Assembly: GCA_017302295.1 (NCBI GenBank)
Contig: JAFLDS010000004.1
Span: forward strand, 62,001 to 126,000
Reading direction: 5' to 3'
Source of the DNA: Thauera sp.
GTDB taxonomy: Bacteria; Pseudomonadota; Gammaproteobacteria; Burkholderiales; Rhodocyclaceae
Length of the DNA stretch: 64,000 nt
The notes under the pieces were generated by a model that saw only the letters and a list, made by a program, of their open reading frames with translations, was not told where the DNA came from and searched no databases. Position numbers and translations under genes: made by a program. Shown one piece after another: positions 1 through 64,000 of this stretch. Each line of letters opens with the position of its first letter. Positions within the stretch are counted from its first letter, which is position 1.

Positions 1-651
<651 letters not shown>

Positions 652-678
652 GACTGCAGGCGGCGGGCGGCGCGCTCG

Positions 679-2208
679 TCAGTGCGCACCGCCCACAGCC
701 GTGAAGGGCGGGCGCGTCCACCAGATCAGGCCCAGCAGGCTGATCATCAGGACGCCGCTGACGAGAAAGACGTCGTTGGTCGCCAGCAGGTAGGCCTGGA
801 CCGTCACCTCGCGGTTCAACTGTCCGAGCGCCTGTTCCGGATTCAGCCCCAGACTGCCGAGGCGCGCGAGGTAATCGAGCGCGGCAGGATCCTGGCGGGT
901 GATGTGCTCCGTCAGCACCGCGTGATGATGGATGCCTCGGTGGTCCCACATCGAAATCACTGTGGCGGTTCCGAAACTGGACCCCAGGTTGCGCATGAAG
1001 TTGGACACCCCCGACGCGCCGGCCATCTCCTGCCCGCTGAGGCCCGACAGGTTGATCGTGATTAGCGGCAGGAAGAAGCAGCTGATGCCGATGCCCATCA
1101 CCAGGCGGGTCAGCGCCACCGTCCAGTAGTCGACGTCGGGCGTGAAGGTGGCGCTCCAGAACGCGGTGACAGCGAACACGATGAAACCGAAGGACGCCAC
1201 CGCGCGCGCATCGACCCGATGCAGGTTAGCGCCGACGATGGGCCCGAGGATCACCGCGAACACGCCGCCGAAAGCGACCGCCTTACCCGCCCACAGCGGC
1301 GTGTAATCGTGATAGGTCTGCAGCCACAGCGGCAGGATGACCACGGTGCCGAAAAAGGCGACCGTGCCCAGCAGCAGGCAGACGACCCCAATGGCGAAAT
1401 TGCGCCGCGTGAACAGGCGCAGGTTCACCACCGGATGCGGGTCGTACCACTCCCAGATGACGAACCAGGTCAGCGCCACCGCAGACAAACAGGCCAGCGT
1501 GACGATCATCGGCGAACTGAACCAGTCGAGCTCGTTGCCCTTGTCGAGCAGGATCTGCAGCGAGCCGATGCCCACCACGAGCAGGGCCAGCCCGACGTAA
1601 TCGACCGGCTTCCTGTCGATCGGAGTCTCGCGCTCGGCGAGCAGTTCCCAGGCGAACAGGCTCACCAGCAGGCCCACCGGCAGATTGATCAGGAAGATCC
1701 AGTGCCAGGACAGGTTCTCGGTCAGCCAGCCGCCGGCCAACGGCCCCGCGATCGGCGCGACGACGGTGGTCATCGACCACAGGCCCATCGCCAAGCCACG
1801 TTTTTCCGGCGGGTAGATGGACGTCATCAGCGCCTGCGACAGCGGGATCATCGACGCACCGAAGATGCCCTGCAGCACGCGCGCCGCCAGCAGCATCGGA
1901 AAGCTCACCGCCATGCCGCACAGCGCCGAGGCCAGCGTGAACAGCAGCGTGGCGACGGCGAACATGCGCACCTGGCCGAAGCGCCCGGCCAACCAGCCGG
2001 TGAGCGGCAGCATGATCGCCTCGGCCACCGCATAAGAGGTAATGGTCCACGTACCCTGGTTGACGCTGACGCCCAGATCGCCGGCAATGGTCGGCACCGA
2101 CACATTGGCGATCGACAGGTCCAGGATGTTCATAAACGAAGCCAGGCTGAGCGCCGCCGTCGCCAGCACCAGCGTGAAGCCCTTCAGCGGTGGATGGACG
2201 GGGTGCAT
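679..2208 (-). CDS. DHA2-family MFS drug efflux transporter (EmrB-like)
   Basis: Inner-membrane proton antiporter of the major facilitator superfamily, DHA2 (14-helix) group; 509 residues, the usual length. The N-terminus has a short cytoplasmic leader, then LDLSIANVSVPTIAGDLG and the conserved antiporter segment TSYAVAEAIMLPLTGWLAGRFG. Helix after helix is visible along the chain. It lies 13 bases downstream of an HlyD/EmrA-type adaptor gene on the same strand, so the pair probably forms an EmrAB-like tripartite pump with a TolC-type outer membrane partner encoded elsewhere. The substrate cannot be read from sequence. A MarR-type repressor would normally head such an operon, but here only a decayed remnant is left. 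Confidence 0.93.
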   Translation of the reverse strand: MHPVHPPLKGFTLVLATAALSLASFMNILDLSIANVSVPTIAGDLGVSVNQGTWTITSYAVAEAIMLPLTGWLAGRFGQVRMFAVATLLFTLASALCGMAVSFPMLLAARVLQGIFGASMIPLSQALMTSIYPPEKRGLAMGLWSMTTVVAPIAGPLAGGWLTENLSWHWIFLINLPVGLLVSLFAWELLAERETPIDRKPVDYVGLALLVVGIGSLQILLDKGNELDWFSSPMIVTLACLSAVALTWFVIWEWYDPHPVVNLRLFTRRNFAIGVVCLLLGTVAFFGTVVILPLWLQTYHDYTPLWAGKAVAFGGVFAVILGPIVGANLHRVDARAVASFGFIVFAVTAFWSATFTPDVDYWTVALTRLVMGIGISCFFLPLITINLSGLSGQEMAGASGVSNFMRNLGSSFGTATVISMWDHRGIHHHAVLTEHITRQDPAALDYLARLGSLGLNPEQALGQLNREVTVQAYLLATNDVFLVSGVLMISLLGLIWWTRPPFTAVGGAH

Positions 2209-2221
2209 CGGCCGGCGTTGC

Positions 2222-3466
2222 TCAGCGGTTGGCCTGGATGACGCGGGCGATCAACGCGTCAGCCTCGGCTGCGCGGCTGGCATAGACGTCGGTCTGGAAG
2301 GCGGGACCGGGGCGCGGCGCGCTGGCGAGGCGTTCGCCGTCCGTCTGGTGCACGTCGACGGAAGCCTTCATCGACAGGCCGAGCCGCAGCGGATGCTCCT
2401 TGAGACCGTCCGGCGCCAGCGCGATGCGCACCGGCAGGCGCTGCACCACCTTGATCCAGTTGCCCGAGGCGTTCTGCGCCGGCAGCACTGAAAACACCGC
2501 TCCGGTGCCCGAAGCGATGCCCGCCACCGTGCCGCGGTATTCCACGCCGCTGCCATAGAGGTCGGAGGCGAGCGTCACCGGCTGGCCGAGGCGCACGTCG
2601 CGCAGCTCGGCCTCCTTGAAGTTGGCCTCCACCCACAACTGGTCGTCCGGCACGATGGACAGCAGCGGCGCGCCCACCGCGATGCGTGCGCCCACCTGCG
2701 CGCTGCGCTTCGCCACATGCCCGCGCACCGGCGCAAGGATGTGCGTGCGCGCCAGCGCAAGATACGCATCGCGCAGTTGCGCGGCCGCGGCCTGCACGCG
2801 CGGATGCGTTTCCAGCGAAGTGCCATCGACCAGGCCTTCCGCACCCGCCTGCTGACTGCGCGCCTGGACGACCGCCGAACGCGCCTGTTCCAGCGCGGCA
2901 CTTGCCGCGTCGCGGCTGGCCCGCGCCGAATCGACCGCGGTGCGCGCCACCTGCAGCGCCTCGCTGGAGATGAACTTCTGCCGGAACAGCGACTCACGCC
3001 GCGCCAGTTCGTCGGCGGCACGGCGCAGTTCCGCCTGCGCCCGATCCAGCTCGTGCTGATTGCGCTGCACGTCTGCCAGGCGCTGCGCGACACCGGCGCT
3101 GGCCTCGCCCTGGCTGGCATACAAGCCTCGTACAGCTCGCACTGCCTCGCCCAAGGCGGCCTCCGAAGCCTGCAACTGCACCTTCGCGTCGGCATCGTCG
3201 AGCAGCACCAGCGGCGCGCCCGCCTCCACGAGGTCGGTGTCGTCGGCCAGGATGGACACCACCGTGCCCGGCACCTGAGCCGAGACCTGCACCAGATTGC
3301 CGGCCACATAAGCGTTGTCGGTGGTGACGTGGTAGCGCCCCCACAACAGCCAGTAAGCGCCGAACAGCAGGCCGACGAGGGCAAGGGCGCCGGTAAACAC
3401 CAGCAGGACACGCTTTCGCTTGTCCAACGGAGCAGATTCGTTTTCCATAAGGGGGTTCGAGGGCAT
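2222..3466 (-). CDS. HlyD/EmrA-family periplasmic adaptor
   Basis: Membrane-fusion protein that links the inner-membrane transporter to an outer-membrane channel. From the chosen start it is 414 residues: a short basic cytoplasmic tail (DKRKR), one transmembrane helix (LLVFTGALALVGLLFGAYWLL), then the biotinyl-lipoyl-like half motif TDNAYVAGNLVQVSAQVPG, a long Ala/Arg/Glu-rich coiled-coil hairpin (about residues 100-235), and the second lipoyl half (ILAPVRGHVAKRSAQVG). The open frame runs further upstream to 3700, but that stretch encodes a MarR fragment in another frame. I chose the ATG at 3466, just after the marR-remnant stop; the ATG at 3448 is a good alternative. Neither has a strong ribosome site. 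Operon with the EmrB-like gene downstream. Confidence 0.9.
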   Translation of the reverse strand: MPSNPLMENESAPLDKRKRVLLVFTGALALVGLLFGAYWLLWGRYHVTTDNAYVAGNLVQVSAQVPGTVVSILADDTDLVEAGAPLVLLDDADAKVQLQASEAALGEAVRAVRGLYASQGEASAGVAQRLADVQRNQHELDRAQAELRRAADELARRESLFRQKFISSEALQVARTAVDSARASRDAASAALEQARSAVVQARSQQAGAEGLVDGTSLETHPRVQAAAAQLRDAYLALARTHILAPVRGHVAKRSAQVGARIAVGAPLLSIVPDDQLWVEANFKEAELRDVRLGQPVTLASDLYGSGVEYRGTVAGIASGTGAVFSVLPAQNASGNWIKVVQRLPVRIALAPDGLKEHPLRLGLSMKASVDVHQTDGERLASAPRPGPAFQTDVYASRAAEADALIARVIQANR

Positions 3467-3469
3467 GTT

Positions 3470-3715
3470 CAGTGGTCTGCATTCTGCAGAGTCCGGCCCA
3501 GCACTTCGATGCCGGCCTGCAGTTGGGTGTTTGGGAGCCCTGCAAGCGCCTTCCGACGCAGCGCCGGCACTTCCCGATCGATCTGCGCCATCAGCGCCCT
3601 GGCCTCTGCCGTACTCGCCACATACCTCTGCCGGCAGCCCTCCGGCCAGCCGTCGCCGAACCCGCCCGAGCCGTTCCAGGCGGTCGAGAAGGCGCACCAA
3701 TGTGCGCCTTGCGAC
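3470..3715 (-). pseudogene. MarR-family regulator remnant, truncated and frameshifted
   Basis: Between cysNC and the adaptor gene the minus strand encodes a piece of a MarR winged helix: VARRTLVRLLDRLERLG in one frame (about 3665-3715), continuing after a frame change near 3650-3665 as CRQRYVASTAEARALMAQI... and ending ...GIEVLGRTLQNADH at a TGA at 3470. The pattern 'LVRLLDRLE' wing-helix followed by 'TAEARALMAQI' helix and a C-terminal 'VLGRTL' helix is the normal order in MarR. The N-terminal half is missing and a stop codon lies directly upstream at 3716-3718, six bases from the cysNC stop. The fragment fits the expected place of a local repressor of the efflux pair. Identification is from motif order only. 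Confidence 0.7.
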
Positions 3716-3724
3716 TTAGCAGGA

Positions 3725-5641
3725 TCAGGCCTCCCGGCCGGCGATCAGGCCATGCTGTTCCAGGTAGGCCAGCACCTGGTCAGCCGCCTGCTCCACCGTG
3801 CAGCCGGTGGTGTCGATACGCACTTCGGGCGTCTCGGGCGCCTCGTAGGGCGAGTCGATGCCGGTGAAGTTCTTCAGCTCGCCGCGCCGCGCCTTCTTGT
3901 AGAGACCCTTCGGATCACGCTCCTCGGCCACCGCCAGCGGCGTGTCGACGTGGATCTCGACGAACTCGTCCTGCTCCAGCAGGCTGCGCGCCATGCGGCG
4001 CTCGGAGCGGAAGGGCGAGATGAAGGCGGTCATCACGATGAGGCCGGCGTCGACCATCAGCTTGGCCACCTCGCCAACGCGGCGGATGTTCTCGACGCGG
4101 TCGGCATCGGTGAAGCCGAGGTCCTTGTTCAAGCCGTGACGCACGTTGTCGCCGTCGAGCAGATAGGTGTGGCGGCCCATCGCGTGCAGCTTCTTCTCGA
4201 CCATGTTGGCGATCGCCGACTTGCCCGCACCCGACAGGCCGGTGAGCCACAGCACGCAGCCCTTCTGCCCCTTCATCGCGGCACGCGCGGCCTTGTCCAC
4301 ATCCACGTGCTGGAAGTGGATGTTGTGCGCGCGGCGCAGCGCAAAGTTGAGCATGCCGGCGCCGACGGTGTTGTTCGACAGGCGGTCGATCAGGATGTAG
4401 CCGCCGGTGTCGCGATTGTTGGCATAGGCGTCGAACGCGATCGGCCGGTCGAGGCTGATGTTGCACTCGGCGATACCGTTGAGCTCCAGCTTCTTCGCCG
4501 CGATATGCTCGAGCGTATTGACGTTCACCTGGTGCTTGATCTCGGTGATCGTCGCGGTGACCGTCTTGGCGCCGATCTTCAGCAGATAGGGCCGTCCCGG
4601 CAGCATCGGCTCGTCGTGCATCCACACCAGCGTGGTCTCGAACTGGTCGGCCACCTCGGCAGGCGCGTCCACCGTGGAGATGACGTCGCCGCGCGAGATG
4701 TCGATCTCGTCGTCCAGCGTCAGCGTGATCGACTGCCCGGCCACCGCCTGCGGCAGGTCGCCGTTGCGGGTGACGATGCGCGCCACCGTGCTCTGCTTGC
4801 CTGAAGGCTGCACGCGGATGCGGTCGCCCGGGCGGATCACGCCGCTCGCCACCTGCCCGGCAAAACCGCGGAAGTCCAGGTTGGGGCGGTTCACCCACTG
4901 CACCGGCAGGCGGAACGGCGCGCGCTGCATGCGCGCGTCGTCGATCTCCACGGTTTCGAGGAAACCCATCAGCGTGGTGCCGTGGTACCAGGGCATCGCG
5001 CTGCTGGGCTCGATGATGTTGTCGCCCTTGAACGCCGACATCGGGATGAAGGTCACCTCCTGCAGCCCGAGCTGCTGCGCGAAGGCGGAAAAGTCCTCGA
5101 CGATGTGGCGGAAAGTCTTCTCCGAGTATTCGACCAGGTCCATCTTGTTGATCGCCACCACGATGTGGCGGATGCCCAGCAGCGACACCAGGTAGCTGTG
5201 GCGGCGGGTCTGCGTCAGGATGCCCTTGCGCGCATCGACCATCAGCACCGCGACATCGGCGGTCGAGGCGCCGGTGACCATGTTGCGGGTGTACTGCTCG
5301 TGGCCCGGGGTGTCGGCGACGATGAACTTGCGCTTGTCCGTCGAGAAAAAGCGATAGGCCACGTCGATCGTGATGCCCTGCTCGCGCTCGGCGGCCAGGC
5401 CGTCGACCAGCAGCGCGAAGTCGATCTCGTCGCCCTGCGTGCCCCACTTCTTCGAGTCGGCCTCCACCGCGGCGAGCTGGTCCTCGAACAGCATCTTCGA
5501 TTCATACAGCAAGCGCCCGATCAGCGTGCTCTTGCCGTCGTCCACGCTGCCGCAAGTGATGAAGCGCAGCAGGCTCTTGTTCTCGTGCGACTTCAGGTAC
5601 TGCTCGATGTCGGTGGCGATCAGATCCGATACGTGTGCCAT
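3725..5641 (-). CDS. cysNC: Fused sulfate adenylyltransferase GTPase subunit / APS kinase
   Basis: Two-domain protein of 638 residues. The N-terminal ~430 residues are CysN, the GTPase subunit of ATP sulfurylase: P-loop GSVDDGKST (residues 31-39), [12 protein letters not shown] and [10 protein letters not shown]. The C-terminal ~195 residues are APS kinase (CysC): [35 protein letters not shown] and [13 protein letters not shown]. With CysD it turns sulfate and ATP into APS, and the kinase domain then makes PAPS. The same fusion is known as NodQ in rhizobia, where it supplies PAPS for sulfated Nod factors. cysD lies one base upstream. Because the fusion makes PAPS, it could feed the sulfotransferase encoded at 29063-30025; that link is inference. 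Full length, nothing missing. Confidence 0.97.
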
Positions 5642-5642
5642 C

Positions 5643-6560
5643 TCAGAAGTACCCCTCTTGTTTCTTCTTTTCCATCGAGCCGGCCGAATCGTGGTCGATC
5701 ACGCGCCCCTGGCGCTCCGACGTCTTCGTCAGCAGCATCTCCTGGATGATGGCCGGCAAGGTGTCGGCCTCGGACTCCACCGCACCGGTCAGCGGGTAGC
5801 AGCCCAGCGTGCGGAAGCGCACCTTCTTCTTCATCGGCACTTCGCCGGGGCGCAGCGGCATGCGCTCGTCGTCGACCATGATCAGCGTGCCGTCACGCTC
5901 GACCACCGGCCGCTCGGCCGAGTAATAGAGCGGCACGATGGGCACGTTCTCGAGGTAGATGTATTGCCAGATGTCGAGCTCGGTCCAGTTCGACAGCGGA
6001 AACACCCGCATCGACTCGCCCTTGTGCTTGCGGGCGTTGTAGAGCTTCCACAGTTCGGGGCGCTGGTTCTTCGGGTCCCAGCGGTGGCCGGCGGTGCGGA
6101 ACGAGAACACGCGCTCCTTGGCGCGCGACTTCTCCTCGTCGCGCCGCGCGCCGCCGAAGGCCGCATCGAAGCCGTACTTGTCGAGCGCCTGCTTGAGGCC
6201 CTCGGTCTTCATGATGTCGGTGTGGATCGCCGAACCGTGGGTGAAGGGGTTGATGTCCTTCGCCACGCCCTCAGGGTTGATGTGCACCAGCAGATCGAAG
6301 CCCAATTCCTGCACCATGCGGTCGCGGAAGGCGTACATGTCGCGGAACTTCCAGCGGGTGTCGACGTGCAGCAGCGGAAACGGCGGCTTGGCCGGATAAA
6401 AGGCCTTCATCGCCAGGTGCAGCATCACCGCGCTGTCCTTGCCGATGGAGTACAGCATGACGGGGTTGTCGGCCTCGGCGACGACCTCTCGCATGATGTG
6501 GATGCTTTCGGCTTCGAGCCGCTGCAGGTGAGTGAGCGTTGTGGATGGCAGATCGTTCAT
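5643..6560 (-). CDS. cysD: Sulfate adenylyltransferase subunit 2
   Basis: Catalytic PP-loop ATPase subunit of ATP sulfurylase, 305 residues, the usual length. Visible: the PP-loop [51 protein letters not shown], and the C-terminal [12 protein letters not shown] tail characteristic of CysD/NodP. It forms a heterodimer with the GTPase half of CysNC, encoded one base downstream, so translation is probably coupled. It is transcribed divergently from cysQ across a 149-base gap that holds a perfect 12-base palindrome (6640-6651). Confidence 0.97.
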
Positions 6561-6639
6561 GAACAGGTTTCCTGTATCGGGCCGACGCGCATGGTCACCG
6601 CTGGCAGACGGGCGCGGGCATCCGATTTCGTCGGAAAGA

Positions 6640-6651
6640 GGAAATATTTCC
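6640..6651. promoter_or_regulatory. Perfect 12-bp palindrome in cysD/cysQ divergent region
   Basis: GGAAATATTTCC is a perfect inverted repeat in the 149-base gap between the divergent cysD and cysQ starts. Its place suits a regulator controlling both genes. I cannot name the regulator; CysB sites are long and degenerate, so this is not claimed as one. A TATAAA box at 6691-6696, 14 bases before the cysQ ATG, may be the cysQ -10 element, but no good -35 is seen at the right distance. Confidence 0.35.
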
Positions 6652-6709
6652 GGAAAAGGCGCTATTAAACCGCGTTCCTCACGCGCTGAATATAAAAGCG
6701 ATCGCTAAA

Positions 6710-7528
6710 ATGGCATCCAATCTGTACCAACCCGGATCTGCCGACGTGACGAACCCGTCAAGCATCGAGCGACTCGACCTGCTCGAACAACTGATTCCGG
6801 TCATCCGCGCCGCGGGCGACGTGGTCATGGCCATCTATGAAACCGACTTTGCCGTGCGCGGCAAGGACGACGCCTCACCCGTCACCGAAGCCGACGAGCG
6901 CGCCGAAGCGCTGATCGTGCCGGCGCTCGAAGCGCTGCTGCCGGGCGTGCCGGTGGTTGCCGAGGAAGCGGTCGCGGCGGGCCTGATCCCCGCCGTCGCC
7001 GAGCGCTTCTGGCTGGTCGACCCGCTCGACGGCACCAAGGAATTCATCAGCCGCAACGGCGAGTTCACCGTCAACATCGCGCTGATCGAGCATGGGGTGC
7101 CGGTCCTGGGCCTGGTCCATGCGCCGGTACAGAAGAGGATCTATGCAGGCGCCGCGGGCTGCGGGGCCTTCATCGAGAACTGCATCGGCCGCCGGCCGAT
7201 CCGCTGCCGCCGCCCGCCGGTCGAGGGGCTCACCGTGGTCGCCAGCCGCTCGCACGGCGATGCCGCCGCGCTCGACGCCTTCCTCGCCGGGCGCAAGGTG
7301 GCCGAACTGAAGAGCGCCGGCTCGTCGCTCAAGCTGTGCCTGATCGCTGCGGGCGAAGCCGACCTCTATCCGCGTCTGGGCCGCACCATGGAATGGGACA
7401 TCGCCGCCGGCCATGCGGTGCTGGCAGCCGCAGGCGGGCGCGTCACCGAACTCGCGGGCTGCGATCTGAGCTACGGCAAGCCGGGCTTCGACAATCCTCA
7501 CTTCGTCGCGCGCGGTCTCGAGGGCTGA
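6710..7528 (+). CDS. cysQ: 3'(2'),5'-bisphosphate nucleotidase (CysQ)
   Basis: Inositol-monophosphatase superfamily enzyme, 272 residues, that hydrolyses PAP to AMP. PAP is the product left after PAPS-dependent sulfation or reduction. Metal-site motifs are all present: PVVAEEAV, WLVDPLDGTKEF and WDIAAGHAVL. The ATG at 6710 lacks a clear ribosome site; a GTG at 6746 is another possible start. A TATAAA at 6691-6696 would place transcription start only a few bases before the ATG, so the message could be nearly leaderless. Divergent from cysD, and followed 21 bases on by a permease gene. The grouping is consistent with sulfur-nucleotide metabolism. Confidence 0.93.
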   Translation: MASNLYQPGSADVTNPSSIERLDLLEQLIPVIRAAGDVVMAIYETDFAVRGKDDASPVTEADERAEALIVPALEALLPGVPVVAEEAVAAGLIPAVAERFWLVDPLDGTKEFISRNGEFTVNIALIEHGVPVLGLVHAPVQKRIYAGAAGCGAFIENCIGRRPIRCRRPPVEGLTVVASRSHGDAAALDAFLAGRKVAELKSAGSSLKLCLIAAGEADLYPRLGRTMEWDIAAGHAVLAAAGGRVTELAGCDLSYGKPGFDNPHFVARGLEG

Positions 7529-7549
7529 ACGCCCCCTCGACCGGCCCGC

Positions 7550-9286
7550 ATGACCGCCTACGCTGTCCTCGGCTCCATCGGCCTCCTGCTGGGGCTGCTG
7601 ATTCATGGCCGCTTCAGCCCGGCGGTGCTGTTCTCGGGCTGCGCCGGAATCTACTACCTGCTCGGCTGGGTCGACCAGACCGCGCTGCTCGACAGCTTCT
7701 CCAATCCGGCGCTGGCCACGCTGATCCTGCTGCTGCTCGTTTCGCTCGCGCTCGAGCGCTCACCGCTGCTCGACCGCCTGTCCGACACGCTGCTCAAAGG
7801 GCGCCCGGCAATGGCGACCCTGCGGCTGTCGAGCTTCGCCGTGGCGATGTCGGCCTTCATGAACAACACCGCGGTGGTCGGCGCCCTCCTCGGCATGGTC
7901 AGCCGCCAGCGGCTGCAGCCGGCGTCGCGCTTGCTGATCCCCTTGTCCTACGCCTCCATTCTCGGCGGCATCACCACGCTGGTCGGCACCTCGACCAACC
8001 TGGTGGTGAATTCGTTCGCCGTCAATGCAGGGCTGCCGGCGCTGGAGATGTTCCAGTTCTCCATCGTCGGCGTGCCGGTCGCCCTCGCCTGCATCGCCGT
8101 GCTCGTGCTCACCAACCGGCTCCTGCCCGCCCACGCGCCGGGCGACAGCGAAGCGGCCTCGCCCTACTTCCTCGAGGCGCGCGTCGCACCCGGCTCGGCG
8201 CTCATCGGCCGCAGCATCGAGCACAACCAGATGCGCAGCCTCGACGGCCTGTTCCTGCTCGAGATCGAGCGCCACGATCGACTGATCTCGCCCGTCGGCC
8301 CTGACGAAGTGCTGCAGGAAGGCGACGTGCTGGTCTTCACCGGCGAAGTCGGCAAGATGCAGGCCCTGCAGCGCTTTGCGGGCCTGCAGGTGTTCGGCGC
8401 CCGCGCCGATGCGTTGCTGAAGTCCAACCTGGTCGAGGTGGTGATCGCCAGCCAGTCTGAACTCGCCAACCGCACACTGCGCGAAGTGGATTTCCGCACC
8501 ATGTTCGACGCCGGAGTGGTCGGCATTCGCCGCGGCGACAAGCGCCTTACCGGGCAGCTTGGCCGCATCCCGCTGCGGGTCGGAGACTGCCTGCTGCTCG
8601 CCGCCGGCGCCGATTTCTTCCAGCACCGCAACCTCGACCGCAACTTTCACGTCCTGAACGGGCTCGGCTTGCGCCCGAAGCTCACCAACACCCAGAGCGC
8701 GGCGGCCTTGTCCGGCTTCGCCTTGGTGATCGCGCTATCGGCGCTGGAATGGCTGTCGCTGTTCAGCGGGCTGCTATTGCTGATGGCCGGCCTGCTCGCC
8801 ACCCGGCTGCTGACGCTGGCCGAGATGCGGCGGCGCTTCCCGTTCGACCTGCTGCTCACCATCGGCTCCTCGCTGGCGATGGCGAAGGTGCTCGAAACCT
8901 CGGGCGCGGCGGAACTGATTGCCGGCTGGATGCGCGCGGCTTTCGCCGACTTCGGCGTGATGGGCGCCTTCGTCGGCGTGTATCTGATGACCGTCGTGCT
9001 GACCGAGCTCATCTCCAACAACGCCGCAGCCGCGCTCGTCTTCCCGATCACGCTGAGTACCGCCCGGGCGTTCGGCGTCGACCCGCTGCCTTTCGTGATG
9101 ATCGTCGCCTACGGCGCGAGCGCCGGCTTCCTGATTCCCTTCGGCTACCAGACCCACCTGATGGTGTATTCGGCCGGCCGCTACCGCATGGGCGACTTCC
9201 TGCGCGCCGGCCTGCCCGTCAGCCTGGTGTACGGAATCGGCGTGCTGGCGCTGGTGCCGCTCGCCTTCCCATTCGTGCGCAACTGA
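7550..9286 (+). CDS. SLC13-family permease with two TrkA-C (RCK-C) domains, probable sulfate/anion transporter
   Basis: Inner-membrane anion permease of the DASS/SLC13 type, 578 residues. Helices occupy about residues 1-200, then come two soluble TrkA-C domains (around 205-370, with SALIGRSIEHNQM, GDVLVFTGEV and NRTLREVDFRTMF), then more helices to the end. Substrate-site signatures of the family are present twice: SAFMNNTAVVG and STNLVVNSFAVN in the first half, LTELISNNAAAAL and GYQTHLMVYSAG in the second. Relatives with this layout include sulfate permeases. With cysQ directly upstream and cysD/cysNC beyond it, sulfate uptake is the best guess, but the substrate is not proven by sequence. 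Confidence 0.85.
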   Translation: MTAYAVLGSIGLLLGLLIHGRFSPAVLFSGCAGIYYLLGWVDQTALLDSFSNPALATLILLLLVSLALERSPLLDRLSDTLLKGRPAMATLRLSSFAVAMSAFMNNTAVVGALLGMVSRQRLQPASRLLIPLSYASILGGITTLVGTSTNLVVNSFAVNAGLPALEMFQFSIVGVPVALACIAVLVLTNRLLPAHAPGDSEAASPYFLEARVAPGSALIGRSIEHNQMRSLDGLFLLEIERHDRLISPVGPDEVLQEGDVLVFTGEVGKMQALQRFAGLQVFGARADALLKSNLVEVVIASQSELANRTLREVDFRTMFDAGVVGIRRGDKRLTGQLGRIPLRVGDCLLLAAGADFFQHRNLDRNFHVLNGLGLRPKLTNTQSAAALSGFALVIALSALEWLSLFSGLLLLMAGLLATRLLTLAEMRRRFPFDLLLTIGSSLAMAKVLETSGAAELIAGWMRAAFADFGVMGAFVGVYLMTVVLTELISNNAAAALVFPITLSTARAFGVDPLPFVMIVAYGASAGFLIPFGYQTHLMVYSAGRYRMGDFLRAGLPVSLVYGIGVLALVPLAFPFVRN

Positions 9287-9308
9287 TCGCGCTCAAGCGC
9301 GCTCCTAC
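9287..9308 (-). repeat. REP-like element, single copy
   Basis: TCGCGCTCAAGCGCGCTCCT followed by AC matches the consensus seen at four other places in the window (roughly GTAGGAGCGsGCTTGAsCGCGA on one strand). It starts on the base right after the stop codon of the SLC13 permease gene and lies between two convergent genes, which is typical of extragenic palindromic repeats. Confidence 0.75.
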
Positions 9309-9339
9309 ACGGCGATGCCGTGGTTTCCTGGGCGCCCGC

Positions 9340-9591
9340 TCAATTCGCCGACAGGCGGGTGACGAATTCGACCACCGTGCCGACGGTGGCGAAGGAATTG
9401 CCGTCGATCTCGTCGTCCGGCACCGCGATGTCGAATCGCTCCTCGATGGCGTGGATCACCGCGAGCACGGCCATGGAGTCGAGCTCCGGCACGCTGCCCA
9501 GCAGCGCGGTGTCGGCGTCGAAGCTCAGGCCGCGGCCATTCAGGCACAGCACTTCGTCGAGCAGCGACAGGATTTCTTCCTGGATCTTCAA
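9340..9591 (-). CDS. Acyl carrier protein, XrtA-locus type
   Basis: Small acidic carrier of 83 residues. The phosphopantetheine site is the Ser of ELDSMAVLAVIHAIEERF, followed by the DEIDGNSFATVGTVVEFV helix typical of ACPs. I set the start at a TTG (bases 9591-9589): a GGAGAG ribosome site lies about 9 bases upstream, the protein then begins KIQEEILSLL as expected for an ACP, and longer forms would add an unrelated proline-rich leader. It faces the acyl-CoA ligase gene across a 109-base divergent gap. ACP plus ligase pairs are standard parts of exosortase A loci; the acyl group carried and its target are not known. Confidence 0.88.
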   Translation of the reverse strand: MKIQEEILSLLDEVLCLNGRGLSFDADTALLGSVPELDSMAVLAVIHAIEERFDIAVPDDEIDGNSFATVGTVVEFVTRLSAN

Positions 9592-9618
9592 GGGAACAAC
9601 TCTCCAAACCCCAATACG

Positions 9619-9643
9619 ACCGGTCCGCGGCAGCGCGGCCGGT
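9619..9643. promoter_or_regulatory. Inverted repeat between divergent ACP and ligase genes
   Basis: ACCGGTCCGCG and CGCGGCCGGT form a 10-11 bp inverted repeat with a one-base bulge and a GCAG loop, centred in the 109-base gap between the two divergent starts. It could be an operator serving both genes or a structured leader of the ACP message. A TATACT at 9660-9665 could be a -10 for the ligase gene, but its -35 is poor. Confidence 0.35.
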
Positions 9644-9700
9644 TTCAAGAAGGGCGCATTATACTCAGGCCGCTCCGAAACGACCCGATCCTGACCGACA

Positions 9701-11284
9701 ATGCCTGCCGCGACCCTGCTCCACGAACTCGTCCTCGCCTCCGCTAGCCGTTCCGACGAGCGCGTCGCGCTGACCAGCGGCAAGCTGGAACTGAACTACG
9801 CCGCACTCGCCCGCCAGTGTGAACAGTTCGCCGCAGGGTTGATCGCGCTCGGCCTCGCGCGCGCCGAGCGGGTCGCGGTGTACCTGGAAAAACGCCCCGA
9901 ATTCGTCACCACCTGCTTCGGCACCGCAGCGGCCGGCGGCGCCTTCGTGCCGGTCAATCCGCTGCTCAAACCCGAGCAGGTGGGCTACATCCTGCGCGAT
10001 TGCAAGGTGCGCGTGCTGGTGACCAGCGCCGAGCGCCTCGCGCTGCTGCTCCCCGAACTCGCCAACTGCCACGACCTGCGCCAGGTGATCGTGGTCGGCG
10101 AACCGAAGGAGCTGCCGACCGTCGAGGGCGCCTCGGCGCACCGCTGGAACGAGGTCTGCGACGCCCCCCCGCGCGCCGGACACCGCGTCATCGACACCGA
10201 CATGACGGCGATCCTGTACACCTCCGGCAGCACCGGCCGCCCCAAGGGCGTAGTGTTGTCGCACCGCAACATGGTGATGGGCGCGCAGAGCGTCGCCAGC
10301 TATCTGGGCAACCATGAAGGCGACACGCTGCTCGCCGCGCTGCCGCTGTCCTTCGACGCCGGCTTCTCGCAACTCACTACCGCCTTTCATGCCGGCGCCC
10401 GCGTCGTGCTGCTCAACTACCTGCTGCCGCGCGACGTACTCAATGCGGTGGTGCGCGAACAGGTCACCGGCCTCACCGCAGTGCCGCCGCTGTGGATCCA
10501 GCTCGCCCAGCTCGACTGGCCGGAAAGTGTCACCCCCCACCTGCGCTACATCGCCAACACCGGTGGCCGCATGCCGCGCGAAACCCTCGCCGCGCTGCGC
10601 GCCCGCCTGCCGCAGACCCGCCCCTTCCTGATGTACGGGCTCACCGAAGCCTTTCGCGCCACCTACCTGCCTCCGGAGGAAATCGACCGGCGCCCGGATT
10701 CGATCGGCAAGGCCATCCCCAACGCCGAAGTGCTGGTGCTGCGCGAGGACGGCAGCGAATGCGCGCCCAACGAACCCGGCGAACTGGTGCAGCGCGGCGC
10801 CCTGGTCGGCCTTGGCTACTGGAACGACCCGGAGAAGACCGCCGAGCGCTACCGGCCGCTGCCCCACGCCATCGCCGGCCGCGAGAGCGGCCTGGTGCTG
10901 CCCGAGATCGCGGTGTATTCGGGAGACACCGTGCGCCGCGACGAGGACGGCTTCCTGTACTTCATCGGCCGCCGCGACGAGATGATCAAGACCTCGGGCT
11001 ATCGCGTCAGCCCCAATGAGGTAGAAGAAATCCTCTACGCCACCACGCTGGTCGGCGAATGCGCGGCCTTCGGCGTGGCGCACGACACCCTCGGCCAGGC
11101 CATCGTCGCCGTCGTCACACCACCGCCCGGCGTCAGCCTCGACCCCGCCGCCCTGCTCGCCGAATGCCGCAAGCGCATGCCCGCCTACATGGTTCCGGCG
11201 CGCATCGAGGTGCGCGACGGCGCGCTGCCACGTAATCCGAACGGGAAGATCGATCGCAAGGCGCTGGCGGCAGGCCTCTCTTAG
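9701..11284 (+). CDS. Acyl-CoA ligase (AMP-forming), exosortase A-associated
   Basis: ANL-superfamily adenylating enzyme, 527 residues. Motifs: the P-loop YTSGSTGRPKG (residues 173-183), MYGLTEAFRATYLPPEE, the hinge region GRRDEMIKTSGYRVSPNEVEE-like, and the catalytic C-terminal Lys516 in NPNGKIDRKAL. It matches the exosortase A-associated ligase family (TIGR03098 by my recognition). It probably activates an acyl or amino acid group and loads the ACP encoded divergently next to it. The PLP decarboxylase gene that usually follows is 0.9 kb downstream, separated here by a VapBC module and a REP pair. Confidence 0.92.
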   Translation: MPAATLLHELVLASASRSDERVALTSGKLELNYAALARQCEQFAAGLIALGLARAERVAVYLEKRPEFVTTCFGTAAAGGAFVPVNPLLKPEQVGYILRDCKVRVLVTSAERLALLLPELANCHDLRQVIVVGEPKELPTVEGASAHRWNEVCDAPPRAGHRVIDTDMTAILYTSGSTGRPKGVVLSHRNMVMGAQSVASYLGNHEGDTLLAALPLSFDAGFSQLTTAFHAGARVVLLNYLLPRDVLNAVVREQVTGLTAVPPLWIQLAQLDWPESVTPHLRYIANTGGRMPRETLAALRARLPQTRPFLMYGLTEAFRATYLPPEEIDRRPDSIGKAIPNAEVLVLREDGSECAPNEPGELVQRGALVGLGYWNDPEKTAERYRPLPHAIAGRESGLVLPEIAVYSGDTVRRDEDGFLYFIGRRDEMIKTSGYRVSPNEVEEILYATTLVGECAAFGVAHDTLGQAIVAVVTPPPGVSLDPAALLAECRKRMPAYMVPARIEVRDGALPRNPNGKIDRKALAAGLS

Positions 11285-11313
11285 CCACCGAACTCGAAGG
11301 AGCCCGAGGCACC

Positions 11314-11388
11314 GGTCGCGCTCAGGCGCGCTCCTACACGGCGTTGCGACGCCGGAACGCCCCCGTAGGAGCGCGCTTGAGCGCGACC
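11314..11388. repeat. REP-like inverted pair
   Basis: Two 24-base REP arms in opposite orientation, 11314-11337 and 11365-11388, differ at a single base when one is reverse-complemented. The 27-base loop between them is unrelated. The pair lies just after the ligase stop and before vapB. An RNA hairpin from it would be very stable and could shield or terminate the ligase transcript. Confidence 0.85.
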
Positions 11389-11467
11389 TCCGGACGAGCG
11401 CACTTGCCCCGCCTCCCCGAATTCGTCACCATACACACGACAACGTACATACAGAACGGAGGCGATC

Positions 11468-11722
11468 ATGCCCACGCTTGTCAGTCGAACGTTCACCAAT
11501 GGCAACAGCCAGGCGGTCCGCATCCCGCAGGAGTTTCGTCTTGATGCACGCAAGGTGGAGATCACCCGTGCGGACAACGGCGACCTGATCATCCACCCGC
11601 TGCCGCAGGACCGCGGCGCGGCCCTGCTCGAGGCGCTCGAGGGCTTCGACGGTGATTTCATCGACGCGCTCGAAGCCGACCGCCTCGAACAGCTCGAGAT
11701 GCAGGACCGGGAAGCGCTGTGA
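11468..11722 (+). CDS. vapB: VapB-type antitoxin (AbrB/SpoVT fold)
   Basis: 84-residue antitoxin with the swapped-hairpin AbrB DNA-binding fold: FTNGNSQAVRIPQEFRL near the N-terminus, then GDLIIHPLP. The C-terminal half (about residues 50-84) is acidic and rich in Leu, as expected for the part that wraps the toxin. A clear GGAGG ribosome site lies 6 bases before the ATG. Its stop overlaps the start of vapC, so the pair is translationally coupled and presumably autoregulated. It interrupts the usual ligase-decarboxylase order of the XrtA locus. Confidence 0.92.
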   Translation: MPTLVSRTFTNGNSQAVRIPQEFRLDARKVEITRADNGDLIIHPLPQDRGAALLEALEGFDGDFIDALEADRLEQLEMQDREAL

Positions 11723-12126
11723 GGTACATGCTGGACACGAACATCCTGATCTACCTGATCAGGAACAAACCTGCCGCAGTAGCCGACAAGGTCAATGCTC
11801 TCGGTGAGGACGACACGCTGTGCATGTCCTTTTTCACCTTCGCCGAGTTGCTCAAGGGTGCCGAACGCAGCACCCGCAAACCGGAAGTCCTGCGCCGCAT
11901 CGAGGGTTTGACGCGTGAAATCCCGGTTGTTCACGGCACGAAGCGCGCACTGTGCGAGCACTACGCCGTCCACTTCACCCGACTGAAAGAAGCGGGCATG
12001 CCGGTCGGGGCAAACGACCTCTGGATCGCCTGCCACGCCCTAGCCGAGGGTGCCGCGCTGGTCACCAACAACACGCGCGAGTTCGAGCGTATCGACGGTT
12101 TGCCCATCGAGAACTGGGCCGTCTGA
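11719..12126 (+). CDS. vapC: VapC-type PIN-domain toxin
   Basis: 135-residue PIN-domain ribonuclease. The acidic active-site residues are visible: Asp in YMLDTNILIYLI, Glu in TFAELLKGAE, Asp in VGANDLWIACHAL and the final NNTREF region. VapC enzymes cleave tRNA or rRNA and are held inactive by VapB. The GTG at 11719 overlaps the vapB stop; an ATG at 11728 is a second possible start. The gene looks intact. Confidence 0.92.
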   Translation: MRYMLDTNILIYLIRNKPAAVADKVNALGEDDTLCMSFFTFAELLKGAERSTRKPEVLRRIEGLTREIPVVHGTKRALCEHYAVHFTRLKEAGMPVGANDLWIACHALAEGAALVTNNTREFERIDGLPIENWAV

Positions 12127-12187
12127 CACCGCCGTTCGTATCGCGTACGCCTGCCGATCAATCCCTATCCCAGCCGCCCCCGAGACG

Positions 12188-13441
12188 ATGATCCCCTCCC
12201 CCTCCCCGAAAGCGCCCCCGGTGCACGCCCCGATGTCGCAGTTCCCGGTCGACAACGGCGAACTCGTCATCGGCGGCATCCCGCTTGGCCGGCTCGCAGC
12301 GCGCGTCGGGCAGACGCCCTTCTACGCCTACGACCGCGGCCTGCTGAGCCAGCGTGTGGCCGAACTGCGCGCCGCGTTGCCGGCGTCGATCAAGCTGCAC
12401 TACGCGATGAAGGCCAATCCGATGCCGGCGCTGGTCGGGCATATGGTGGGGCTGGTCGACGGCATCGACGTCGCCTCCGAACGCGAGCTGTCGGTGGCGC
12501 TCGATGCCGGGGCCGACCCGCGCGAGATCAGCTTTGCCGGCCCGGGCAAGCGCGACGCCGAGCTGTTGCGCGCGGTGGCCGCGGGCATCCTGGTGAATGT
12601 CGAATCCTTCCGCGAGGTGCCGGTACTGGCGCGCGCGTCGCAGGCGCTCGGGCTGCCGGCGCGGGTGGCGGTGCGGGTGAATCCGGATTTCGAGCTGAAG
12701 AGTTCGGCGGTGAAGATGGGCGGCGGGCCCAAGCCTTTCGGCGTCGATGCCGAGCAGGTGCCCGCGCTGCTGGCCGAGATCGGCCGCGCCGGGCTCGCCT
12801 TCGAGGGCTTCCACCTCTTCGCCGGCTCGCAGAACCTGAAGGCCGAAGCCATCGTCGAGGCGCAGCAGAAAAGCCTCGCGCTGGCGCTGCGCCTGGCGGA
12901 GTCCGCCCCGTCGCCGGTCAAGGTGTTGAACCTGGGCGGCGGTTTCGGCATTCCCTACTTCCCGGGGGAAACGCGGCTCGACCTCGCGCCGATCGGCGCC
13001 AACCTTGCCGAAATCGCGGACCTTGCAGCACAACGCCTGCCGCAGGCCGAGCTCGTCCTCGAACTCGGCCGCTACCTCGTCGGCGAAGCCGGCGTCTATG
13101 TGTGCCGCGTCACCGACCGCAAGGTCTCGCGCGGCCAGGTCTATCTGGTGACCGACGGCGGCCTGCACCACCACCTGTCGGCCAGCGGCAACTTCGGCCA
13201 GGTGATCCGCAAGAACCACCCGGTCGCCATCGGCAACCGCATGAATGAAGAAGCGGCCGACGATCCGGTGTCGATCGTCGGACCACTGTGCACGCCGCTC
13301 GACCTGATCGCCGATCGCATGGCGCTGCCGGATGCGCAACCCGGCGATCTGGTGGTGGTCTTTCAGTCAGGCGCCTATGGCGCCAGCGCCAGCCCGCGGG
13401 GTTTCCTCAGCCACCCGGAGGTGGCGGAGGCTCTGGTTTGA
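12188..13441 (+). CDS. PLP-dependent decarboxylase, exosortase A-associated
   Basis: Fold type III PLP enzyme related to diaminopimelate and ornithine decarboxylases, 417 residues from this start. The PLP lysine is Lys75 in HYAMKANPMPALV; the phosphate-binding glycine loop LNLGGGFGIPYF and the C-terminal GPLCTPLD and FQSGAYGASASP motifs are present. It matches the exosortase A-system decarboxylase family (TIGR03099 by my recognition). The product may be an amine used on the polysaccharide or its acyl group; the substrate is unknown. The ATG at 12188 keeps the PPVHAP leader I recall from relatives; ATG 12233 is an alternative. Neither has a strong ribosome site. An upstream extension to 12050 overlaps vapC and is rejected. 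Confidence 0.9.
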   Translation: MIPSPSPKAPPVHAPMSQFPVDNGELVIGGIPLGRLAARVGQTPFYAYDRGLLSQRVAELRAALPASIKLHYAMKANPMPALVGHMVGLVDGIDVASERELSVALDAGADPREISFAGPGKRDAELLRAVAAGILVNVESFREVPVLARASQALGLPARVAVRVNPDFELKSSAVKMGGGPKPFGVDAEQVPALLAEIGRAGLAFEGFHLFAGSQNLKAEAIVEAQQKSLALALRLAESAPSPVKVLNLGGGFGIPYFPGETRLDLAPIGANLAEIADLAAQRLPQAELVLELGRYLVGEAGVYVCRVTDRKVSRGQVYLVTDGGLHHHLSASGNFGQVIRKNHPVAIGNRMNEEAADDPVSIVGPLCTPLDLIADRMALPDAQPGDLVVVFQSGAYGASASPRGFLSHPEVAEALV

Positions 13442-13564
13442 AACCTTGATGACGCTGGGCGAGCACTCGTTTTACTGCTGCGTCGCACTCAAAGGACGTG
13501 TGATTGAACTCCAAGCCGTGCTACAGGACCCAGGAAACCTGCAGCGTGAATCGAGCTCGTGTTC

Positions 13565-13993
13565 CTAGGTACCCTTTCGAAGCTCAACCGGGCTCGTCCC
13601 AGAACACTTGCTGAGCCCTTGCCTAAACGTCACGGAGAAATCCCCGTCAGTGCCTGACATGCAATAGCTCGTGCCGCCGTTCTCGTACACTCGGTAGGAC
13701 GATGAACTAGAACCGAAGGTGTAAACCACGTTGTTCCCCCTCGTTGTCCAGGTCCCGACCTGTTTGGTTGGGTCAACCTTGTGGGTCGGCCCCATTTTGT
13801 AGTCGATCAACCGCCCGCCCGGCTCGTGAAACTCCTGCCAACTGTCGCCATCTCGGGCGGTGCACAGCGTGTAGCCCTCTAACTGCTTCGGATTGACCGA
13901 CTTGCTCTTGCCAGAGCAAGCCGCCAGCGACGGACCAGACAACATCAGCGCACCAAGCGCCCCTACCGCCCAGATAACCTGAATCTTCCTCAT
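13565..13993 (-). CDS. Small secreted or lipoprotein of unknown function
   Basis: 142 residues. The start is well supported by an AGGAGG ribosome site four bases before the ATG at 13993. The N-terminus MRKIQVIWAVGALGALML is a signal peptide ending SLAAC, which fits a lipobox (LAAC) or a plain signal-peptidase site. The mature part has three further cysteines, a Ser-rich turn (FGSSSSSYRVY) and the repeated YxM/YxF pattern of a small beta-rich domain; no family is recognised. The gene stands alone on the minus strand between two plus-strand XrtA-locus genes, and its codon use is less GC-rich than theirs, so it may be a late arrival. Confidence 0.75.
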   Translation of the reverse strand: MRKIQVIWAVGALGALMLSGPSLAACSGKSKSVNPKQLEGYTLCTARDGDSWQEFHEPGGRLIDYKMGPTHKVDPTKQVGTWTTRGNNVVYTFGSSSSSYRVYENGGTSYCMSGTDGDFSVTFRQGLSKCSGTSPVELRKGT

Positions 13994-14054
13994 AGCTCCT
14001 CCTGACAATCACCCAATTCACCAACCAAGCTACGCACGCGGCGCGACACACCGT

Positions 14055-14087
14055 CCATTAGGGGACGTACGCCTTCAAGCCTAATGG
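14055..14087. promoter_or_regulatory. Inverted repeat between divergent genes
   Basis: CCATTAGG at 14055-14062 and CCTAATGG at 14080-14087 are perfect 8-base inverted arms separated by 17 bases. They lie in the 161-base gap between the small secreted protein gene and the VanZ-heparinase gene. The arm-to-arm spacing of 25 bases fits a dimeric regulator bound on one face of DNA. The regulator is not known. Confidence 0.35.
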
Positions 14088-14154
14088 CAGTCTTCGCAGT
14101 TTGCCGCATCCCGTACGACAATTGCAGCCGGTCAACAAAGAATTCCTGCGGACG

Positions 14155-17100
14155 ATGAGCACCACTCCACAGCAGCCCGCCTCCCGCGCCTGGCATCACG
14201 CCAGGCTGGCCCTCGCCTGGGCGGTCTTCGTCGCCTACGGCAGCCTGGTGCCGCTCGAATTCAAGCCCAATCCGAACGCAACGCAACAATTCTTGAACAT
14301 CCCGTGGCTGCAGCTCGGCGTCGGATCGCGCGCCGACTGGGTGGCGAACATCCTGCTGTATCTGGTGCTGGCCTACTTCGCCACCGGCGCGATCTGGGCG
14401 AGCCGGCTCGGCGCTGCGCTGCGCATCGTGCTGCTCAGCGTGGCGCTCGGCGCCTGCCTGGCGCTGGCGGTCGGCATCGAGTACCTGCAGCTCTTTTTCC
14501 CGCCGCGTACGGTCTCGCTCAACGACCTGCTCGCCGAATCCATCGGTACGGCGCTCGGCGCCGCGATCTGGTTCGTGTCGGGCAAGCGCATCGCCGCGAT
14601 GTGGGAGCGCTTCATCGCTGGCGGGCGCAACAGCATCATCGCGTTGCTGGCGTTGTACGCGGTCGGCTACCTTGGGCTGAGCTTCTTTCCGTACGACTTC
14701 CTGGTGTCGCCGGGCGAACTGTCGGCCAAGCTCGCCAAGCCCGACAGCCTCAGCCTCGGTCCGGGGCTGAGCTGCGGCAGCGGCTTCACCTGCGGCGTGA
14801 AGCTGATCGTCGAGGCGCTCCTCGTGGTGCCTTTCGGCCTGCTGCTGGTGTTCATGAGAGGGCGCAGCAGCGGCCCGCTCGCACCGCGCACCGTGGCCTG
14901 GGGCTTCGCCGCGGGGGTCGCGATCGGCCTCGTCGTGGAGGCCGTGCAGGTGGTGCTCGCCTCCGGCAACACCCAGGCCATCTCGGTGCTCACCCGCGGC
15001 CTGGGCGTGGCCTGGGGCGTGGCGCTGGCCCACACCCACCCCTCGCGCTGGCTCGATTATTCGCCGGCCACCGCACGCCGCGTGCTGTTCGCGCTGCTGC
15101 CGCTGCATCTGGGCCTGGCGCTGGCGCTGAACGGCCTGCTGCCCCTGCAGCTGCAGCCGGAATGGGCGGCGCTGGAGAAGCTCGACGGCCTGCGCTTCCT
15201 GCCCTTCTACTACCACTACTACACCAGCGAGACCGCCGCAGTGCGCAGCCTGCTGTTCGTCGCCGGCAGCTACGCGCCGATCGGAGTCGCAGCGGCCATA
15301 GGCTGGCCTGCGGCGCCGCGCCGGGCCGCGCTCGCTGCGGTGCTGTTCGCGCTGGCGCTGTGCTTCGGCGTGGAAGTGCTCAAGCTGTTCTCGCTCGGCG
15401 CCCGCCCCGACCCCACCAATCTGCTGATCGCCGCCGCCGCGGCGTGGCTGCTGCACTGGGTCGTGCAGCACCTGCTGGCGCATTCTGCCAGCGGCGCCGC
15501 GCAGGCTTCTTCGCACCCGAACCCTGAATCGAACCGAGTCGATTCGTCCCGACGCCGTGCGCCCCCCGCGACGTCGGGCGCGCGCGCCACGCTGCACACC
15601 CTGCGGCCCGTGCTCCTCGGCGCCGTGCTGCCCATCGTCGCCCTGTTCATCATCGTCGCGACCACCGTACCGGCCAGCCCGCCGGCCAACCCGGTGAATG
15701 AATCCTCCGTCACCTATCCGCCGCCCTCGGCCCTGCCGCCGGTGAGCCTGCCCGGCTTCCGCCAGGCGCATCCGCGCCTGCCTCACCCCTCTGCCAACGA
15801 CGTGGCGATGCTGCAGGCCTTCAACCCCAACCTGCTGAGCCAGATCCACTCGGCCGCGCGCAGCAACGCCAACGCCATCGACACGCAGATCCTCAGCGCC
15901 GGGCTGCTGCCGGGCAACGTCGACCTCGCACGCCTGCACGCCAAGCTGATGGAGACGCGCTTCTGGCAGCGCGGCGACGGCCAGGTCAAGCCGCTCGCGC
16001 TCGCCTACGACTGGCTCTACGAGCAATGGACCGTCCCCGAGCGCGAGGCGCTGCGCGACAAGCTGGCCGAAGGCTGCGACTACGTCATCGAGGTGATCCG
16101 CAAGGAGCAGATGTCGCCCTACAACGTATTCCTCTACAACGCGCCGCTGCAGGCGCTGATGGCCTGCTCGATCGCGCTCTACCGCGACCACCCGCGCGGC
16201 GAAGCCTATCTCGCCTTCACCCACGAGCTGTGGAAGAACCGCGTGCTGCCGGTGTGGCGGCAGATCATGGGGCGCAACGGCGGCTGGCACGAAGGCGGCG
16301 AATACGTGGGGATCGGCATCGGCCAGGCCATCTACACGCTGCCCGCCATGTGGCGCGCCGCCACCGGCGAAGACCTGATCCGCGACGAACCCGGCATCCG
16401 CGGCTTTCTCGATTTCCTCGTTCATCGCACGCGGCCCGACGGCAGCCACTACCGCTGGGGCGACGGCTCCAACTTTCTGCGCCCCGCGCCCGACGCCATC
16501 CCGCTCGCCATCGAATTGCACCACGCCGCGGCCTACACCCTGGCGCCGCCCAAGCCGCTGCCGCAACCCACCGGCTGGCCCTGGGGGCCGCTCGCGGACA
16601 GCAGCCTGATCGATCCGCGCGCCGCCGAGGCGCTGCCGCTGTCGCGCCTGTTCGACGGCATCGGCATGCTCACCGCGCGCAGCGACTGGTCGCCCGACGC
16701 CACCTACGTCAGCTTCAAGGCCGGCGACAACTACTGGTCGCACAGCCACCTCGACCAGGGCGCGTTCACCATCTACAAGGGCGGCGAGCTGGCGATCGAC
16801 AGCGGCCTCTACGGCCCGGCCTACGGCTCGGACCACCACATGAACTACGCCTACCAGAGCGTCGCCCACAACCTCGTCACCGTCACCGACCCCGACGACG
16901 TCATGCCCGGCCCCGGCTTCGATGCCGGCAACCCGCGCCACTACGCCAACGACGGCGGGCAACGGCGGATCGGTTCGGGTTGGGGCGTGGAAGCTGCCCC
17001 GCTCGACCTCGGCGAGTGGCAGAAGCGCCGCGACACCTACCACACCGGCCGCATCGTCGCCCACCTCGAACAGGACGATCTGGTTGCAGCCGTCGCCGAC

Positions 17101-17766
17101 CTCACCCCCGCCTACACCAACGCGCAATCCGGCCGAGGCACCTTCCCGCACCGCACGAAGCGCGTCGAGCGCCTATGGCGGGTGTTCGGCTACGACCGCG
17201 CCAACGATGCCATCGTGGTGTTCGATGACATCGTCGCCACCGAGGCCGCCTTCCGCAAGCGCTGGCTGCTGCACGCCATCGAACCGCCCATCGCCGGCGG
17301 CAACCGCTTCAGCCTGTTCGCCTCCGCAACCGCGCAACCCGGCCACCGCGGCGGCCAGCTCGAGGGCCACGTACTGCTACCGAAGAACCCGCTGATGAAC
17401 ACGATCGGCGGCCCCGGCTTCGAGTTCTTCGTGGACGGCAAGAACTACGACGACGGCGGCAAGGTCCAGCAAGCGATGAAGAACGTCGCACCTGGCCGCC
17501 CCGAGCCCGGCAGCTGGCGCATCGAACTCATGCCGCCCAGCGACGCCAAGGCCGACCAGTTCCTCGTCGTCATGCTGCCCACCCTCGCCGGCCAGACCCC
17601 GCGCGCCACCGTCCGCAGGCTGGAAGACGGCGAGCGCGTCGGCGCCGAAATCACCGGCCCCCAGCGCACCACGCGCTGGTGGTACCGGCCGGGAACGCAG
17701 GGCGTGGAGATCGAGGTCGTGACGCCGGGCGGCTCGGCGCGGCACCCGGTAAGGGCCAATCCTTGA
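14155..17766 (+). CDS. VanZ-like membrane domains fused to heparinase II/III-like lyase
   Basis: 1203-residue fusion. About residues 15-450 hold three consecutive VanZ-like membrane segments, with repeated patterns such as VANILLYLVLAYF, VGIEYLQLFFP, VEALLVVPFGLLL, VVEAVQVVLASGNT and GVEVLKLFSLGARPD. A low-complexity Ser/Arg linker and one more helix (near LLGAVLPIVALFIIVATTV) lead into a large periplasmic part. That part looks like a heparinase II/III or alginate-lyase type (alpha/alpha)-toroid (DWLYEQWTVPEREAL, GGWHEGGEYVGIGI) followed by the beta-domain signature WSHSHLDQGAFTIYKGGE. VanZ proteins are common in XrtA loci. Here the lyase-like half could trim or modify the exported polymer at the membrane. 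The ATG at 14155 is preferred over an upstream TTG at 14101. Confidence 0.83.
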   Translation: MSTTPQQPASRAWHHARLALAWAVFVAYGSLVPLEFKPNPNATQQFLNIPWLQLGVGSRADWVANILLYLVLAYFATGAIWASRLGAALRIVLLSVALGACLALAVGIEYLQLFFPPRTVSLNDLLAESIGTALGAAIWFVSGKRIAAMWERFIAGGRNSIIALLALYAVGYLGLSFFPYDFLVSPGELSAKLAKPDSLSLGPGLSCGSGFTCGVKLIVEALLVVPFGLLLVFMRGRSSGPLAPRTVAWGFAAGVAIGLVVEAVQVVLASGNTQAISVLTRGLGVAWGVALAHTHPSRWLDYSPATARRVLFALLPLHLGLALALNGLLPLQLQPEWAALEKLDGLRFLPFYYHYYTSETAAVRSLLFVAGSYAPIGVAAAIGWPAAPRRAALAAVLFALALCFGVEVLKLFSLGARPDPTNLLIAAAAAWLLHWVVQHLLAHSASGAAQASSHPNPESNRVDSSRRRAPPATSGARATLHTLRPVLLGAVLPIVALFIIVATTVPASPPANPVNESSVTYPPPSALPPVSLPGFRQAHPRLPHPSANDVAMLQAFNPNLLSQIHSAARSNANAIDTQILSAGLLPGNVDLARLHAKLMETRFWQRGDGQVKPLALAYDWLYEQWTVPEREALRDKLAEGCDYVIEVIRKEQMSPYNVFLYNAPLQALMACSIALYRDHPRGEAYLAFTHELWKNRVLPVWRQIMGRNGGWHEGGEYVGIGIGQAIYTLPAMWRAATGEDLIRDEPGIRGFLDFLVHRTRPDGSHYRWGDGSNFLRPAPDAIPLAIELHHAAAYTLAPPKPLPQPTGWPWGPLADSSLIDPRAAEALPLSRLFDGIGMLTARSDWSPDATYVSFKAGDNYWSHSHLDQGAFTIYKGGELAIDSGLYGPAYGSDHHMNYAYQSVAHNLVTVTDPDDVMPGPGFDAGNPRHYANDGGQRRIGSGWGVEAAPLDLGEWQKRRDTYHTGRIVAHLEQDDLVAAVADLTPAYTNAQSGRGTFPHRTKRVERLWRVFGYDRANDAIVVFDDIVATEAAFRKRWLLHAIEPPIAGGNRFSLFASATAQPGHRGGQLEGHVLLPKNPLMNTIGGPGFEFFVDGKNYDDGGKVQQAMKNVAPGRPEPGSWRIELMPPSDAKADQFLVVMLPTLAGQTPRATVRRLEDGERVGAEITGPQRTTRWWYRPGTQGVEIEVVTPGGSARHPVRANP

Positions 17767-17822
17767 TGACGCTCAGGCAAACAGGCCAACCAAGGGCGGC
17801 CACCAGCTGAAATTCCTTGCTC

Positions 17823-17840
17823 GAGCACTATACTGAGCAC
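17823..17840 (+). promoter_or_regulatory. Direct repeat around a -10-like box before relBE
   Basis: GAGCAC TATACT GAGCAC: a perfect 6-base direct repeat flanks a good -10 hexamer (TATACT, 17829-17834), 26 bases before the antitoxin ATG. Type II antitoxins usually bind over their own -10, so this is a reasonable autoregulation site. No convincing -35 is seen. Confidence 0.4.
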
Positions 17841-17865
17841 GTCGATTAGCATGCAGAGAAGCACC

Positions 17866-18114
17866 ATGACGCACACCATCCTCACGCAGACGACTGCCAG
17901 CATCTCCGAGCTGAAGCGCAACCCCATGGGCACCGTTGCAGCGGGGGACGGGTTTGCGGTCGCGATCCTCAACCGCAACGAGCCGGCTTTCTACTGCGTG
18001 CCGGCGAAGACCTACGAAGCCCTGCTCGACCGGCTGGAAGACCTCGAACTCAATGCGATCGCCGACCGTCGCGCGAACGACGACGAAATCGCGGTAAAGC
18101 TCGATGAGCTTTGA
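17866..18114 (+). CDS. RelB/Phd-type antitoxin
   Basis: 82-residue antitoxin beginning THTILTQTTASISELKRNPM, the classic YefM/Phd-like N-terminal DNA-binding segment, with AVAILNRNEPAFYCVP following and a charged C-terminal helix (about residues 50-82) for toxin binding. An AGAGAAG ribosome site precedes the ATG at 17866; the in-frame ATG at 17851 is less likely. It overlaps the RelE-type toxin gene by 11 bases. Confidence 0.9.
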   Translation: MTHTILTQTTASISELKRNPMGTVAAGDGFAVAILNRNEPAFYCVPAKTYEALLDRLEDLELNAIADRRANDDEIAVKLDEL

Positions 18115-18385
18115 ACTGCGCTTCAAGCGCGAAGCGCTTGCGGAATGGCACAAGCTCGATGCCACGGTCCGCACCCAGTTCAAGAAGAAGCTTGCCGAAC
18201 GCCTGGAAAATCCACGCGTCCCGAGTGCAAAGCTTCACGGCCATCCCGACCGCTACAAGATCAAACTGCGCAGCGTCGGCTATCGCCTCGTCTATGAGGT
18301 GCGAGATGCCGAAATCGTTGTCGTCGTAGTCGCCGTCGGCAAGCGCGAACGCGACGCCGTGTATCGGGCTGCGGACTCCCGCTGA
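18104..18385 (+). CDS. RelE/ParE-family toxin
   Basis: 93-residue toxin of the RelE superfamily. Typical pattern: FELRFKREALAEWHKLD, then a Lys-rich helix (RTQFKKKLAERLENP), KLHGHPDRYKIKLRS, GYRLVYEVRD and a final basic VGKRERDAVYRAA. RelE enzymes cut mRNA in the ribosome. The combination of LRSVGYRLVYEV and VGKRERD fits RelE rather than ParE. Coupled to the upstream antitoxin, intact. Confidence 0.9.
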   Translation: MSFELRFKREALAEWHKLDATVRTQFKKKLAERLENPRVPSAKLHGHPDRYKIKLRSVGYRLVYEVRDAEIVVVVVAVGKRERDAVYRAADSR

Positions 18386-18430
18386 ATCGCACACAAACTA
18401 CGTAAGAAGCCTTCCCCTGGGAATATCACC

Positions 18431-19492
18431 ATGCGCATCCTCGTCACCGGCGGCGCCGGTTTCATCGGCTCGGCCGTCGTCCGGCATCTCATCAACGACA
18501 CGACGCATGACGTCGCCAACGTCGACAAACTCACCTACGCCGGCAACCTCGAATCGCTCGCCGCTGTGGCCGGTTCGCCGCGCTACCGCTTCCACCAGAT
18601 CGACATCTGCGACGGCCCGGCGCTGGCGAAGGTATTCGCAGCGTTCCGGCCCACGGCGGTAATGCATCTGGCAGCCGAATCGCATGTCGACCGCTCCATC
18701 GACGGCCCGGCGGCCTTCATCGAGACCAACGTCGTCGGCACCTACACCCTGCTCGAAGCGGCCCGCGCCTACTGGAACACCCTGCCTCAGTCGGAGAAGG
18801 ACGCCTTCCGCTTCCACCACATCTCCACCGACGAGGTGTATGGCGATCTCGAAGGCACCGACGACCTGTTCACCGAAACCACGCCCTACGCGCCCAGTTC
18901 GCCCTACTCCGCCTCCAAGGCCGGATCGGACCATCTCGTGCGCGCCTGGCAGCGCACCTACGGCCTGCCCACGCTGGTCACCAACTGCTCCAACAATTAC
19001 GGCCCTTTCCACTTCCCGGAAAAGCTCGTCCCGCACATCATCCTCAACGCCCTGCATGGCAAGCCGCTGCCGGTGTATGGCGACGGCGGGCAGATCCGCG
19101 ACTGGCTCTTCGTCGAAGACCACGCCCGCGCGCTGGTGCAGGTGGTGAGTCGCGGCGAGGTCGGCGAAACGTACAACATCGGCGGCCACAACGAGAAACG
19201 CAACCTGGAAGTGGTCCACACACTGTGCGACCTGCTCGAGGAACTCGCGCCCAACAAACCGGAGGGCCTCGCCCGCTACCGCGACCTCATCACCTTCGTG
19301 AAGGACCGCCCCGGCCACGACCGCCGCTACGCCATCGACGCGTCCAAGATCGAGCGCGAACTCGGCTGGGCGCCGCAGGAAACCTTCGAAACCGGTCTGC
19401 GCAAGACGGTGCAGTGGTATCTGCAGAACGAAGCGTGGTGGCAACGGGTGCTGAGCGGGGCGTATCAGCTCGGGCGGCTGGGGCAAGCCTGA
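18431..19492 (+). CDS. rmlB: dTDP-glucose 4,6-dehydratase
   Basis: 353-residue extended short-chain dehydrogenase. It converts dTDP-glucose to dTDP-4-keto-6-deoxyglucose, the branch point for dTDP-rhamnose and dTDP-4-amino sugars. NAD-binding [11 protein letters not shown] (residues 6-16), Thr133/Asp134/Glu135 in [10 protein letters not shown], and Tyr159/Lys163 in [14 protein letters not shown] are all present, as is the [14 protein letters not shown] segment. It is separated from rmlA and rmlC by a PIN toxin-antitoxin pair, a Uma2 remnant and a REP pair, so the rml operon has been opened by insertions. No rmlD is seen in the window. Confidence 0.96.
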
Positions 19493-19515
19493 AAGGCTGC
19501 CGGCCATTGCAGCAG

Positions 19516-19929
19516 TCACCCGCGCAACAGTCTGACGTTCAGTCCCCCGACACGGCCAAACGACGCGTCGCCGGTAAGGAACACGTGCTGCGAGCCGAGT
19601 TGCAGGCAGCTCGCCGCCTGCAATGCGTCCGGCGTACGCAGCCCGTGCTTCACACGGATCGCCGCAGCGAGTTCCACGACTTCCCGCCCCAACTCCACCC
19701 AGCGCAAATCCGGCCGGGCAAAGAAGGCATCAAACGCGGCAAGCGTAGCATTGTCGCCCGCCCTCATCGGGCCGACACGGCATTCCAGCCAGCTCAGCCG
19801 GCTGACGGCCGCGCCAAGGCCGGGATGCTCGCGCGCGATCTCCGCGATCTCGTCACGCACACTGCCCGCAAACGGCTCCCTGCCCTCGATCAGGTAGATC
19901 AGCGCACACGCATCGAAAAAGGCGATCAC
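19516..19929 (-). CDS. PIN-domain toxin (VapC-like)
   Basis: 137-residue PIN-domain ribonuclease on the strand opposite rmlB. Acidic residues: Asp in AFFDACALIYLIEG, Glu in SRLSWLECRVGP, Asp in LRTPDALQAASCLQLG and Asp in VFLTGDASFGRV. It overlaps the antitoxin gene upstream by 4 bases, so the two are coupled. Its antitoxin partner is of the Phd type and not the AbrB type found at 11468. Confidence 0.88.
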   Translation of the reverse strand: MIAFFDACALIYLIEGREPFAGSVRDEIAEIAREHPGLGAAVSRLSWLECRVGPMRAGDNATLAAFDAFFARPDLRWVELGREVVELAAAIRVKHGLRTPDALQAASCLQLGSQHVFLTGDASFGRVGGLNVRLLRG

Positions 19930-20195
19930 CAGTCCCGCTCCGACCGCAGATCCGCATCGATCTGCTCCCTGTCACGCGTGCCGCCACCCGAATGGGCGAG
20001 CAACCATTGCACAGCCGTCAGCCCCTCCGGCGCGGCGCTTCGCCGGCCAAGGAGTCGCTGATACTCCTCCTCCGATAGCACGACAGCCGCCGGCTTGTTG
20101 CGCTTGATGATGTGCACCGGGCCACGCCGTAGGCCTTCCTCGATGGCTGCCATGCCGCGGCGCTTGATCTCGGCGACGGTCAGGATGTTATTCAT
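19926..20195 (-). CDS. Phd/YefM-type antitoxin
   Basis: 89-residue antitoxin. NNILTVAEIKRRGMAAIEEG is the N-terminal DNA-binding half, then GPVHIIKRNKPAAVVLSEEE with the Phd-like pattern, and an acidic C-terminal tail (DREQIDADLRSERDW). The ATG at 20195 is chosen because the family begins near NNILTV; the open frame goes on to 20261 without support. A 12-base near-perfect inverted repeat at 20214-20251 lies just upstream and is the likely operator. Confidence 0.86.
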   Translation of the reverse strand: MNNILTVAEIKRRGMAAIEEGLRRGPVHIIKRNKPAAVVLSEEEYQRLLGRRSAAPEGLTAVQWLLAHSGGGTRDREQIDADLRSERDW

Positions 20196-20213
20196 TTCGA
20201 TCGGCCCTAAATC

Positions 20214-20251
20214 AGTACTTTTTAAAATCTTAAAGTACCTTAAAGAGTACT
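20214..20251 (-). promoter_or_regulatory. Inverted repeat operator candidate for the Phd/PIN pair
   Basis: Left arm AGTACTTTTTAA (20214-20225) and right arm TTAAAGAGTACT (20240-20251) match at 11 of 12 positions as an inverted repeat. The 14-base centre holds another related half (AAGTAC, 20233-20238). This AT-rich block lies 19 bases before the antitoxin ATG in otherwise GC-rich DNA, as expected for an autoregulated promoter. Confidence 0.55.
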
Positions 20252-20331
20252 GCCATGACAAGGCGGACCGTCAAAGTTGCCGTCCTTCTTCGCCGTCGCC
20301 CACGATGCCCTCGACGTTCAGGAGCACCGAC

Positions 20332-20451
20332 ATGGGACAAGCGCCAGAAGTCGCATCGCTGAACCGCGAGGCCTACCTTGCCTGGGAGGCGACGCAAGAA
20401 GACAGGCATGAGCACATCGCTGGCGAGGTGTTCGAGGATCCGGAAGACTGA
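20332..20451 (+). pseudogene. Uma2-family endonuclease, N-terminal remnant
   Basis: The 39-codon frame reads GQAPEVASLNREAYLAWEAT, then QEDRHEHIAGEVFEDPED and a stop. The pattern Y-L-x-W-E-x-x-x-x-x-R-H-E-x-x-x-G-E-V-F is the N-terminus of Uma2 (DUF820) PD-(D/E)XK-fold proteins, normally about 190 residues. The stop arrives right after the GEVF strand, so the rest of the gene has been deleted. Uma2 genes are often mobile and multicopy. The fragment lies between a toxin-antitoxin pair and a REP pair. The whole 410-base stretch 20195-20605 holds only the operator, this remnant and the REP pair. Confidence 0.65.
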
Positions 20452-20467
20452 ACCCAGGCCCCCTCCT

Positions 20468-20525
20468 GTAGGAGCGCGATTGAGCGCGGCCGCTGCCTGC
20501 GAATCGCGGTCAAGCCCGCTCCTAC
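20468..20525. repeat. REP-like inverted pair
   Basis: A left arm starting GTAGGAGCGCGATTGAGCGC and a right arm TCGCGGTCAAGCCCGCTCCT plus AC (20504-20525) face each other across a short loop. The arms differ at a few positions, unlike the nearly identical pair at 11314. The pair lies 80 bases before rmlA. Confidence 0.8.
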
Positions 20526-20604
20526 CGTAACGGACGAGTGTCAAAATGCGCGGCGCCATCGCCCCCAAACGGCGACAATGGCGTGTTCTCATCCGGAGCA
20601 AGCA

Positions 20605-21483
20605 ATGAAAGGCATCATCCTCGCCGGCGGATCCGGCACGCGGCTGCACCCCATCACCCGCGGCGTGTCCAAGCAACTGCTGCCGATCTACGACAAGCCG
20701 ATGATCTACTACCCGCTGTCGGTGCTCATGCTCGCCGGCATCCGGGACATCCTCATCATCTCCACCCCCGACGACCTGCCCAACTTCCGCAAGCTGCTGG
20801 GCGACGGTAGCGACTTCGGCATCGCGCTCAGCTACGCCGAGCAGCCCTCGCCCGATGGCCTGGCGCAGGCCTTCCTCATCGGTGAAGAGTTCATCGGCGA
20901 GGACAACGTCTGCCTCATCCTCGGCGACAACATCTTCTACGGCGACAGATTTCCGGCGATGCTTCGTAGCGCGGTCAATAGGAATCAGGGCGCGACGATC
21001 TTCGGCTACCACGTCAACAGTCCAGAGCGATTCGGCGTCGTGGAGTTCGATGCGAACGGTAAAGTGATTTCGATCGAGGAGAAGCCTGCTCAACCGAAAT
21101 CGAATTTTGCTGTCACCGGCCTGTATTTCTACGACAACGACGTAATCAGTATCGCCAAGCAGGTAAAGCCGTCCGCACGCGGCGAGCTTGAGATTACCGA
21201 TGTCAATAACGCCTACCTCGCGCAAGGCAAGCTTGACGTTACCCTGCTCGGCCGCGGCTTCGCCTGGCTCGACACCGGCACCCACGATTCGCTGATGGAG
21301 GCAGGGCATTTCATCCAGACCATCGAGGCACGCCAAGGCCTGAAAGTCGCTTGCCTGGAGGAGATTGCCTACCGAAAGGGCTGGGTAAGCGCTGAAAAAC
21401 TGGAGGCAGAGGCCGCCGCGCTATCGAAGACCGGATATGGCCAATACCTCCAGCGCGTCCTCACCCAAAGGTGGGTTGGATGA
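20605..21483 (+). CDS. rmlA: Glucose-1-phosphate thymidylyltransferase
   Basis: 292 residues, standard length. It makes dTDP-glucose from dTTP and glucose-1-phosphate. The nucleotide loop [13 protein letters not shown] (G8-R13 core) is followed by [29 protein letters not shown], and [22 protein letters not shown] ribosome site lies 8 bases before the ATG. Its stop overlaps the rmlC start. By eye the codon use between about 20945 and 21240 is visibly less GC-rich than the first third of the gene, which could mark a recombination joint. Confidence 0.96.
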
Positions 21484-22022
21484 AGGTAATCGAGACGGCC
21501 CTGCCCGGTGTGCTGATCATCGAGCCCAGGGTTTTCGGTGACTCGCGCGGCTTTTTTCTCGAGAACTATCGGGCTGACCGTTATCGCGAAGTCGGAATCG
21601 ACCTGCCCTTCGTTCAAGACAATCATTCGCGATCGCAAAAGGGCGTTCTTCGCGGCCTCCACTTTCAGCGCAAGCGCCCGCAGGGAAAGCTGGTGAGGGT
21701 GAGCAGAGGCACCGTTTTCGACGTCACCGTGGACATCAACCCGCACTCCCCCACCTGCGGGAAGTTCGTGTCGGTCCAGTTGAGCGACGACAATCATCGC
21801 CAGGTCTGGATTCCGCCCGGCTACGCCCACGGCTTCTGCGTTCTCAGCGACGTTGCGGACTTCGAGTACAAGTGCACGGCCTATTACGACCCGAATGACG
21901 AAGGCGGAATCATCTGGAACGACGCGGACCTCGGAATCCAGTGGCCGATCGCCGACCCCATCCTTTCGCACAAGGACACGCTCCTCCCCCCGCTGAAAGA
22001 CCTGCGGCAGGCAAGCTCATGA
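21480..22022 (+). CDS. rmlC: dTDP-4-dehydrorhamnose 3,5-epimerase
   Basis: 180-residue cupin-fold epimerase. It converts dTDP-4-keto-6-deoxyglucose to dTDP-4-keto-rhamnose. Visible: [35 protein letters not shown] with the catalytic His, [14 protein letters not shown], and [15 protein letters not shown]. The ATG overlaps the rmlA stop (ATGA type), so the two are coupled. The next step would need RmlD, not found here. Confidence 0.96.
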
Positions 22023-22154
22023 ACCTGCTTCTGAAAGTCATGCGCGATCCCGAAGTGAGATCACCTTCAGTAACCCGATCCCGCCCAACGCAGGCAACAG
22101 GGCACCTCGCTCCGCAGCCAGTGCCATCGGTTCACCCGCTCTAACGGAATTTCA

Positions 22155-23630
22155 ATGTCGCTGGGCAACAATCTCAGACGCGGCGCGCTCTGGCTTTTTA
22201 TCGGCAACACCGGCAACCAGATCCTCGGCTTCCTGCTCGGGATCATACTTGCGCGCATCCTCGTGCCCGAAGACTTCGGCATGATCCTCACCATCCAGAT
22301 CTTCACCGGCTTGGTGGGCATGGTCAGCGGCGGCGGCATGGGGCAGGCGCTGGTGCGGGCGAAGGAAGCGACGCACGCCGACTACAACGTCGTGTTCACG
22401 CTGCAACTGGCCATCGGAATCGCGATCTACGGATGCTTTTTTGCCGTCGCCCCCTGGTTTGCCGATTGGTACCGCACACCGCTATATGCAGATCTTCTCC
22501 GCGTGTCCGCGCTCTCGTTCATCCTTCGGCCCTTCGTCAATCTGCCAAGCAACATGCTTCATCGTGAAATGCGCTACAAGGCGAAGGCGATGATGCAGTT
22601 GATCAACCTGCTACTCAGCAACTCCCTTGCCATAGGGATGGGATTGAGTGGCTACGGCGTCTGGAGCCTTACCGTCAGCGGATTGATATGTTCAGCCATC
22701 AGCTCGCTGATTCTCATGCACGTTAGCGGTTGGCGCCCCAGTCTTACCGCCAACTTTAGCCGTGCCCGCGAACTGGCGCGTTATGGGATGCTCGCATCGG
22801 CCAATGACATTGTCGTCTACCTTCAGCAACAGGTCAGCACGTTCGTCCTCTCGCGCGGCGCAGGACCAACAGCCGTGGGCCATTACAACAAGGCGGACAG
22901 CATCGCCTATTTGCCTCAACGCTTCGTTACCGGCTCAGTGTATGACGTACTGTTCAGAGCACTTGCGAAGGAGCAGGACAATCTCGACCTGAGTCGCTAC
23001 CTTTATTTTCGATCCATCACCCTCGTCGCGCTGTATGCCCTGCCGCTGTACGTGGGGCTGTATTTCGTCGCGGAACCGCTGATTCTCCTGCTCTATGGAA
23101 GCAGATGGCTGGAAGCTGCCGCGCCAATTTCGGTGCTGGTCATGGCTGGCCCCTTTATGATCGTCGAGAACCTGTCCGGCGCGGTTCTCGCAGCACGGAA
23201 CAAACTCGGCAAGGAACTGGTAGTACAAGTGCTAATGCTGGTGATCCTCGTCTTAGCCGTTCTCGCGGGCATTCCTTACGGTCTGACGGGGGTGGCAGTC
23301 GCTTTCGTCACGGCATCCGTTTATCGCATGTTCCACATGTACTGGCTAGCCTCGCGCGCCCTCGAGGCACGCCCCGCGAAGCTCCTGGCCGCCTTATCCG
23401 GCCCGCTTCTCATCACCGCCCTGATGGCACTGGCGCTCGTGCTCGCGGACTCAATGCAGCCTATTGACGTGAGCGGCAACGGATTGCTGTATCTCGTATA
23501 TATGGGGTCGATCGGAGGTGCTGTCTATGCAGCATTGTTCTTCATGCTTCCGATTGCGGAGATTCGTTCGGAGTCAGCGCGCTGGAAGGCGAAAATCGTG
23601 CCGCTCCTGCGCAGGTCAGCAAAACAATGA
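22155..23630 (+). CDS. Polysaccharide flippase (Wzx, PST family)
   Basis: 491-residue integral membrane protein with about 14 helices and no large soluble domain. The N-terminus LRRGALWLFIGNTGNQILGF and then ILARILVPEDFGMI is the usual opening of lipopolysaccharide/O-antigen flippases of the MOP superfamily (PST group). It would move the lipid-linked repeat unit across the inner membrane. It stands 132 bases after rmlC with no gene I trust between them. Codon use is less GC-rich than the left arm, as is common for Wzx genes. Confidence 0.92.
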   Translation: MSLGNNLRRGALWLFIGNTGNQILGFLLGIILARILVPEDFGMILTIQIFTGLVGMVSGGGMGQALVRAKEATHADYNVVFTLQLAIGIAIYGCFFAVAPWFADWYRTPLYADLLRVSALSFILRPFVNLPSNMLHREMRYKAKAMMQLINLLLSNSLAIGMGLSGYGVWSLTVSGLICSAISSLILMHVSGWRPSLTANFSRARELARYGMLASANDIVVYLQQQVSTFVLSRGAGPTAVGHYNKADSIAYLPQRFVTGSVYDVLFRALAKEQDNLDLSRYLYFRSITLVALYALPLYVGLYFVAEPLILLLYGSRWLEAAAPISVLVMAGPFMIVENLSGAVLAARNKLGKELVVQVLMLVILVLAVLAGIPYGLTGVAVAFVTASVYRMFHMYWLASRALEARPAKLLAALSGPLLITALMALALVLADSMQPIDVSGNGLLYLVYMGSIGGAVYAALFFMLPIAEIRSESARWKAKIVPLLRRSAKQ

Positions 23631-23722
23631 CCGGACCGCACTCCACCCTAGCGCTCACGCGAGGATCGGGGCACGGCACACACCAGGCCCCTTCAACGCC
23701 TTTGAACCCCCGTTAGAAAACG

Positions 23723-25282
23723 ATGCTGTTCAACTCCTACGAATTCATCCTGTTCTACTTCCCGGCCACATTCGCGGTCTTCTTCGCGCTTGGCCGCTAC
23801 AGCCGTCCGCTTGCCGCGCTCTGGCTGTTCGCGGCGTCCCTTTTCTTCTACGGCTGGTGGGATCCGACCTATGTGAGTCTGTTGATCGCCTCGATCCTGT
23901 TCAACTTCGGGCTCGGCTCGGCCATCGCGCGCGAGCATGAGCGCGGCAACGCCAATCGCAAGAGATGGCTTTTGATCGGAGCAGTCGCCGCGGATCTGAC
24001 GCTGCTGGGCTACTACAAGTACGCCAACTTCTTCCTGTCCAACGTCAATTCCATCCTCGATACCAGCTGGCACCTCGGGACCATCATCCTTCCACTCGGC
24101 ATTTCATTCTTCACCTTCACCCAGATCGCCTTCCTGGTCGATTCTTACCGTGGCGAGGTCAAGGAACGAAATTTCATTCACTACGGGCTCTTCGTCACGT
24201 ATTTTCCCCACCTCATTGCCGGCCCGGTTCTACATCACAAGGAAATGATGCCGCAGTTCGCACTCGAGCGGACGTACCGGCTGCACTGGGAAAACATTTC
24301 CGTCGGCCTGGCTGTGTTCGTGATCGGACTGTTCAAGAAAGTCGTCCTCGCCGATAGCGTCGCCCCCTTCGCATCGCCCGTCTTCAACGCCGCGGCCGCG
24401 GGCGCACAGCTGACGCTGATCGAGGCGTGGTGCGGCGCGCTGGCTTATACGCTGCAGCTTTACTTCGACTTCTCCGGCTATTCCGACATGGCCATCGGAC
24501 TGTCGCGAATGTTCGGCATCCGCCTGCCGCTGAATTTCGACTCGCCGTACAAGGCGCGCAACATCGTCGATTTCTGGCGCCGCTGGCACATGACCCTCTC
24601 CCGCTTCCTGCGCGACTATCTCTACATCGCGCTCGGGGGCAATCGCTTCGGGCTGCTGCGGCGTTACGCGAACCTGATCGTCACGATGCTGCTGGGCGGC
24701 TTCTGGCACGGCGCCGGCTGGACCTTCATCATCTGGGGCGGTCTGCATGGTATCTACCTGTGCGTGAATCACGCCTGGAGCAGCTTGCGAACGCGCGCAC
24801 TCGGTCACTTGCCGGTCACCTGGCCGGAACGACTGGTCGCAACCCTGCTCACCTTCCTGGCGGTCGTGGTGGGCTGGATCTTCTTCCGCGCCAGTGACGC
24901 CACGTCGGCAGTTTCCATCCTGCACGCGATGACGGGCAGCAACGGGATGCAGATTCCGAGCAACTGGCCCGCTGCCTGGTACATCCACGCCGGACTGCGG
25001 TGGATCGGCATCGATAACAGTCTCGGCCTGCCTGCGAGCGGATTCGACCTCCAGGGCACCAGCCCCTACTGGATCGCCGCCCTGCTCGCGATCGCCTGGG
25101 TCATGCCGAACACGCAGCAGTTCATGTCGCGATTCACACCCGCGCTGGAACCGGCAGAGGCGCTGCCCGCGCGGCCCAAGTGGGCGCCGACGCAGGCCTG
25201 GGCACTGGCACTTGGGCTGATGGCTACGATCGCCATCCTGCACCTCACCGCGGTCAGCGAGTTCCTCTATTTCCAGTTCTGA
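23723..25282 (+). CDS. MBOAT-family membrane-bound O-acyltransferase (AlgI-like), copy 1
   Basis: 519-residue polytopic membrane protein. MBOAT signatures: FTQIAFLVDSYRGEV, YFPHLIAGPVLHHKEM, FWRRWHMTLSRFLRDYLYI with the first conserved His, and GFWHGAGWTFIIWGGLHG with the catalytic His. Relatives such as AlgI and PatA move acetyl or other acyl groups across the membrane to a polysaccharide, working with an SGNH-like periplasmic partner. Such a partner follows directly, overlapping by one base. A second, diverged MBOAT/SGNH pair is encoded at 42744-45226 on the other strand. Confidence 0.94.
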   Translation: MLFNSYEFILFYFPATFAVFFALGRYSRPLAALWLFAASLFFYGWWDPTYVSLLIASILFNFGLGSAIAREHERGNANRKRWLLIGAVAADLTLLGYYKYANFFLSNVNSILDTSWHLGTIILPLGISFFTFTQIAFLVDSYRGEVKERNFIHYGLFVTYFPHLIAGPVLHHKEMMPQFALERTYRLHWENISVGLAVFVIGLFKKVVLADSVAPFASPVFNAAAAGAQLTLIEAWCGALAYTLQLYFDFSGYSDMAIGLSRMFGIRLPLNFDSPYKARNIVDFWRRWHMTLSRFLRDYLYIALGGNRFGLLRRYANLIVTMLLGGFWHGAGWTFIIWGGLHGIYLCVNHAWSSLRTRALGHLPVTWPERLVATLLTFLAVVVGWIFFRASDATSAVSILHAMTGSNGMQIPSNWPAAWYIHAGLRWIGIDNSLGLPASGFDLQGTSPYWIAALLAIAWVMPNTQQFMSRFTPALEPAEALPARPKWAPTQAWALALGLMATIAILHLTAVSEFLYFQF

Positions 25283-26340
25283 TGACGACCTCTCCCGAAC
25301 CCCGCCACCACAAGGCTTTCGTACGCAGTCTCGCGCTCGCCTTCGCGCTCTGCGCCGGACTGGTATTCGGCATCAACGTCGCAGTGGATCCACTGTGGTT
25401 CTTTGCAGGCAACCAGCTCACGGGCAGGAACTTCGGTTTCGATGAACGCAACGCCAAACTCAATCAGTTCCTGCGCGCCCCCGAAAAATACGACTGCGTG
25501 ATCTTCGGCAGCTCGCGCGCAACCTGGATGCCCGAAGACGCCCTTGCGCCACATCGGTGCTTCAACCTTGCCTTCTCTGCGGGTCAGGTCGAAGAGTTCG
25601 TCGCCTTTGCCCGCTACCTGCGCCAGCGCGGCATCCGGCTTCGGCATATCGTGGTCGGGGTCGATGGCTTCAATTTCGAAACCGAGGGACGCGACCCTGC
25701 CAGCATTCCGCAGCATGTCGCGGAACAAAGCGCCCCGCCTTCGCCCCTGCCTGCCTACCTTTCGGCCGACAGTCTGCAGATGTCCTGGCGAACCCTGGCC
25801 AACCGGATGAATTCCCCGGGCTACTATGACCGGACCTTCACGAAGGTGGTCAGCGACCGGGCTCCGACCTTCCAGCCAGACAAATCCCTCGCTGCCGAGG
25901 GGCTTCAGCGTGCCGATGCATCAAGACGCAGGAACAACTCCTTCGACACCCGCAACGCGGTCCTGTACAAAACGCTCGTTGAAGTTTTTCCCGAGGCAAA
26001 GGCTATCGCCTACGTGCCACCGATCAGCGCCTGGCACATTGCGGAGCTCGACAGGCGAGGCACTCTCCCGAAATACCTTGATGCCCTGTTTGCAACGGCC
26101 CACTACTTCCCGACCTTCTTCTATTTCTCCGCGCCTTCGCCCGTCACCATGCGCACCGACACGACCTACGACGGCTCGCACTACCTGCCCGAGTTCAACC
26201 GGTCGATCGGCATCGCCCTCGTTGCCGGAAGAACGGGGGATTGGGGCCTCGACGTGAAGGCATTGGACAGGACGGCTTACGGGGACCGCTACCGCGAAGC
26301 GCTGGCAGGCTTTCAGGCCAGACAGCTTGCACGCCACTGA
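25282..26340 (+). CDS. SGNH-like acyltransferase partner of MBOAT protein
   Basis: 352 residues. One N-terminal membrane anchor (SLALAFALCAGLVFGINVAV) puts the rest in the periplasm. The block I serine is in CVIFGSSRATWMP, and the block V Asp/His pair is in YDGSHYLPEFNRS near the C-terminus, the layout of AlgX/AlgJ-like and DltD-like SGNH proteins. The ATG at 25282 overlaps the MBOAT stop by one base, so the two are coupled and likely act together in O-acylation of the exported glycan. The open frame upstream of this ATG overlaps the MBOAT gene and is not used. Confidence 0.82.
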   Translation: MTTSPEPRHHKAFVRSLALAFALCAGLVFGINVAVDPLWFFAGNQLTGRNFGFDERNAKLNQFLRAPEKYDCVIFGSSRATWMPEDALAPHRCFNLAFSAGQVEEFVAFARYLRQRGIRLRHIVVGVDGFNFETEGRDPASIPQHVAEQSAPPSPLPAYLSADSLQMSWRTLANRMNSPGYYDRTFTKVVSDRAPTFQPDKSLAAEGLQRADASRRRNNSFDTRNAVLYKTLVEVFPEAKAIAYVPPISAWHIAELDRRGTLPKYLDALFATAHYFPTFFYFSAPSPVTMRTDTTYDGSHYLPEFNRSIGIALVAGRTGDWGLDVKALDRTAYGDRYREALAGFQARQLARH

Positions 26341-26359
26341 CGGACTGCTCAACTTCCTC

Positions 26360-27151
26360 ATGCGCATCGACCCGATTTCATCTTTCCTGCACAGGCACGC
26401 CGGCGCCCATGGCGCGGTGATGCTGATGTACCACGCGGTGCAGGCCCGTGCGGGTTCGCCCGCCTGGCCGTGGGCGGTTTCCCTTTCGCGCTTCTGCGAC
26501 CAGCTCGACTTCCTGAAGGCGGAGGGCTACCACACGCCGACCATGGCCGAGCTGGCCGCCAACCCCGATGCACCGCGCGGACGCACCGCGGTCATCACCT
26601 TCGACGACGGCTACGTCGACAACCTCGCGGCGATGGAAGCCCTTCAACAGCGTGGGATGCGCGCAACCTGGTTCATCGTCTCGGGCTCGATCGGAACCAA
26701 CCCGGCTTGGCCGGCCGACGGACGACCCGCCGGGCGTCTGTTGAATGCTGCCGAACTGCGCGACATGCAGGCCGCCGGCATGGAGATCGGCTCGCACACG
26801 GTTAGCCATGTACGCCTTCCCAGCCTCGACGATGAAGCCCTCTCGCGTGAGCTGACCACATCCAGGGCGACGCTCGAAGAGACGCTGGGCGGCCCGGTAT
26901 CGAGCTTCGCCTATCCCTACGGCGCCTGGGACGCACGCTGCGTTGCCGCCGTCCGTGAAGCCGGTTACGCCGCTGCCTGCACCACCCGCACCGGATGGGC
27001 CCTGCGTGACAGGGACCCGTTCATGCTGCGCAGGCTGACGGTGTTCAACACGGACACCACGGCAAGCCTCGCGCGCAAGCTGTACTTCGGTAGCCACGAC
27101 GTTGCCTGGTCCGACCTTGCCCGCTATGTCCTGCGCCGCGTGAGAGGCTGA
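26360..27151 (+). CDS. Polysaccharide deacetylase (NodB/CE4 family)
   Basis: 263 residues from this ATG; a TTG at 26327 overlapping the previous stop is another option. NodB motif 1 AVITFDDGYVDN (metal and base Asp pair) and motif 2 EIGSHTVSHVRLPSL (His-x3-His) are complete, followed by SSFAYPYGAWD (motif 3). The enzyme would remove N- or O-acetyl groups from a sugar chain. No signal peptide is evident, so it may act on the lipid-linked unit in the cytoplasm. It is distinct from the XrtA-type deacetylase at 60967-61806. Confidence 0.9.
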   Translation: MRIDPISSFLHRHAGAHGAVMLMYHAVQARAGSPAWPWAVSLSRFCDQLDFLKAEGYHTPTMAELAANPDAPRGRTAVITFDDGYVDNLAAMEALQQRGMRATWFIVSGSIGTNPAWPADGRPAGRLLNAAELRDMQAAGMEIGSHTVSHVRLPSLDDEALSRELTTSRATLEETLGGPVSSFAYPYGAWDARCVAAVREAGYAAACTTRTGWALRDRDPFMLRRLTVFNTDTTASLARKLYFGSHDVAWSDLARYVLRRVRG

Positions 27152-27155
27152 CCAC

Positions 27156-28121
27156 ATGAGCACCCGTGAACGCCCTCCCACCGTCTCCATCGTCATGCCG
27201 TGCTACAACGCCGCGGCACACCTCGCCACTAGCGTCGGCAGCGTGCTCGCCCAGCGTTTCGACGACTGGGAACTGATCGCCATTGACGACGGCTCCCGCG
27301 ACACGACGCTGGCCTGGCTGGAGTCACAAACCGACCCCCGCATCCGAGTGCACTCCCAACCAAACCAAGGAGTGAGCGCAACACGCAACGCCGGACTGCA
27401 ACTCGCCCGCGGTCGCTACCTCGCCTTCCTCGACGCCGACGACACCTGGGCCCCGGACTATCTGCAGCGCATGGCCGCCGCACTTGACGCGCACCCCGGC
27501 GCTGTCCTCGCCTACTGCGGCTGGCAGAATCTGGGGCTTTCCGGTGGCCGGGGGGCGCCCTTCGTGCCCCCCGACTACGAAACCCCCGACAAGGCCGAGA
27601 CGCTTTTCGCGGGCTGCCGATGGCCGATCCACGCCGCCCTTACCCGCCGCGACGCCCTGCTCGCCGCAGGCGGCTTCGAGCCCACCCTGAAGAACGCCGA
27701 GGACTATCACCTGTGGCTGAAGGTCGCGATACCCGCCCCGATCGTCAGGGTCCCCGAGGTGCTCGCCTTCTACCATTTTCATGGCCGGGAGCAGGCCTCG
27801 GGGAATCACGCGCGAGCGGCATTGCATCACTGGCATGCGCAGTTGCACTACCTTAAGATCAACCCGGCCCTCCAGACCCGCCTGGGTGGTCGACGAATCC
27901 GCGAACTGACCGCAGGCGAACTGCTCCGGCGGGGCTATCTCCGCTACTGGGCGAGGGATCTCCCCGCCGCGCGCACGATCTTCCGCAAAGTCATGCGGCT
28001 AGGTTACGGAACGCTGCGCGACTGGAAATACATGCTGCCATCGCTATTGCCGCTAAAGATGCATCGAATGCTGCTCGACCGCATTGACGGCAGTCGGTCG
28101 CACTCCCAACCGAACCCATGA
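27156..28121 (+). CDS. Glycosyltransferase family 2
   Basis: 321-residue GT-A glycosyltransferase. VSIVMPCYNAAAHLATSVGS at the N-terminus, LIAIDDGSRDTTLAWL for nucleotide binding, and the DxD-type metal motif in LAFLDADDTWAPDYL. The C-terminal third has basic helices without a clear membrane segment. It would add one sugar to the repeat unit; donor and acceptor are not readable. It overlaps the next glycosyltransferase gene by 4 bases. Confidence 0.92.
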   Translation: MSTRERPPTVSIVMPCYNAAAHLATSVGSVLAQRFDDWELIAIDDGSRDTTLAWLESQTDPRIRVHSQPNQGVSATRNAGLQLARGRYLAFLDADDTWAPDYLQRMAAALDAHPGAVLAYCGWQNLGLSGGRGAPFVPPDYETPDKAETLFAGCRWPIHAALTRRDALLAAGGFEPTLKNAEDYHLWLKVAIPAPIVRVPEVLAFYHFHGREQASGNHARAALHHWHAQLHYLKINPALQTRLGGRRIRELTAGELLRRGYLRYWARDLPAARTIFRKVMRLGYGTLRDWKYMLPSLLPLKMHRMLLDRIDGSRSHSQPNP

Positions 28122-29059
28122 CGATGCTCACCTTCGCCTTCTGCACCTTCAACCGCTGCGAGCGCCTCGAAAAACTCGTCGGCGCGATGCGCGCGCAGAC
28201 CTGCCCGGTCCCATTCGAGATCCTCGCGATCAACAACAACAGTTCGGATGCGACGCTCCAGGTCCTCGAGCACCTGTCGCGCCAGCCTGGCCCTCGGCTG
28301 CGCTGGGTGACCGAGGAAACCCAGGGCATCGTCCCCGCCCGCAATCGCGCGATCGCCGAGGCGCTGGGCAGCGACATCCTCGTCTTCATCGACGACGACG
28401 AACTGCCGGACCCCGGCATGCTTGAGGCCGCCGCAGACGCGATCCTGAACGAAGGTGCCGAATGCGTCGGCGGCCGCATCCGGATCGACTTCGAGCCCTT
28501 CGGTCGCCCCGGCTGGCTCGACGACGAGGTTGCTGGCTTCCTGGGTGCACTCGATCATGGCCCCTCTCCACTCTGGGTGCAGGACGAAAGGACACCCGTC
28601 TGGAGCGGCAACGTCGCCTACCGCATGGAGATCTTCCGCGCCGACCCGGCGCTGCGCTTCGACATCCGCTACAACCGCGAAGGCGCGGGCATCGGTGGCG
28701 GTTCGGATGCGATCATGTTCAGAACGCTGCTGGCGCGCAAGGCGCGAATCCGCTATCGCCCGGACATGGTCATCCGCCATCTGGTCGACGAATGGAAGCT
28801 GCAGCGCCGCTATTTCCTGCGGTTGCACTACCGGGCAGGCCTGCGCCGCGGGCGCTACCAGCTTCCCGAGTACCCGCGCACGGTAATGGGTGTTCCCCCT
28901 TTCCTGATTGCGCAATACCTGCGACAGGCGACTCAGGCGCTCGGCATGCAGCTTGTCGGCCGCCCGGGCGCCCTGCGTCAGGGGATGAATGCCGCCAACA
29001 CGCTCGGCTGCCTCCTCGGCTACTCACAGCGGTCTTCGCACCCGACGCCGCAGGAGTAA
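28118..29059 (+). CDS. Glycosyltransferase family 2
   Basis: 313 residues. The N-terminus reads LTFAFCTFNRCERLEKLVGA, with ILAINNNSSD and the metal motif DILVFIDDDELPDPGM; an acidic loop GAGIGGGSDAIMF lies in the catalytic half. Its arrangement (CTFNR, FIDDDE) is close to the N-terminal domain of the large fusion at 30914-34042, so the two may be related paralogues. Its start overlaps the previous gene (ATGA). The sulfotransferase gene follows 3 bases after the stop. Confidence 0.92.
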   Translation: MTMLTFAFCTFNRCERLEKLVGAMRAQTCPVPFEILAINNNSSDATLQVLEHLSRQPGPRLRWVTEETQGIVPARNRAIAEALGSDILVFIDDDELPDPGMLEAAADAILNEGAECVGGRIRIDFEPFGRPGWLDDEVAGFLGALDHGPSPLWVQDERTPVWSGNVAYRMEIFRADPALRFDIRYNREGAGIGGGSDAIMFRTLLARKARIRYRPDMVIRHLVDEWKLQRRYFLRLHYRAGLRRGRYQLPEYPRTVMGVPPFLIAQYLRQATQALGMQLVGRPGALRQGMNAANTLGCLLGYSQRSSHPTPQE

Positions 29060-29062
29060 CGC

Positions 29063-30025
29063 ATGTCGTTTTCTCAACTGCAGCGCGTCGCGAAGCTCCT
29101 CGACCCGGAGATCCGCAGCAAGAATCTCGATGCGCTCCGCCTGCGCGCCCGAGAGCTTTACTGGGCTGCAACCCGCCCGTCCCAGCCCGACCCCGTCTTC
29201 GTCATCGGCTGCTCGCGCTCCGGAACCACCGTCACCTTTGAGACGATCGCCGCATCCGGCCATTTCCGGCACTTCGACTACGAACTGCCGCAGTTCTGGA
29301 ACAGCCTGCGCGGCCCGCTCAACAACGGCTGGGCGTCGGAGGCCGTCGATGCGTCCGAGGCGCGTCCCGAACATCGTGACCGCGCGCTGGCCTATTTCTA
29401 CGCCCGCCTCGGCGCCGGCCCGGTGCTCGACAAGACCTGCATCAACACGATGCGCGTGGGCTACCTGCACAAGCTGTTCCCACAGGCAAAGTTCGTTTTC
29501 ATCCAGCGCGACGGCCGCGACAACGTCAGCTCGATGATGGACGGCTGGCGCCTCGGGCGCACCGACGGTGGCTTCGGGCTGGAGAAGTTCCTCGGCCCCT
29601 CGCCCGAACCTGTTGCGATCAACGGCGGCGAGTTCCGCGAATGGCACTTCTTCCTGCCGCCCGGCTGGCGCGACTACAACCACGCCTCGCTCGAGGAGGT
29701 GTGCGCCTTCCAGTGGCTGAGCATGAACCGCCTCGCACTCGACGCCGCGCGGCAGATTCCGCCCGGGCAATGGATCCGGGTTCGGTACGAGGACATCTTC
29801 GAGCGCCCGGTCGATATGTTCCGAGAAGTCTTCGAACGTCTCGACGTACCCTTCACCGACGCGATGCGGGCGCATTGCACCGGCCTCGTCAGCCGGCCCA
29901 CCAGCGTGGTCAAGGGCAAGCCCAAGCAGCAGAAGTGGAAGGAGAGCAACCCCGCCGCGATCGAGCGCATCCTGCCGACCATCGCGCCGCTGATGCGCGA
30001 GATGGGGTACGACCCCGATGCGTGA
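29063..30025 (+). CDS. Sulfotransferase (PAPS-dependent, P-loop)
   Basis: 320 residues with both PAPS-binding signatures: the 5'-phosphosulfate loop VFVIGCSRSGTTV (CSRSGTT at residues 50-56) and the 3'-phosphate loop FIQRDGRDNVSSMMDGW (around 145-162). A later RVRYEDIFERPVDMF segment is also typical of carbohydrate sulfotransferases. It would transfer sulfate from PAPS to a hydroxyl or amino group of the glycan. A clear AGGAG ribosome site precedes the ATG. It is flanked by glycosyltransferase genes, which points to a sugar acceptor. CysD/CysNC encoded 23 kb away can supply PAPS and CysQ can remove PAP. Confidence 0.9.
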   Translation: MSFSQLQRVAKLLDPEIRSKNLDALRLRARELYWAATRPSQPDPVFVIGCSRSGTTVTFETIAASGHFRHFDYELPQFWNSLRGPLNNGWASEAVDASEARPEHRDRALAYFYARLGAGPVLDKTCINTMRVGYLHKLFPQAKFVFIQRDGRDNVSSMMDGWRLGRTDGGFGLEKFLGPSPEPVAINGGEFREWHFFLPPGWRDYNHASLEEVCAFQWLSMNRLALDAARQIPPGQWIRVRYEDIFERPVDMFREVFERLDVPFTDAMRAHCTGLVSRPTSVVKGKPKQQKWKESNPAAIERILPTIAPLMREMGYDPDA

Positions 30026-30917
30026 CACGGCACCGGCAGTCAGCGTCGTCATCCCCGCCTACAACGCCGCCTGGTGCGTGCGCCGCGCCGTCGACAGCGT
30101 GCTGGCACAGACCTTCAGCGACTTCGAGCTGATCGTCGTCGACGACGGCAGCACCGACGACACCGCAGCGGTGCTGAACACCTACAGCGACCGGCTGCGC
30201 ATCGTCAGCAAACCGAACGGCGGCCTCAGCAGCGCGCGCAACGCCGGCATCGACGCCGCTCGCGGCCGCTACGTCGCCTTCCTCGATGCCGACGACTGGT
30301 GGCTCCCCGAGAAGCTTGCGCGCCAGGTCGCGCTGATGGACGCCGACCCGGCGCTGGTGTTCTGCTCCACCGCGGCACGCATCGAATCGCCCGAGGGCGA
30401 GCCGCTCGGCGAATGGGCTTGCGCGCGCAGCGCGCTCCCCACGCTGGAGGCGATCTTCGCCACCAACGCCCACGTCGCCGGCAGCGGCTCCGCGGTGCTC
30501 GCGCGCCGCGACGCCTTCGCCCGCAGCGGCGGCTTCGACGAGACCCTGCGCAGCCTCGAAGACATCGACATGTGGATGCGGCTGGCCGCCATCGGCGGCT
30601 ACGCCTGCGTACCGCAAGCGCTCGCGGTGATCCTGAAACGCCCGGGCAGCATGAGCGGCAACCTCGACGTGATGCGCGACGCCGCCATCACCGTGATGCG
30701 CAAGAACCGCCCCCTGCTGCCGCGCGCACGGCGCGGCGGCTTCTGGCGCCACGCCTACGCCGGCATGCTGTCCGATTTTGCCAAGTGGGCCTGGCGCTCC
30801 AACCGCCGCCGCCAGGCCCTCGGCGACGCGCTCGCCGGCCTGTGCCTGTCTCCGCTGGGGCGCGGGCGCCTGATGCTCGGCCTGCTGCTCGCCATGATGA
30901 CGAACCGAACCGTATGA
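30018..30917 (+). CDS. Glycosyltransferase family 2
   Basis: 299-residue GT-A enzyme: VSVVIPAYNAAWCVRRAVDS, ELIVVDDGSTDDTAAVL, GGLSSARNAGIDAARGRYVA and the metal motif FLDADDWWLPEKL. The ATG overlaps the sulfotransferase stop by 8 bases and the stop overlaps the next start by 4, so it is in the middle of a tightly coupled run. Basic C-terminal region without clear membrane helices. Sugar specificity unknown. Confidence 0.93.
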   Translation: MRDTAPAVSVVIPAYNAAWCVRRAVDSVLAQTFSDFELIVVDDGSTDDTAAVLNTYSDRLRIVSKPNGGLSSARNAGIDAARGRYVAFLDADDWWLPEKLARQVALMDADPALVFCSTAARIESPEGEPLGEWACARSALPTLEAIFATNAHVAGSGSAVLARRDAFARSGGFDETLRSLEDIDMWMRLAAIGGYACVPQALAVILKRPGSMSGNLDVMRDAAITVMRKNRPLLPRARRGGFWRHAYAGMLSDFAKWAWRSNRRRQALGDALAGLCLSPLGRGRLMLGLLLAMMTNRTV

Positions 30918-33900
30918 ACATGTCGGAAGCGCCGCTGCAGATCACCGTCCTGATCTGCACCCACAACCGTGTCGACCTGCTGGGCAAGGCCATCGCCTCG
31001 CTCAACCGCGCCACCCGGCCAGCCAACGCCGACATCCGCCTGTTCGTCGTCGCCAACGCCTGCACCGACGGCACGCACGGCTTCCTCGACGCCTACGCGT
31101 CCGAAGCCGGCCGCCTGCCGCTCGACTGGATCGCCGAGCCCACGCCGGGCAAGTCGCATGCGCTCAATCGCGCGCTGCCGATGCTCACCGCGCCCATCGT
31201 CGCCTTCGTCGACGACGACCACCGCGTCGATGAAGGCTATCTCGCCGGCGTCGCCGACGCGGCGCGCACCTGGCCCGAAGCGGGGCTGATCTGCGGACGC
31301 ATCCTGCCCGACTGGGACGGCACCGAACCCGAGTGGGTGCACGAAGCCGGCCCCTATCGCATCTACCCGCTGCCCGTGCCGCGCTACGACCAGGGCGACA
31401 CGCCGATGCGCATCGATCTCGACGGCAACATCCCCGGCGGCGGCAACCTCGTCGCCCGGCTCGAGGTCACGCGCAACACCGGCCCCTTCCTGACCGAACT
31501 CGGCCCCACCGGCCACGACCTCGGCGGCGCCGAAGATCTCGAATGGGTCCGCCGCGCCATGCGCCAGGGCGCAGTGCTGCGCTACGCGCCCGGCATCGTC
31601 CAGCACCACTACGTCGATGGCGAGCGCCTCACCCTGTCCTACCTGATGCGCAAGGGCTTCCAGCGCTCGAAGTCCGTCATGCGTTTCCGCCGCACCGAGG
31701 GCGGCGTGCCGCTCTACATGTGGCGCAAGGTCAGCCGCTACGCGGTGCGCAGCGCCCTGTCGATCCGCGCCCAGGCGCGGCGCTTCTACCTCGTCCGCCT
31801 GGCATCGTCGCTCGGCGAGATGAGCGGCATGCGCGAAGCCGAAGTGCAGCGCCGCCGGCGCGCGCGCCTGCCCCGCCTACCCGAGCAGAACCGCCTCTAC
31901 CTTACCGGTCTCGCCGCGCTCGCCGCCTTCGTCGCCGCGGCATTCGCCTCCGGCGGACGCTTCGATGACGCCGTCCTCCCGGCGCTCGGCATCGCGCTCC
32001 TGATGACCCTGTCCCTGGCGGTGAAGTCCGTCCGCGACTTCTCGCAGACCGGCCCCCGCCTGCGCGACGAGATCCTTTCCCGCTACCGCAGCTACGTCCC
32101 GTTCGCGATGGGGCGCCTCGGCTTCTGGACTTTCGGCGTCGGTTTCTTCGCCGCCCTGCCGGGTTCGGTGCTGGCCGTCGCTGGCGCGGAAGCGCTGGGC
32201 ACACCGCACAGCTGGCTGACCGGAAGCCTCGGCGCCCTGCTGTCGCTGGGCATCGGCACCGCCTACGTCGGATGCCACGCCCTGATACACAACCCCGGGC
32301 TCATCGTCAGTTCCTGGCAATACCGCACCCGCCACCTGCACCGGCTGTGGCACCGCCTGTCGGCGCCCGGCCTCGAACGGTTCGCGCGCACAGGGGCAAT
32401 CGCCGTCGGTGCGCTCACCATCGCGCTCGTCGCCGCCCTCTCCACCCGCGGCTTCACCGACGCCGCCCTTGCGCTCCTGTGCCTCCTGATCGGCTACGTC
32501 TGCCTCATCCACTTCGCCCTCGCCGAGCCCGAGGGACGGGCTCGCAACCGCCGCAACAGCGGGCCGCCCAACCTGCTGCTGATCGGCTCCGACACCCTGC
32601 GCGCAGACCGCATCGGCGCCAGGCGCAACGGGCAATCGCTCACGCCCAACATCGACCGCCTCGCCGCATCGGGCACGCAGTTCTCGGCCTGCTACGTGCC
32701 CTGCGCGCGCACCGCGCCCAGCCTCATCTCGATGCTCACCGGCACCTGGCCGCACACCCACGGCATCCGCGACAACTTCGTCGCCGACGACGAAACCAAG
32801 CTCGAGGTTGCCTCGCTTCCCGGCCTCCTGCGCGCACTGGGCTATCGCAACGCCGCGGTGTCGGACTGGTGCGGGGCCGACCTGGGCAAGTTCTCACTGG
32901 GCTTCGACATCCTCGATCTGCCCGACGACCAGTGGAATCTGCGCTACCTGATCCGCCAGGGGCCGAAGGACATCCGCCTGTTCCTGTCGCTGTTCCTGCA
33001 CAACCGCATCGGCCGCCTCGTGCTGCCCGAGCTCTATTACCTCGGCGGCGTCCCGCAGACCACCCGTCTGGGGCAACGCGGCCGCCGCATGCTGTCGCGT
33101 CTGGCCGAGGCCAATCAGCCCTTCCTGCTCAACCTCTTCTACTCGACGACGCACCCGCCCTTCTCGTCCGAATACCCCTACTACCTGCAGCACGCGGCCC
33201 CCGCCTACGACGGCGAATCGAAGTTCGCCATGGCACGCCTGAGCGACCCGTTCGAGATCATCCGCCGCCAGGGCGAGCCCCGCGAAGAGTTCGATCTCGA
33301 CCAGATCCTCAACCTCTACGACGGCTGCGTCGCCCAGTTCGACGCCGAGGTCGGGAAGGTTCTCAACCACCTCGAATCGAGCGGCCTCGCCGAGAACACC
33401 ATCGTCGTGCTGTACAGCGACCACGGCATGGAGTTCTTCGAGCACGGCACCTGGGGCCAGGGCAATTCCGCGCTGGGCGACTTCAGCGCGCGCGTGCCCC
33501 TCATCATCGCCGACCCGCGCCAGCCCGGCGGCCAGCGCGTCGATCAGGTCGTCCGTACCATCGACCTCGTGCCCACGCTGCTCGAACTGCTTCCCGCGCC
33601 CTCGGTGAAATGTGACGGCACCTCCCTCGTCCCCGCCATGACCGGCGCGCACGACCTGAAGCTGGGCGCTTTCAATGAAACCGGGATCTGGATCACGCCC
33701 GCACCGGGGCTACCGGACAATCACCTGAAGTATCCCGACCTGCTCGAACTGCTGGATGTGCCGGATGATGCATCCGGCACCCTCGCCATCAAGTCCGAAT
33801 ACCAGAGCATCGTCCTGCTCGCCAAGGATCGCATGGTGCGCGACGGCTGCTGGAAGCTCGTCTATCAGCCGCTCGACGAAGGCAAACAGCTCAGGCTCTA

Positions 33901-34042
33901 CAACGTCGAGAACGACCCGGGCTGCACGAAGGACATCGCCCCGGACCATCCCGAACATGTCGCGCGGCTGTGGGCCGAACTCCGCAACTGGATGGCGGGC
34001 GACATGGTGCTGCGGCGTGACGTGCGAGTCACGCCGAGTTGA
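30914..34042 (+). CDS. Fusion: family 2 glycosyltransferase + membrane region + sulfatase-like (alkaline phosphatase superfamily) domain
   Basis: 1042 residues. Residues 1-320 are a GT2 domain: ITVLICTHNRVDLLGKAIAS, and the metal motif VAFVDDDHRVDEGY (DDDH at 100-103). Residues about 330-540 carry several hydrophobic helices (for example LAALAAFVAAAFASGG, LLCLLIGYVCLIHFAL). Residues about 550-1042 are a sulfatase-like domain: LLLIGSDTLRADRIGA (metal Asp560), the nucleophile region CARTAPSLISMLTG with Thr600 in the place where sulfatases have Cys or Ser, and YSDHGMEFFEHG (Asp836/His837). Thr is the nucleophile in phosphoethanolamine and phosphoglycerol transferases, so transfer or hydrolysis of a phospho group is as likely as sulfate removal. 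The start ATG overlaps the preceding stop (ATGA); the longer frame upstream is a shadow. Confidence 0.85.
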   Translation: MNMSEAPLQITVLICTHNRVDLLGKAIASLNRATRPANADIRLFVVANACTDGTHGFLDAYASEAGRLPLDWIAEPTPGKSHALNRALPMLTAPIVAFVDDDHRVDEGYLAGVADAARTWPEAGLICGRILPDWDGTEPEWVHEAGPYRIYPLPVPRYDQGDTPMRIDLDGNIPGGGNLVARLEVTRNTGPFLTELGPTGHDLGGAEDLEWVRRAMRQGAVLRYAPGIVQHHYVDGERLTLSYLMRKGFQRSKSVMRFRRTEGGVPLYMWRKVSRYAVRSALSIRAQARRFYLVRLASSLGEMSGMREAEVQRRRRARLPRLPEQNRLYLTGLAALAAFVAAAFASGGRFDDAVLPALGIALLMTLSLAVKSVRDFSQTGPRLRDEILSRYRSYVPFAMGRLGFWTFGVGFFAALPGSVLAVAGAEALGTPHSWLTGSLGALLSLGIGTAYVGCHALIHNPGLIVSSWQYRTRHLHRLWHRLSAPGLERFARTGAIAVGALTIALVAALSTRGFTDAALALLCLLIGYVCLIHFALAEPEGRARNRRNSGPPNLLLIGSDTLRADRIGARRNGQSLTPNIDRLAASGTQFSACYVPCARTAPSLISMLTGTWPHTHGIRDNFVADDETKLEVASLPGLLRALGYRNAAVSDWCGADLGKFSLGFDILDLPDDQWNLRYLIRQGPKDIRLFLSLFLHNRIGRLVLPELYYLGGVPQTTRLGQRGRRMLSRLAEANQPFLLNLFYSTTHPPFSSEYPYYLQHAAPAYDGESKFAMARLSDPFEIIRRQGEPREEFDLDQILNLYDGCVAQFDAEVGKVLNHLESSGLAENTIVVLYSDHGMEFFEHGTWGQGNSALGDFSARVPLIIADPRQPGGQRVDQVVRTIDLVPTLLELLPAPSVKCDGTSLVPAMTGAHDLKLGAFNETGIWITPAPGLPDNHLKYPDLLELLDVPDDASGTLAIKSEYQSIVLLAKDRMVRDGCWKLVYQPLDEGKQLRLYNVENDPGCTKDIAPDHPEHVARLWAELRNWMAGDMVLRRDVRVTPS

Positions 34043-34063
34043 GGACAAGGACCGGGACAGCGC

Positions 34064-35692
34064 TCAGCTCGCCGAGGCGCCCGAACAGCCCCCGCCGGGC
34101 ACGCGGAAGATGTAGGCGGGCTTTTGCTGGGTCATGGCACTCAGCGGTCCTCGAACCTTTTCCGCGATCGATCCCGGGAGCCTTGCGGCGAGAGCCTTGA
34201 AGAACTGGAAGATGTAAGGCATAGCGAGCTCCGGGGCGGCATCGAGCGTTCCGCTCGGTTCCCAGCACGACGGAGCCTGCGCGCGCGCCCAGCCCCGGGA
34301 GTAGCCCCAGTCCGCCGTTTCGGAGTCGAACACGACATAGGCCGGTCCGGCTCGCCCGACCTCATTCATCGAACCCGTCATCGCCTGTATGCGGACCGTT
34401 TGTCCTTGTGGATCCACGAGCGCGTCGAAATTCGCCGCCCGCTGCGCACCGATTGCTCCATAAACCGACGCCCCCGAATTCTGTTTTGCAAAAGCGACCG
34501 TCGCTTTGCTGTTGGCAGTGAAGACGGCGACGACATTTTTTTCCAGCGCCGACAGTACGGCGGCCGGCACGATAATCAACACCATTGCAGCCGAGAGGCT
34601 GCGGCCCTTGAGCTTCGCCAGCGCAACCCCGCCCAGCAAGGCAAGGGGCGCCATGAACATGAGCATGTAATTCACCTGTTTGGTAATCAGCTTGAGCGGC
34701 GCAAGTGCCACCGGCAGGAGCGAGAAAAGCAGCAGCATCCCCATGCTCCACCAAACCACGAATCCCGTCGAATCACTCCCCTCAGCGCGCGCATGCTTCG
34801 AACGAGCCCAGACAAGCAGCCCAGCCAGCGCCAGATATCCCAGAAGCCAGGTGTGATAAGGCTTTGCAAACAGATACTGCGGATAGAACAGCGGGCTGTC
34901 GATGACGCTGGCAAACCGTGCGTCATCGCCCGAATAAGCCGACACCGAACCACCAGCGATACGGAACGCGTAGAGTGGATCGCCTGCCACCGCATTGAAG
35001 AACAACAGGTTAGCTCCAACCATCGCACCAAAGCCCAGCAGCATCCAACCCCAGCGCCAGTTCCAGCAGCGGAAGACGACGGGGAACGTCAGGAAGATCG
35101 CAAGAAAGACGACGGTGCTTTCCTTGATCCACAAGACCATGCCGGCCGCCAGGCCCGCCAGGAGAAAATGGAAGGGCCGCCCGCTCTTCTGCCCCAACCA
35201 GAACAACAGGAACGTCGCGGTCATGAACAAGGCCAGGGGCGGATCCGCCATCAGGCGCCCCGCGTAGTGCACGTGCAGCGGCAAGGTCCCGAGCAGCAGC
35301 CCCCCTAGAGCCGCCGCGCGCAAACCTACGATCCGATTACCAATCAGGATGAGCAAAGCGATCTCGGCTATCGAGCACGACAATGTCCACAGATTGGCAA
35401 CCACTTCCGTCTGGCCGAACACGTACATCAGGCCAGCGATCGGCAACTGGAACCCGTAGCGTATCGAACCGATGTAATTCGTCGGCGAAAAATCCCCGCT
35501 CAGCGCGCGAACCGCTGCTCCCAGATACGTCACTTCATCCGAGCCATAGAAGCCCGTATAGAAGTAGAGCCGCTGGACGAGGCTGAGCAACAACACGGTC
35601 GCCGCGGCCACCCAGAGTCGATTATCCGAAAGGGCGACAGGTGCTGCCGGAACCCAATCCGCCTTCGATGCCGTTCGCGCGAAACCGCTCAT
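34064..35692 (-). CDS. ArnT/GT39-like membrane glycosyltransferase
   Basis: 542-residue protein with a dozen or so hydrophobic helices, then a C-terminal soluble tail of about 130 residues. The first outer loop holds the acidic pair in TGFYGSDEVTYLGAAVRA, the hallmark of GT-C enzymes such as ArnT and PMT that use polyprenyl-phosphate sugars. A second landmark is HVHYAGRLMADPPLALFM. It probably adds a sugar on the periplasmic side. The ATG at 35692 overlaps the wecE stop (ATGA). This gene ends the minus-strand run; the plus-strand fusion gene stops 21 bases away, with no obvious terminator between. Confidence 0.85.
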   Translation of the reverse strand: MSGFARTASKADWVPAAPVALSDNRLWVAAATVLLLSLVQRLYFYTGFYGSDEVTYLGAAVRALSGDFSPTNYIGSIRYGFQLPIAGLMYVFGQTEVVANLWTLSCSIAEIALLILIGNRIVGLRAAALGGLLLGTLPLHVHYAGRLMADPPLALFMTATFLLFWLGQKSGRPFHFLLAGLAAGMVLWIKESTVVFLAIFLTFPVVFRCWNWRWGWMLLGFGAMVGANLLFFNAVAGDPLYAFRIAGGSVSAYSGDDARFASVIDSPLFYPQYLFAKPYHTWLLGYLALAGLLVWARSKHARAEGSDSTGFVVWWSMGMLLLFSLLPVALAPLKLITKQVNYMLMFMAPLALLGGVALAKLKGRSLSAAMVLIIVPAAVLSALEKNVVAVFTANSKATVAFAKQNSGASVYGAIGAQRAANFDALVDPQGQTVRIQAMTGSMNEVGRAGPAYVVFDSETADWGYSRGWARAQAPSCWEPSGTLDAAPELAMPYIFQFFKALAARLPGSIAEKVRGPLSAMTQQKPAYIFRVPGGGCSGASAS

Positions 35693-36813
35693 AGCGCAGC
35701 CAGCACCTGCTGAATGACTTCGGTCTGCTGCTCCTCCAGCCCCAGCCAAAGAGGCAACCGTACCAGCCGGTCGGCAAGTTCCGACGTCACCTTCAGCTCG
35801 CCATGCGCGCGCCCGAGCCTTTGCCCTGCCGGCGCACTGTGAAGCGGAATGTAATGGAACACGCTATTGATCCCGACCTTGCGCAGCTTATCGATGAAGG
35901 CCGTGCGCGCATCAAGATCCGGCAGCAGCAGGTAATACATGTGCGCGTTGTGCGTGCAGTGGGCGGGGATCACGGGCCGGCGAAGCTTGCCGGCCTTTTC
36001 CGCCTCGGCGAACCACTGGTGGTAGGTGTTCCAGATGCCGAGCCTGCGGCGCGTGATGCTATCGGCCTCCTCCATCTGCGCCCACAGGAAGGCCGCGATC
36101 AATTCGCCCGGCAAATAGGACGAACCAATATCCACCCAGGTGTATTTGTCCACCTGCCCGCGGAAGAACTGTGAGCGGTTGGTGCCCTTCTCACGGATGA
36201 TCTCGGCACGCTCGGCTAACGCCGGGCCATTTACGAGCAGCGCACCGCCTTCACCGGAAATGATGTTCTTGGTCTCGTGAAAGGACATCGCCCCCATGTG
36301 GCCGATGCCGCCCAGCGGACGGCCCTTGTAGCTCGCCATCACCGCCTGCGCCGCATCCTCGATCACCAGCAGATCATGCTTGCGCGCAATGCTCATGATC
36401 GCATCCATCTCGCAACCGACGCCCGCGTAGTGCACTGGCACAATCGCTCGGGTGCGCTCGGTGATGGCCGCCTCGATCAGCGTCTCGTCGATGTTCAGCG
36501 TGTCGGGCCGGATGTCCACGAACACGGGCACCGCCCCGCGCAGTACGAAGGCATTGGCTGTCGACACGAAGGTGTACGACGGCATGATCACTTCGTCGCC
36601 CGGTTTGAGGTCCGCGAGCATGGCAGCCATCTCTAGCCCTGCGGTACATGAATGCGTTAGCAGCGCTTTGCCCGCACCGGTACGCGCCTCGAGCCAGCGC
36701 GAGCATTGCTTGGTGAAGCTGCCGTCCCCGGCCAGGTGCCCGTTGGCGTGCGCCTGGGCGATGTACCAGAGTTCTTTGCCCGTCATGTAGGGCTTGTTGA
36801 ATGGGATATTCAT
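35689..36813 (-). CDS. wecE: dTDP-4-amino-4,6-dideoxygalactose transaminase (WecE/RffA)
   Basis: 374-residue PLP aminotransferase of the DegT/DnrJ/EryC1/StrS family. Strong likeness to E. coli WecE along the whole length: PGDEVIMPSYTFVSTANAFV, IRPDTLNIDETLIEAAIT, the PLP lysine Lys182 in MSFHETKN, EKGTNRSQFFRGQVDKYTW, and AVFHYIPLHS-like NSVFHYIPLHSAPAG. WecE aminates dTDP-4-keto-6-deoxyglucose, which RmlA and RmlB (18.4-21.5 kb) can make. The product is dTDP-Fuc4N. Overlaps of 4 bases on both sides couple it to the GtrA-like and GT39-like genes. Confidence 0.92.
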   Translation of the reverse strand: MNIPFNKPYMTGKELWYIAQAHANGHLAGDGSFTKQCSRWLEARTGAGKALLTHSCTAGLEMAAMLADLKPGDEVIMPSYTFVSTANAFVLRGAVPVFVDIRPDTLNIDETLIEAAITERTRAIVPVHYAGVGCEMDAIMSIARKHDLLVIEDAAQAVMASYKGRPLGGIGHMGAMSFHETKNIISGEGGALLVNGPALAERAEIIREKGTNRSQFFRGQVDKYTWVDIGSSYLPGELIAAFLWAQMEEADSITRRRLGIWNTYHQWFAEAEKAGKLRRPVIPAHCTHNAHMYYLLLPDLDARTAFIDKLRKVGINSVFHYIPLHSAPAGQRLGRAHGELKVTSELADRLVRLPLWLGLEEQQTEVIQQVLAAL

Positions 36814-37223
36814 AGGCTGGAGCCGCTATTTGCCGGCAGAGAAGATGTCGATCGGAAAACCCAGAACTTCTGGAGCATGAAGAGCATGGCGGCCAGGGCG
36901 AGAATCATCACGCCTTGAACCAACTGATGTGCATAGCCGAGTCTGTCCACGAGAATGAAGAGCGCAGCCAAGTTGATGAAATACCCGGCCGCGTAGGCGA
37001 TGCAGTATCGAGCAAACGCCGTCCCGTGTGCGCCTGCGTGACGAAATGACCAGCGCTTGTTGAAGATGAAGGTCTGAGCAACCCCGACCGCGTACAGCAG
37101 GGTCATTGCGAGCTTGTGCTCCATGCCCGCCGCGGTGATGCCGAGGTAGAGCAGGTAGCCGACCGCATTCGAAAGGACGCCGACGATCCCGTAGCGAAAC
37201 AACTGGCCGAGCGTTGTCTTCAT
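36810..37223 (-). CDS. GtrA-like small membrane protein
   Basis: 137 residues with four helices: FRYGIVGVLSNAVGYLLYL, MTLLYAVGVAQTFIFNKRW, YCIAYAAGYFINLAALFIL and VMILALAAMLFMLQKFWVF. The NKRWSF and KFWVF elements after helices 2 and 4 are typical of the GtrA family, which is thought to flip or hold undecaprenyl-phosphate-linked sugars. With the GtrB/DPM1-like transferase at 38490-39431 and the GT-C enzyme at 34064-35692 it makes the classical three-part set: a transferase making lipid-P-sugar, a flippase and a periplasmic transferase. Coupled by ATGA overlaps on both sides. Confidence 0.9.
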   Translation of the reverse strand: MKTTLGQLFRYGIVGVLSNAVGYLLYLGITAAGMEHKLAMTLLYAVGVAQTFIFNKRWSFRHAGAHGTAFARYCIAYAAGYFINLAALFILVDRLGYAHQLVQGVMILALAAMLFMLQKFWVFRSTSSLPANSGSSL

Positions 37224-37927
37224 GAGGCGAGCGGCCCTTCGCGCCAGCCCCAGATGTACCAGGGCGCATCGGGCCCCACATTGAAAAGCAGGTCCATGAT
37301 CGACACACCATGCTCGAACGGCAGGAAACGCTGCGGGTACGCAGGGTAGCCGCTGTAGTCCTTCCAGATCAGCGCCACCCCTGCGTCTTCAAAGCGTTGC
37401 GGCTCGATGTAGCTCTTTGCCGCCGGCCCGGAAATGTAGCGCTCTGTCCCGACCTGCGTGATGAGTTCAAGCAGCCGGTCCTGCTTCTGCCCCGACAAGG
37501 CGAACTCGCGCGAGTCGCGGAACACAGTGCCGATTCCGAGAAACTTGGTGGCAATGTGCCTGATCAGGTATTGATTCATCTCAGAGAGATTGGTCCACGG
37601 CCGATCGAGATAGAAGTGCTCGAAAAACTCGCGGTAACGCTCGAAGTGAGGACAGCTCCGATAGTTCTGCTGCAAAGTCTTCCAGTGCTTCTGCTGCCAG
37701 CTCGCGTCCTTCAGTTCGACCTCGCAGATCAAGCGGTTCGTATCCGACCCCGCCGGAATCGTGATCCACTCGGCACCCGCCGAAGCCTTGATCTTGTTGC
37801 GGTTGCGCCAGTCGTTCTTCGTGTACTGCAGATCATCGTAGAAGATGAACAGATCGGCATCGTGGATCAGGTCGAAATAGCCCTTCCAGGGGATGTAGTT
37901 GGACTGAAGTACGACAACGGACCTCAT
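37220..37927 (-). CDS. WbqC-family protein
   Basis: 235-residue soluble protein. VVVLQSNYIPWKGYFDLIHD, FIFYDDLQYTKNDWRNRNKI and ITIPAGSDTNRLICEVEL are the usual signatures of the WbqC-like family, found in O-antigen and other glycan loci. The biochemical role is not settled; the conserved YxPWxGYFxLI...NRN pattern suggests a nucleotide- or acyl-handling enzyme linked to amino-sugar modification. Here it lies between the aminotransferase side of the operon and a NeuD-like acyltransferase, which supports a part in N-acylation of the 4-amino sugar (inference). Coupled by 4-base overlaps. Confidence 0.88.
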   Translation of the reverse strand: MRSVVVLQSNYIPWKGYFDLIHDADLFIFYDDLQYTKNDWRNRNKIKASAGAEWITIPAGSDTNRLICEVELKDASWQQKHWKTLQQNYRSCPHFERYREFFEHFYLDRPWTNLSEMNQYLIRHIATKFLGIGTVFRDSREFALSGQKQDRLLELITQVGTERYISGPAAKSYIEPQRFEDAGVALIWKDYSGYPAYPQRFLPFEHGVSIMDLLFNVGPDAPWYIWGWREGPLAS

Positions 37928-38490
37928 CGCCGATTGCCTTTATAGGAGGAGTTCATCTTGATGAAGCTGGCGGGCGGCACAACCACGTGATCGGCAATCG
38001 CAGAGGCCGCACCGATGAAGCTGTCTCGGCCAATCACGGCCGATCCGCATATCGTCGCGTTCGGTGAGATGAAGGAGTTTTCACCGACAATCACGTCATG
38101 ATTGATGCAAGCGCCCGGCCACACCACGGTCAACTCGCCCAACTGCGCACGCACATCGACGACCGCGCCCGCCATGACCATGGCGCCCTCACCCACGACG
38201 GCGCTGTCCGCGACATAGGCCCGCGGATGCCGCAGTGCGGGCGCACGATAGCCAGCGGCCCGAATGCGCTCCCAGGCCGCCCAGCGCGCGGGAATGTTCG
38301 AGTAGCCGATGGCGACCGCGAATCCATAATCCGAAGCGGGAAAGTCTCTCGTGACCGCATCGAAAGTGCCGACAATTCCCGCGCCCCCGCTGAAATCATC
38401 GACCATCCCGATCACGGCATGCCCGCAATGCTGAGCAAGCTCGGCAACCGTAGCCGCAAACTCCTTGGAACCGTAGATCAATAGCCGCAT
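37924..38490 (-). CDS. NeuD/PglD-like sugar O/N-acyltransferase
   Basis: 188 residues: an N-terminal Rossmann-like half (LLIYGSKEFAATVAELAQHC, with VAIGYSNIPARWAAWERI) and a C-terminal left-handed beta-helix of hexapeptide repeats (ADSAVVGEGAMVMAGAVVDV, then SFISPNATICGSAVIG). This is the NeuD/PglD layout; PglD acetylates a UDP-4-amino sugar. It is a good candidate to acylate the WecE product. I set the start at ATG 38490, which overlaps the preceding stop by one base (TGATG); the open frame goes on upstream inside the GT2 gene but without support. Confidence 0.87.
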   Translation of the reverse strand: MRLLIYGSKEFAATVAELAQHCGHAVIGMVDDFSGGAGIVGTFDAVTRDFPASDYGFAVAIGYSNIPARWAAWERIRAAGYRAPALRHPRAYVADSAVVGEGAMVMAGAVVDVRAQLGELTVVWPGACINHDVIVGENSFISPNATICGSAVIGRDSFIGAASAIADHVVVPPASFIKMNSSYKGNRR

Positions 38491-39431
38491 CAGTGCGTAC
38501 CTTCCATGGCACGCTCGGTCGTACGTCCGACGAGGAAAAGCGGCTTTCTTGAACTCTTGAAATTCATGCGCCCCAGGTATTCGCCGAAGATCCCGAGCAC
38601 CAATAGCTGAACGCCGCCAAACAGCAGGATGCCAGCCATGATCGACGCGAAACCCGAGACCGAGATTCCGCCGAGCAGGAAGCGCAGGACAATGACTGCG
38701 AGCCAACTCATCCCGAGGAGGAAGGTCAGCAAGCCAATCCACGACGCCATTCGTAGCGGCAGGTCGGAGAAAGTCACGAAGATATTTACCGTGTGCGTGA
38801 TGAGCTTTTTCAGCGTGTAGTTGCTCGTGCCGTTCGCTCGCACACCGTGTGGCACCTCGACCGATGCGTAGCGGTTGGTCAGCCACGACAGGTAGCCATC
38901 GACGAACGGGAACGGCGAGTCGAAGCGCTGAAGCTCGCGAGCGATGTCACCGCGGATCACGCGGAAACTGGTGTAGGTGTAGTTGAGCGACGGAATGGCC
39001 TTGTTGAAGAGCCAGCGCGCGGTGGCGGACGTGATGTTGCGCCAGGCCTTGTGGCTGCGCTGCGGGTAAACGCCGTAAACGAGGTCGTGCCCTTCGAGCG
39101 CCTTGCGGTAAAGATCGGGCAGCGACTCGGGGGCCTGCTCGAGATCGTCGTCGAGCGTGGCGATCCACTCGCCTTTTGCCTGAGAAAAGCCGCAGATCGT
39201 GGCCGCATGCTGGCCGAAATTGCGACTGAGCTGGATGCCGCGGACGCGCTTGTCGCGCGCCGCGATCTGGTTGATCACGCGCCAGGAGTCGTCTCCGCCG
39301 CAGTCTTCGACGAGGATGATCTCGAAGCTGGATTCGACTGGCTCGACAGCCGCGACGATGCGCCTGTGAAGTTCGGGGAGCGTTGCCTGGGAACGGTAAA
39401 CGGGAATGACGATGGACAGACTTACGGACAA
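38490..39431 (-). CDS. Polyprenyl-phosphate glycosyltransferase (GtrB/DPM1-like, GT2)
   Basis: 313 residues. GT2 catalytic domain with LSIVIPVYRSQATLPELHRR, EIILVEDCGGDDSW, and IATLDDDLEQAPESLPDLY, then two C-terminal transmembrane helices (WIGLLTFLLGMSWLAVIVL and FASIMAGILLFGGVQLLVLG). That form is typical of enzymes that transfer a sugar to undecaprenyl phosphate. It forms a logical set with the GtrA-like protein and the GT39-like transferase of the same operon. First member of a six-gene run in which each start overlaps the previous stop by 1-4 bases. Confidence 0.91.
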   Translation of the reverse strand: MSVSLSIVIPVYRSQATLPELHRRIVAAVEPVESSFEIILVEDCGGDDSWRVINQIAARDKRVRGIQLSRNFGQHAATICGFSQAKGEWIATLDDDLEQAPESLPDLYRKALEGHDLVYGVYPQRSHKAWRNITSATARWLFNKAIPSLNYTYTSFRVIRGDIARELQRFDSPFPFVDGYLSWLTNRYASVEVPHGVRANGTSNYTLKKLITHTVNIFVTFSDLPLRMASWIGLLTFLLGMSWLAVIVLRFLLGGISVSGFASIMAGILLFGGVQLLVLGIFGEYLGRMNFKSSRKPLFLVGRTTERAMEGTH

Positions 39432-39447
39432 GGGGACACCTTATTAA

Positions 39448-40278
39448 CTATTGCTTCGGCTGCTCGCCGAACGATTCACGCCACTTCTTTTGGATTTCTT
39501 CCGGTGGGCAGAAGCGGCAGCCCCGCTCGGACACGACTTCAGGCTCAGAGGCAGATCCGGACGTTGGCACTGCAGCCCCCCCCGCGGGCCCAGCAACCGG
39601 CTCGGGAGACTGCGTATCGGTCGCTTTGGAAGGCGGAGACTCAAGCTTAGGCTTCACCTCCGGAACCACGTTGGCGGCCGGCTCGGGGAATGGTTTCTTG
39701 CCACCCGCGCTGAGATAAGCCTCCTGCAGCGGTTTCGAACCAGGGAACTGACGTAGCCCCGCAGTCGCAACCTCGAGCGCAGTGCTCGTGTTCCCAAGCT
39801 CTCGATACGCCGTGATCAACGGCATGTATGCCGGCTGATAGGCCGGGTTGAAGGCGATCGCCTGCGAATACTGGCTAATCGCCTCGGCCTTCTGCTTCAA
39901 CATGAGGAGCGCACTGGCCATTTCCACGTGGATCTGGGGGCGCATCCAGAAAGTCTTTTCGCCATGTTCGAGCACATAAGCATAGTTGGCTACGATCTCG
40001 CGCAGCATGTGCTCGCGCTCCTGTGGCGTACTCACCAAGCGCAGCCGATTCTTCATGAAGTTTGCAGCGATGCAATAGTGATGAATATGCAGAAAGTTGC
40101 TTTCACCGATATTTCCCGAAAGCGCTACTTTCTCGGCTTTGGACAACCCCTCCTTGATGCGGGCCTTGCAGAAAGGAGGAAGCGTCGCGAGTTCCACGTC
40201 TGTAGGGCTGTAAGGTAGAGCCGCATTTGCTCCTGCGCCCATGCTCAACAGAACACAAGCAATGATGTACTTTCTCAT
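39448..40278 (-). CDS. Secreted TPR protein with C-terminal CxxC
   Basis: 276 residues. Signal peptide RKYIIACVLLSMGAGANA with a likely cut before ALPYS. The mature part has helical TPR-like repeats (about residues 95-190: QIHVEMASALLMLKQKAEA, AFNPAYQPAYMPLITAYREL), then a Pro/Glu/Ser linker and a C-terminal GCRFCPPEEIQKKW with a CxxC. The family is not known to me. It may be a periplasmic scaffold for the polysaccharide machine; the CxxC could bind metal or form a disulfide. It lies 16 bases before the GT2 gene and 10 bases after the GT4 gene. Confidence 0.78.
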   Translation of the reverse strand: MRKYIIACVLLSMGAGANAALPYSPTDVELATLPPFCKARIKEGLSKAEKVALSGNIGESNFLHIHHYCIAANFMKNRLRLVSTPQEREHMLREIVANYAYVLEHGEKTFWMRPQIHVEMASALLMLKQKAEAISQYSQAIAFNPAYQPAYMPLITAYRELGNTSTALEVATAGLRQFPGSKPLQEAYLSAGGKKPFPEPAANVVPEVKPKLESPPSKATDTQSPEPVAGPAGGAAVPTSGSASEPEVVSERGCRFCPPEEIQKKWRESFGEQPKQ

Positions 40279-40288
40279 CGACTTCTCC

Positions 40289-41443
40289 TTACATTTCGCG
40301 ACTGGTGGCCAGCGCGCTTGTCTTGCGCGAGACGGCGCTCCAGCTCAAGTTTGCGATCACTCTGGCAAGACCCGCATCACCTAGCGCCTTGCACCTATGC
40401 GAATCAAGCAGTAAGTCCGTCAAAGCCTGCGCAAGCTCTTCAAGTGAATCGCCATTCACGCGCAAACCGGTCACATTTTCAAGCACTGCAGAGCCTGTTC
40501 CGCCGGCGCGCCCAGCAATCGCAGTTTTTCCGCATGCCGCTGCCTCAAGAAATACGATTCCGAAACCTTCGGTATCACCCGCGATGTCACGATTGGCCAG
40601 CGCGAAGAGATCACATGCGTTATACCACCGAGGCAGATCCTCCATCGGAACGTGGCCAAGAAAGTTCACACGATCGCAGACCCCAGTCTGCTCCGCCAGC
40701 GCCTTCAGGTAGGCGTCATCCTCGCCAATGCCAATGATCGCATAGTGCACGTCCACGCCAGCCTGCAACAGTTCGGGCAAACAGCGGATCACCGAGTCGA
40801 ATCCCTTGCGACGGCTCAAACGTCCGACGGAAAGAATGAGCTTTGCTTCCGGACCCAGCCCCAGGCCCGCCCGCAAATCCTCGTACGGCAGACCGGGGCG
40901 GAAGCGGTCGATGTCTACGCCGGGATGGATGATCTCGATGTGCTTCGGCTTCACGCCCATGCTGATGAGTGTTTCGCGGGTGAAGTCGCTATTGGCGATC
41001 ACTCGATTCGCATGCCTCAGCGCGAAACACATCGCCTTGTATTTGTTGCCCTTGCCCCAACCGGTCAGTTCCTCCCCGTGCGCGTAGATCACCACCGGAC
41101 GCCCCGTGAGCCGCGCCACCAACCATGCCACCAGCCCTTCAGGCAGGGCTCGGCCAGCGTGTATCGCATCGAACCGGTTCGTCATTGCGAGCCAAAGCGA
41201 CTTGCCGAAAAACTTCAGGTACATGCCAAGCGACTCGGGCCGTAGCCAGGGGACTCGGCGCAGATTGAGGCGATGTACGCTGTTGGGGTGTCCGACATCG
41301 TACTCTCGGGCCCCGGGGACATCGGCCGTGACGATGTGAATCTCCTTGCCGCCGAGGCGACGGTAGACCTCATCGAACCAGACTGCGGTGCCGCCCTTCG
41401 TCGGGAGAAAGAGTTCCGTCAGGACCAAATATCGAGTGTGCAT
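40289..41443 (-). CDS. Glycosyltransferase family 4
   Basis: 384-residue GT-B enzyme. N-terminal acceptor half: RYLVLTELFLPTKGGTAVWF and HAGRALPEGLVAWL. C-terminal donor half: LILSVGRLSRRKGFDSVIRC and the E-x7-E motif region GFGIVFLEAAACGKTAIAG. The opening with the LTELFLPTKGGT glycine loop is characteristic of PimB/PglA-type enzymes. It would use a nucleotide sugar on the cytoplasmic side. Gene context is a minus-strand run of cassette genes. Confidence 0.93.
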   Translation of the reverse strand: MHTRYLVLTELFLPTKGGTAVWFDEVYRRLGGKEIHIVTADVPGAREYDVGHPNSVHRLNLRRVPWLRPESLGMYLKFFGKSLWLAMTNRFDAIHAGRALPEGLVAWLVARLTGRPVVIYAHGEELTGWGKGNKYKAMCFALRHANRVIANSDFTRETLISMGVKPKHIEIIHPGVDIDRFRPGLPYEDLRAGLGLGPEAKLILSVGRLSRRKGFDSVIRCLPELLQAGVDVHYAIIGIGEDDAYLKALAEQTGVCDRVNFLGHVPMEDLPRWYNACDLFALANRDIAGDTEGFGIVFLEAAACGKTAIAGRAGGTGSAVLENVTGLRVNGDSLEELAQALTDLLLDSHRCKALGDAGLARVIANLSWSAVSRKTSALATSREM

Positions 41444-41474
41444 TGCGTATTCCTGTTAAGCGGCCGCGATCCTA

Positions 41475-42722
41475 TCACCGCGAGTTCGCCTGCGGCCGGC
41501 CAGGCACCAGCCTGTCCAAGACGCGGGTGGCCAGCATGAGCACCCACCGGAGCCCGCTGAACTTCAGCGGACGGAGCAGTGCAGCGTCGGCCTGCAGCCT
41601 GTGCAGAAAGGTGCCGAATCGGCGGCGGATGCTTCGCTCGCGGATCTTCGAAGACGGGTCAGACAGATAAGCGGCCAAGGCCTCGGTGGACATGAACCGG
41701 ACATCTGGGTGTCGCTCGAGCACGCCTCGAAGGGCACGCTCCAGTTCGTGATGGGCAAGGGCGGCAAGCTCACGCGAGGCGATAAAGCTCTCGCGATGCG
41801 TTTCCAAGAGGGTCGGTCTGCCAAGGCAGGTCTTGCGCTCCACCGCAGCCCATACCTGTTCGGCCTTGTGGCCCCGAATGGGCTCGAAGTAGTCATCGCG
41901 CACGACCAGCACTGCACCGCTCGCCGCACGCTCGCCGTTGCGGAAGGTGCGCGTCGGCGGCAGCAGACCGCCGGTCGCGCTGCGCCCTTCGAAGCGTCGC
42001 CCCGGTGTGACGATGCAATACACACCGGCCGCCACCCAAGCACGCTCGACGTCGTCGTTCCAGACGAAGGTGTTGGGGACCGCCACGCGTGGAACGCTTC
42101 CGAAAACCGCCGCGAGTAAACCCGCCTCCTCGCGCACGGCGGCCTCGACATCGGCGGAGGCTAGCGCCGCACTCGGCAACCGGGATGCATCCGTCCAACG
42201 ACTCTGCAATGGTGACGGCAGACTCTCGCTGCGCGCACGCGGGTCAGCCAGCCAGGCCTGCAGACTGGCGTCTTCGCGCACGCGTGCCATCAGGGCTGCC
42301 GGCCAGAGATGCTCCAGGCCATGCCACTGCAGGGCAAACACCCCCGCCTTGCAGCCCGCCCGCATCGCATCGACGATAGCGGCAAACCTCGGCTCGAGCA
42401 GGGTTTGCCGATGGTAGGTCGCCAATCCCGAGGCCAGAATTCGCGCACCATCAGGATGACCGCTCACGACCCCAAGCGTCATGACGGCCGGATGACCGGT
42501 TGCATCGCGAATCCTGGCAAGCGTGTCGGCGATTCGATTGAGCTCCTCCGCGTCGCTCTCAGGGCCCACGCCCCAGTCGTCGCTCTCCACGATCACTACA
42601 GGACACGCCAACGTCGGTTCGCGCCAGATCGCCACGATGAACATGGCATGCCAGGCAAACAGGATCACAATGATCGCAAGCCATGCGCTAAGAACGAGCA
42701 AGCAAATGGAAAGCATCAGCAA
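41475..42722 (-). CDS. Membrane-anchored deacetylase/glycosidase-like protein of unknown function
   Basis: 415 residues. An N-terminal helix (LSICLLVLSAWLAIIVILFA) anchors it to the membrane. The next part opens with PVVIVESDDWGVGPESDAEE, and HGLEHLWP and PNTFVWNDDVERAW follow. The V-x-S/D-D-D-W-G pattern and a later His-rich loop are what one sees in the polysaccharide deacetylase / glycoside hydrolase (beta/alpha)-barrel superfamily, but the NodB motifs are not complete, so the exact class stays open. A C-terminal basic helical tail is present. It may act on the nascent chain at the outer face of the membrane. Confidence 0.6.
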   Translation of the reverse strand: MLMLSICLLVLSAWLAIIVILFAWHAMFIVAIWREPTLACPVVIVESDDWGVGPESDAEELNRIADTLARIRDATGHPAVMTLGVVSGHPDGARILASGLATYHRQTLLEPRFAAIVDAMRAGCKAGVFALQWHGLEHLWPAALMARVREDASLQAWLADPRARSESLPSPLQSRWTDASRLPSAALASADVEAAVREEAGLLAAVFGSVPRVAVPNTFVWNDDVERAWVAAGVYCIVTPGRRFEGRSATGGLLPPTRTFRNGERAASGAVLVVRDDYFEPIRGHKAEQVWAAVERKTCLGRPTLLETHRESFIASRELAALAHHELERALRGVLERHPDVRFMSTEALAAYLSDPSSKIRERSIRRRFGTFLHRLQADAALLRPLKFSGLRWVLMLATRVLDRLVPGRPQANSR

Positions 42723-42743
42723 GTACGCGGCTCAGACACAATT

Positions 42744-44183
42744 CTAGAAGTCGAAATAGATGAACTTTGCGGTCGGGCCGCCGAACACCACCAGGGCGAT
42801 GACGAGCGAGGCATAAGCCAGCCCGCGCATCGGAAACGGCACCCTCCACCACCAAGCGATGCCCTTGCGCTGGAAGATTCCAACGATCTTCGGCTCTACC
42901 AGAATCAGTCCCACGGTGGCCAGTACGCCGACGACTTCGTAGAGGCGCAACGGCACGAGCGGAACGCTCGGCGTCGCCAAGCCAAGCATTGCACCGCAGA
43001 TCTGCCACGCCTCTGCAAAATTTGGCGCCCTGAAGAACACCCAGGTGAAATGGACCGCTACGAACGTAAAGGGCCATCCGAGCCAGGCCAAGAAACGGGC
43101 GACTCGAGCCCCCTCCCCCAAGCCAAGCGCACGCAAACCCTCGTTGAGCAGCCGATGCAGGACGAGCAGCGCGCCATGCAGGAAGCCCCAGAAAACGAAC
43201 GTCCAGTTGGCGCCATGCCACAGCCCCCCGAGCAGCATGGTGAGGAACAGGTTGCGGTAGGTCGCAAAAGGTCCTCCACGATTGCCGCCCAACGAGATGT
43301 AGAGGTAGTCGCGCAGCCAGCGCGACAGCGACATGTGCCAACGATGCCAGAACTCGGCGGGGTTTCGACTGATGTACGGAAACTGGAAGTTCAGCGGCAG
43401 TTCCACCCCGAACATTCGCGCAAGGCCGAGGGCCATCTCGCTGTAGCCGGAGAAATCGAGGTAGATCTCCATGCCGAATGCCAGCGTCGCAACCCACGCC
43501 CGCACGAAGTCGAGCCCCTCCGGATGCGCGTACATCTGGTCGACCAAGGGGGCGAGGTTATCGGCAAGCAGGGTCTTCTTGATCAGCCCGCCGGCAAAGA
43601 TGAATGCGCCGATCTTGATGTTGCGCCAAGTGACCGGCTGCAGGGCCTCGAGCTGGGCAACGAGTTCATGCACGCGGACAATCGGACCTGCGATGAGTTG
43701 CGGGAAGAACGTGACGAACAGGCACCAGTGCCTGTAGCTGATGCGTTTGGTGCACTCGCCGCGATAGACGTCGATCATGGCGCTGAGCATGTGGAACGTG
43801 TAGAAGCTGATGCCCAGGGGCAGTACCCAGTCGATCCAGCCTGGTTTCACAACGGCAACGTCCGCGCCGGACATCCGCGCGAGCCAGAGATAGGACTCGA
43901 TGATGAGCGCAAGGTACTTGAAGCACGCCAATGCGGTGAGGTTGGCGACGATGGCGCTGATCATCAGTGCTCGCGATCGTGTCGCCAGCATGGCGCGGTA
44001 GACCCACCAGTTGGCAGTGACCGAGATCGCCAGCAGGATCAGGTACGCCGGCTTCCAGGACGCGTAGAAGAGGATGCTGGCGGCCAGCAGGATCGCCGCG
44101 CGCTGGCCGGGCGTACGCGCCAGCATATAGACGGCCATGACGGCCGCGAAAAAGATGAAGAATGTCGCGCTACTGAAGATCAT
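42744..44183 (-). CDS. MBOAT-family membrane-bound O-acyltransferase, copy 2
   Basis: 479-residue polytopic membrane protein. Signatures: LPLGISFYTFHMLSAMIDVY, FFPQLIAGPIVRVHEL, FWHRWHMSLSRWLRDYLYI with the first His, and GGLWHGANWTFVFWGFLHG with the catalytic His. It is clearly diverged from copy 1 (23723-25282), so it is not a recent duplication. It overlaps the SGNH-like gene upstream by 4 bases. The pair would add a second kind of acyl group, or act at a second sugar position. Confidence 0.94.
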   Translation of the reverse strand: MIFSSATFFIFFAAVMAVYMLARTPGQRAAILLAASILFYASWKPAYLILLAISVTANWWVYRAMLATRSRALMISAIVANLTALACFKYLALIIESYLWLARMSGADVAVVKPGWIDWVLPLGISFYTFHMLSAMIDVYRGECTKRISYRHWCLFVTFFPQLIAGPIVRVHELVAQLEALQPVTWRNIKIGAFIFAGGLIKKTLLADNLAPLVDQMYAHPEGLDFVRAWVATLAFGMEIYLDFSGYSEMALGLARMFGVELPLNFQFPYISRNPAEFWHRWHMSLSRWLRDYLYISLGGNRGGPFATYRNLFLTMLLGGLWHGANWTFVFWGFLHGALLVLHRLLNEGLRALGLGEGARVARFLAWLGWPFTFVAVHFTWVFFRAPNFAEAWQICGAMLGLATPSVPLVPLRLYEVVGVLATVGLILVEPKIVGIFQRKGIAWWWRVPFPMRGLAYASLVIALVVFGGPTAKFIYFDF

Positions 44184-45226
44184 TGTGCGGCCACCCTCAT
44201 GAAGCGCGAACCGTCGCCCCGCGCGAGCGCGTCGCCAAGCAGAGTGCTGAAACGTTGTGCGCCCCGGTCGTTCAAGTGGCCGGCGTTGATGAAATCGTCG
44301 GCGGTGAGCCGCACGTCGGACTCCAGAGCGAACATCGGAACGTCCATCTCCGCGAGCCTTTTCCGAACGTCGTGGAACGGGCCCGCCGCAGGGTGGGCTG
44401 CATCGATGTAAAGCACCGCTCGCGTGAGCAAGGGGGGGAATGCGACGACCACATCCACGCCACGCTTGCGCAGCAGTTCGAGCATCGCCCAGAAATCCTG
44501 CAGTACGACCGGATCGGGGGGGCTCGTCGACCCGACCTCCTGCCTCATCACCTGCTCCGAATCCTGGTTTGCGCCCGCGAAGCCGGGCCGATAACCCAGG
44601 CGCTCAGCCGCGCCGCCGCCAATCGGCTCCACCGGCCCGGCGACGGCGTGTGCGAACTGGATCAGCTTCGAAGGCTCGCGGAGCTGTTTCAGGTTGTCGG
44701 AATAGCCCCACCCGCGAACCGTGGATCGCAGCGCTGCAGCCGCATCGCCGTGCTCGAGCATGCGTGTACGGTTGCCCAGAAAGACCTGGTAACCCAGGGA
44801 ATCGCCACCTTGCAGCAGGCCCTCGTCCAGACCCACCAATACCCGCTCGATACGGCCAGGCCCGAGCAATCCCTTGGCATCCAGTCTCGTGGCGATGCCA
44901 AAGAGCGTGCTCGCGTTGGCGCCAGGCAGACCAAGGTTGAATGCGGTCATGCCGGGACGGATGCGGCTGGCCAAGGTGGCGGGATCAACGCCGTTGTCTA
45001 CCCGACTGTTGCCGATGACCAGAAGGTTCGGAACCTGCCCTTCGACGTACAGCACCTTGTCGAATGCCCTGCCGGCCGCAAAGACCGAGCGCATGCGATA
45101 CATGAAAGCGTCGGAATGCAGCAACGCCTCGCCGCCAAGAATCAGCGCCAGCGCAACCACAGCCCCCGCGCCGGGCTTTCCGAGACGATGCCAGAAGCGA
45201 AAACTCTCTCTCATGGCCTCGCCCAT
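44180..45226 (-). CDS. SGNH-like partner of MBOAT protein, copy 2
   Basis: 348 residues with an N-terminal anchor (GAGAVVALALILGGEALL) and a periplasmic domain. The block I serine is in NLLVIGNSRVDNGVDP, and FNLGLPGANAS fits block II-III. The Asn/Asp-His end is in FINAGHLNDRGAQRFS, where the D-x-x-H spacing is less canonical than in copy 1. Translation probably starts at 45226 or at the second ATG at 45214. The stop overlaps the MBOAT gene start, so this pair is in the reverse gene order (SGNH first) from the 23.7-26.3 kb pair. Confidence 0.75.
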   Translation of the reverse strand: MGEAMRESFRFWHRLGKPGAGAVVALALILGGEALLHSDAFMYRMRSVFAAGRAFDKVLYVEGQVPNLLVIGNSRVDNGVDPATLASRIRPGMTAFNLGLPGANASTLFGIATRLDAKGLLGPGRIERVLVGLDEGLLQGGDSLGYQVFLGNRTRMLEHGDAAAALRSTVRGWGYSDNLKQLREPSKLIQFAHAVAGPVEPIGGGAAERLGYRPGFAGANQDSEQVMRQEVGSTSPPDPVVLQDFWAMLELLRKRGVDVVVAFPPLLTRAVLYIDAAHPAAGPFHDVRKRLAEMDVPMFALESDVRLTADDFINAGHLNDRGAQRFSTLLGDALARGDGSRFMRVAAQ

Positions 45227-45306
45227 GCGTGACCTGTACTGCAGTGCATTTCACAAACCTCCGCTACCATTGGCGTCATTCCTATGGACTTTGCCATTTT
45301 AGAGTG

Positions 45307-47148
45307 ATGAACACGCGACGAATACTTGGCGGTTGGGTTAATTTTGGCGGCGACGCCGTCCCTGCGGATGCGCTGGAGGCCATGCTGGCCGCCGAAGGAT
45401 TGTCCCCCGCAGACGTGCAGATGGAAGCGTCTGCGGTCGGGGTTGTCGCAATCGGCAAGTCGGGCGCGACCCTTGCACATGACGGCGACACCGGCCTCAT
45501 CGCCGCAGTGCTCGGCCGCCCGCGCTGGACCGACGGCGCAGCCGCCGCGCAAGCCGCCACCTGGGGCCACGCCTCGGCGGCCATCGCGCATTACCGCAAG
45601 CGCGGCGCCGACCTGCTACAGGACATGCAGGGCAACTTTGCGCTGGTGCTGATCGACACCCGGAACCGTCGGCTGGTACTGGCGGTGGATCGCGGCGGCG
45701 TCGAACGGCTCTGCTTCGCGCAGGCCGGGTCGCTGCTGGTGTTCTCGACCAGTGCCCGCGCGGTAGCGCGGCACCCTGCGGTCGCGGCACCGGTGAACCA
45801 ACAGGCGTTGTTCGAATATCTCTATTGCCACATGGTGCCGAGCCCGGACACCGCCTTTGCTGGCGTCGACAAGCTGTTGCCGGCCGAGTCGCTGGTCATG
45901 GAGAACGGCGCGGCAAAGCGCAACTTCTACTGGCGGCTGGCCTACGACGACGCGGGCGCTGCCGACGAGGCCGGCCGCAAGCGCCAGTTCGTCGAACTGG
46001 TGCAGCAGGCCGTCGCACGCCAGAACGACGTGCGCCCGACCGGCGCCTTCCTTTCGGGCGGCACCGACAGTTCCACCGTCAGCGGCATGCTGGGTCGTGT
46101 GACCGGCAAGCCGGCGGAGACGTTCTCGATCGGCTTCGACGCGCAGGGTTTCGACGAGCTCGACTACGCCCGCATTACCTCGAAGCATTTCGGCACCAAG
46201 CCGCACGAGTACTACGTGACCCCGGACGACGTCGCCGAGGCGATCCCGCTGATCGCCGCCGCGTATGACGAGCCCTTCGGCAACGCCTCGGCGGCGCCCA
46301 CCTACTTCTGCGCCAAACTGGCCAGGGAAAGCGGCATGGAGGTGGTGCTGGCCGGCGACGGTGGTGACGAGTTCTTCGGCGGCAACGCGCGCTATGCCAA
46401 GCAAGGCGTGTTCGAGCATTACCACCGCCTGCCGCCGGCACTGCGACGCGTGGTCGAGCCTCTGATCCTGAACTTTCCGCTCGGCGCTTCGCTGTGGCCG
46501 GTGCGCAAAGCGCAGAGCTATGTGCGCCAGGCCCGCATTCCGCTGCCGGACCGGCTCGAGACCTACAACTTCCTGCACCGCGATCCGCTGCAGGAGATCT
46601 TCGACCCGGCCTTCCTCGGCGCGGTGGATACCGATCGTCCGCTTGCCCTGATGCGCGACGCCTATTTCCGCTGCGCCTCGCCCGAGCCAGTGGAGCGCAT
46701 GATGCACCTCGACCACAAATTCACCCTGGCCGACAACGACCTGCGCAAGGTCAGCCGCATGTGCGAGGCGGCCGGCATCGAGGTGCGCTTCCCCTTCCTC
46801 GACGACGACCTGATCGCGTTCTCGGGCACGCTGCGCACCGAGCAGAAGGTGAGCGGCAGCAAGCTGCGCGTGCTGTTCAAGGATGCTCTGAGGGGATTCC
46901 TGCCCGACGAGACGATCGCGAAGTCGAAACACGGGTTCGGCTTGCCGTTCGGCGTTTGGCTGAACAGCCACCCGGCCTTGCAGTCGCTGGCAAAGGATGC
47001 GCTCGACAGCCTCGGGCAGCGCGGCATCGTGCGCCCGGATTATCTCGGCAAGCTGCGCCGGGAGCATGCCTCCGGTCACGCGAGCTACTACGGAGTGATG
47101 ATCTGGGTGCTGGTGCAGATGGAGTTGTGGTTGCAAGCGAACAAGTAA
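45307..47148 (+). CDS. Asparagine synthase-like amidotransferase lacking the glutaminase cysteine
   Basis: 613 residues. The C-terminal ATP-pyrophosphatase domain is complete: PP-loop AFLSGGTDSSTVSGML (SGGTDS at 250-255), SIGFDAQGFDELDYAR, LAGDGGDEFFGGNARY, and the closing KSKHGFGLPFGVWLNSHP. The N-terminal domain keeps the class II glutaminase shape (LQDMQGNFALVLIDTRNRRL) but starts MNTRRILGGW and has no Cys at position 2, so it cannot use glutamine by the normal route. It may take free ammonia or another amine, or act as a ligase on a different nucleophile. It is divergent from the SGNH gene and ends at a strong hairpin terminator (47165-47196). Confidence 0.88.
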   Translation: MNTRRILGGWVNFGGDAVPADALEAMLAAEGLSPADVQMEASAVGVVAIGKSGATLAHDGDTGLIAAVLGRPRWTDGAAAAQAATWGHASAAIAHYRKRGADLLQDMQGNFALVLIDTRNRRLVLAVDRGGVERLCFAQAGSLLVFSTSARAVARHPAVAAPVNQQALFEYLYCHMVPSPDTAFAGVDKLLPAESLVMENGAAKRNFYWRLAYDDAGAADEAGRKRQFVELVQQAVARQNDVRPTGAFLSGGTDSSTVSGMLGRVTGKPAETFSIGFDAQGFDELDYARITSKHFGTKPHEYYVTPDDVAEAIPLIAAAYDEPFGNASAAPTYFCAKLARESGMEVVLAGDGGDEFFGGNARYAKQGVFEHYHRLPPALRRVVEPLILNFPLGASLWPVRKAQSYVRQARIPLPDRLETYNFLHRDPLQEIFDPAFLGAVDTDRPLALMRDAYFRCASPEPVERMMHLDHKFTLADNDLRKVSRMCEAAGIEVRFPFLDDDLIAFSGTLRTEQKVSGSKLRVLFKDALRGFLPDETIAKSKHGFGLPFGVWLNSHPALQSLAKDALDSLGQRGIVRPDYLGKLRREHASGHASYYGVMIWVLVQMELWLQANK

Positions 47149-47164
47149 TTTCGCCCCATCAACT

Positions 47165-47196
47165 GAATGCCCCCAGGCGCAGCCCTGGGGGCATTC
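47165..47196. terminator. Hairpin terminator between convergent genes
   Basis: A perfect 13-base-pair stem: arms AATGCCCCCAGG and CCTGGGGGCATT extended by one G-C pair, with a 6-base loop CGCAGC. It starts 17 bases after the amidotransferase stop and lies before the Wzy-like gene that converges from the right, so it can serve both. No long T run follows, so it may be a weak or bidirectional intrinsic terminator. Confidence 0.75.
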
Positions 47197-47231
47197 TCGT
47201 CCACGCAACCGCGTTTGTGGGATCGCGCGTG

Positions 47232-48548
47232 TTACTGCGCCGGGCGCATGCCCGCATCCCGCTTTGCAACCGCATTCGGTACATGGTTTAAAGGCGGGCC
47301 TTTTTCCCCAACGAGCACACCTTCCCTGCGCAAGATCACCTTCATCATCACGATCATGACCACGATGTTGTAGGGAAGGTCGAAGTACGCCATGCCGAGG
47401 AATGCGCCAGCCGTGAGGTAGGCGATCAGGCTAACCTGAAGCATTGCTGCCAGATCGCGCATCCAGGCGTATTCGGGGATGTGCTTCAAGGTCTTGATCA
47501 CGGTGCTCGCGGAACGCCACGAGAAAATCATCAATGTAAGGAACAAGCCGAGCCCGACGAACCCGTGCTCACCCAACACCTCGAAATAGATGCTGTGGAC
47601 ATCCCGAAAATCATGCGGATTCGGCGCATACAGTGCGAAAACCGGCTGTTGAAAAGTCTCGAACCCCCCGCCCAAGAAGCGGTCACTCGCCAAATAAAAT
47701 GCGGTCCACCAGGCGTTAATTCGCCCCATCGCTGACGGGTCTTCGTCGTACGTATTGATTGTGTTCATGCGCTCGTACCACTCGGCAGGCATGATCAGCG
47801 CGATTAGCAATACTGCGACGGTACCGAGGAACGCCACCATGAACTTCTGCTTCGATTTGAGCCAGAACATGAATCCCATAACCGCCATGGCCACCATTGC
47901 ACCGCGCGATTGAGTACCGATGGCCGCAACAGAGGTGAGTACTGTCGCCGCATACATCGCCGGTCGTAGCCACCGATGTGTGGAGCTACGAGCGAGGTAG
48001 TAGAGCAACGGCACCGTGATCGCTAGTGCGAGACCAAGCTCATTATTCCCCGCGATGAAGGTCCCGGACGGTCCCTGAACACGGTGAACGCCGCCCTTTA
48101 GAATTGTGAACACCCCACCCTTCACGCCATAGAACGCAAGCGAAAGCGCATTCGCCCACACGAAATACTTCAAGCGCTCAGGAGTCGTAAGCAACATCAT
48201 CGACACAAGGATCATCAGTTGGATCTTCACGACCTTGTCGAACTGAACCCACGCCAGATCGGGATAGAGCGAGAAATACGTCGTAATCAGCATCCAGCCC
48301 AAGAACATTGCCAGGACGACCGTTTCCCGCTCCCATGGAATCTGCTTCTTCTCGCGTGAAAACATGAAAGCGCCAAGCGTGGTCGCTGCGACGATCGCGG
48401 CGAAGGGCATGGATGTACTGAAGCCCCACGCCATCCGGTGCGGATTCATGAGGCTCAACCAGGTCCAAACGAGGATACCGACCCATGGCCGTTTCAGGAT
48501 GAACGGCAACGACCCGAAAACAGCCAGCGTGACAATGATGTCGCGCAT
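47232..48548 (-). CDS. O-antigen ligase/polymerase-like protein, exosortase A-associated
   Basis: 438-residue polytopic membrane protein. It has the exosortase A-associated O-glycosylation ligase pattern (TIGR03097 by my recognition): RPWVGILVWTWLSLMNPHRM near the N-terminus, QGPSGTFIAGNNELGLALAI, and the large periplasmic loop YDEDPSAMGRINAW followed by HDFRDVHSIYFEVLGEHGFV. The family was named for a supposed O-glycosylation role; it could equally polymerise the repeat unit as Wzy does. It starts the right arm of the XrtA locus. Codon use is less GC-rich than the CapK and XrtA genes upstream, which is common for Wzy-type genes. Confidence 0.9.
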   Translation of the reverse strand: MRDIIVTLAVFGSLPFILKRPWVGILVWTWLSLMNPHRMAWGFSTSMPFAAIVAATTLGAFMFSREKKQIPWERETVVLAMFLGWMLITTYFSLYPDLAWVQFDKVVKIQLMILVSMMLLTTPERLKYFVWANALSLAFYGVKGGVFTILKGGVHRVQGPSGTFIAGNNELGLALAITVPLLYYLARSSTHRWLRPAMYAATVLTSVAAIGTQSRGAMVAMAVMGFMFWLKSKQKFMVAFLGTVAVLLIALIMPAEWYERMNTINTYDEDPSAMGRINAWWTAFYLASDRFLGGGFETFQQPVFALYAPNPHDFRDVHSIYFEVLGEHGFVGLGLFLTLMIFSWRSASTVIKTLKHIPEYAWMRDLAAMLQVSLIAYLTAGAFLGMAYFDLPYNIVVMIVMMKVILRREGVLVGEKGPPLNHVPNAVAKRDAGMRPAQ

Positions 48549-48556
48549 GAAACCTC

Positions 48557-49924
48557 CTAAGCGTCGACCTTGCTGACGACGTAGCGATACTTGCCGGACT
48601 TTTCCGGCGCGATTTCAACCACCTGCTCCACCTCGACGCGCACGCCCTCGCCCAGCCGCGCCGCCAGGCCGCGCTCGATGCGCAGCGTGGTGTCGGCGCC
48701 GAAGCCGGTGCCGGGGACGACCTGTACGCGGGTGTGGTCGAGCGTTTCCTGCACGATCTTGAAGCCCGCCACCTGGGGCAGATCGCGCAGGATGTAGATC
48801 AGCGCCAGCCCATGCATCACCGTGCCGTCGCGGGCGACGACGAAGTCGGTGGCGCGGCCCTGGATTTCCTTCAGCATCGGCAGGCCGCGGCCGCAGGCGC
48901 ATTGCGCGGTGTCCATGACCGCGACGTCGCCGGTGCGGTAGCGGATGAAGGGGAAATCGCCGGTGGCGAGGTGGGTGACGACGATTTCGCCGGCCTGGCC
49001 GGAGGGCAGTACCCTGCCCTCGCCGTCGACGATCTCGACGATGATGTCTTCCGCGGTGAGGTGCATGCCGCCCGAGGGGCACTGGTGGGCGATGAAGCCG
49101 GCGTCGCGCGAGCCATAGCCGTTGGCCACCAGGCAGCCGAAAACGCGCTCGATGGCTTCGCGCTGGTGGTCGTAGAGTTTTTCCGAGGTGCAGAAGGCGA
49201 CCTTGATGCCGAGGTCGTCCATGCGGATGCCGCGCTTTTCGGCGTGCTGGGCGATGTGCGACAGCGCAGACGGGTAGCCGAAGAGCATCTTGGGCCGGCG
49301 CTCGCGGATTCGGGCGACGAAGCCGTCGAGCTTGGCTGCGGACATTTCGAAGGCAGGCAGGAGCTCGGTGCGCAGCAGCTTGTCACGGATGGCGCGGACG
49401 CGGTCCTGCGCGGTGAGCTCGATGGGCGAGCCCCACACGACGATCTCGGGGTCGCCGATGTCCACGCCCCACCAGCGGGTGGCGCGCCACTTGGCGGCGA
49501 CGTCGTGGCTGACGCGCTGGTTGCCGATGAAGAAGATCAGCGGTTCGCCGCTGGAGCCACCGGTGTTGAAGCGGGCCAGGCCTTGCGCGTTGTCGGCCTT
49601 GAGCGCCTCGGTGTGGGCGCGGATCTCGGGCTTGCCGAGGAAGGGCAGACGCTGCAGATCGGCGACGCTGTTCACCGTGGCGGGGTCGAAGCCGATGCGG
49701 GCGAAGAGGTCACGGTAATACGGCACGTGCTGGCCAGCGTGCTGCAGCAGGCTGCGCAGGCGCTTGAGCTGCAGCTGCTCGAGCCGCTCGCGGCTCCACC
49801 ACTGCGATTCTTCGAGCTGGCGGCGCACCGCGACGGTGTCGTGGTGCTTGAGGCGCTCGTGCAGCGGAAAGATCAGGCCCGAGACGAAGCGGGTGTAGAG
49901 ACTGGACAAGTCGGAGCTGGACAT
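48557..49924 (-). CDS. CapK/phenylacetate-CoA ligase-like adenylate-forming enzyme
   Basis: 455 residues from ATG 49924. ANL-superfamily landmarks: the phosphate loop FNTGGSSGEPLIFFIGNQ, ANGYGSRDAGFIAHQC, and FIRYRTGDVAVMD, followed by a small C-terminal lid domain. CapK-like proteins are common in capsule and XrtA loci; the acid they activate is not established. The Cys-rich spot DTAQCACGRGLPML is seen in many relatives and can bind a metal. Longer open frame upstream overlaps xrtA and is rejected. The gene follows xrtA by 19 bases and precedes the Wzy-like gene by 8. Confidence 0.88.
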   Translation of the reverse strand: MSSSDLSSLYTRFVSGLIFPLHERLKHHDTVAVRRQLEESQWWSRERLEQLQLKRLRSLLQHAGQHVPYYRDLFARIGFDPATVNSVADLQRLPFLGKPEIRAHTEALKADNAQGLARFNTGGSSGEPLIFFIGNQRVSHDVAAKWRATRWWGVDIGDPEIVVWGSPIELTAQDRVRAIRDKLLRTELLPAFEMSAAKLDGFVARIRERRPKMLFGYPSALSHIAQHAEKRGIRMDDLGIKVAFCTSEKLYDHQREAIERVFGCLVANGYGSRDAGFIAHQCPSGGMHLTAEDIIVEIVDGEGRVLPSGQAGEIVVTHLATGDFPFIRYRTGDVAVMDTAQCACGRGLPMLKEIQGRATDFVVARDGTVMHGLALIYILRDLPQVAGFKIVQETLDHTRVQVVPGTGFGADTTLRIERGLAARLGEGVRVEVEQVVEIAPEKSGKYRYVVSKVDA

Positions 49925-49943
49925 GTGGGCGATCGCTCCGCTC

Positions 49944-51557
49944 TCAGCGTGACGAGGTGTGCTGGAGCATGGCGCCGAGCGAGGGGCCCATTTCGGCGAG
50001 GAAGCGCTCCAGGGTGGCGATGCCCGCCTCGTGCTCGTTCTCGCGGTAAGGGGTGTAGAGCATGACGACCGCCGAGTCGTCCCCGGCGCCGCGCAGCTGC
50101 GTGAGCGCGAGGTAGAGCTTGGCGAGGTAGTCGTTGGTCGTCCAGCGGCCACCGATCCAGTAGCTGTGCCAGACGATGATGCGCCCGTGGATGCTCGACA
50201 TCTCGGTGCTGCGCCAAGGCACGGCCTCCCCAGCGACCGTGGCGCCGCGATTGCCGTAGGACGTCATCTTCCACACCGGGTCCTTGCTGATCAGCACACG
50301 GTTTTCGGAGTTGATGAGTTCCTGCCCGGGCTGCTGGTCGCGGTAGTAGCCGATGTAAACGCCGACCGGGCGATCGTCCGCCGCCCAGGCCTCGCGTTGC
50401 ACGCCGCGCATGCCCGAATAGCTGGGCGTCCACTCCGGCAGGCCGGCCAGTTCGACCTGACGCCAGGCAGCCTGCGGCTCGATCTGTGCAAACTGCACCG
50501 GCCCATGCTCGCCACGGCGATCCAGTTCGGCGAGCACCGGCTTCCACGCCAGCACGGCGAGCAGCGCGAGCGCGAACCAGATGAAATTCGACTTGCGGGC
50601 TGCAGCGACTTCGCCTGCCGCACCGGCCGCCATCACCGGCGCGGGTGCTTCGTCTTCCTGCCAGCGCGCGCCGACCCAGAACAGCAGCATCATGATGATG
50701 CCGAAGAAGACCCAGCCATAGACGAGGTGGTCGACGCCGGTGGCGAGCTTGTTGTCGCTGTAGTGGCCGAGCATGACGATGCCCCAGGCGCGCACCCAGT
50801 TGGCCAGCACCGGCAGCCCCACCGAGACTGCGACGAAGATCAGCCGGCGTGCGGTGGAACGGTAGTTGAGGTAGGCGTACAGGCTGCCGACCACGACCGA
50901 GGCGATGAGGTAGCGCACGCCGCTGCAGCCTTCGACGACCTGCCAGTTACCCGAGGGGATGACGAGGCTGCGACCTTCCGCATACACCGGGATGCCGAAC
51001 AGGCGCAGCGCGCCGATGACGAACTCGGTGGTCCAGTCCATCATCGTGGGGAAGAGGAACTCGCCGAAGGGCACGAGGAAGAACAGGAAGCCGATCGGGA
51101 AGGCATAGGCGCGCAGCACCGCGGTGCCCATGACGGCCCAGATCAGCGAGACGATCATGCCCACCAGGGCGAACTGCGACACGCTGGCGACGCTGGTGAG
51201 TTCGCCCAGCAGCCAGCCGAAGCCGGCCACCGCGCCTGCCAGCACGCCGAGCAGCGAAGGTTTGACGGGCACGCCGCGCAGGTGGTGGCGGTGGCGCCAC
51301 ACCAGCCACAGCGAGATGGGCGCCACCAGATAGCCGTGGGCGTAGGTGTCGGAGCGATTCCAGATGTCGACGATCGACATCAGCGTGTCGCGGTACGAGA
51401 ACAGCAGCCAAGCGAGTGCGGCGCCGAGGACGTAGAGGTGCAGCGTGTGCGCGGACTTCGCGCCCACGTCGGTCGCGGCGTCGGACAGGGCCGCGCCACC
51501 GGCGAGAGAGGCGCCGGCAGGTTCGAGGGAGTCGGTGTTGCGTGAGGAATGGCGCAT
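49944..51557 (-). CDS. xrtA: Exosortase A fused to EpsI domain
   Basis: 537 residues. Residues about 40-300 are the exosortase: eight or so helices, AHGYLVAPISLWLVW, then the catalytic triad Cys211 in QVVEGCSGVRYLIAS, Arg256 in ANWVRAWGIVML and His277 in TGVDHLVYGWVFFG. Residues about 330-537 are an EpsI (DUF3485) domain with YSGMRGVQREAWAADDRPV, GYYRDQQPGQELINSENRV and HSYWIGGRWTTNDY. XrtA cuts PEP-CTERM tails from secreted proteins in the membrane. The EpsI fusion is known in this family. The neighbours on both sides are standard XrtA-locus genes. No PEP-CTERM substrate is encoded in this window. Confidence 0.95.
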   Translation of the reverse strand: MRHSSRNTDSLEPAGASLAGGAALSDAATDVGAKSAHTLHLYVLGAALAWLLFSYRDTLMSIVDIWNRSDTYAHGYLVAPISLWLVWRHRHHLRGVPVKPSLLGVLAGAVAGFGWLLGELTSVASVSQFALVGMIVSLIWAVMGTAVLRAYAFPIGFLFFLVPFGEFLFPTMMDWTTEFVIGALRLFGIPVYAEGRSLVIPSGNWQVVEGCSGVRYLIASVVVGSLYAYLNYRSTARRLIFVAVSVGLPVLANWVRAWGIVMLGHYSDNKLATGVDHLVYGWVFFGIIMMLLFWVGARWQEDEAPAPVMAAGAAGEVAAARKSNFIWFALALLAVLAWKPVLAELDRRGEHGPVQFAQIEPQAAWRQVELAGLPEWTPSYSGMRGVQREAWAADDRPVGVYIGYYRDQQPGQELINSENRVLISKDPVWKMTSYGNRGATVAGEAVPWRSTEMSSIHGRIIVWHSYWIGGRWTTNDYLAKLYLALTQLRGAGDDSAVVMLYTPYRENEHEAGIATLERFLAEMGPSLGAMLQHTSSR

Positions 51558-51565
51558 CGTGTTCT

Positions 51566-52678
51566 TCAGGTCTTTTCCGGTAGTTGCGCGCTTTCGCCGC
51601 GCACTGCGTCATCGTAGGTTGCTGCGAGTTCGGCCCGCACCTCGTCCCAGCGGTAGCGGCGGACGTCGGCCAGGCCGTTGGCGATCAGCCGCGCGCGCAG
51701 GCCGGCATCGTCGAGCACCGCCTGGGCGGCGGCCGCAAGGGCTTGCGCGTCGTCGGCGGGCACCAGCATGGCGGTTTCGCGGTCGCGCACGATGTGCGGG
51801 ATGCCGCCCACGTCGGAGCTGACCACCGGTACACCGCTTGCCAGCGCCTCGAGGATCGCGTTGGGCATGTTATCCACTCTGCTGGCGTTGAGCATGAGAT
51901 GTGCATCACGGTAGAGCGCAGCCATCTGGTCGCGATCGAGCCGGCCGGCAAAGCTCACCTTGTCGGCGATGCCCAGGCTGCGGGCAAGCTCGGAGAGCGC
52001 GGCGGCTTCCGGCCCGGCGCCGGCGACGGTGAGCCGCGCGTCGGGGAAGCGCTGGAGTATGCGGGCGAAAGCTTGCAGTGCGATGTCGTTGCCGTAGATA
52101 CGCTCGAGGTTGCGCGCGACGATCAGGTGCGGCGCACGGCCGAAATCCTGCGGCGCCGCAGCGGGGCGGAAGCGCGCGAGGTCGACGATGTTGGGCACGA
52201 TGCGTCCCGGCATGCCGTGGCGCGCGAACACTTCCAGGAGGAAGGACGAGGGCAGCACCAGCGCACTGGCACGCCGCATCGTCGGCCGCACCCAGGCGCC
52301 GGCGCGCTGCAGGAAGGGATCGGCCTCGCCGCCGCGGTAATTGACGATGACCGGCACGCCGCGCAGCGACGCGATCCACACCGCCGGCGCAGCGAACAAA
52401 TGCCACGACCAGCCGGAGTTGGCCATTACATGCACCAGGTCGGCCCGGCCGCAGCCGCGCCAGAGTTGCGCGAGATAGGGGGCCAGGCGGAAGACGGCGC
52501 GCAGGCCTTTGATGCGCCCCGCCCAGGCGGGGCGGTAAGGCGCGTTGACCTGCGCGACCTCGACGTGCGCACCCTCGCCGCGCAGCAGCTCGGCCAGTTG
52601 GCGCGTCTGGTTGGCCATGCCACCGGCCGGCGGCGGCAGCGGGCCGACGAGGAGGAGACGGAGATTGGGGAAGGTCAT
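51566..52678 (-). CDS. Glycosyltransferase family 4
   Basis: 370-residue GT-B enzyme. LRLLLVGPLPPPAGGMANQT is the N-terminal glycine loop, VARNLERIYGNDIALQAFAR opens the donor half, and NAILEALASGVPVVSSD is the E-x7-E region. It lies 8 bases upstream of xrtA on the same strand, so it is probably co-transcribed with it. Specificity is not readable from sequence. Confidence 0.93.
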   Translation of the reverse strand: MTFPNLRLLLVGPLPPPAGGMANQTRQLAELLRGEGAHVEVAQVNAPYRPAWAGRIKGLRAVFRLAPYLAQLWRGCGRADLVHVMANSGWSWHLFAAPAVWIASLRGVPVIVNYRGGEADPFLQRAGAWVRPTMRRASALVLPSSFLLEVFARHGMPGRIVPNIVDLARFRPAAAPQDFGRAPHLIVARNLERIYGNDIALQAFARILQRFPDARLTVAGAGPEAAALSELARSLGIADKVSFAGRLDRDQMAALYRDAHLMLNASRVDNMPNAILEALASGVPVVSSDVGGIPHIVRDRETAMLVPADDAQALAAAAQAVLDDAGLRARLIANGLADVRRYRWDEVRAELAATYDDAVRGESAQLPEKT

Positions 52679-52703
52679 TGCCAGTTGTTCTTCGGGGCGG
52701 AAA

Positions 52704-52727
52704 GGTCGCGGTCGAGCCCGCTCCTAC
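52704..52727 (-). repeat. REP-like element, single copy
   Basis: GGTCGCGGTCGAGCCCGCTC followed by CTAC, in the 64-base gap between two glycosyltransferase genes of the right arm. It is the same family as the repeats at 9287, 11314, 20468 and 54733. Confidence 0.75.
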
Positions 52728-52742
52728 ATGGGGCTGCGCAGC

Positions 52743-53951
52743 TCATGCGGCCTTCTTCCTGTGGGCAAGGCGGCGATACACCGGTGCGTAGTTAGCGACG
52801 CTGTTCTTCCAGTTGCGCACTGCCTCGACGAAGTGCCGCCCGGCGGCGCGCATGGCGGGCCAGCGGTCGCGGTGGGCGAGCAGGTCGAGGACGGCGTCGG
52901 CGAGCGCGTCGGCGCTGCCGGCCTTGAACAGCTTGCCGGTTTCGCCGTCGCGGATCAGTTCGTGGTGACCGCCGACGTCGGACGCGACGAAGAGCCGGCC
53001 CTGGGCCATCGCCTCAAGGGGTTTGAGCGGCGTGACGAGCTCGGTGAGGCGCATGGAATGGCGCGGGTAGGCGAGCAGGTCGATCTGGTCGTAGTAGCGG
53101 CTGACTTCGCTGTGCGGCACGCGGCCGGTGAAGACGATCTTGTCGGCGATGCCGAGGCGCTGCGCCTGCGCCTTGAGATTGGCGTCCTGCGGGCCGCCGC
53201 CGACGAGCAGCAGGCGAAGGTCGGGCCGCTGGGCGAGCAGCTTGGGGAAGGCATCGAGCAACAGATCGAGCCCTTCGTAGGCGTAGAAGGAGCCGACGAA
53301 GCCGATCACGGTGGCGCCCTCCAGGCCGAGCTTGCGGCGCAGTTCGGGGTCGGCGTCGCCGGAGAGCTGGAAGCCTTCGACATCCACCGCGTTGGGGATG
53401 ACGGTGACCTTGGATTCGGGGATGCCGCGGCCGACGATGTCGCGCCGCAGGCCTTCGCAGATGGTGAAGGCGTGGTCGATACGCTTGAGCGCCCAGGTTT
53501 CCAGCGCCTTGGTGGCGCGATAGCGCAGACTGCCCTCGGTGGTGGTGCCGTGGTCGACGGCGGCGTCTTCCCAGAAGGCGCGGATCTCATACACGACCGG
53601 GATGCCGAGCTTCTTGCCGACGCGGATCGCCGGAATCGCGTTGAGCACCGGCGAATGCGCGTGCAGCACGTCGGGCTTGAGCTCGCGCGCGAGCTGTTCG
53701 AGCCGCGCCTCCACCGTGCGGATCTGCCGCCATTCATTGAGCCCCGCCCTGCCCGGCTCCAGCGCCGGGCTACGGTAAAAGCGCAGGCCGTCGACGTCTT
53801 CCACGTCGGCCGCGGTCTTGCCCTGCTTGGGCGAGGTGAGGTGAAAAGTCTCCCAGCCCAGCGCGCGCTGCTCGCGCAGGATGGCCGCGGTGCGGAAGGT
53901 GTAGCCGCTGTGGAGCGGGATGGAGTGGTCGAGGATGTGGAGGATGCGCAT
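52743..53951 (-). CDS. Glycosyltransferase family 4, exosortase A system-associated
   Basis: 402 residues from ATG 53951. MRILHILDHSIPLHSGYTFR is the opening of the exosortase A-associated GT4 family (TIGR04063 by my recognition). The donor half shows VIGFVGSFYAYEGLDLLLDA, and LKPLEAMAQGRLFVASD has the E-x7-E pattern. It would act in assembly of the XrtA-linked polysaccharide. The coding frame is open for 24 more codons upstream, but the start with MRILHI is the family one. A three-gene toxin-antitoxin-like group follows upstream on the same strand. Confidence 0.92.
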   Translation of the reverse strand: MRILHILDHSIPLHSGYTFRTAAILREQRALGWETFHLTSPKQGKTAADVEDVDGLRFYRSPALEPGRAGLNEWRQIRTVEARLEQLARELKPDVLHAHSPVLNAIPAIRVGKKLGIPVVYEIRAFWEDAAVDHGTTTEGSLRYRATKALETWALKRIDHAFTICEGLRRDIVGRGIPESKVTVIPNAVDVEGFQLSGDADPELRRKLGLEGATVIGFVGSFYAYEGLDLLLDAFPKLLAQRPDLRLLLVGGGPQDANLKAQAQRLGIADKIVFTGRVPHSEVSRYYDQIDLLAYPRHSMRLTELVTPLKPLEAMAQGRLFVASDVGGHHELIRDGETGKLFKAGSADALADAVLDLLAHRDRWPAMRAAGRHFVEAVRNWKNSVANYAPVYRRLAHRKKAA

Positions 53952-53967
53952 GGTTAGCGATGGGAAG

Positions 53968-54258
53968 TCATAGCGGCGCTGCTTCGGCGAGCACTTGAGC
54001 ACGAAACTTCTCTGGGAGGCCACGCGGCGTTAGCACGTCAACATCGACCTTCAACAGAGTGCGAAGCTCATGCCGTATCGCACCGATGTCCATCAGTGTC
54101 GTTTCGGGTGTAGGGTCGATGAGGATGTCGAGATCGCTACCCTCCTCGTCGTCGCCTCTAAGGACCGATCCGAAGACACGGGCGTTTCTTGCGTGATGCG
54201 CAGCGACGATTCGCCTGACCTGCTCACGGTTAAGGCGAAGGGCTTCAGAGGGCTTCAT
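53968..54258 (-). CDS. MNT-type minimal nucleotidyltransferase
   Basis: 96 residues. The nucleotidyltransferase core is plain: RVFGSVLRGDDEEGSDLDIL holds the GS-x10-DxD motif, and VDVDVLTPRG the third acidic position. MNT proteins usually pair with HEPN toxins and act as antitoxins by AMP-adding to the toxin. No HEPN gene is next to this one. Its start lies on the base after the stop of the small gene upstream, so the two are coupled. Confidence 0.85.
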   Translation of the reverse strand: MKPSEALRLNREQVRRIVAAHHARNARVFGSVLRGDDEEGSDLDILIDPTPETTLMDIGAIRHELRTLLKVDVDVLTPRGLPEKFRAQVLAEAAPL

Positions 54259-54480
54259 TTATGGCTCCGCAGCATCAGTAGAACCCGATCCACTCAACGA
54301 TAGGCGCCGCTCGACTTCGTCCAGCGAGTAGGTCCCAGACTCCCCTGCCTTCAAAGCGGCGTATCGCCGCTCCGCAGTAGCAAGGTCACCGTCGTACGTG
54401 TCGAACCACGCCCGAAACTCTGCCAGCTCGTGCTCAGAAAAGGACTCGATCTGCCTTTTAAGCTCGTCATGGCGATCCAT
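54259..54480 (-). CDS. Small acidic helical protein, antitoxin-like
   Basis: 73 residues. DELKRQIESFSEHELAEFRA followed by WFDTYDGD resembles the small family with the EFRAWF-x-FD pattern that often sits as the first gene of toxin-antitoxin pairs. The tail is Ser/Gly/Glu-rich. Function not established. It lies between the MNT gene and another small gene, with 0 and 4 bases of spacing, in one operon. Confidence 0.65.
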   Translation of the reverse strand: MDRHDELKRQIESFSEHELAEFRAWFDTYDGDLATAERRYAALKAGESGTYSLDEVERRLSLSGSGSTDAAEP

Positions 54481-54484
54481 TCCC

Positions 54485-54658
54485 TTATTCCTTGTTCACA
54501 ACCCAGCCATCTGTATCAGCGACCTGCTGGAGCCAGTCGAGCATGCCCTGCTCATTCTGGTCTTGCTCGACAAGCCTCGACTGCCTGCGGCATTCGTCAG
54601 CAAAGTCTTGAGACTGTGTGTCGACAAGGGTTTCAGGGACCGTGTTAGTCATTGGCAT
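54485..54658 (-). CDS. Small antitoxin-like protein
   Basis: 57 residues. The start is set by a good GGGAGG ribosome site 7 bases before ATG 54658; the longer open frame upstream (to 54865) runs through a REP pair and the end of the asparagine synthetase gene and is not used. The segment DFADECRRQSRLVEQDQNEQ followed by LDWLQQVADTDGWV is like the C-terminal tails of MazE-type (DUF3018) antitoxins, but the DNA-binding N-terminal half is absent. It could be a trimmed antitoxin or an independent toxin-binding peptide. First gene of a three-gene operon. Confidence 0.6.
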   Translation of the reverse strand: MPMTNTVPETLVDTQSQDFADECRRQSRLVEQDQNEQGMLDWLQQVADTDGWVVNKE

Positions 54659-54732
54659 CCCGTTTCCTCCCACATGGTTGCGTAGATCCGTCAAGTCTAG
54701 CCTACCGACTCCGTGCGGTTGTTCAGCGCACC

Positions 54733-54788
54733 GTGGGAGCGGGCTTGACCGCGATTTCATGCGGTGGTCGCGGTCAAGCCCGCTCCTA
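54733..54788. repeat. REP-like inverted pair reading into the asparagine synthetase gene
   Basis: Left arm GTGGGAGCGGGCTTGACCGC and GA (54733-54754) faces right arm GGTCGCGGTCAAGCCCGCTC and CTA (54766-54788). The right arm lies inside the 3' end of the asparagine synthetase coding frame, whose stop is at 54757. The repeat therefore encodes the last amino acids of that protein. Confidence 0.85.
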
Positions 54789-56709
54789 GAGGCGGAGTCG
54801 GCGCCATCGGCGGAATCGACGCGCCGATGTTGCGCAGGAAGGCTTCGAACATCAGCACGGTCCACAGCGGCGCGCTGTAGTCGCGCGCGCCGGACTGGTG
54901 GGCGTCGATCAGGTGCTCCAGGTACTTGCGGTTGAAGATACCTGTGGCAGCCAGGGTTTCGCCCAGCACTGCGTCACGCACGCGCTGTTTCAGCGGGCCG
55001 CGGAACCAGCGCGCCAGCGGCACGGCGAAGCCCATCTTGGGGCGGTACAGCACGTCGTTGGGCAGCAGCGGCTCCATCGCCTTCTTGAACAGGTACTTGC
55101 CTTCGTTGCCCTTGATCTTGAGGCCGGAGGGCAGCGTGGCGAGCCATTCGACCAGCTTGTGGTCCATCAGCGGTTCGCGCACTTCCAGCGAGTGGGCCAT
55201 GCTGGCGCGGTCGACCTTGGTGTTGATGTCGCCGACCAGGTAAGTCTTGAGGTCGAGGTACTGGATCAGCGCCAGCGGGTCGTCGGTGTGCACCTTGGCG
55301 GCGTGGCGGCGGAACACGTCGATGGCGTTGTAGCCGGCGAGCTGCTTGCGGAAACCGGGCGAGAACAGGCTGCGGCGCATGTCGTCGCGCATCAGCGACA
55401 CCGAGTGGAAGTAGGCCTCGGTGGAGTCGCGCGCCAGCGCCTGGAAGGTGGTCTTGGCGCGGAACACGCGCGGCGCCCAGTCCGCCTTCGGATAGACGCG
55501 CCCGAGCAGGCCGAACACCGGCTGGCGCACGCCCAGGGGCATCGCCGCGCGCATCTTCTCTTCCATGAGGTGCAGGCGGTAGCGGCGGTAGCCGCCGAAG
55601 CTCTCGTCGCCGCCGTCGCCCGACAACGCCACGGTGACGTGCTTGCGCGCGAGCTGGCACACGCGGTAGGTGGGAATGGCGGAACTGTCGGCGTAAGGCT
55701 CGTCATACAGCGCGGCGAGCGTGTCGATGAGGTCGAAGTCGTCGGACTTCACCGTTTCGACGAAGTGGTTCGTGCGGTAGCGGTCGGCCACCATTTGCGC
55801 GAACTCCGACTCGTTGAACTTGGGGTCGTCGAAGGCGATGGAGCAGGTATTGACCGGTTCATCGCTGATGCCCGCCATGGTGGCGACCACCGCGCTGGAG
55901 TCGACGCCACCCGACAGGAAGGCGCCCAGCGGCACCTCGGCGATCATGCGCAGGCGCACCGATTCGCGCAGGCGCTCGTTGAGCTCGGCGGTGGCGTCGG
56001 CGAAGGAGATCTTGTTGTCGAGGGTGAAATCGACGTCCCAGTACTGCTTGGGTTCGGGGATGGGCTGGCCGCGGCGGATGCAGAGCGATTCGCCCGCGCC
56101 GAGCTTCTTGGCGCCGAAGAAGATGGTGCGCGGCTCGGCCACGTAGCCCAGCGCGAAGTATTCCTCCACCGCCTGCGGGTCGATGCGGCGATCCAGCGCC
56201 GGGTGCTGCATCAGCACCTTGAGTTCGGAACCGAAGGCCAGCGTGCCGTCATCGAGCAGCGCGTAGAACATCGGCTTGACCGCCAGGCGGTCGCGCGCCA
56301 TGAAGAAGGTGTCGCGGTTGCGGTCGTGCAGGGCGAAAGCGAACATGCCGCGGAAGCGCAGCACGCAGTCCTCGCCCCAGGCTTCCCAGGCGTGGACGAT
56401 GACTTCGGTGTCGCTGCGGGTGTGGAAGACGTGGCCGAGCGCTTCCAGTTCAGGCACGAGCTCCTGGAAGTTGTAGATCTCGCCGTTGAACACGACGGCG
56501 ACCGAGCCGTCCTCGTTGAACAGCGGCTGCTGGCCGGTGGCGATGTCGATGATCGACAGCCGCCGATGCGCCAGCGCCACGCCCGGCTCGAAGTGGTAGC
56601 CCCCTTCGTCCGGCCCGCGGTGGTGCTGCACGTCATTCATGCGGCGCATCAGCTCGCGATCGAAGTCGCGCTTGCCGCGGGTGTCGAAAAGACCGGCGAT
56701 TCCGCACAT
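54757..56709 (-). CDS. Asparagine synthetase-like amidotransferase, XrtA-associated
   Basis: 650 residues from ATG 56709, backed by an AAAGGAG ribosome site 8 bases upstream. Class II glutaminase domain with Cys2 (MCGIAGLFDT), HHRGPDEGGY and FNGEIYNFQEL, then the ATP-PPi loop AFLSGGVDSSAVVATM (SGGVDS at 266-271), LSGDGGDESFGGYRRYRLH. This is the exosortase A amidotransferase 1 family (TIGR03108 by my recognition). In floc-forming relatives asnB-like genes of XrtA loci are needed for polysaccharide production. The last about 11 residues (LGAGLTATTA and flank) come from a REP arm, so the native C-terminus has been replaced. The 721-residue frame upstream is not used. Confidence 0.93.
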   Translation of the reverse strand: MCGIAGLFDTRGKRDFDRELMRRMNDVQHHRGPDEGGYHFEPGVALAHRRLSIIDIATGQQPLFNEDGSVAVVFNGEIYNFQELVPELEALGHVFHTRSDTEVIVHAWEAWGEDCVLRFRGMFAFALHDRNRDTFFMARDRLAVKPMFYALLDDGTLAFGSELKVLMQHPALDRRIDPQAVEEYFALGYVAEPRTIFFGAKKLGAGESLCIRRGQPIPEPKQYWDVDFTLDNKISFADATAELNERLRESVRLRMIAEVPLGAFLSGGVDSSAVVATMAGISDEPVNTCSIAFDDPKFNESEFAQMVADRYRTNHFVETVKSDDFDLIDTLAALYDEPYADSSAIPTYRVCQLARKHVTVALSGDGGDESFGGYRRYRLHLMEEKMRAAMPLGVRQPVFGLLGRVYPKADWAPRVFRAKTTFQALARDSTEAYFHSVSLMRDDMRRSLFSPGFRKQLAGYNAIDVFRRHAAKVHTDDPLALIQYLDLKTYLVGDINTKVDRASMAHSLEVREPLMDHKLVEWLATLPSGLKIKGNEGKYLFKKAMEPLLPNDVLYRPKMGFAVPLARWFRGPLKQRVRDAVLGETLAATGIFNRKYLEHLIDAHQSGARDYSAPLWTVLMFEAFLRNIGASIPPMAPTPPLGAGLTATTA

Positions 56710-56713
56710 CCTG

Positions 56714-57145
56714 TTAACTCCTTTGTTCCCGATCGTGTGTAGCGGAATCGGTGCCCGACGCGGCCTCGAGACATTGCGCCGCCCAGTCGATAACCTTAAA
56801 GACGGCGCCATCGAGCTCATCCCGCGTGACCGGCGCAACAAGCTCGTCGTCGTAACGAAACTCGACCGCGAATGGGTTGATGAGGCGCAAGGTGTCGATA
56901 TCGACGACCGGGGACACACCACTTGTCCGGATCAGTTCGGCCAAGGCTGCGAGGTCATGCGTGCGACGGATTTCGAGTTCTCGCAGCACGCATATTGCCT
57001 TCAATGCCTTCTCGATCGACTGCTGGGCATGAAAACCCACCGCAGCAAGGCTGGCCTGCGGAATGTCTTTGAGCAATCTGAATGTTTCGCTGTCCCTCTG
57101 CGCCAGCCGAAGCAGACGACTCGCTTCTTCAAAGACCGGCGTCAT
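56714..57145 (-). CDS. HEPN-domain toxin
   Basis: 143-residue all-alpha protein. AAVGFHAQQSIEKALKAICV and the RRTHDLAALAEL segment near residue 75 carry the conserved basic-His pattern of HEPN nucleases. An acidic EFRYDDELVAPVTRDEL loop follows. It overlaps the MNT gene upstream by 17 bases, so this is a HEPN-MNT pair. The toxin would cut RNA and be silenced by adenylylation from the MNT partner. The pair is inserted 4 bases from the asparagine synthetase start. Confidence 0.85.
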   Translation of the reverse strand: MTPVFEEASRLLRLAQRDSETFRLLKDIPQASLAAVGFHAQQSIEKALKAICVLRELEIRRTHDLAALAELIRTSGVSPVVDIDTLRLINPFAVEFRYDDELVAPVTRDELDGAVFKVIDWAAQCLEAASGTDSATHDREQRS

Positions 57146-57452
57146 ACAGCTGCTTTCCTTCCTTTGCCGCCCAGTAGGGCAAGGTGCCTCGCACCTGACT
57201 GCGCCTCACGAACTCGTCACGAGAGAAGACGAGTACGTCCACGCCGACGCCCATCGGCCCGATCGCACGATGCAAGCGCACGTACTCCGCCGCCTTGTCT
57301 GACACCTCGTCTTCGATCACCAGCAGATCGAGATCCGAAGCTTCATCAGCGTCCCCCCGCGCGTAGGAGCCGAACAGGATCACGCGCGCGGGGCTGCTGG
57401 CCGCGCTTGCTGCGCGCCGTGCGGCATCCATGATTGCTTCAGGTGCGAGCAT
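57129..57452 (-). CDS. MNT-domain antitoxin of HEPN-MNT pair
   Basis: 107 residues from ATG 57452. The nucleotidyltransferase motif is in RVILFGSYARGDADEASDLD, with VGVDVLVFSRDEF as the third acidic site. Upstream start at 57581 is not supported, as it reads through the glycosyltransferase gene. Its 17-base overlap with the HEPN gene suits a coupled toxin-antitoxin operon. No clear ribosome site was seen. Confidence 0.87.
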   Translation of the reverse strand: MLAPEAIMDAARRAASAASSPARVILFGSYARGDADEASDLDLLVIEDEVSDKAAEYVRLHRAIGPMGVGVDVLVFSRDEFVRRSQVRGTLPYWAAKEGKQLYDAGL

Positions 57453-57465
57453 GTGCTTGTTCCAA

Positions 57466-58605
57466 TTACAGGAAACTCCGGTAGAGGCGAGTGTAGCGCT
57501 CCACCATCCCATCGAGGCTGAAGTCCGCCTCCACCCGTTTGCGGCCGGCCGCGCCGTGACTTTGCCGCAGCGCAGCATCATCAGCGTAGCACATCAATGC
57601 GTCGGCCATCGCTGCCGGATCAGATGCAGGCACGAGCGCGCCGGTTTCACCGGCGACGACCAGTTCGCCGTTGCCACCCACATCGGTGGCGACCACCGGC
57701 AGGCCGCTCGCCATGGCTTCGAGGATGGTGTTGGAGATGCCTTCCGAGAGCGACGGTAGCACGAAGACGTCCAGCCCCCGCATGACATCCGGCACATCCT
57801 TGCGCTCGCCGGCGAGCCAGATGCGGTCGGCGCAGCCGCTGGCGCGAACCTCGGCTTCGACCTGCGGCCGCAGCGGGCCGTCGCCGGCGATGACCAGTCG
57901 CGCCTGATCGCCGCCGGGCCCGCCTCTGGCGACGAGACGGGCGAAGGCGCGCACCAGGGTGAGCTGGTCCTTCACCGACTGCAGGCGGCCGACCGTGCCG
58001 AAAAGCACCTGCGCCGGATCGCCGAAGGGGCAGCCGGGGATCGGCGTGCGGGCGTGAGCGGCAGGATGGAAACGCGCGGTGTCCACGCCGTTGCAGATGC
58101 GGGCGACACGGGCCGCCGCGATGCCCACTCGATCGACGAGGTAACGCTCGAGATCGGCCGACAGGGCGACGTAGTGGCTGACGAAGGGCCGGTAGAGCCG
58201 GCGCAGGAAGCGGAACTTGGGGTTCAGACCGCGCGGGTCGGACTCCTCCCAGCCGTGCTCGCCATGGATGCGCACCGGAACGCCGGCCGCGAACGCCGGC
58301 ACCACGGCTTCAAGCGCGGCGAGGTTGCGGCTGTGCAGGATGGCCGGGCGGTGGTGGCGGAACAGGCGAAACAGTTTGGGATAGAGCTTGTAGCCCTGCC
58401 CCGGCGGCTTCTCCAGCGAAATGAATTCGACGTCGGTCCGCGTCACCCGCGCGCAGAAGGCCGGCGCACAGCGGGTGAGCGCGACGACCATGTGGCGGAA
58501 GCGCTCGGCCGGCATGCGGTTGATGAGGTTGACGACCCCGTTCTCCAGCCCGCCGACGTCGAAGCTGTAGACGAGGTGCATCACCAGCGGACGCGCATCC
58601 CTCAT
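57466..58605 (-). CDS. Glycosyltransferase family 4, PEP-CTERM/XrtA system (TIGR03088-like)
   Basis: 379 residues. LVMHLVYSFDVGGLENGVVN is the typical opening of the XrtA/PEP-CTERM glycosyltransferase called stp2. The donor half has VLFGTVGRLQSVKDQLTLVR, and the E-x7-E motif lies in NTILEAMASGLPVVATD. It overlaps the following stp1-like gene by 4 bases and they probably act one after the other. The family link is from my recognition of the opening pattern. Confidence 0.9.
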   Translation of the reverse strand: MRDARPLVMHLVYSFDVGGLENGVVNLINRMPAERFRHMVVALTRCAPAFCARVTRTDVEFISLEKPPGQGYKLYPKLFRLFRHHRPAILHSRNLAALEAVVPAFAAGVPVRIHGEHGWEESDPRGLNPKFRFLRRLYRPFVSHYVALSADLERYLVDRVGIAAARVARICNGVDTARFHPAAHARTPIPGCPFGDPAQVLFGTVGRLQSVKDQLTLVRAFARLVARGGPGGDQARLVIAGDGPLRPQVEAEVRASGCADRIWLAGERKDVPDVMRGLDVFVLPSLSEGISNTILEAMASGLPVVATDVGGNGELVVAGETGALVPASDPAAMADALMCYADDAALRQSHGAAGRKRVEADFSLDGMVERYTRLYRSFL

Positions 58606-59888
58606 CGGGGCGCGGCCGGCGCGGGGGCCGTGATGGGGGCGTCCTGGGCAGCGGCCTCGGCCGCAGGGTCGTCGGCGCGGCGCATGGCGAACAGGCGTTC
58701 GAGCTGCGCCAGATGTGCAGACCAGCTGTAACCGCGCAGCACCGCGTCGCGCCCGGCCTTGCCCATGGCGTCACGCAGATCGGGACGGGCGAGGAGCTCG
58801 ACCACCTTGTCGGCGAAGTCGCTGGCGTCGGCGGCGATCGCGCAGTCGCGCCCGTCCTCAGCGGCGAGCCCGACCGCCGGCGCGGCCGACAGCACCACCG
58901 GACGGCCCATCGCCATGGCCTCGAGCACCTTGTTCTGGATGCCGCGCGCGATGCGCAGGGGCGCGACGACGACGTCGGCGTGAGCGAGGTAGGGACGCAC
59001 GTCCGGCACCGTGCCGGTGACCACGACCCTGCCCTCCTCGACCAGCGCCTGCACGGCAGGGGACGGGTTCATGCCGACGATCCAGAGGCGCACGCCGGGC
59101 ACCCGCGCGCGAATGGCGGGCAGGATGTCGGCGGCGAACCAGGTCACCGCGTCGACGTTGGGCCAGTAATCCATCGCGCCGGTGAAGACGAGCACCGGGC
59201 CGCCGGCCGGGTATGGCGCTTCGAGATCATGCGTCGGCGAGAAGAACTCGGCATCGACCCCGTTCTGCATTGCGGCGACCTTGCCGGCGACCTCGGGCGC
59301 GGCACGGCGGAAGAGATCGGCCTCGGCTTCGGTGACGAACAGGCTGGCTTCGGTCGCGGCCGCGGCGCGGCGCTCGAAGGCGAGCAGGCGCGCGCCTTCG
59401 CGGCGGTACAGCCAGGACATCGGCCACGACCGCTCGGGCGCGTACTGCGTCCATTTGGCCGAATCGACATCGCAGAAATCGACGATGCGCCGGCTGAGGC
59501 CGGGCACATCGAGGTATTGCGCCATCGGTCCGGAAAAGGCCACCGCGTCGCGGATGCGGTGCCGCGCCACGGTGTCGCGCACCCAGCGCGCGAGGCCTGC
59601 GTCGCGGTAATACGGCAGGCTCAGCGCCTCGCCAGTGAGCAGCCCGCGCAGGCTGGCCAGCCGAGCGCGGCGCGGATTCAGATCCACCACATGGACGTCT
59701 TCGCACCACTGCGATAGCGCGGCGATGTGCTGACGATCGTCCGGATGGTCGACGAAGGTCCCCAGATAGACGCGATGACGGCGGGCCAGCTGGCGCAGGA
59801 TGTTGAACGAGCGCACCTTGTCGCCCTTGTTGGGCGGGTAGGGGATGCGATGCACCAGATAGAGCAGCGGCGGACGGTCGGAGCTCAC
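58602..59888 (-). CDS. Glycosyltransferase, PEP-CTERM/XrtA system (TIGR03087-like)
   Basis: 428 residues. LYLVHRIPYPPNKGDKVRSF is the start pattern of the XrtA stp1 glycosyltransferases. The donor half has VLVFTGAMDYWPNVDAVTWF, and NKVLEAMAMGRPVVLS shows the E-x7-E motif. Its C-terminal end is Ala/Pro-rich and likely unstructured. It lies 6 bases downstream of the FemAB-like gene on the same strand. Confidence 0.91.
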   Translation of the reverse strand: MSSDRPPLLYLVHRIPYPPNKGDKVRSFNILRQLARRHRVYLGTFVDHPDDRQHIAALSQWCEDVHVVDLNPRRARLASLRGLLTGEALSLPYYRDAGLARWVRDTVARHRIRDAVAFSGPMAQYLDVPGLSRRIVDFCDVDSAKWTQYAPERSWPMSWLYRREGARLLAFERRAAAATEASLFVTEAEADLFRRAAPEVAGKVAAMQNGVDAEFFSPTHDLEAPYPAGGPVLVFTGAMDYWPNVDAVTWFAADILPAIRARVPGVRLWIVGMNPSPAVQALVEEGRVVVTGTVPDVRPYLAHADVVVAPLRIARGIQNKVLEAMAMGRPVVLSAAPAVGLAAEDGRDCAIAADASDFADKVVELLARPDLRDAMGKAGRDAVLRGYSWSAHLAQLERLFAMRRADDPAAEAAAQDAPITAPAPAAPR

Positions 59889-59894
59889 GGCCGC

Positions 59895-60944
59895 TCAGCC
59901 CAGGTTGCGGACGATATGAGGGCCGATGGCGTTGGCCACGCCGATCGGCAAGCGCTTCCAGATCGCGATGAAGGCGCGGTACTTGGGGTTCATCGGGTTG
60001 TTCTGCGGCACGCTGTCGCGCTTGTACAGGCGGTATTCGTAGGCCAGCGGCTGCGGCTCGAAGCCCCAGTTCTTCTTGAAGCTGTAGGGGCCGGTGCCGA
60101 CCTTGCTGCGGCCGTAGTCGAACACCTTGCAGCCGCGCTGGCAGGCGCGGCGCATCAGATCCCAGTACTTGAAGTCGTTGGCGGCCAGATCGCGCGCGGC
60201 GGTGTCGTCGCCGGCGTAGTAGGGCAGCACCTCGTCGCGGAAGTAGAAGCTCAGCACGCTGGAGAGCGGCTTGCCGGCGGGGTCGGTGACGGTGAGCACC
60301 TCGCACGCGTCGCCGAAGACCTCTTTGAGCGTGGCGAAAAAGCGTTTCGGCAGCGCCGGCGTGCCGTGGCGCAGCACGTTGTCGGCATAGAGCGCGAAGA
60401 AGCGGTCTACATTGGCGTCGAGGTGGCCGACGAGGCCGTTCTTGATGCCCTTGCGCACCATCGCGCGCTGCTTGCGCGGGATGGCGAGCATGTTGTCCTC
60501 GACCTCGGGCAGGATCTCCTTGCGGAAGGTGACGTAGAGCTCCTGCCGCGGCCAGTCCGCGTGGCGCGCCTGAAGGTTGCGATATTCGAGGTGCTGCACG
60601 CCGAGACTGCGCGCGAGGCGGTCGGCCTCGGCTTCGAGCGCGGCGGCGGCATCGGCCTCGCAGTGCTCGTCGGCGGCGATGCCGCCATACACGCAGAAGG
60701 GCAGCGAGGTCAGCGCATGGCCGAACAGCCGGCTCTTGACCTCGGCCAGCGGCAGCACGGCGACGATCTCACCGGCGCGCTCGGCATACAGGAACCAGGT
60801 GCGATGGCGGAAGACGCCTTCGATGATGCCCTGCCAGGCCGACAGGTGGAAGAAAGTGGCCTGCGGGCAGGCGCGCACGAAGGCGTCCCAGCGCGCCGCA
60901 GTGTCGGGCGCGAGCGTCTTCACGGTCACGGGGAGTCTGTCCAT
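59895..60944 (-). CDS. FemAB-like GNAT protein, XrtA/PEP-CTERM system-associated
   Basis: 349 residues from ATG 60944. Two GNAT-like halves: ATFFHLSAWQGIIEGVFRHR with the FFH-W opening and EVKSRLFGHALTSLPFCVYGG in the first, then FYFRDEVLPYYAGDDTAARD and KVFDYGRSKVGTGPYSFKKN in the second. This matches the XrtA FemAB family (TIGR03019 by my recognition). Members probably attach an amino acid or acyl group to a sugar or peptide; the real substrate is not known. Between stp1 and the deacetylase gene, with short gaps, in the usual XrtA gene order. Confidence 0.92.
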   Translation of the reverse strand: MDRLPVTVKTLAPDTAARWDAFVRACPQATFFHLSAWQGIIEGVFRHRTWFLYAERAGEIVAVLPLAEVKSRLFGHALTSLPFCVYGGIAADEHCEADAAAALEAEADRLARSLGVQHLEYRNLQARHADWPRQELYVTFRKEILPEVEDNMLAIPRKQRAMVRKGIKNGLVGHLDANVDRFFALYADNVLRHGTPALPKRFFATLKEVFGDACEVLTVTDPAGKPLSSVLSFYFRDEVLPYYAGDDTAARDLAANDFKYWDLMRRACQRGCKVFDYGRSKVGTGPYSFKKNWGFEPQPLAYEYRLYKRDSVPQNNPMNPKYRAFIAIWKRLPIGVANAIGPHIVRNLG

Positions 60945-60966
60945 CACGCCAGGTCCAGGAAAAGTT

Positions 60967-61806
60967 TCAGGCGGCGTCGCGGAACACTTCGTCCGCGCGG
61001 CCCCAGGCAAAGTCGGACAGCAGGCGGTCGAGCCGCGACTGCGTTCGGGCAAGGTTCACGTAATGGCGGAAACGCGTCTTCGCCGTGGCCTCGCGCACCC
61101 GCGGCTGCTCGGGATCGATCTCCCACGGGTGGAAATAGAAGATCGCCGGGCGTCCGTCCTTGCGGTTGACGTGCTCGATCTGCATGCGCGAGACCGCATA
61201 CGGCAGCAGGCGGAAGAAGCCGCCCCCACCCGCCGGCCAGTTGCGGCCGAACACGCGCATGGTGGTGACCGGGATTTCGACCAGGCCGCTCGCGAGCCGC
61301 CACGGAAAGCGCGGCGCGTCGGGGATGCCGTAGTGGTCGTGCTTGACCGGATAGACGCTGGAGCTGTAGCGGTAGCCGGCCTCCGCGATGCAGTCGTGCG
61401 CCCACAGGTTGCCGGTGCCGATGGAGAAGCTCGGCGCGCGGTAGCCGGTGACCTCGTGGCCGACGATGTCCTCGAGCACCGCCTTGGCGAGCGCGATGTC
61501 GGCCTTGAAGGCCTCGGGGCTCAGGTCGCTGGCGCGCTCATGCGCGTAACCGTGGCTGGCCACTTCGTGCCCGGCATCGGCGATGCGGCGCACGAGCTGC
61601 GGGAAACGCTCCGCGATCCAGCCCAGCGTGAAGAAGGTGCCGCGCGCGCCGTGACCGTCGAGCAGCGCGAGGATGCGGTCCACATTGCGCTCGACCCGGC
61701 ACGGCACGCTTTCCCACGCATCACGCGGGAAGTGCGGTGCCAGCGCCGAGACCTGGAAGTAGTCCTCGACGTCGCAGGTGAAGGCGTTGGTGATGCGTTC
61801 GCCCAT
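60967..61806 (-). CDS. Polysaccharide deacetylase, XrtA-associated
   Basis: 279 residues of the NodB family, XrtA type (TIGR03006 by my recognition). TNAFTCDVEDYFQVSAL holds the metal Asp, GARGTFFTLGWIAERFPQ, HEVASHGYAHERASDLSPEA carries the His-x3-His pair, and GYRAPSFSIG the third motif. No signal peptide is seen, so deacetylation may be of the lipid-linked unit in the cytoplasm. Followed 22 bases on by the FemAB-like gene. Confidence 0.93.
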   Translation of the reverse strand: MGERITNAFTCDVEDYFQVSALAPHFPRDAWESVPCRVERNVDRILALLDGHGARGTFFTLGWIAERFPQLVRRIADAGHEVASHGYAHERASDLSPEAFKADIALAKAVLEDIVGHEVTGYRAPSFSIGTGNLWAHDCIAEAGYRYSSSVYPVKHDHYGIPDAPRFPWRLASGLVEIPVTTMRVFGRNWPAGGGGFFRLLPYAVSRMQIEHVNRKDGRPAIFYFHPWEIDPEQPRVREATAKTRFRHYVNLARTQSRLDRLLSDFAWGRADEVFRDAA

Positions 61807-61808
61807 GA

Positions 61809-62984
61809 TCAGCCCGCCTGCGGCAGATTGCGCTCGTGGGCCCGCTCATGGGCGGTGAGCCAGCCGGCCAGATGCGCAGCGATGCGCTCGGCCGTGCGCC
61901 CGTCCCAGTACTCGGGAACGCGCCCGCGCTTGCCGCCGCCGGCGAGGATGGCGTCGGCGCCGTCCATGAGAGGTTGCGGCTCGATGCCGACCAGGGTGTT
62001 GGTGCCCTGCTCCACCGTGATCGGGCGCTCGGTGTTCTCGCGGATGGTGAGACAGGGCACGCCCAGCGCGGTGGTCTCTTCCTGGATGCCGCCCGAATCG
62101 GTGAGCACCATGGCGGCGCCGGACATCAGGCCGAGCATTTCGAGATAACCCTGCGGCGGCAGCACCAGGAAACCCGGCGCGTCGAGCCGGTCGAGCAGGC
62201 CGAAGCGCTCGAGATTGTTGCGGGTGCGCGGATGCAGCGCGAACACGAGCGGCAGGCGCGCACTGATGTGGCGCAGCGCGTCGATGATCGGCCCGAGGGT
62301 GTCCGCATGGTCCACATTGGACGGACGGTGCAGGGTGACGACGCCATAGCCGCCCGCGATCCGCGCCGGGTCGAGCCCCGTCGCGGCGAGCAGTTCCACC
62401 GCGGGCACCGCCTTGGGCAGGCTGGACAGCAGGCTGTCGATCATCACGTTGCCGACGAAGACCGCGCGCTCGGCCGGAATGCCTTCGCGCGCCAGGTTGT
62501 CGTGGGCGCTGCGCTCGGTGGTGTACAGCAGATCTGAGATCTGGTCGGTGAGGATGCGGTTGATCTCCTCGGGCATGCGGCGATCCTCGCTGCGCAGACC
62601 GGATTCGACGTGGATGACCGGGACATGACGCTTGGCCGCGACCAGCGCGCAGGCGAGCGTGGAATTGACGTCGCCGACGACCAGCACCGCGCGCGCACCG
62701 TGCTCGTCGATGACCGGCTCGAAACGCTTCATCACCTCGGCGGTCTGCACCGCGTGCGAGCCGGAACCGACAGCCAGATTGACATCGGGCTCGGGCAGGC
62801 CGAGGTCGGCGAACAGGCGGTCCTTCATTGCCGGATCGTAATGCTGGCCGGTGTGCACCAGCAGCGTACGCAGCGGCGGTTGGTGGGCCGCCAGCGCGCG
62901 GATGATGGGCGCCACCTTCATGTAGTTGGGGCGCGCACCCACGATGCAGATGATGGGCGCCGCGGCGCCGACCGGCGTGCTCAT
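61809..62984 (-). CDS. wecB: UDP-N-acetylglucosamine 2-epimerase (non-hydrolysing)
   Basis: 391 residues. It interconverts UDP-GlcNAc and UDP-ManNAc. Full set of family motifs: VGARPNYMKVAPIIRALA, VHTGQHYDPAMKDRLFADLG, LVVGDVNSTLACALVAAKR, HVESGLRSEDRRMPEEINR, and LTDSGGIQEETTALGVPCL followed by RENTERPITVEQGTN. The gene lies 2 bases upstream of the deacetylase and overlaps the ATPase gene by 4 bases. It implies a ManNAc-type sugar in the polysaccharide. Confidence 0.96.
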   Translation of the reverse strand: MSTPVGAAAPIICIVGARPNYMKVAPIIRALAAHQPPLRTLLVHTGQHYDPAMKDRLFADLGLPEPDVNLAVGSGSHAVQTAEVMKRFEPVIDEHGARAVLVVGDVNSTLACALVAAKRHVPVIHVESGLRSEDRRMPEEINRILTDQISDLLYTTERSAHDNLAREGIPAERAVFVGNVMIDSLLSSLPKAVPAVELLAATGLDPARIAGGYGVVTLHRPSNVDHADTLGPIIDALRHISARLPLVFALHPRTRNNLERFGLLDRLDAPGFLVLPPQGYLEMLGLMSGAAMVLTDSGGIQEETTALGVPCLTIRENTERPITVEQGTNTLVGIEPQPLMDGADAILAGGGKRGRVPEYWDGRTAERIAAHLAGWLTAHERAHERNLPQAG

Positions 62985-64000
62985 TGCGGCTGCTCCTCGA
63001 CCGGACCATCGCGCCGCACCGCCTGCAGCAGCTGGTTGAGCACCGACAGGGTGGCCGACATCGACTGCTCGAGGCCAGCGATGCGCGCCTCGATACGCTG
63101 CATGTCGAAGTTGGCCGCCATGCCCGCGACCTGCTCGGCGACCTCGGGAGCGACCTGCAGGCGATCGAGCGCGAGGTTGTCGAAACGCAGCTCGCGAACG
63201 TTCAGCGACTGGCCGCTGCCTGCGACCGCATCGCGCAGCAGCGGGCGCGCGTCCTCCCTGCCGTCGCGCGCGGCGAATTCTTCGTTCAGTTCGCCGATCA
63301 CGGCACGCACGTCGTCATCGTCGATCGAATGGCGCTCGGCGAGAAAGGCCGCGAGCAGCAGACGGTCGCACAGGGTGTTGATGCGCCTCGGGATGCCGCC
63401 GGTGTGGCCGTAGATGACGGTGTAGGCGTCCGGAGCGAAGATCGGGTCCCCATCCCAGCCGACGTGGGCCAGGCGGTGTTCGATGTAGGCGCGCGTCTCT
63501 TCCGAGTCCAGCGGCCCGAGGTGGTAGGAAGCGATGACACGCTGGCGCAGTTGCTGCATGTCGGCGCCCTGCATCATGTCGCGAAACTCGGGCTGGCCGA
63601 CGAGGAAGCTCTGCAGCAGGGCGTGATCCTCGAGCTGGAAATTGGAGAGCATGCGCAGTTCCTCGACCGCATCCGGGGTCAGGTTCTGCGCTTCGTCCAC
63701 CACCAGCAGCGCGCGCTTGCCCGCCGCGGTGACCGACACGAGGAAGGTCTCGAGCGCGAGCAGCAGCCCGGCCTTGTCGAGCGAGCGGTTGGGCAGGCCA
63801 AAGGCCGCCGCGACCATGCGCAGGATGTCCTTGGCGTCGATCTGGGTGCTGACCAGATTGGCGGCGACCACCTTGTCGGGGTCGAGATGCTCGAGCAGGC
63901 TGCGCACGATGGTGGTCTTGCCCGCGCCGATCTCGCCGGTGATGACAATGAAGCCTTCGCTCTGGTGCAGGCCGTACTCGAGGTAGGCCATCGCCCTGCG
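62981..64000 (-). CDS. XrtA-associated AAA ATPase, 5' end cut by window
   Basis: At least 340 residues are visible; the frame stays open to base 64000 (codons before the ATG at 63991 read RRA, as in relatives), so the ATG is internal. Walker A GEIGAGKTTIVRSLLEHL, Walker B LLVVDEAQNLTPDAVEEL, and RRINTLCDRLLLAAFLAER place it in the ExeA-like general secretion ATPase family, XrtA type (TIGR03015 by my recognition). The C-terminal ~80 residues form a predicted coiled coil. It probably controls or powers assembly of the export machine. In related loci chain-length and tyrosine-kinase genes follow beyond this point. Confidence 0.92.
   Translation of the reverse strand, partial: RRAMAYLEYGLHQSEGFIVITGEIGAGKTTIVRSLLEHLDPDKVVAANLVSTQIDAKDILRMVAAAFGLPNRSLDKAGLLLALETFLVSVTAAGKRALLVVDEAQNLTPDAVEELRMLSNFQLEDHALLQSFLVGQPEFRDMMQGADMQQLRQRVIASYHLGPLDSEETRAYIEHRLAHVGWDGDPIFAPDAYTVIYGHTGGIPRRINTLCDRLLLAAFLAERHSIDDDDVRAVIGELNEEFAARDGREDARPLLRDAVAGSGQSLNVRELRFDNLALDRLQVAPEVAEQVAGMAANFDMQRIEARIAGLEQSMSATLSVLNQLLQAVRRDGPVEEQPQ

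Follow-up and report, generated by a model that had tools for sequence, protein, structure and literature searches.

A dedicated supply of PAPS for a glycan sulfotransferase, working beside APS-type sulfate assimilation, is provided in rhizobia by NodP/NodQ/NodH. The product of that system is a lipochitooligosaccharide signal and not a polymer. For sulfated polymers, several gene clusters have been described. In Cobetia marina KMM 1449, capsule sulfate was proven chemically, and the genes include a bifunctional cysN/cysC, cysD, cysQ, a sulfate permease, a sulfotransferase and rhamnose genes, as in the Thauera locus described below (PMC11766843). Unlike that locus, the Cobetia cluster encodes an ABC-transporter/Kps capsule of a marine gammaproteobacterium, with phosphoglycerol on the polymer, and the accessible text does not mention XrtA (PMC11766843). 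The marine Vibrio sp. KMM 8419 also has a chemically proven sulfated capsule of the ABC-transporter type, and it resembles the Thauera locus in its extra copies of cysC, cysN and cysD and its sulfotransferases; the combination of PAPS genes and sulfotransferases was regarded by the authors as a hallmark of sulfated polysaccharide synthesis (PMC11641403). The synechan xss cluster of Synechocystis 6803 is similar in directing a Wzx/Wzy-type sulfated EPS with cluster-borne sulfotransferases, but it belongs to a cyanobacterium, and neither “PAPS” nor “exosortase” is matched in the main text of the paper (PMC8205485). Its authors stated that, to their knowledge, sulfotransferases were unreported in other bacterial extracellular polysaccharide clusters (PMC8205485); clusters of this kind are described for Pontiella (PMC7356697), Vibrio (PMC11641403) and Cobetia (PMC11766843). 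In Pontiella sulfatireligans F21, a putative cluster for a sulfated glycosaminoglycan resembles the Thauera locus in combining a PF13469-type sulfotransferase with GT2/GT4 glycosyltransferases and a dTDP-4-amino-4,6-dideoxy-D-glucose transaminase; the organism belongs to Kiritimatiellae, and PAPS genes and XrtA are not mentioned in the accessible passages (PMC7356697).

The window analysed here, that is, the whole stretch of 64,000 nucleotides (contig C34:62001-126000), comes from a Thauera genome of 4.1 Mb in 53 contigs. Its XrtA exopolysaccharide locus, which carries a PAPS-type sulfotransferase (ST), is directly bordered by cysNC-cysD, cysQ and the gene of an anion permease. The sulfur genes comprise cysNC, encoding the large subunit of ATP sulfurylase fused to APS kinase (3725..5641, minus strand; profile and motifs), cysD for the small subunit (5643..6560, minus; profile over cut-off), cysQ (6710..7528, plus; TIGR01331 over cut-off) and an SLC13/CitMHS-type permease with TrkA_C domains (7550..9286, plus; CitMHS, TrkA_C and Na_sulph_symp matches), which may take up sulfate. 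Between positions 3400 and 9800, a scan detected one promoter-like site, against 0.5 expected, and six terminator-like sites, against 3.1 expected. The distance of 0.05 kb claimed in the sequence-only reading between this block and the XrtA left arm is right provided that the arm starts with an acyl-carrier-protein-like ORF recognised by eye and ending at 9340 (ORF limits 9340..9783, minus); the left-arm gene after it, starting at 9701, encodes the XrtA-associated acyl-CoA ligase (9701..11284, plus; TIGR03098), and the XrtA-associated PLP decarboxylase follows (12050..13441, plus; TIGR03099). Further along the plus strand lie a VanZ-heparinase II/III fusion (ORF limits 14101..17766), an NDP-sugar 4,6-dehydratase-type (RmlB-like) gene (18431..19492), rmlA (20578..21483), a Wzx-type flippase (22155..23630), an MBOAT O-acyltransferase (23723..25282), a polysaccharide deacetylase (26327..27151) and two GT2 glycosyltransferases (27156..28121 and 28118..29059), which precede the ST. 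Beyond the ST and its downstream neighbours, the minus strand encodes a dTDP-4-amino-4,6-dideoxyhexose transaminase (35689..36813), a GT4 glycosyltransferase lying close to the ST in many relatives (40289..41443), an XrtA-associated putative O-ligase (47232..48548; TIGR03097), exosortase A itself (XrtA, 49944..51557; TIGR03109, 344 bits against a cut-off of 208), the XrtA amidotransferase (54757..56922; TIGR03108) and the right arm with two glycosyltransferases, FemAB, a deacetylase and WecB (57466..62984). XrtA, the ligase, the decarboxylase, the amidotransferase, FemAB, the deacetylase and the glycosyltransferases score over curated cut-offs, as expected of an XrtA/PEP-CTERM locus, and PAPS genes share one glycan locus with an ST, as expected of a sulfated-polysaccharide cluster. 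The parts named in the earlier reading (cysD-cysNC, cysQ, permease, XrtA arm, ST and fusion) are all present and open according to profiles and motifs.

It is probable that this locus, read here from its genes, makes an XrtA-type, Wzx-exported polysaccharide that is sulfated before export. In the proposed mechanism, sulfate would be imported, probably by the permease, and converted by CysD/CysNC, as their family and motifs show, to APS and then to PAPS. With PAPS as donor, the ST would place the sulfuryl group on a sugar of the lipid-linked repeat unit, its presumed acceptor, acting in the cytoplasm during assembly of the unit by the GT2 enzymes and ahead of export by Wzx. CysQ would clear the PAP left by the ST. 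Since reduction can use a separate CysD/CysN and an APS-type CysH, PAPS would be spared from assimilation and left free for sulfation. The polymer would likely be the flocculation EPS of Thauera, as gene order suggests. The locus appears to differ from the known sulfated clusters in its XrtA/Wzx setting, its lineage, its likely role in flocculation and an APS-type background that would free PAPS.

The supply of PAPS can be considered against the sulfur economy of the whole genome. CysNC reaches 1082 bits with PRK05506 (cut-off 715) and 266 bits with apsK (cut-off 138.7), and it contains the Walker A motif GLSGAGKS as well as FISPFRSER; the APS-kinase domain is thus intact, as had been claimed. 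The only APS kinase recovered from the genome by a Pfam search is the one in the window. The matches to PAPS_reduct are the CysD of the window, a second CysD and a CysH on contig C20, and a weak fourth on C6 (1.3e-4). Contig C20 carries, in this order, cysI, a DUF934-like ORF, cysH, cysD and a cysN of 428 aa that has no kinase domain; a CysB-like regulator and a permease-like ORF lie nearby. CysH and the homology of CysD/CysN were established by comparison, whereas the other names were assigned by eye. The CysH scores 253 against the APS_reductase model (TIGR02055, cut-off 235) and 141 against PAPS_reductase (cut-off 254). It also passes the cut-offs of the broad PRK02090 and of TIGR00434, and therefore the cysteine pairs matter for typing; both pairs, CC..RK..PL and C..C, are present. 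With the two cysteine pairs and TIGR02055 over cut-off, it is typed as an APS-type assimilatory reductase. The same type prevails among the genomes searched: TIGR02055 is over cut-off in 30/31, and the APS-type motifs (CC..RK..PL, C..C) occur in 30/30 loci read. The exception is G055, in which the only TIGR02055 match is below cut-off and adjoins its APS kinase.

Two points raised for checking in the sequence-only reading are thereby addressed: there is a second cysD/cysN, on C20 and without kinase, with no other APS kinase found in the genome, and an APS-only route should be available through the APS-type CysH beside cysI. Taken together, the outcomes of the checks proposed in that reading speak mostly for sulfation. 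Because this CysH comes with its own kinase-free cysD/cysN beside cysI, reduction should not need PAPS. PAPS should therefore be dispensable for sulfate reduction here, judging from the enzymes' motifs and profiles, though such a CysH might use it, and its role as an obligatory assimilation intermediate is rejected for this genome. Some 4Fe-4S CysH enzymes accept PAPS besides APS, which, together with the scores of this CysH over the PRK02090 and TIGR00434 cut-offs, can be counted for the explanation that the window makes PAPS for sulfate assimilation and holds the ST only incidentally. Given the separate cysD/cysN beside cysI, the type of the CysH and the strong co-occurrence of ST and APS kinase in the family (see below), we regard that explanation as very improbable.

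The ST (protein P0001, 29063..30025, plus strand; Sulfotransfer_3) matches PF13469 at 2.4e-23 with 84 bits (cut-off 27) and shows GCSRSGTT at residues 49-56 and RDGRDN at 149-154, so that the claim of a PAPS-binding sulfotransferase with CSRSGTT and RDGRDN loops inside the glycan cassette holds. In 18 aligned ST sequences, C50, S51, R52, G54-T56, R149, G151, D153, S156 and S157 are invariant, S53 is altered in one, and other letters of RDGRDN are altered in two; the 5' and 3' phosphosulfate-binding motifs are thus kept in the orthologues. The AlphaFold2 model has a pLDDT of 80.8, with residues 85-90 and 166-182 under 50. Its best PDB matches in Foldseek are TPST2, mycobacterial STF9 and, lower, heparan sulfate 3-O-sulfotransferases (3-OST), with E down to 4.9e-8 and TM of about 0.5-0.6, in agreement with a sulfotransferase fold. 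In the search by sequence, tyrosylprotein sulfotransferases rank first. The protein should therefore be a PAPS-dependent sulfotransferase, as predicted from its motifs and its modelled fold, with a sugar as the presumed acceptor. Alternatively, the ST could serve the locus by sulfating some other acceptor, for instance a glycolipid, a lipid-linked cap or a glycoprotein sorted by XrtA, rather than the polymer at each repeat. PEP-CTERM proteins are the substrates that XrtA systems sort, and the closest solved relatives of the ST by both sequence and fold are protein-tyrosine sulfotransferases; against this, the genes around the ST encode GT2 enzymes, a deacetylase, a flippase and an acyltransferase, and it recurs with a GT2 partner, and we consider another acceptor unlikely, with sulfation of the polymer the preferred reading.

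Downstream of the ST lie the GT2 gene that recurs as its neighbour (30018..30917, plus) and a fusion of GT2 with a sulfatase-like domain of the alkaline-phosphatase superfamily (30914..34042, plus), whose translation probably begins with the ATG at 30914 rather than at 30074. The fusion, to which the earlier reading had assigned a sulfatase-like character, is real, and its sulfatase-like domain retains SDTLR(A/V)D and SDHGM(E/D)F. However, the position of the nucleophile is held by Thr: the motif reads TxPSL in the window and in 20/20 matches (loci of 18 distinct genomes, two seen twice), and the formylglycine motif C/S-x-P-x-R of type I sulfatases is absent from the window protein and from all 20. 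In three alignments, solved sulfatases have C, S or A followed by xPSR, the A presumably representing an engineered mutant. A Thr nucleophile is known from phosphoethanolamine transferases, phosphoglycerol transferases and nucleotide pyrophosphatases of the alkaline-phosphatase superfamily. As a formylglycine sulfatase the fusion is rejected, with TxPSL in place of C/S-x-P-x-R; because that motif is missing it is probably not a sulfatase at all, and a phospho-group transferase or diesterase is the more likely activity to be predicted from its motifs.

The cassette around the ST recurs beyond the genome studied. Among 18 loci from named assemblies, which include Aromatoleum, Thauera, Competibacteraceae, Tepidiphilus and one Bacteroidales MAG, 16 place the same GT2 (window 30018-30917) no more than 2 kb from the ST, and 15 contain the GT2-sulfatase-like fusion; of the two loci without the nearby GT2, one runs into the contig edge. 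At the class level, 19/369 genomes (the own one included) matched the ST at 1e-30. In seven class-level loci, with ST identities of 53-68%, GT2 lies within 2 kb and GT4 within 12 kb in 7/7, and the fusion is found in 4/7. These sets overlap, as G557, one of the seven, is also among the 18 (L026), which partly repeat family genomes as well (L019 = G192, L021 = G103). APS kinase was found in 18/18 class-level ST genomes and in 12 of 20 non-ST genomes tested out of the 350 without a match, so that this control is uninformative. Because the ST and its neighbours recur jointly in relatives, their grouping is more than chance.

The family survey covered 249 genomes, the own one included. ST orthologues of 63-100% identity occur in 17/249 (again including the own one), and all 17 of these genomes have both APS kinase and XrtA, which are found in 121/249 and 116/249 genomes of the family, respectively. 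The ST was also claimed as part of the XrtA locus, and in relatives it is: it lies on the same contig within about 28 kb of XrtA in 15/17, and on other contigs in G055 and G091. When all listed ST types are considered, an ST lies no farther than 60 kb from XrtA in at least 16 XrtA genomes (a lower bound as regards PF13469 places, with repeat entries for one gene left out), and all 16 have APS kinase, compared with 47/100 of the remaining XrtA genomes. For any ST (PF13469 or PF00685, E <= 1e-6), 89 genomes have both ST and APS kinase, eight have an ST without the kinase, 32 the kinase only and 120 neither (p 3e-30). For XrtA and APS kinase, 63 have both, 53 XrtA only, 58 the kinase only and 75 neither (p 0.10); both p values treat genomes as independent, and genomes of the same genus are related. 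Since the association is strong with STs and absent with XrtA, APS kinase tracks sulfotransferases and not XrtA as such. The proposal that XrtA loci in general need PAPS is not borne out.

The adjacency of the sulfur genes to XrtA has a wider distribution of its own. In 15/249 genomes, which belong to five genera, no more than 60 kb separate APS kinase from XrtA, and the order cysNC-cysD-cysQ-permease near XrtA genes is kept in all eight linked relatives read out of 14 (Thauera G139; Aromatoleum G044, G137 and G213; G060 and G175 of g60; G091; G115), so that the adjacency does recur in relatives, as the sequence-only reading had asked. Nevertheless, no ST of any listed type lies within 60 kb of XrtA in 9/15 genomes with APS kinase near XrtA, and for these nine the listed PF13469 places agree with the match counts per genome. 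In G139 and G115, no sulfotransferase was found among 10 ORFs each tested by Pfam, and ORFs of at least 120 aa in G139, G115 and G060, scanned with motifs and profiles, likewise yielded no ST; within the reach of these tests, G139 and G115 thus do not support the idea that linkage implies an ST in the locus. Four g60 genomes with the kinase near XrtA (G110, G199, G220 and G238) have no ST at 1e-6 with PF13469 or PF00685. In G091, three ST-like ORFs lie on another contig full of XrtA-locus genes, and for this reason the absence near XrtA is probably a contig break. In G175, two weakly matching ST-like ORFs are located between cysNC and XrtA, and the glycan cassette therefore seems to swap its ST while the flank stays.

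The opposite arrangement is seen in g6, in which the ST lies within 28 kb of XrtA in 8/8 ST genomes and the APS kinase either shares the contig at a distance of more than 700 kb (G005, G118, G152, G182 and G206) or sits on a different one (G070, G226 and G243); in the two g6 genomes read (G005 and G182), the cysNC-cysD-cysQ-permease block is whole, but elsewhere. The claim that the sulfur genes are kept next to the locus for the sake of sulfation is weakened accordingly, as adjacency is neither necessary (g6) nor sufficient (nine genomes have the linkage but no ST closer than 60 kb to XrtA). A second ST of the genome, which is accompanied on contig C12 by an ATP sulfurylase fusion but by no APS kinase, would draw on the same PAPS, which also weakens an exclusive reason for the adjacency. 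These observations, that is, linkage without a locus ST, ST without linkage and the second ST on C12, favour the explanation that the cys block is an old neighbourhood of XrtA feeding PAPS to any ST and that adjacency means little, whereas the recurrence in five genera and the presence of the same four-gene set with the chemically proven sulfated capsule of Cobetia, as far as described in the accessible text, argue against it; we give this explanation a considerable chance, somewhat short of even. It is compatible with sulfation of the polymer, and its probability overlaps with that of the best explanation.

A sulfated Wzx-exported polysaccharide, the preferred reading, can be placed beside what is reported on flocculation. 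In Thauera aminoaromatica MZ1T, a mutant regains flocculation when supplied with the deacetylase gene tmz1t_3249, and the genes of the cluster run asparagine synthase, GT2, deacetylase, GT2, hypothetical, GT2, sulfatase [wbbL] (PMC4784049, Fig. 5 legend). In T. aminoaromatica S2, whose ST is close to 78% identical to that of the window, an asparagine-synthase-like ORF, of which the end is present, is followed by GT2, deacetylase, GT2, ST, GT2 and the GT2-sulfatase fusion, and XrtA lies 25 kb on. The two orders are equal, the ST of S2 occupying the “hypothetical” slot of MZ1T (PMC4784049), and therefore mz1t_3251 should be the ST orthologue, by order and not by sequence. The reported composition of MZ1T EPS is four sugars plus “possible nonsugar substitutes”, with sulfation unmentioned in the accessible text (PMC4784049). 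In one study, sulfated glycosaminoglycan-like polymers were present in all granular-sludge EPS samples, but sulfotransferase matches came from few of the abundant organisms under the main threshold and from a larger number when it was relaxed (PMC10483923); which community members make such polymers is described as unclear (PMC7356697). Among the open-licence papers searched for sulfotransferases with exosortase/PEP-CTERM or in Thauera/Rhodocyclaceae, none describes such a system, as far as titles, the beginnings of abstracts and passages of the synechan and Denitromonas papers show.

It is tentatively suggested, as a possibility on the doubtful side, that a sulfated, XrtA-dependent flocculation EPS is widespread in Rhodocyclaceae and some lineages of the class, that it is a source of the sulfated polymers of sludge granules, that the ST corresponds to mz1t_3251, and that the fusion possibly adds a phospho-substituent. 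The locus suggests a sulfated polymer that has so far gone unrecognised, like those found in sludge granules without a known producer, and a conserved ST with its PAPS supply in a floc-forming genus offers a concrete, deletable gene. If the suggestion is true, sulfated bacterial polysaccharides would extend from marine capsules and cyanobacteria to the XrtA-type EPS of wastewater betaproteobacteria.

Within the exopolysaccharide locus, the GT2/sulfatase-like fusion (window 30914-34042) carries a sulfatase-like domain in which the formylglycine Cys is replaced by Thr and the motif Arg by Leu, and both substitutions are constant in all 20 of 20 hits, which come from 18 distinct genomes. Judged by sequence, the fusion is a candidate phospho-group transferase that would act on a glycan. 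The locus also contains a fusion of a VanZ domain with a heparinase II/III-like lyase (window 14101-17766), which has counterparts in relatives at 46-59% identity. An MBOAT acyltransferase gene with an adjoining ORF occurs at window 23723-26340 and again at 42744-45226, and the two pairs suggest two distinct O-acylations of the glycan; the family search gave no match for either adjoining ORF at the thresholds used. The genes for a dTDP-4-amino-4,6-dideoxyhexose transaminase, a GtrA-like and a WbqC-like protein (window 35689-37927) point to an amino-deoxy sugar within the glycan.

Typing of CysH with the APS_reductase profile (TIGR02055) left the best match below the cut-off in only one of 31 genomes, G055. 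By match positions, this match adjoins the APS kinase (G055 contig C12, ~4.0-5.1 kb), an arrangement that differs from that of the window. In four other Thauera genomes (G234, stretch L094; G193; G139; G214), an APS kinase lies ≤3 kb from a different sulfotransferase and distant from XrtA; by gene position, PAPS supply in these genomes would adjoin another sulfation system.

The Thauera genome itself encodes a second sulfotransferase, outside the window on its own contig C12 (stretch L062, 13969-14931). Immediately upstream of it lies an ORF of 747 aa (L062:11742-13985, + strand) that combines a pyruvate kinase, a PUA_2, and an ATP-sulfurylase domain and is surrounded by rhodanese, Sulf_transp, and Na/H exchanger genes. 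Since the APS kinase of the window is the only one found in this genome, the C12 sulfotransferase system would draw on the window's PAPS supply.
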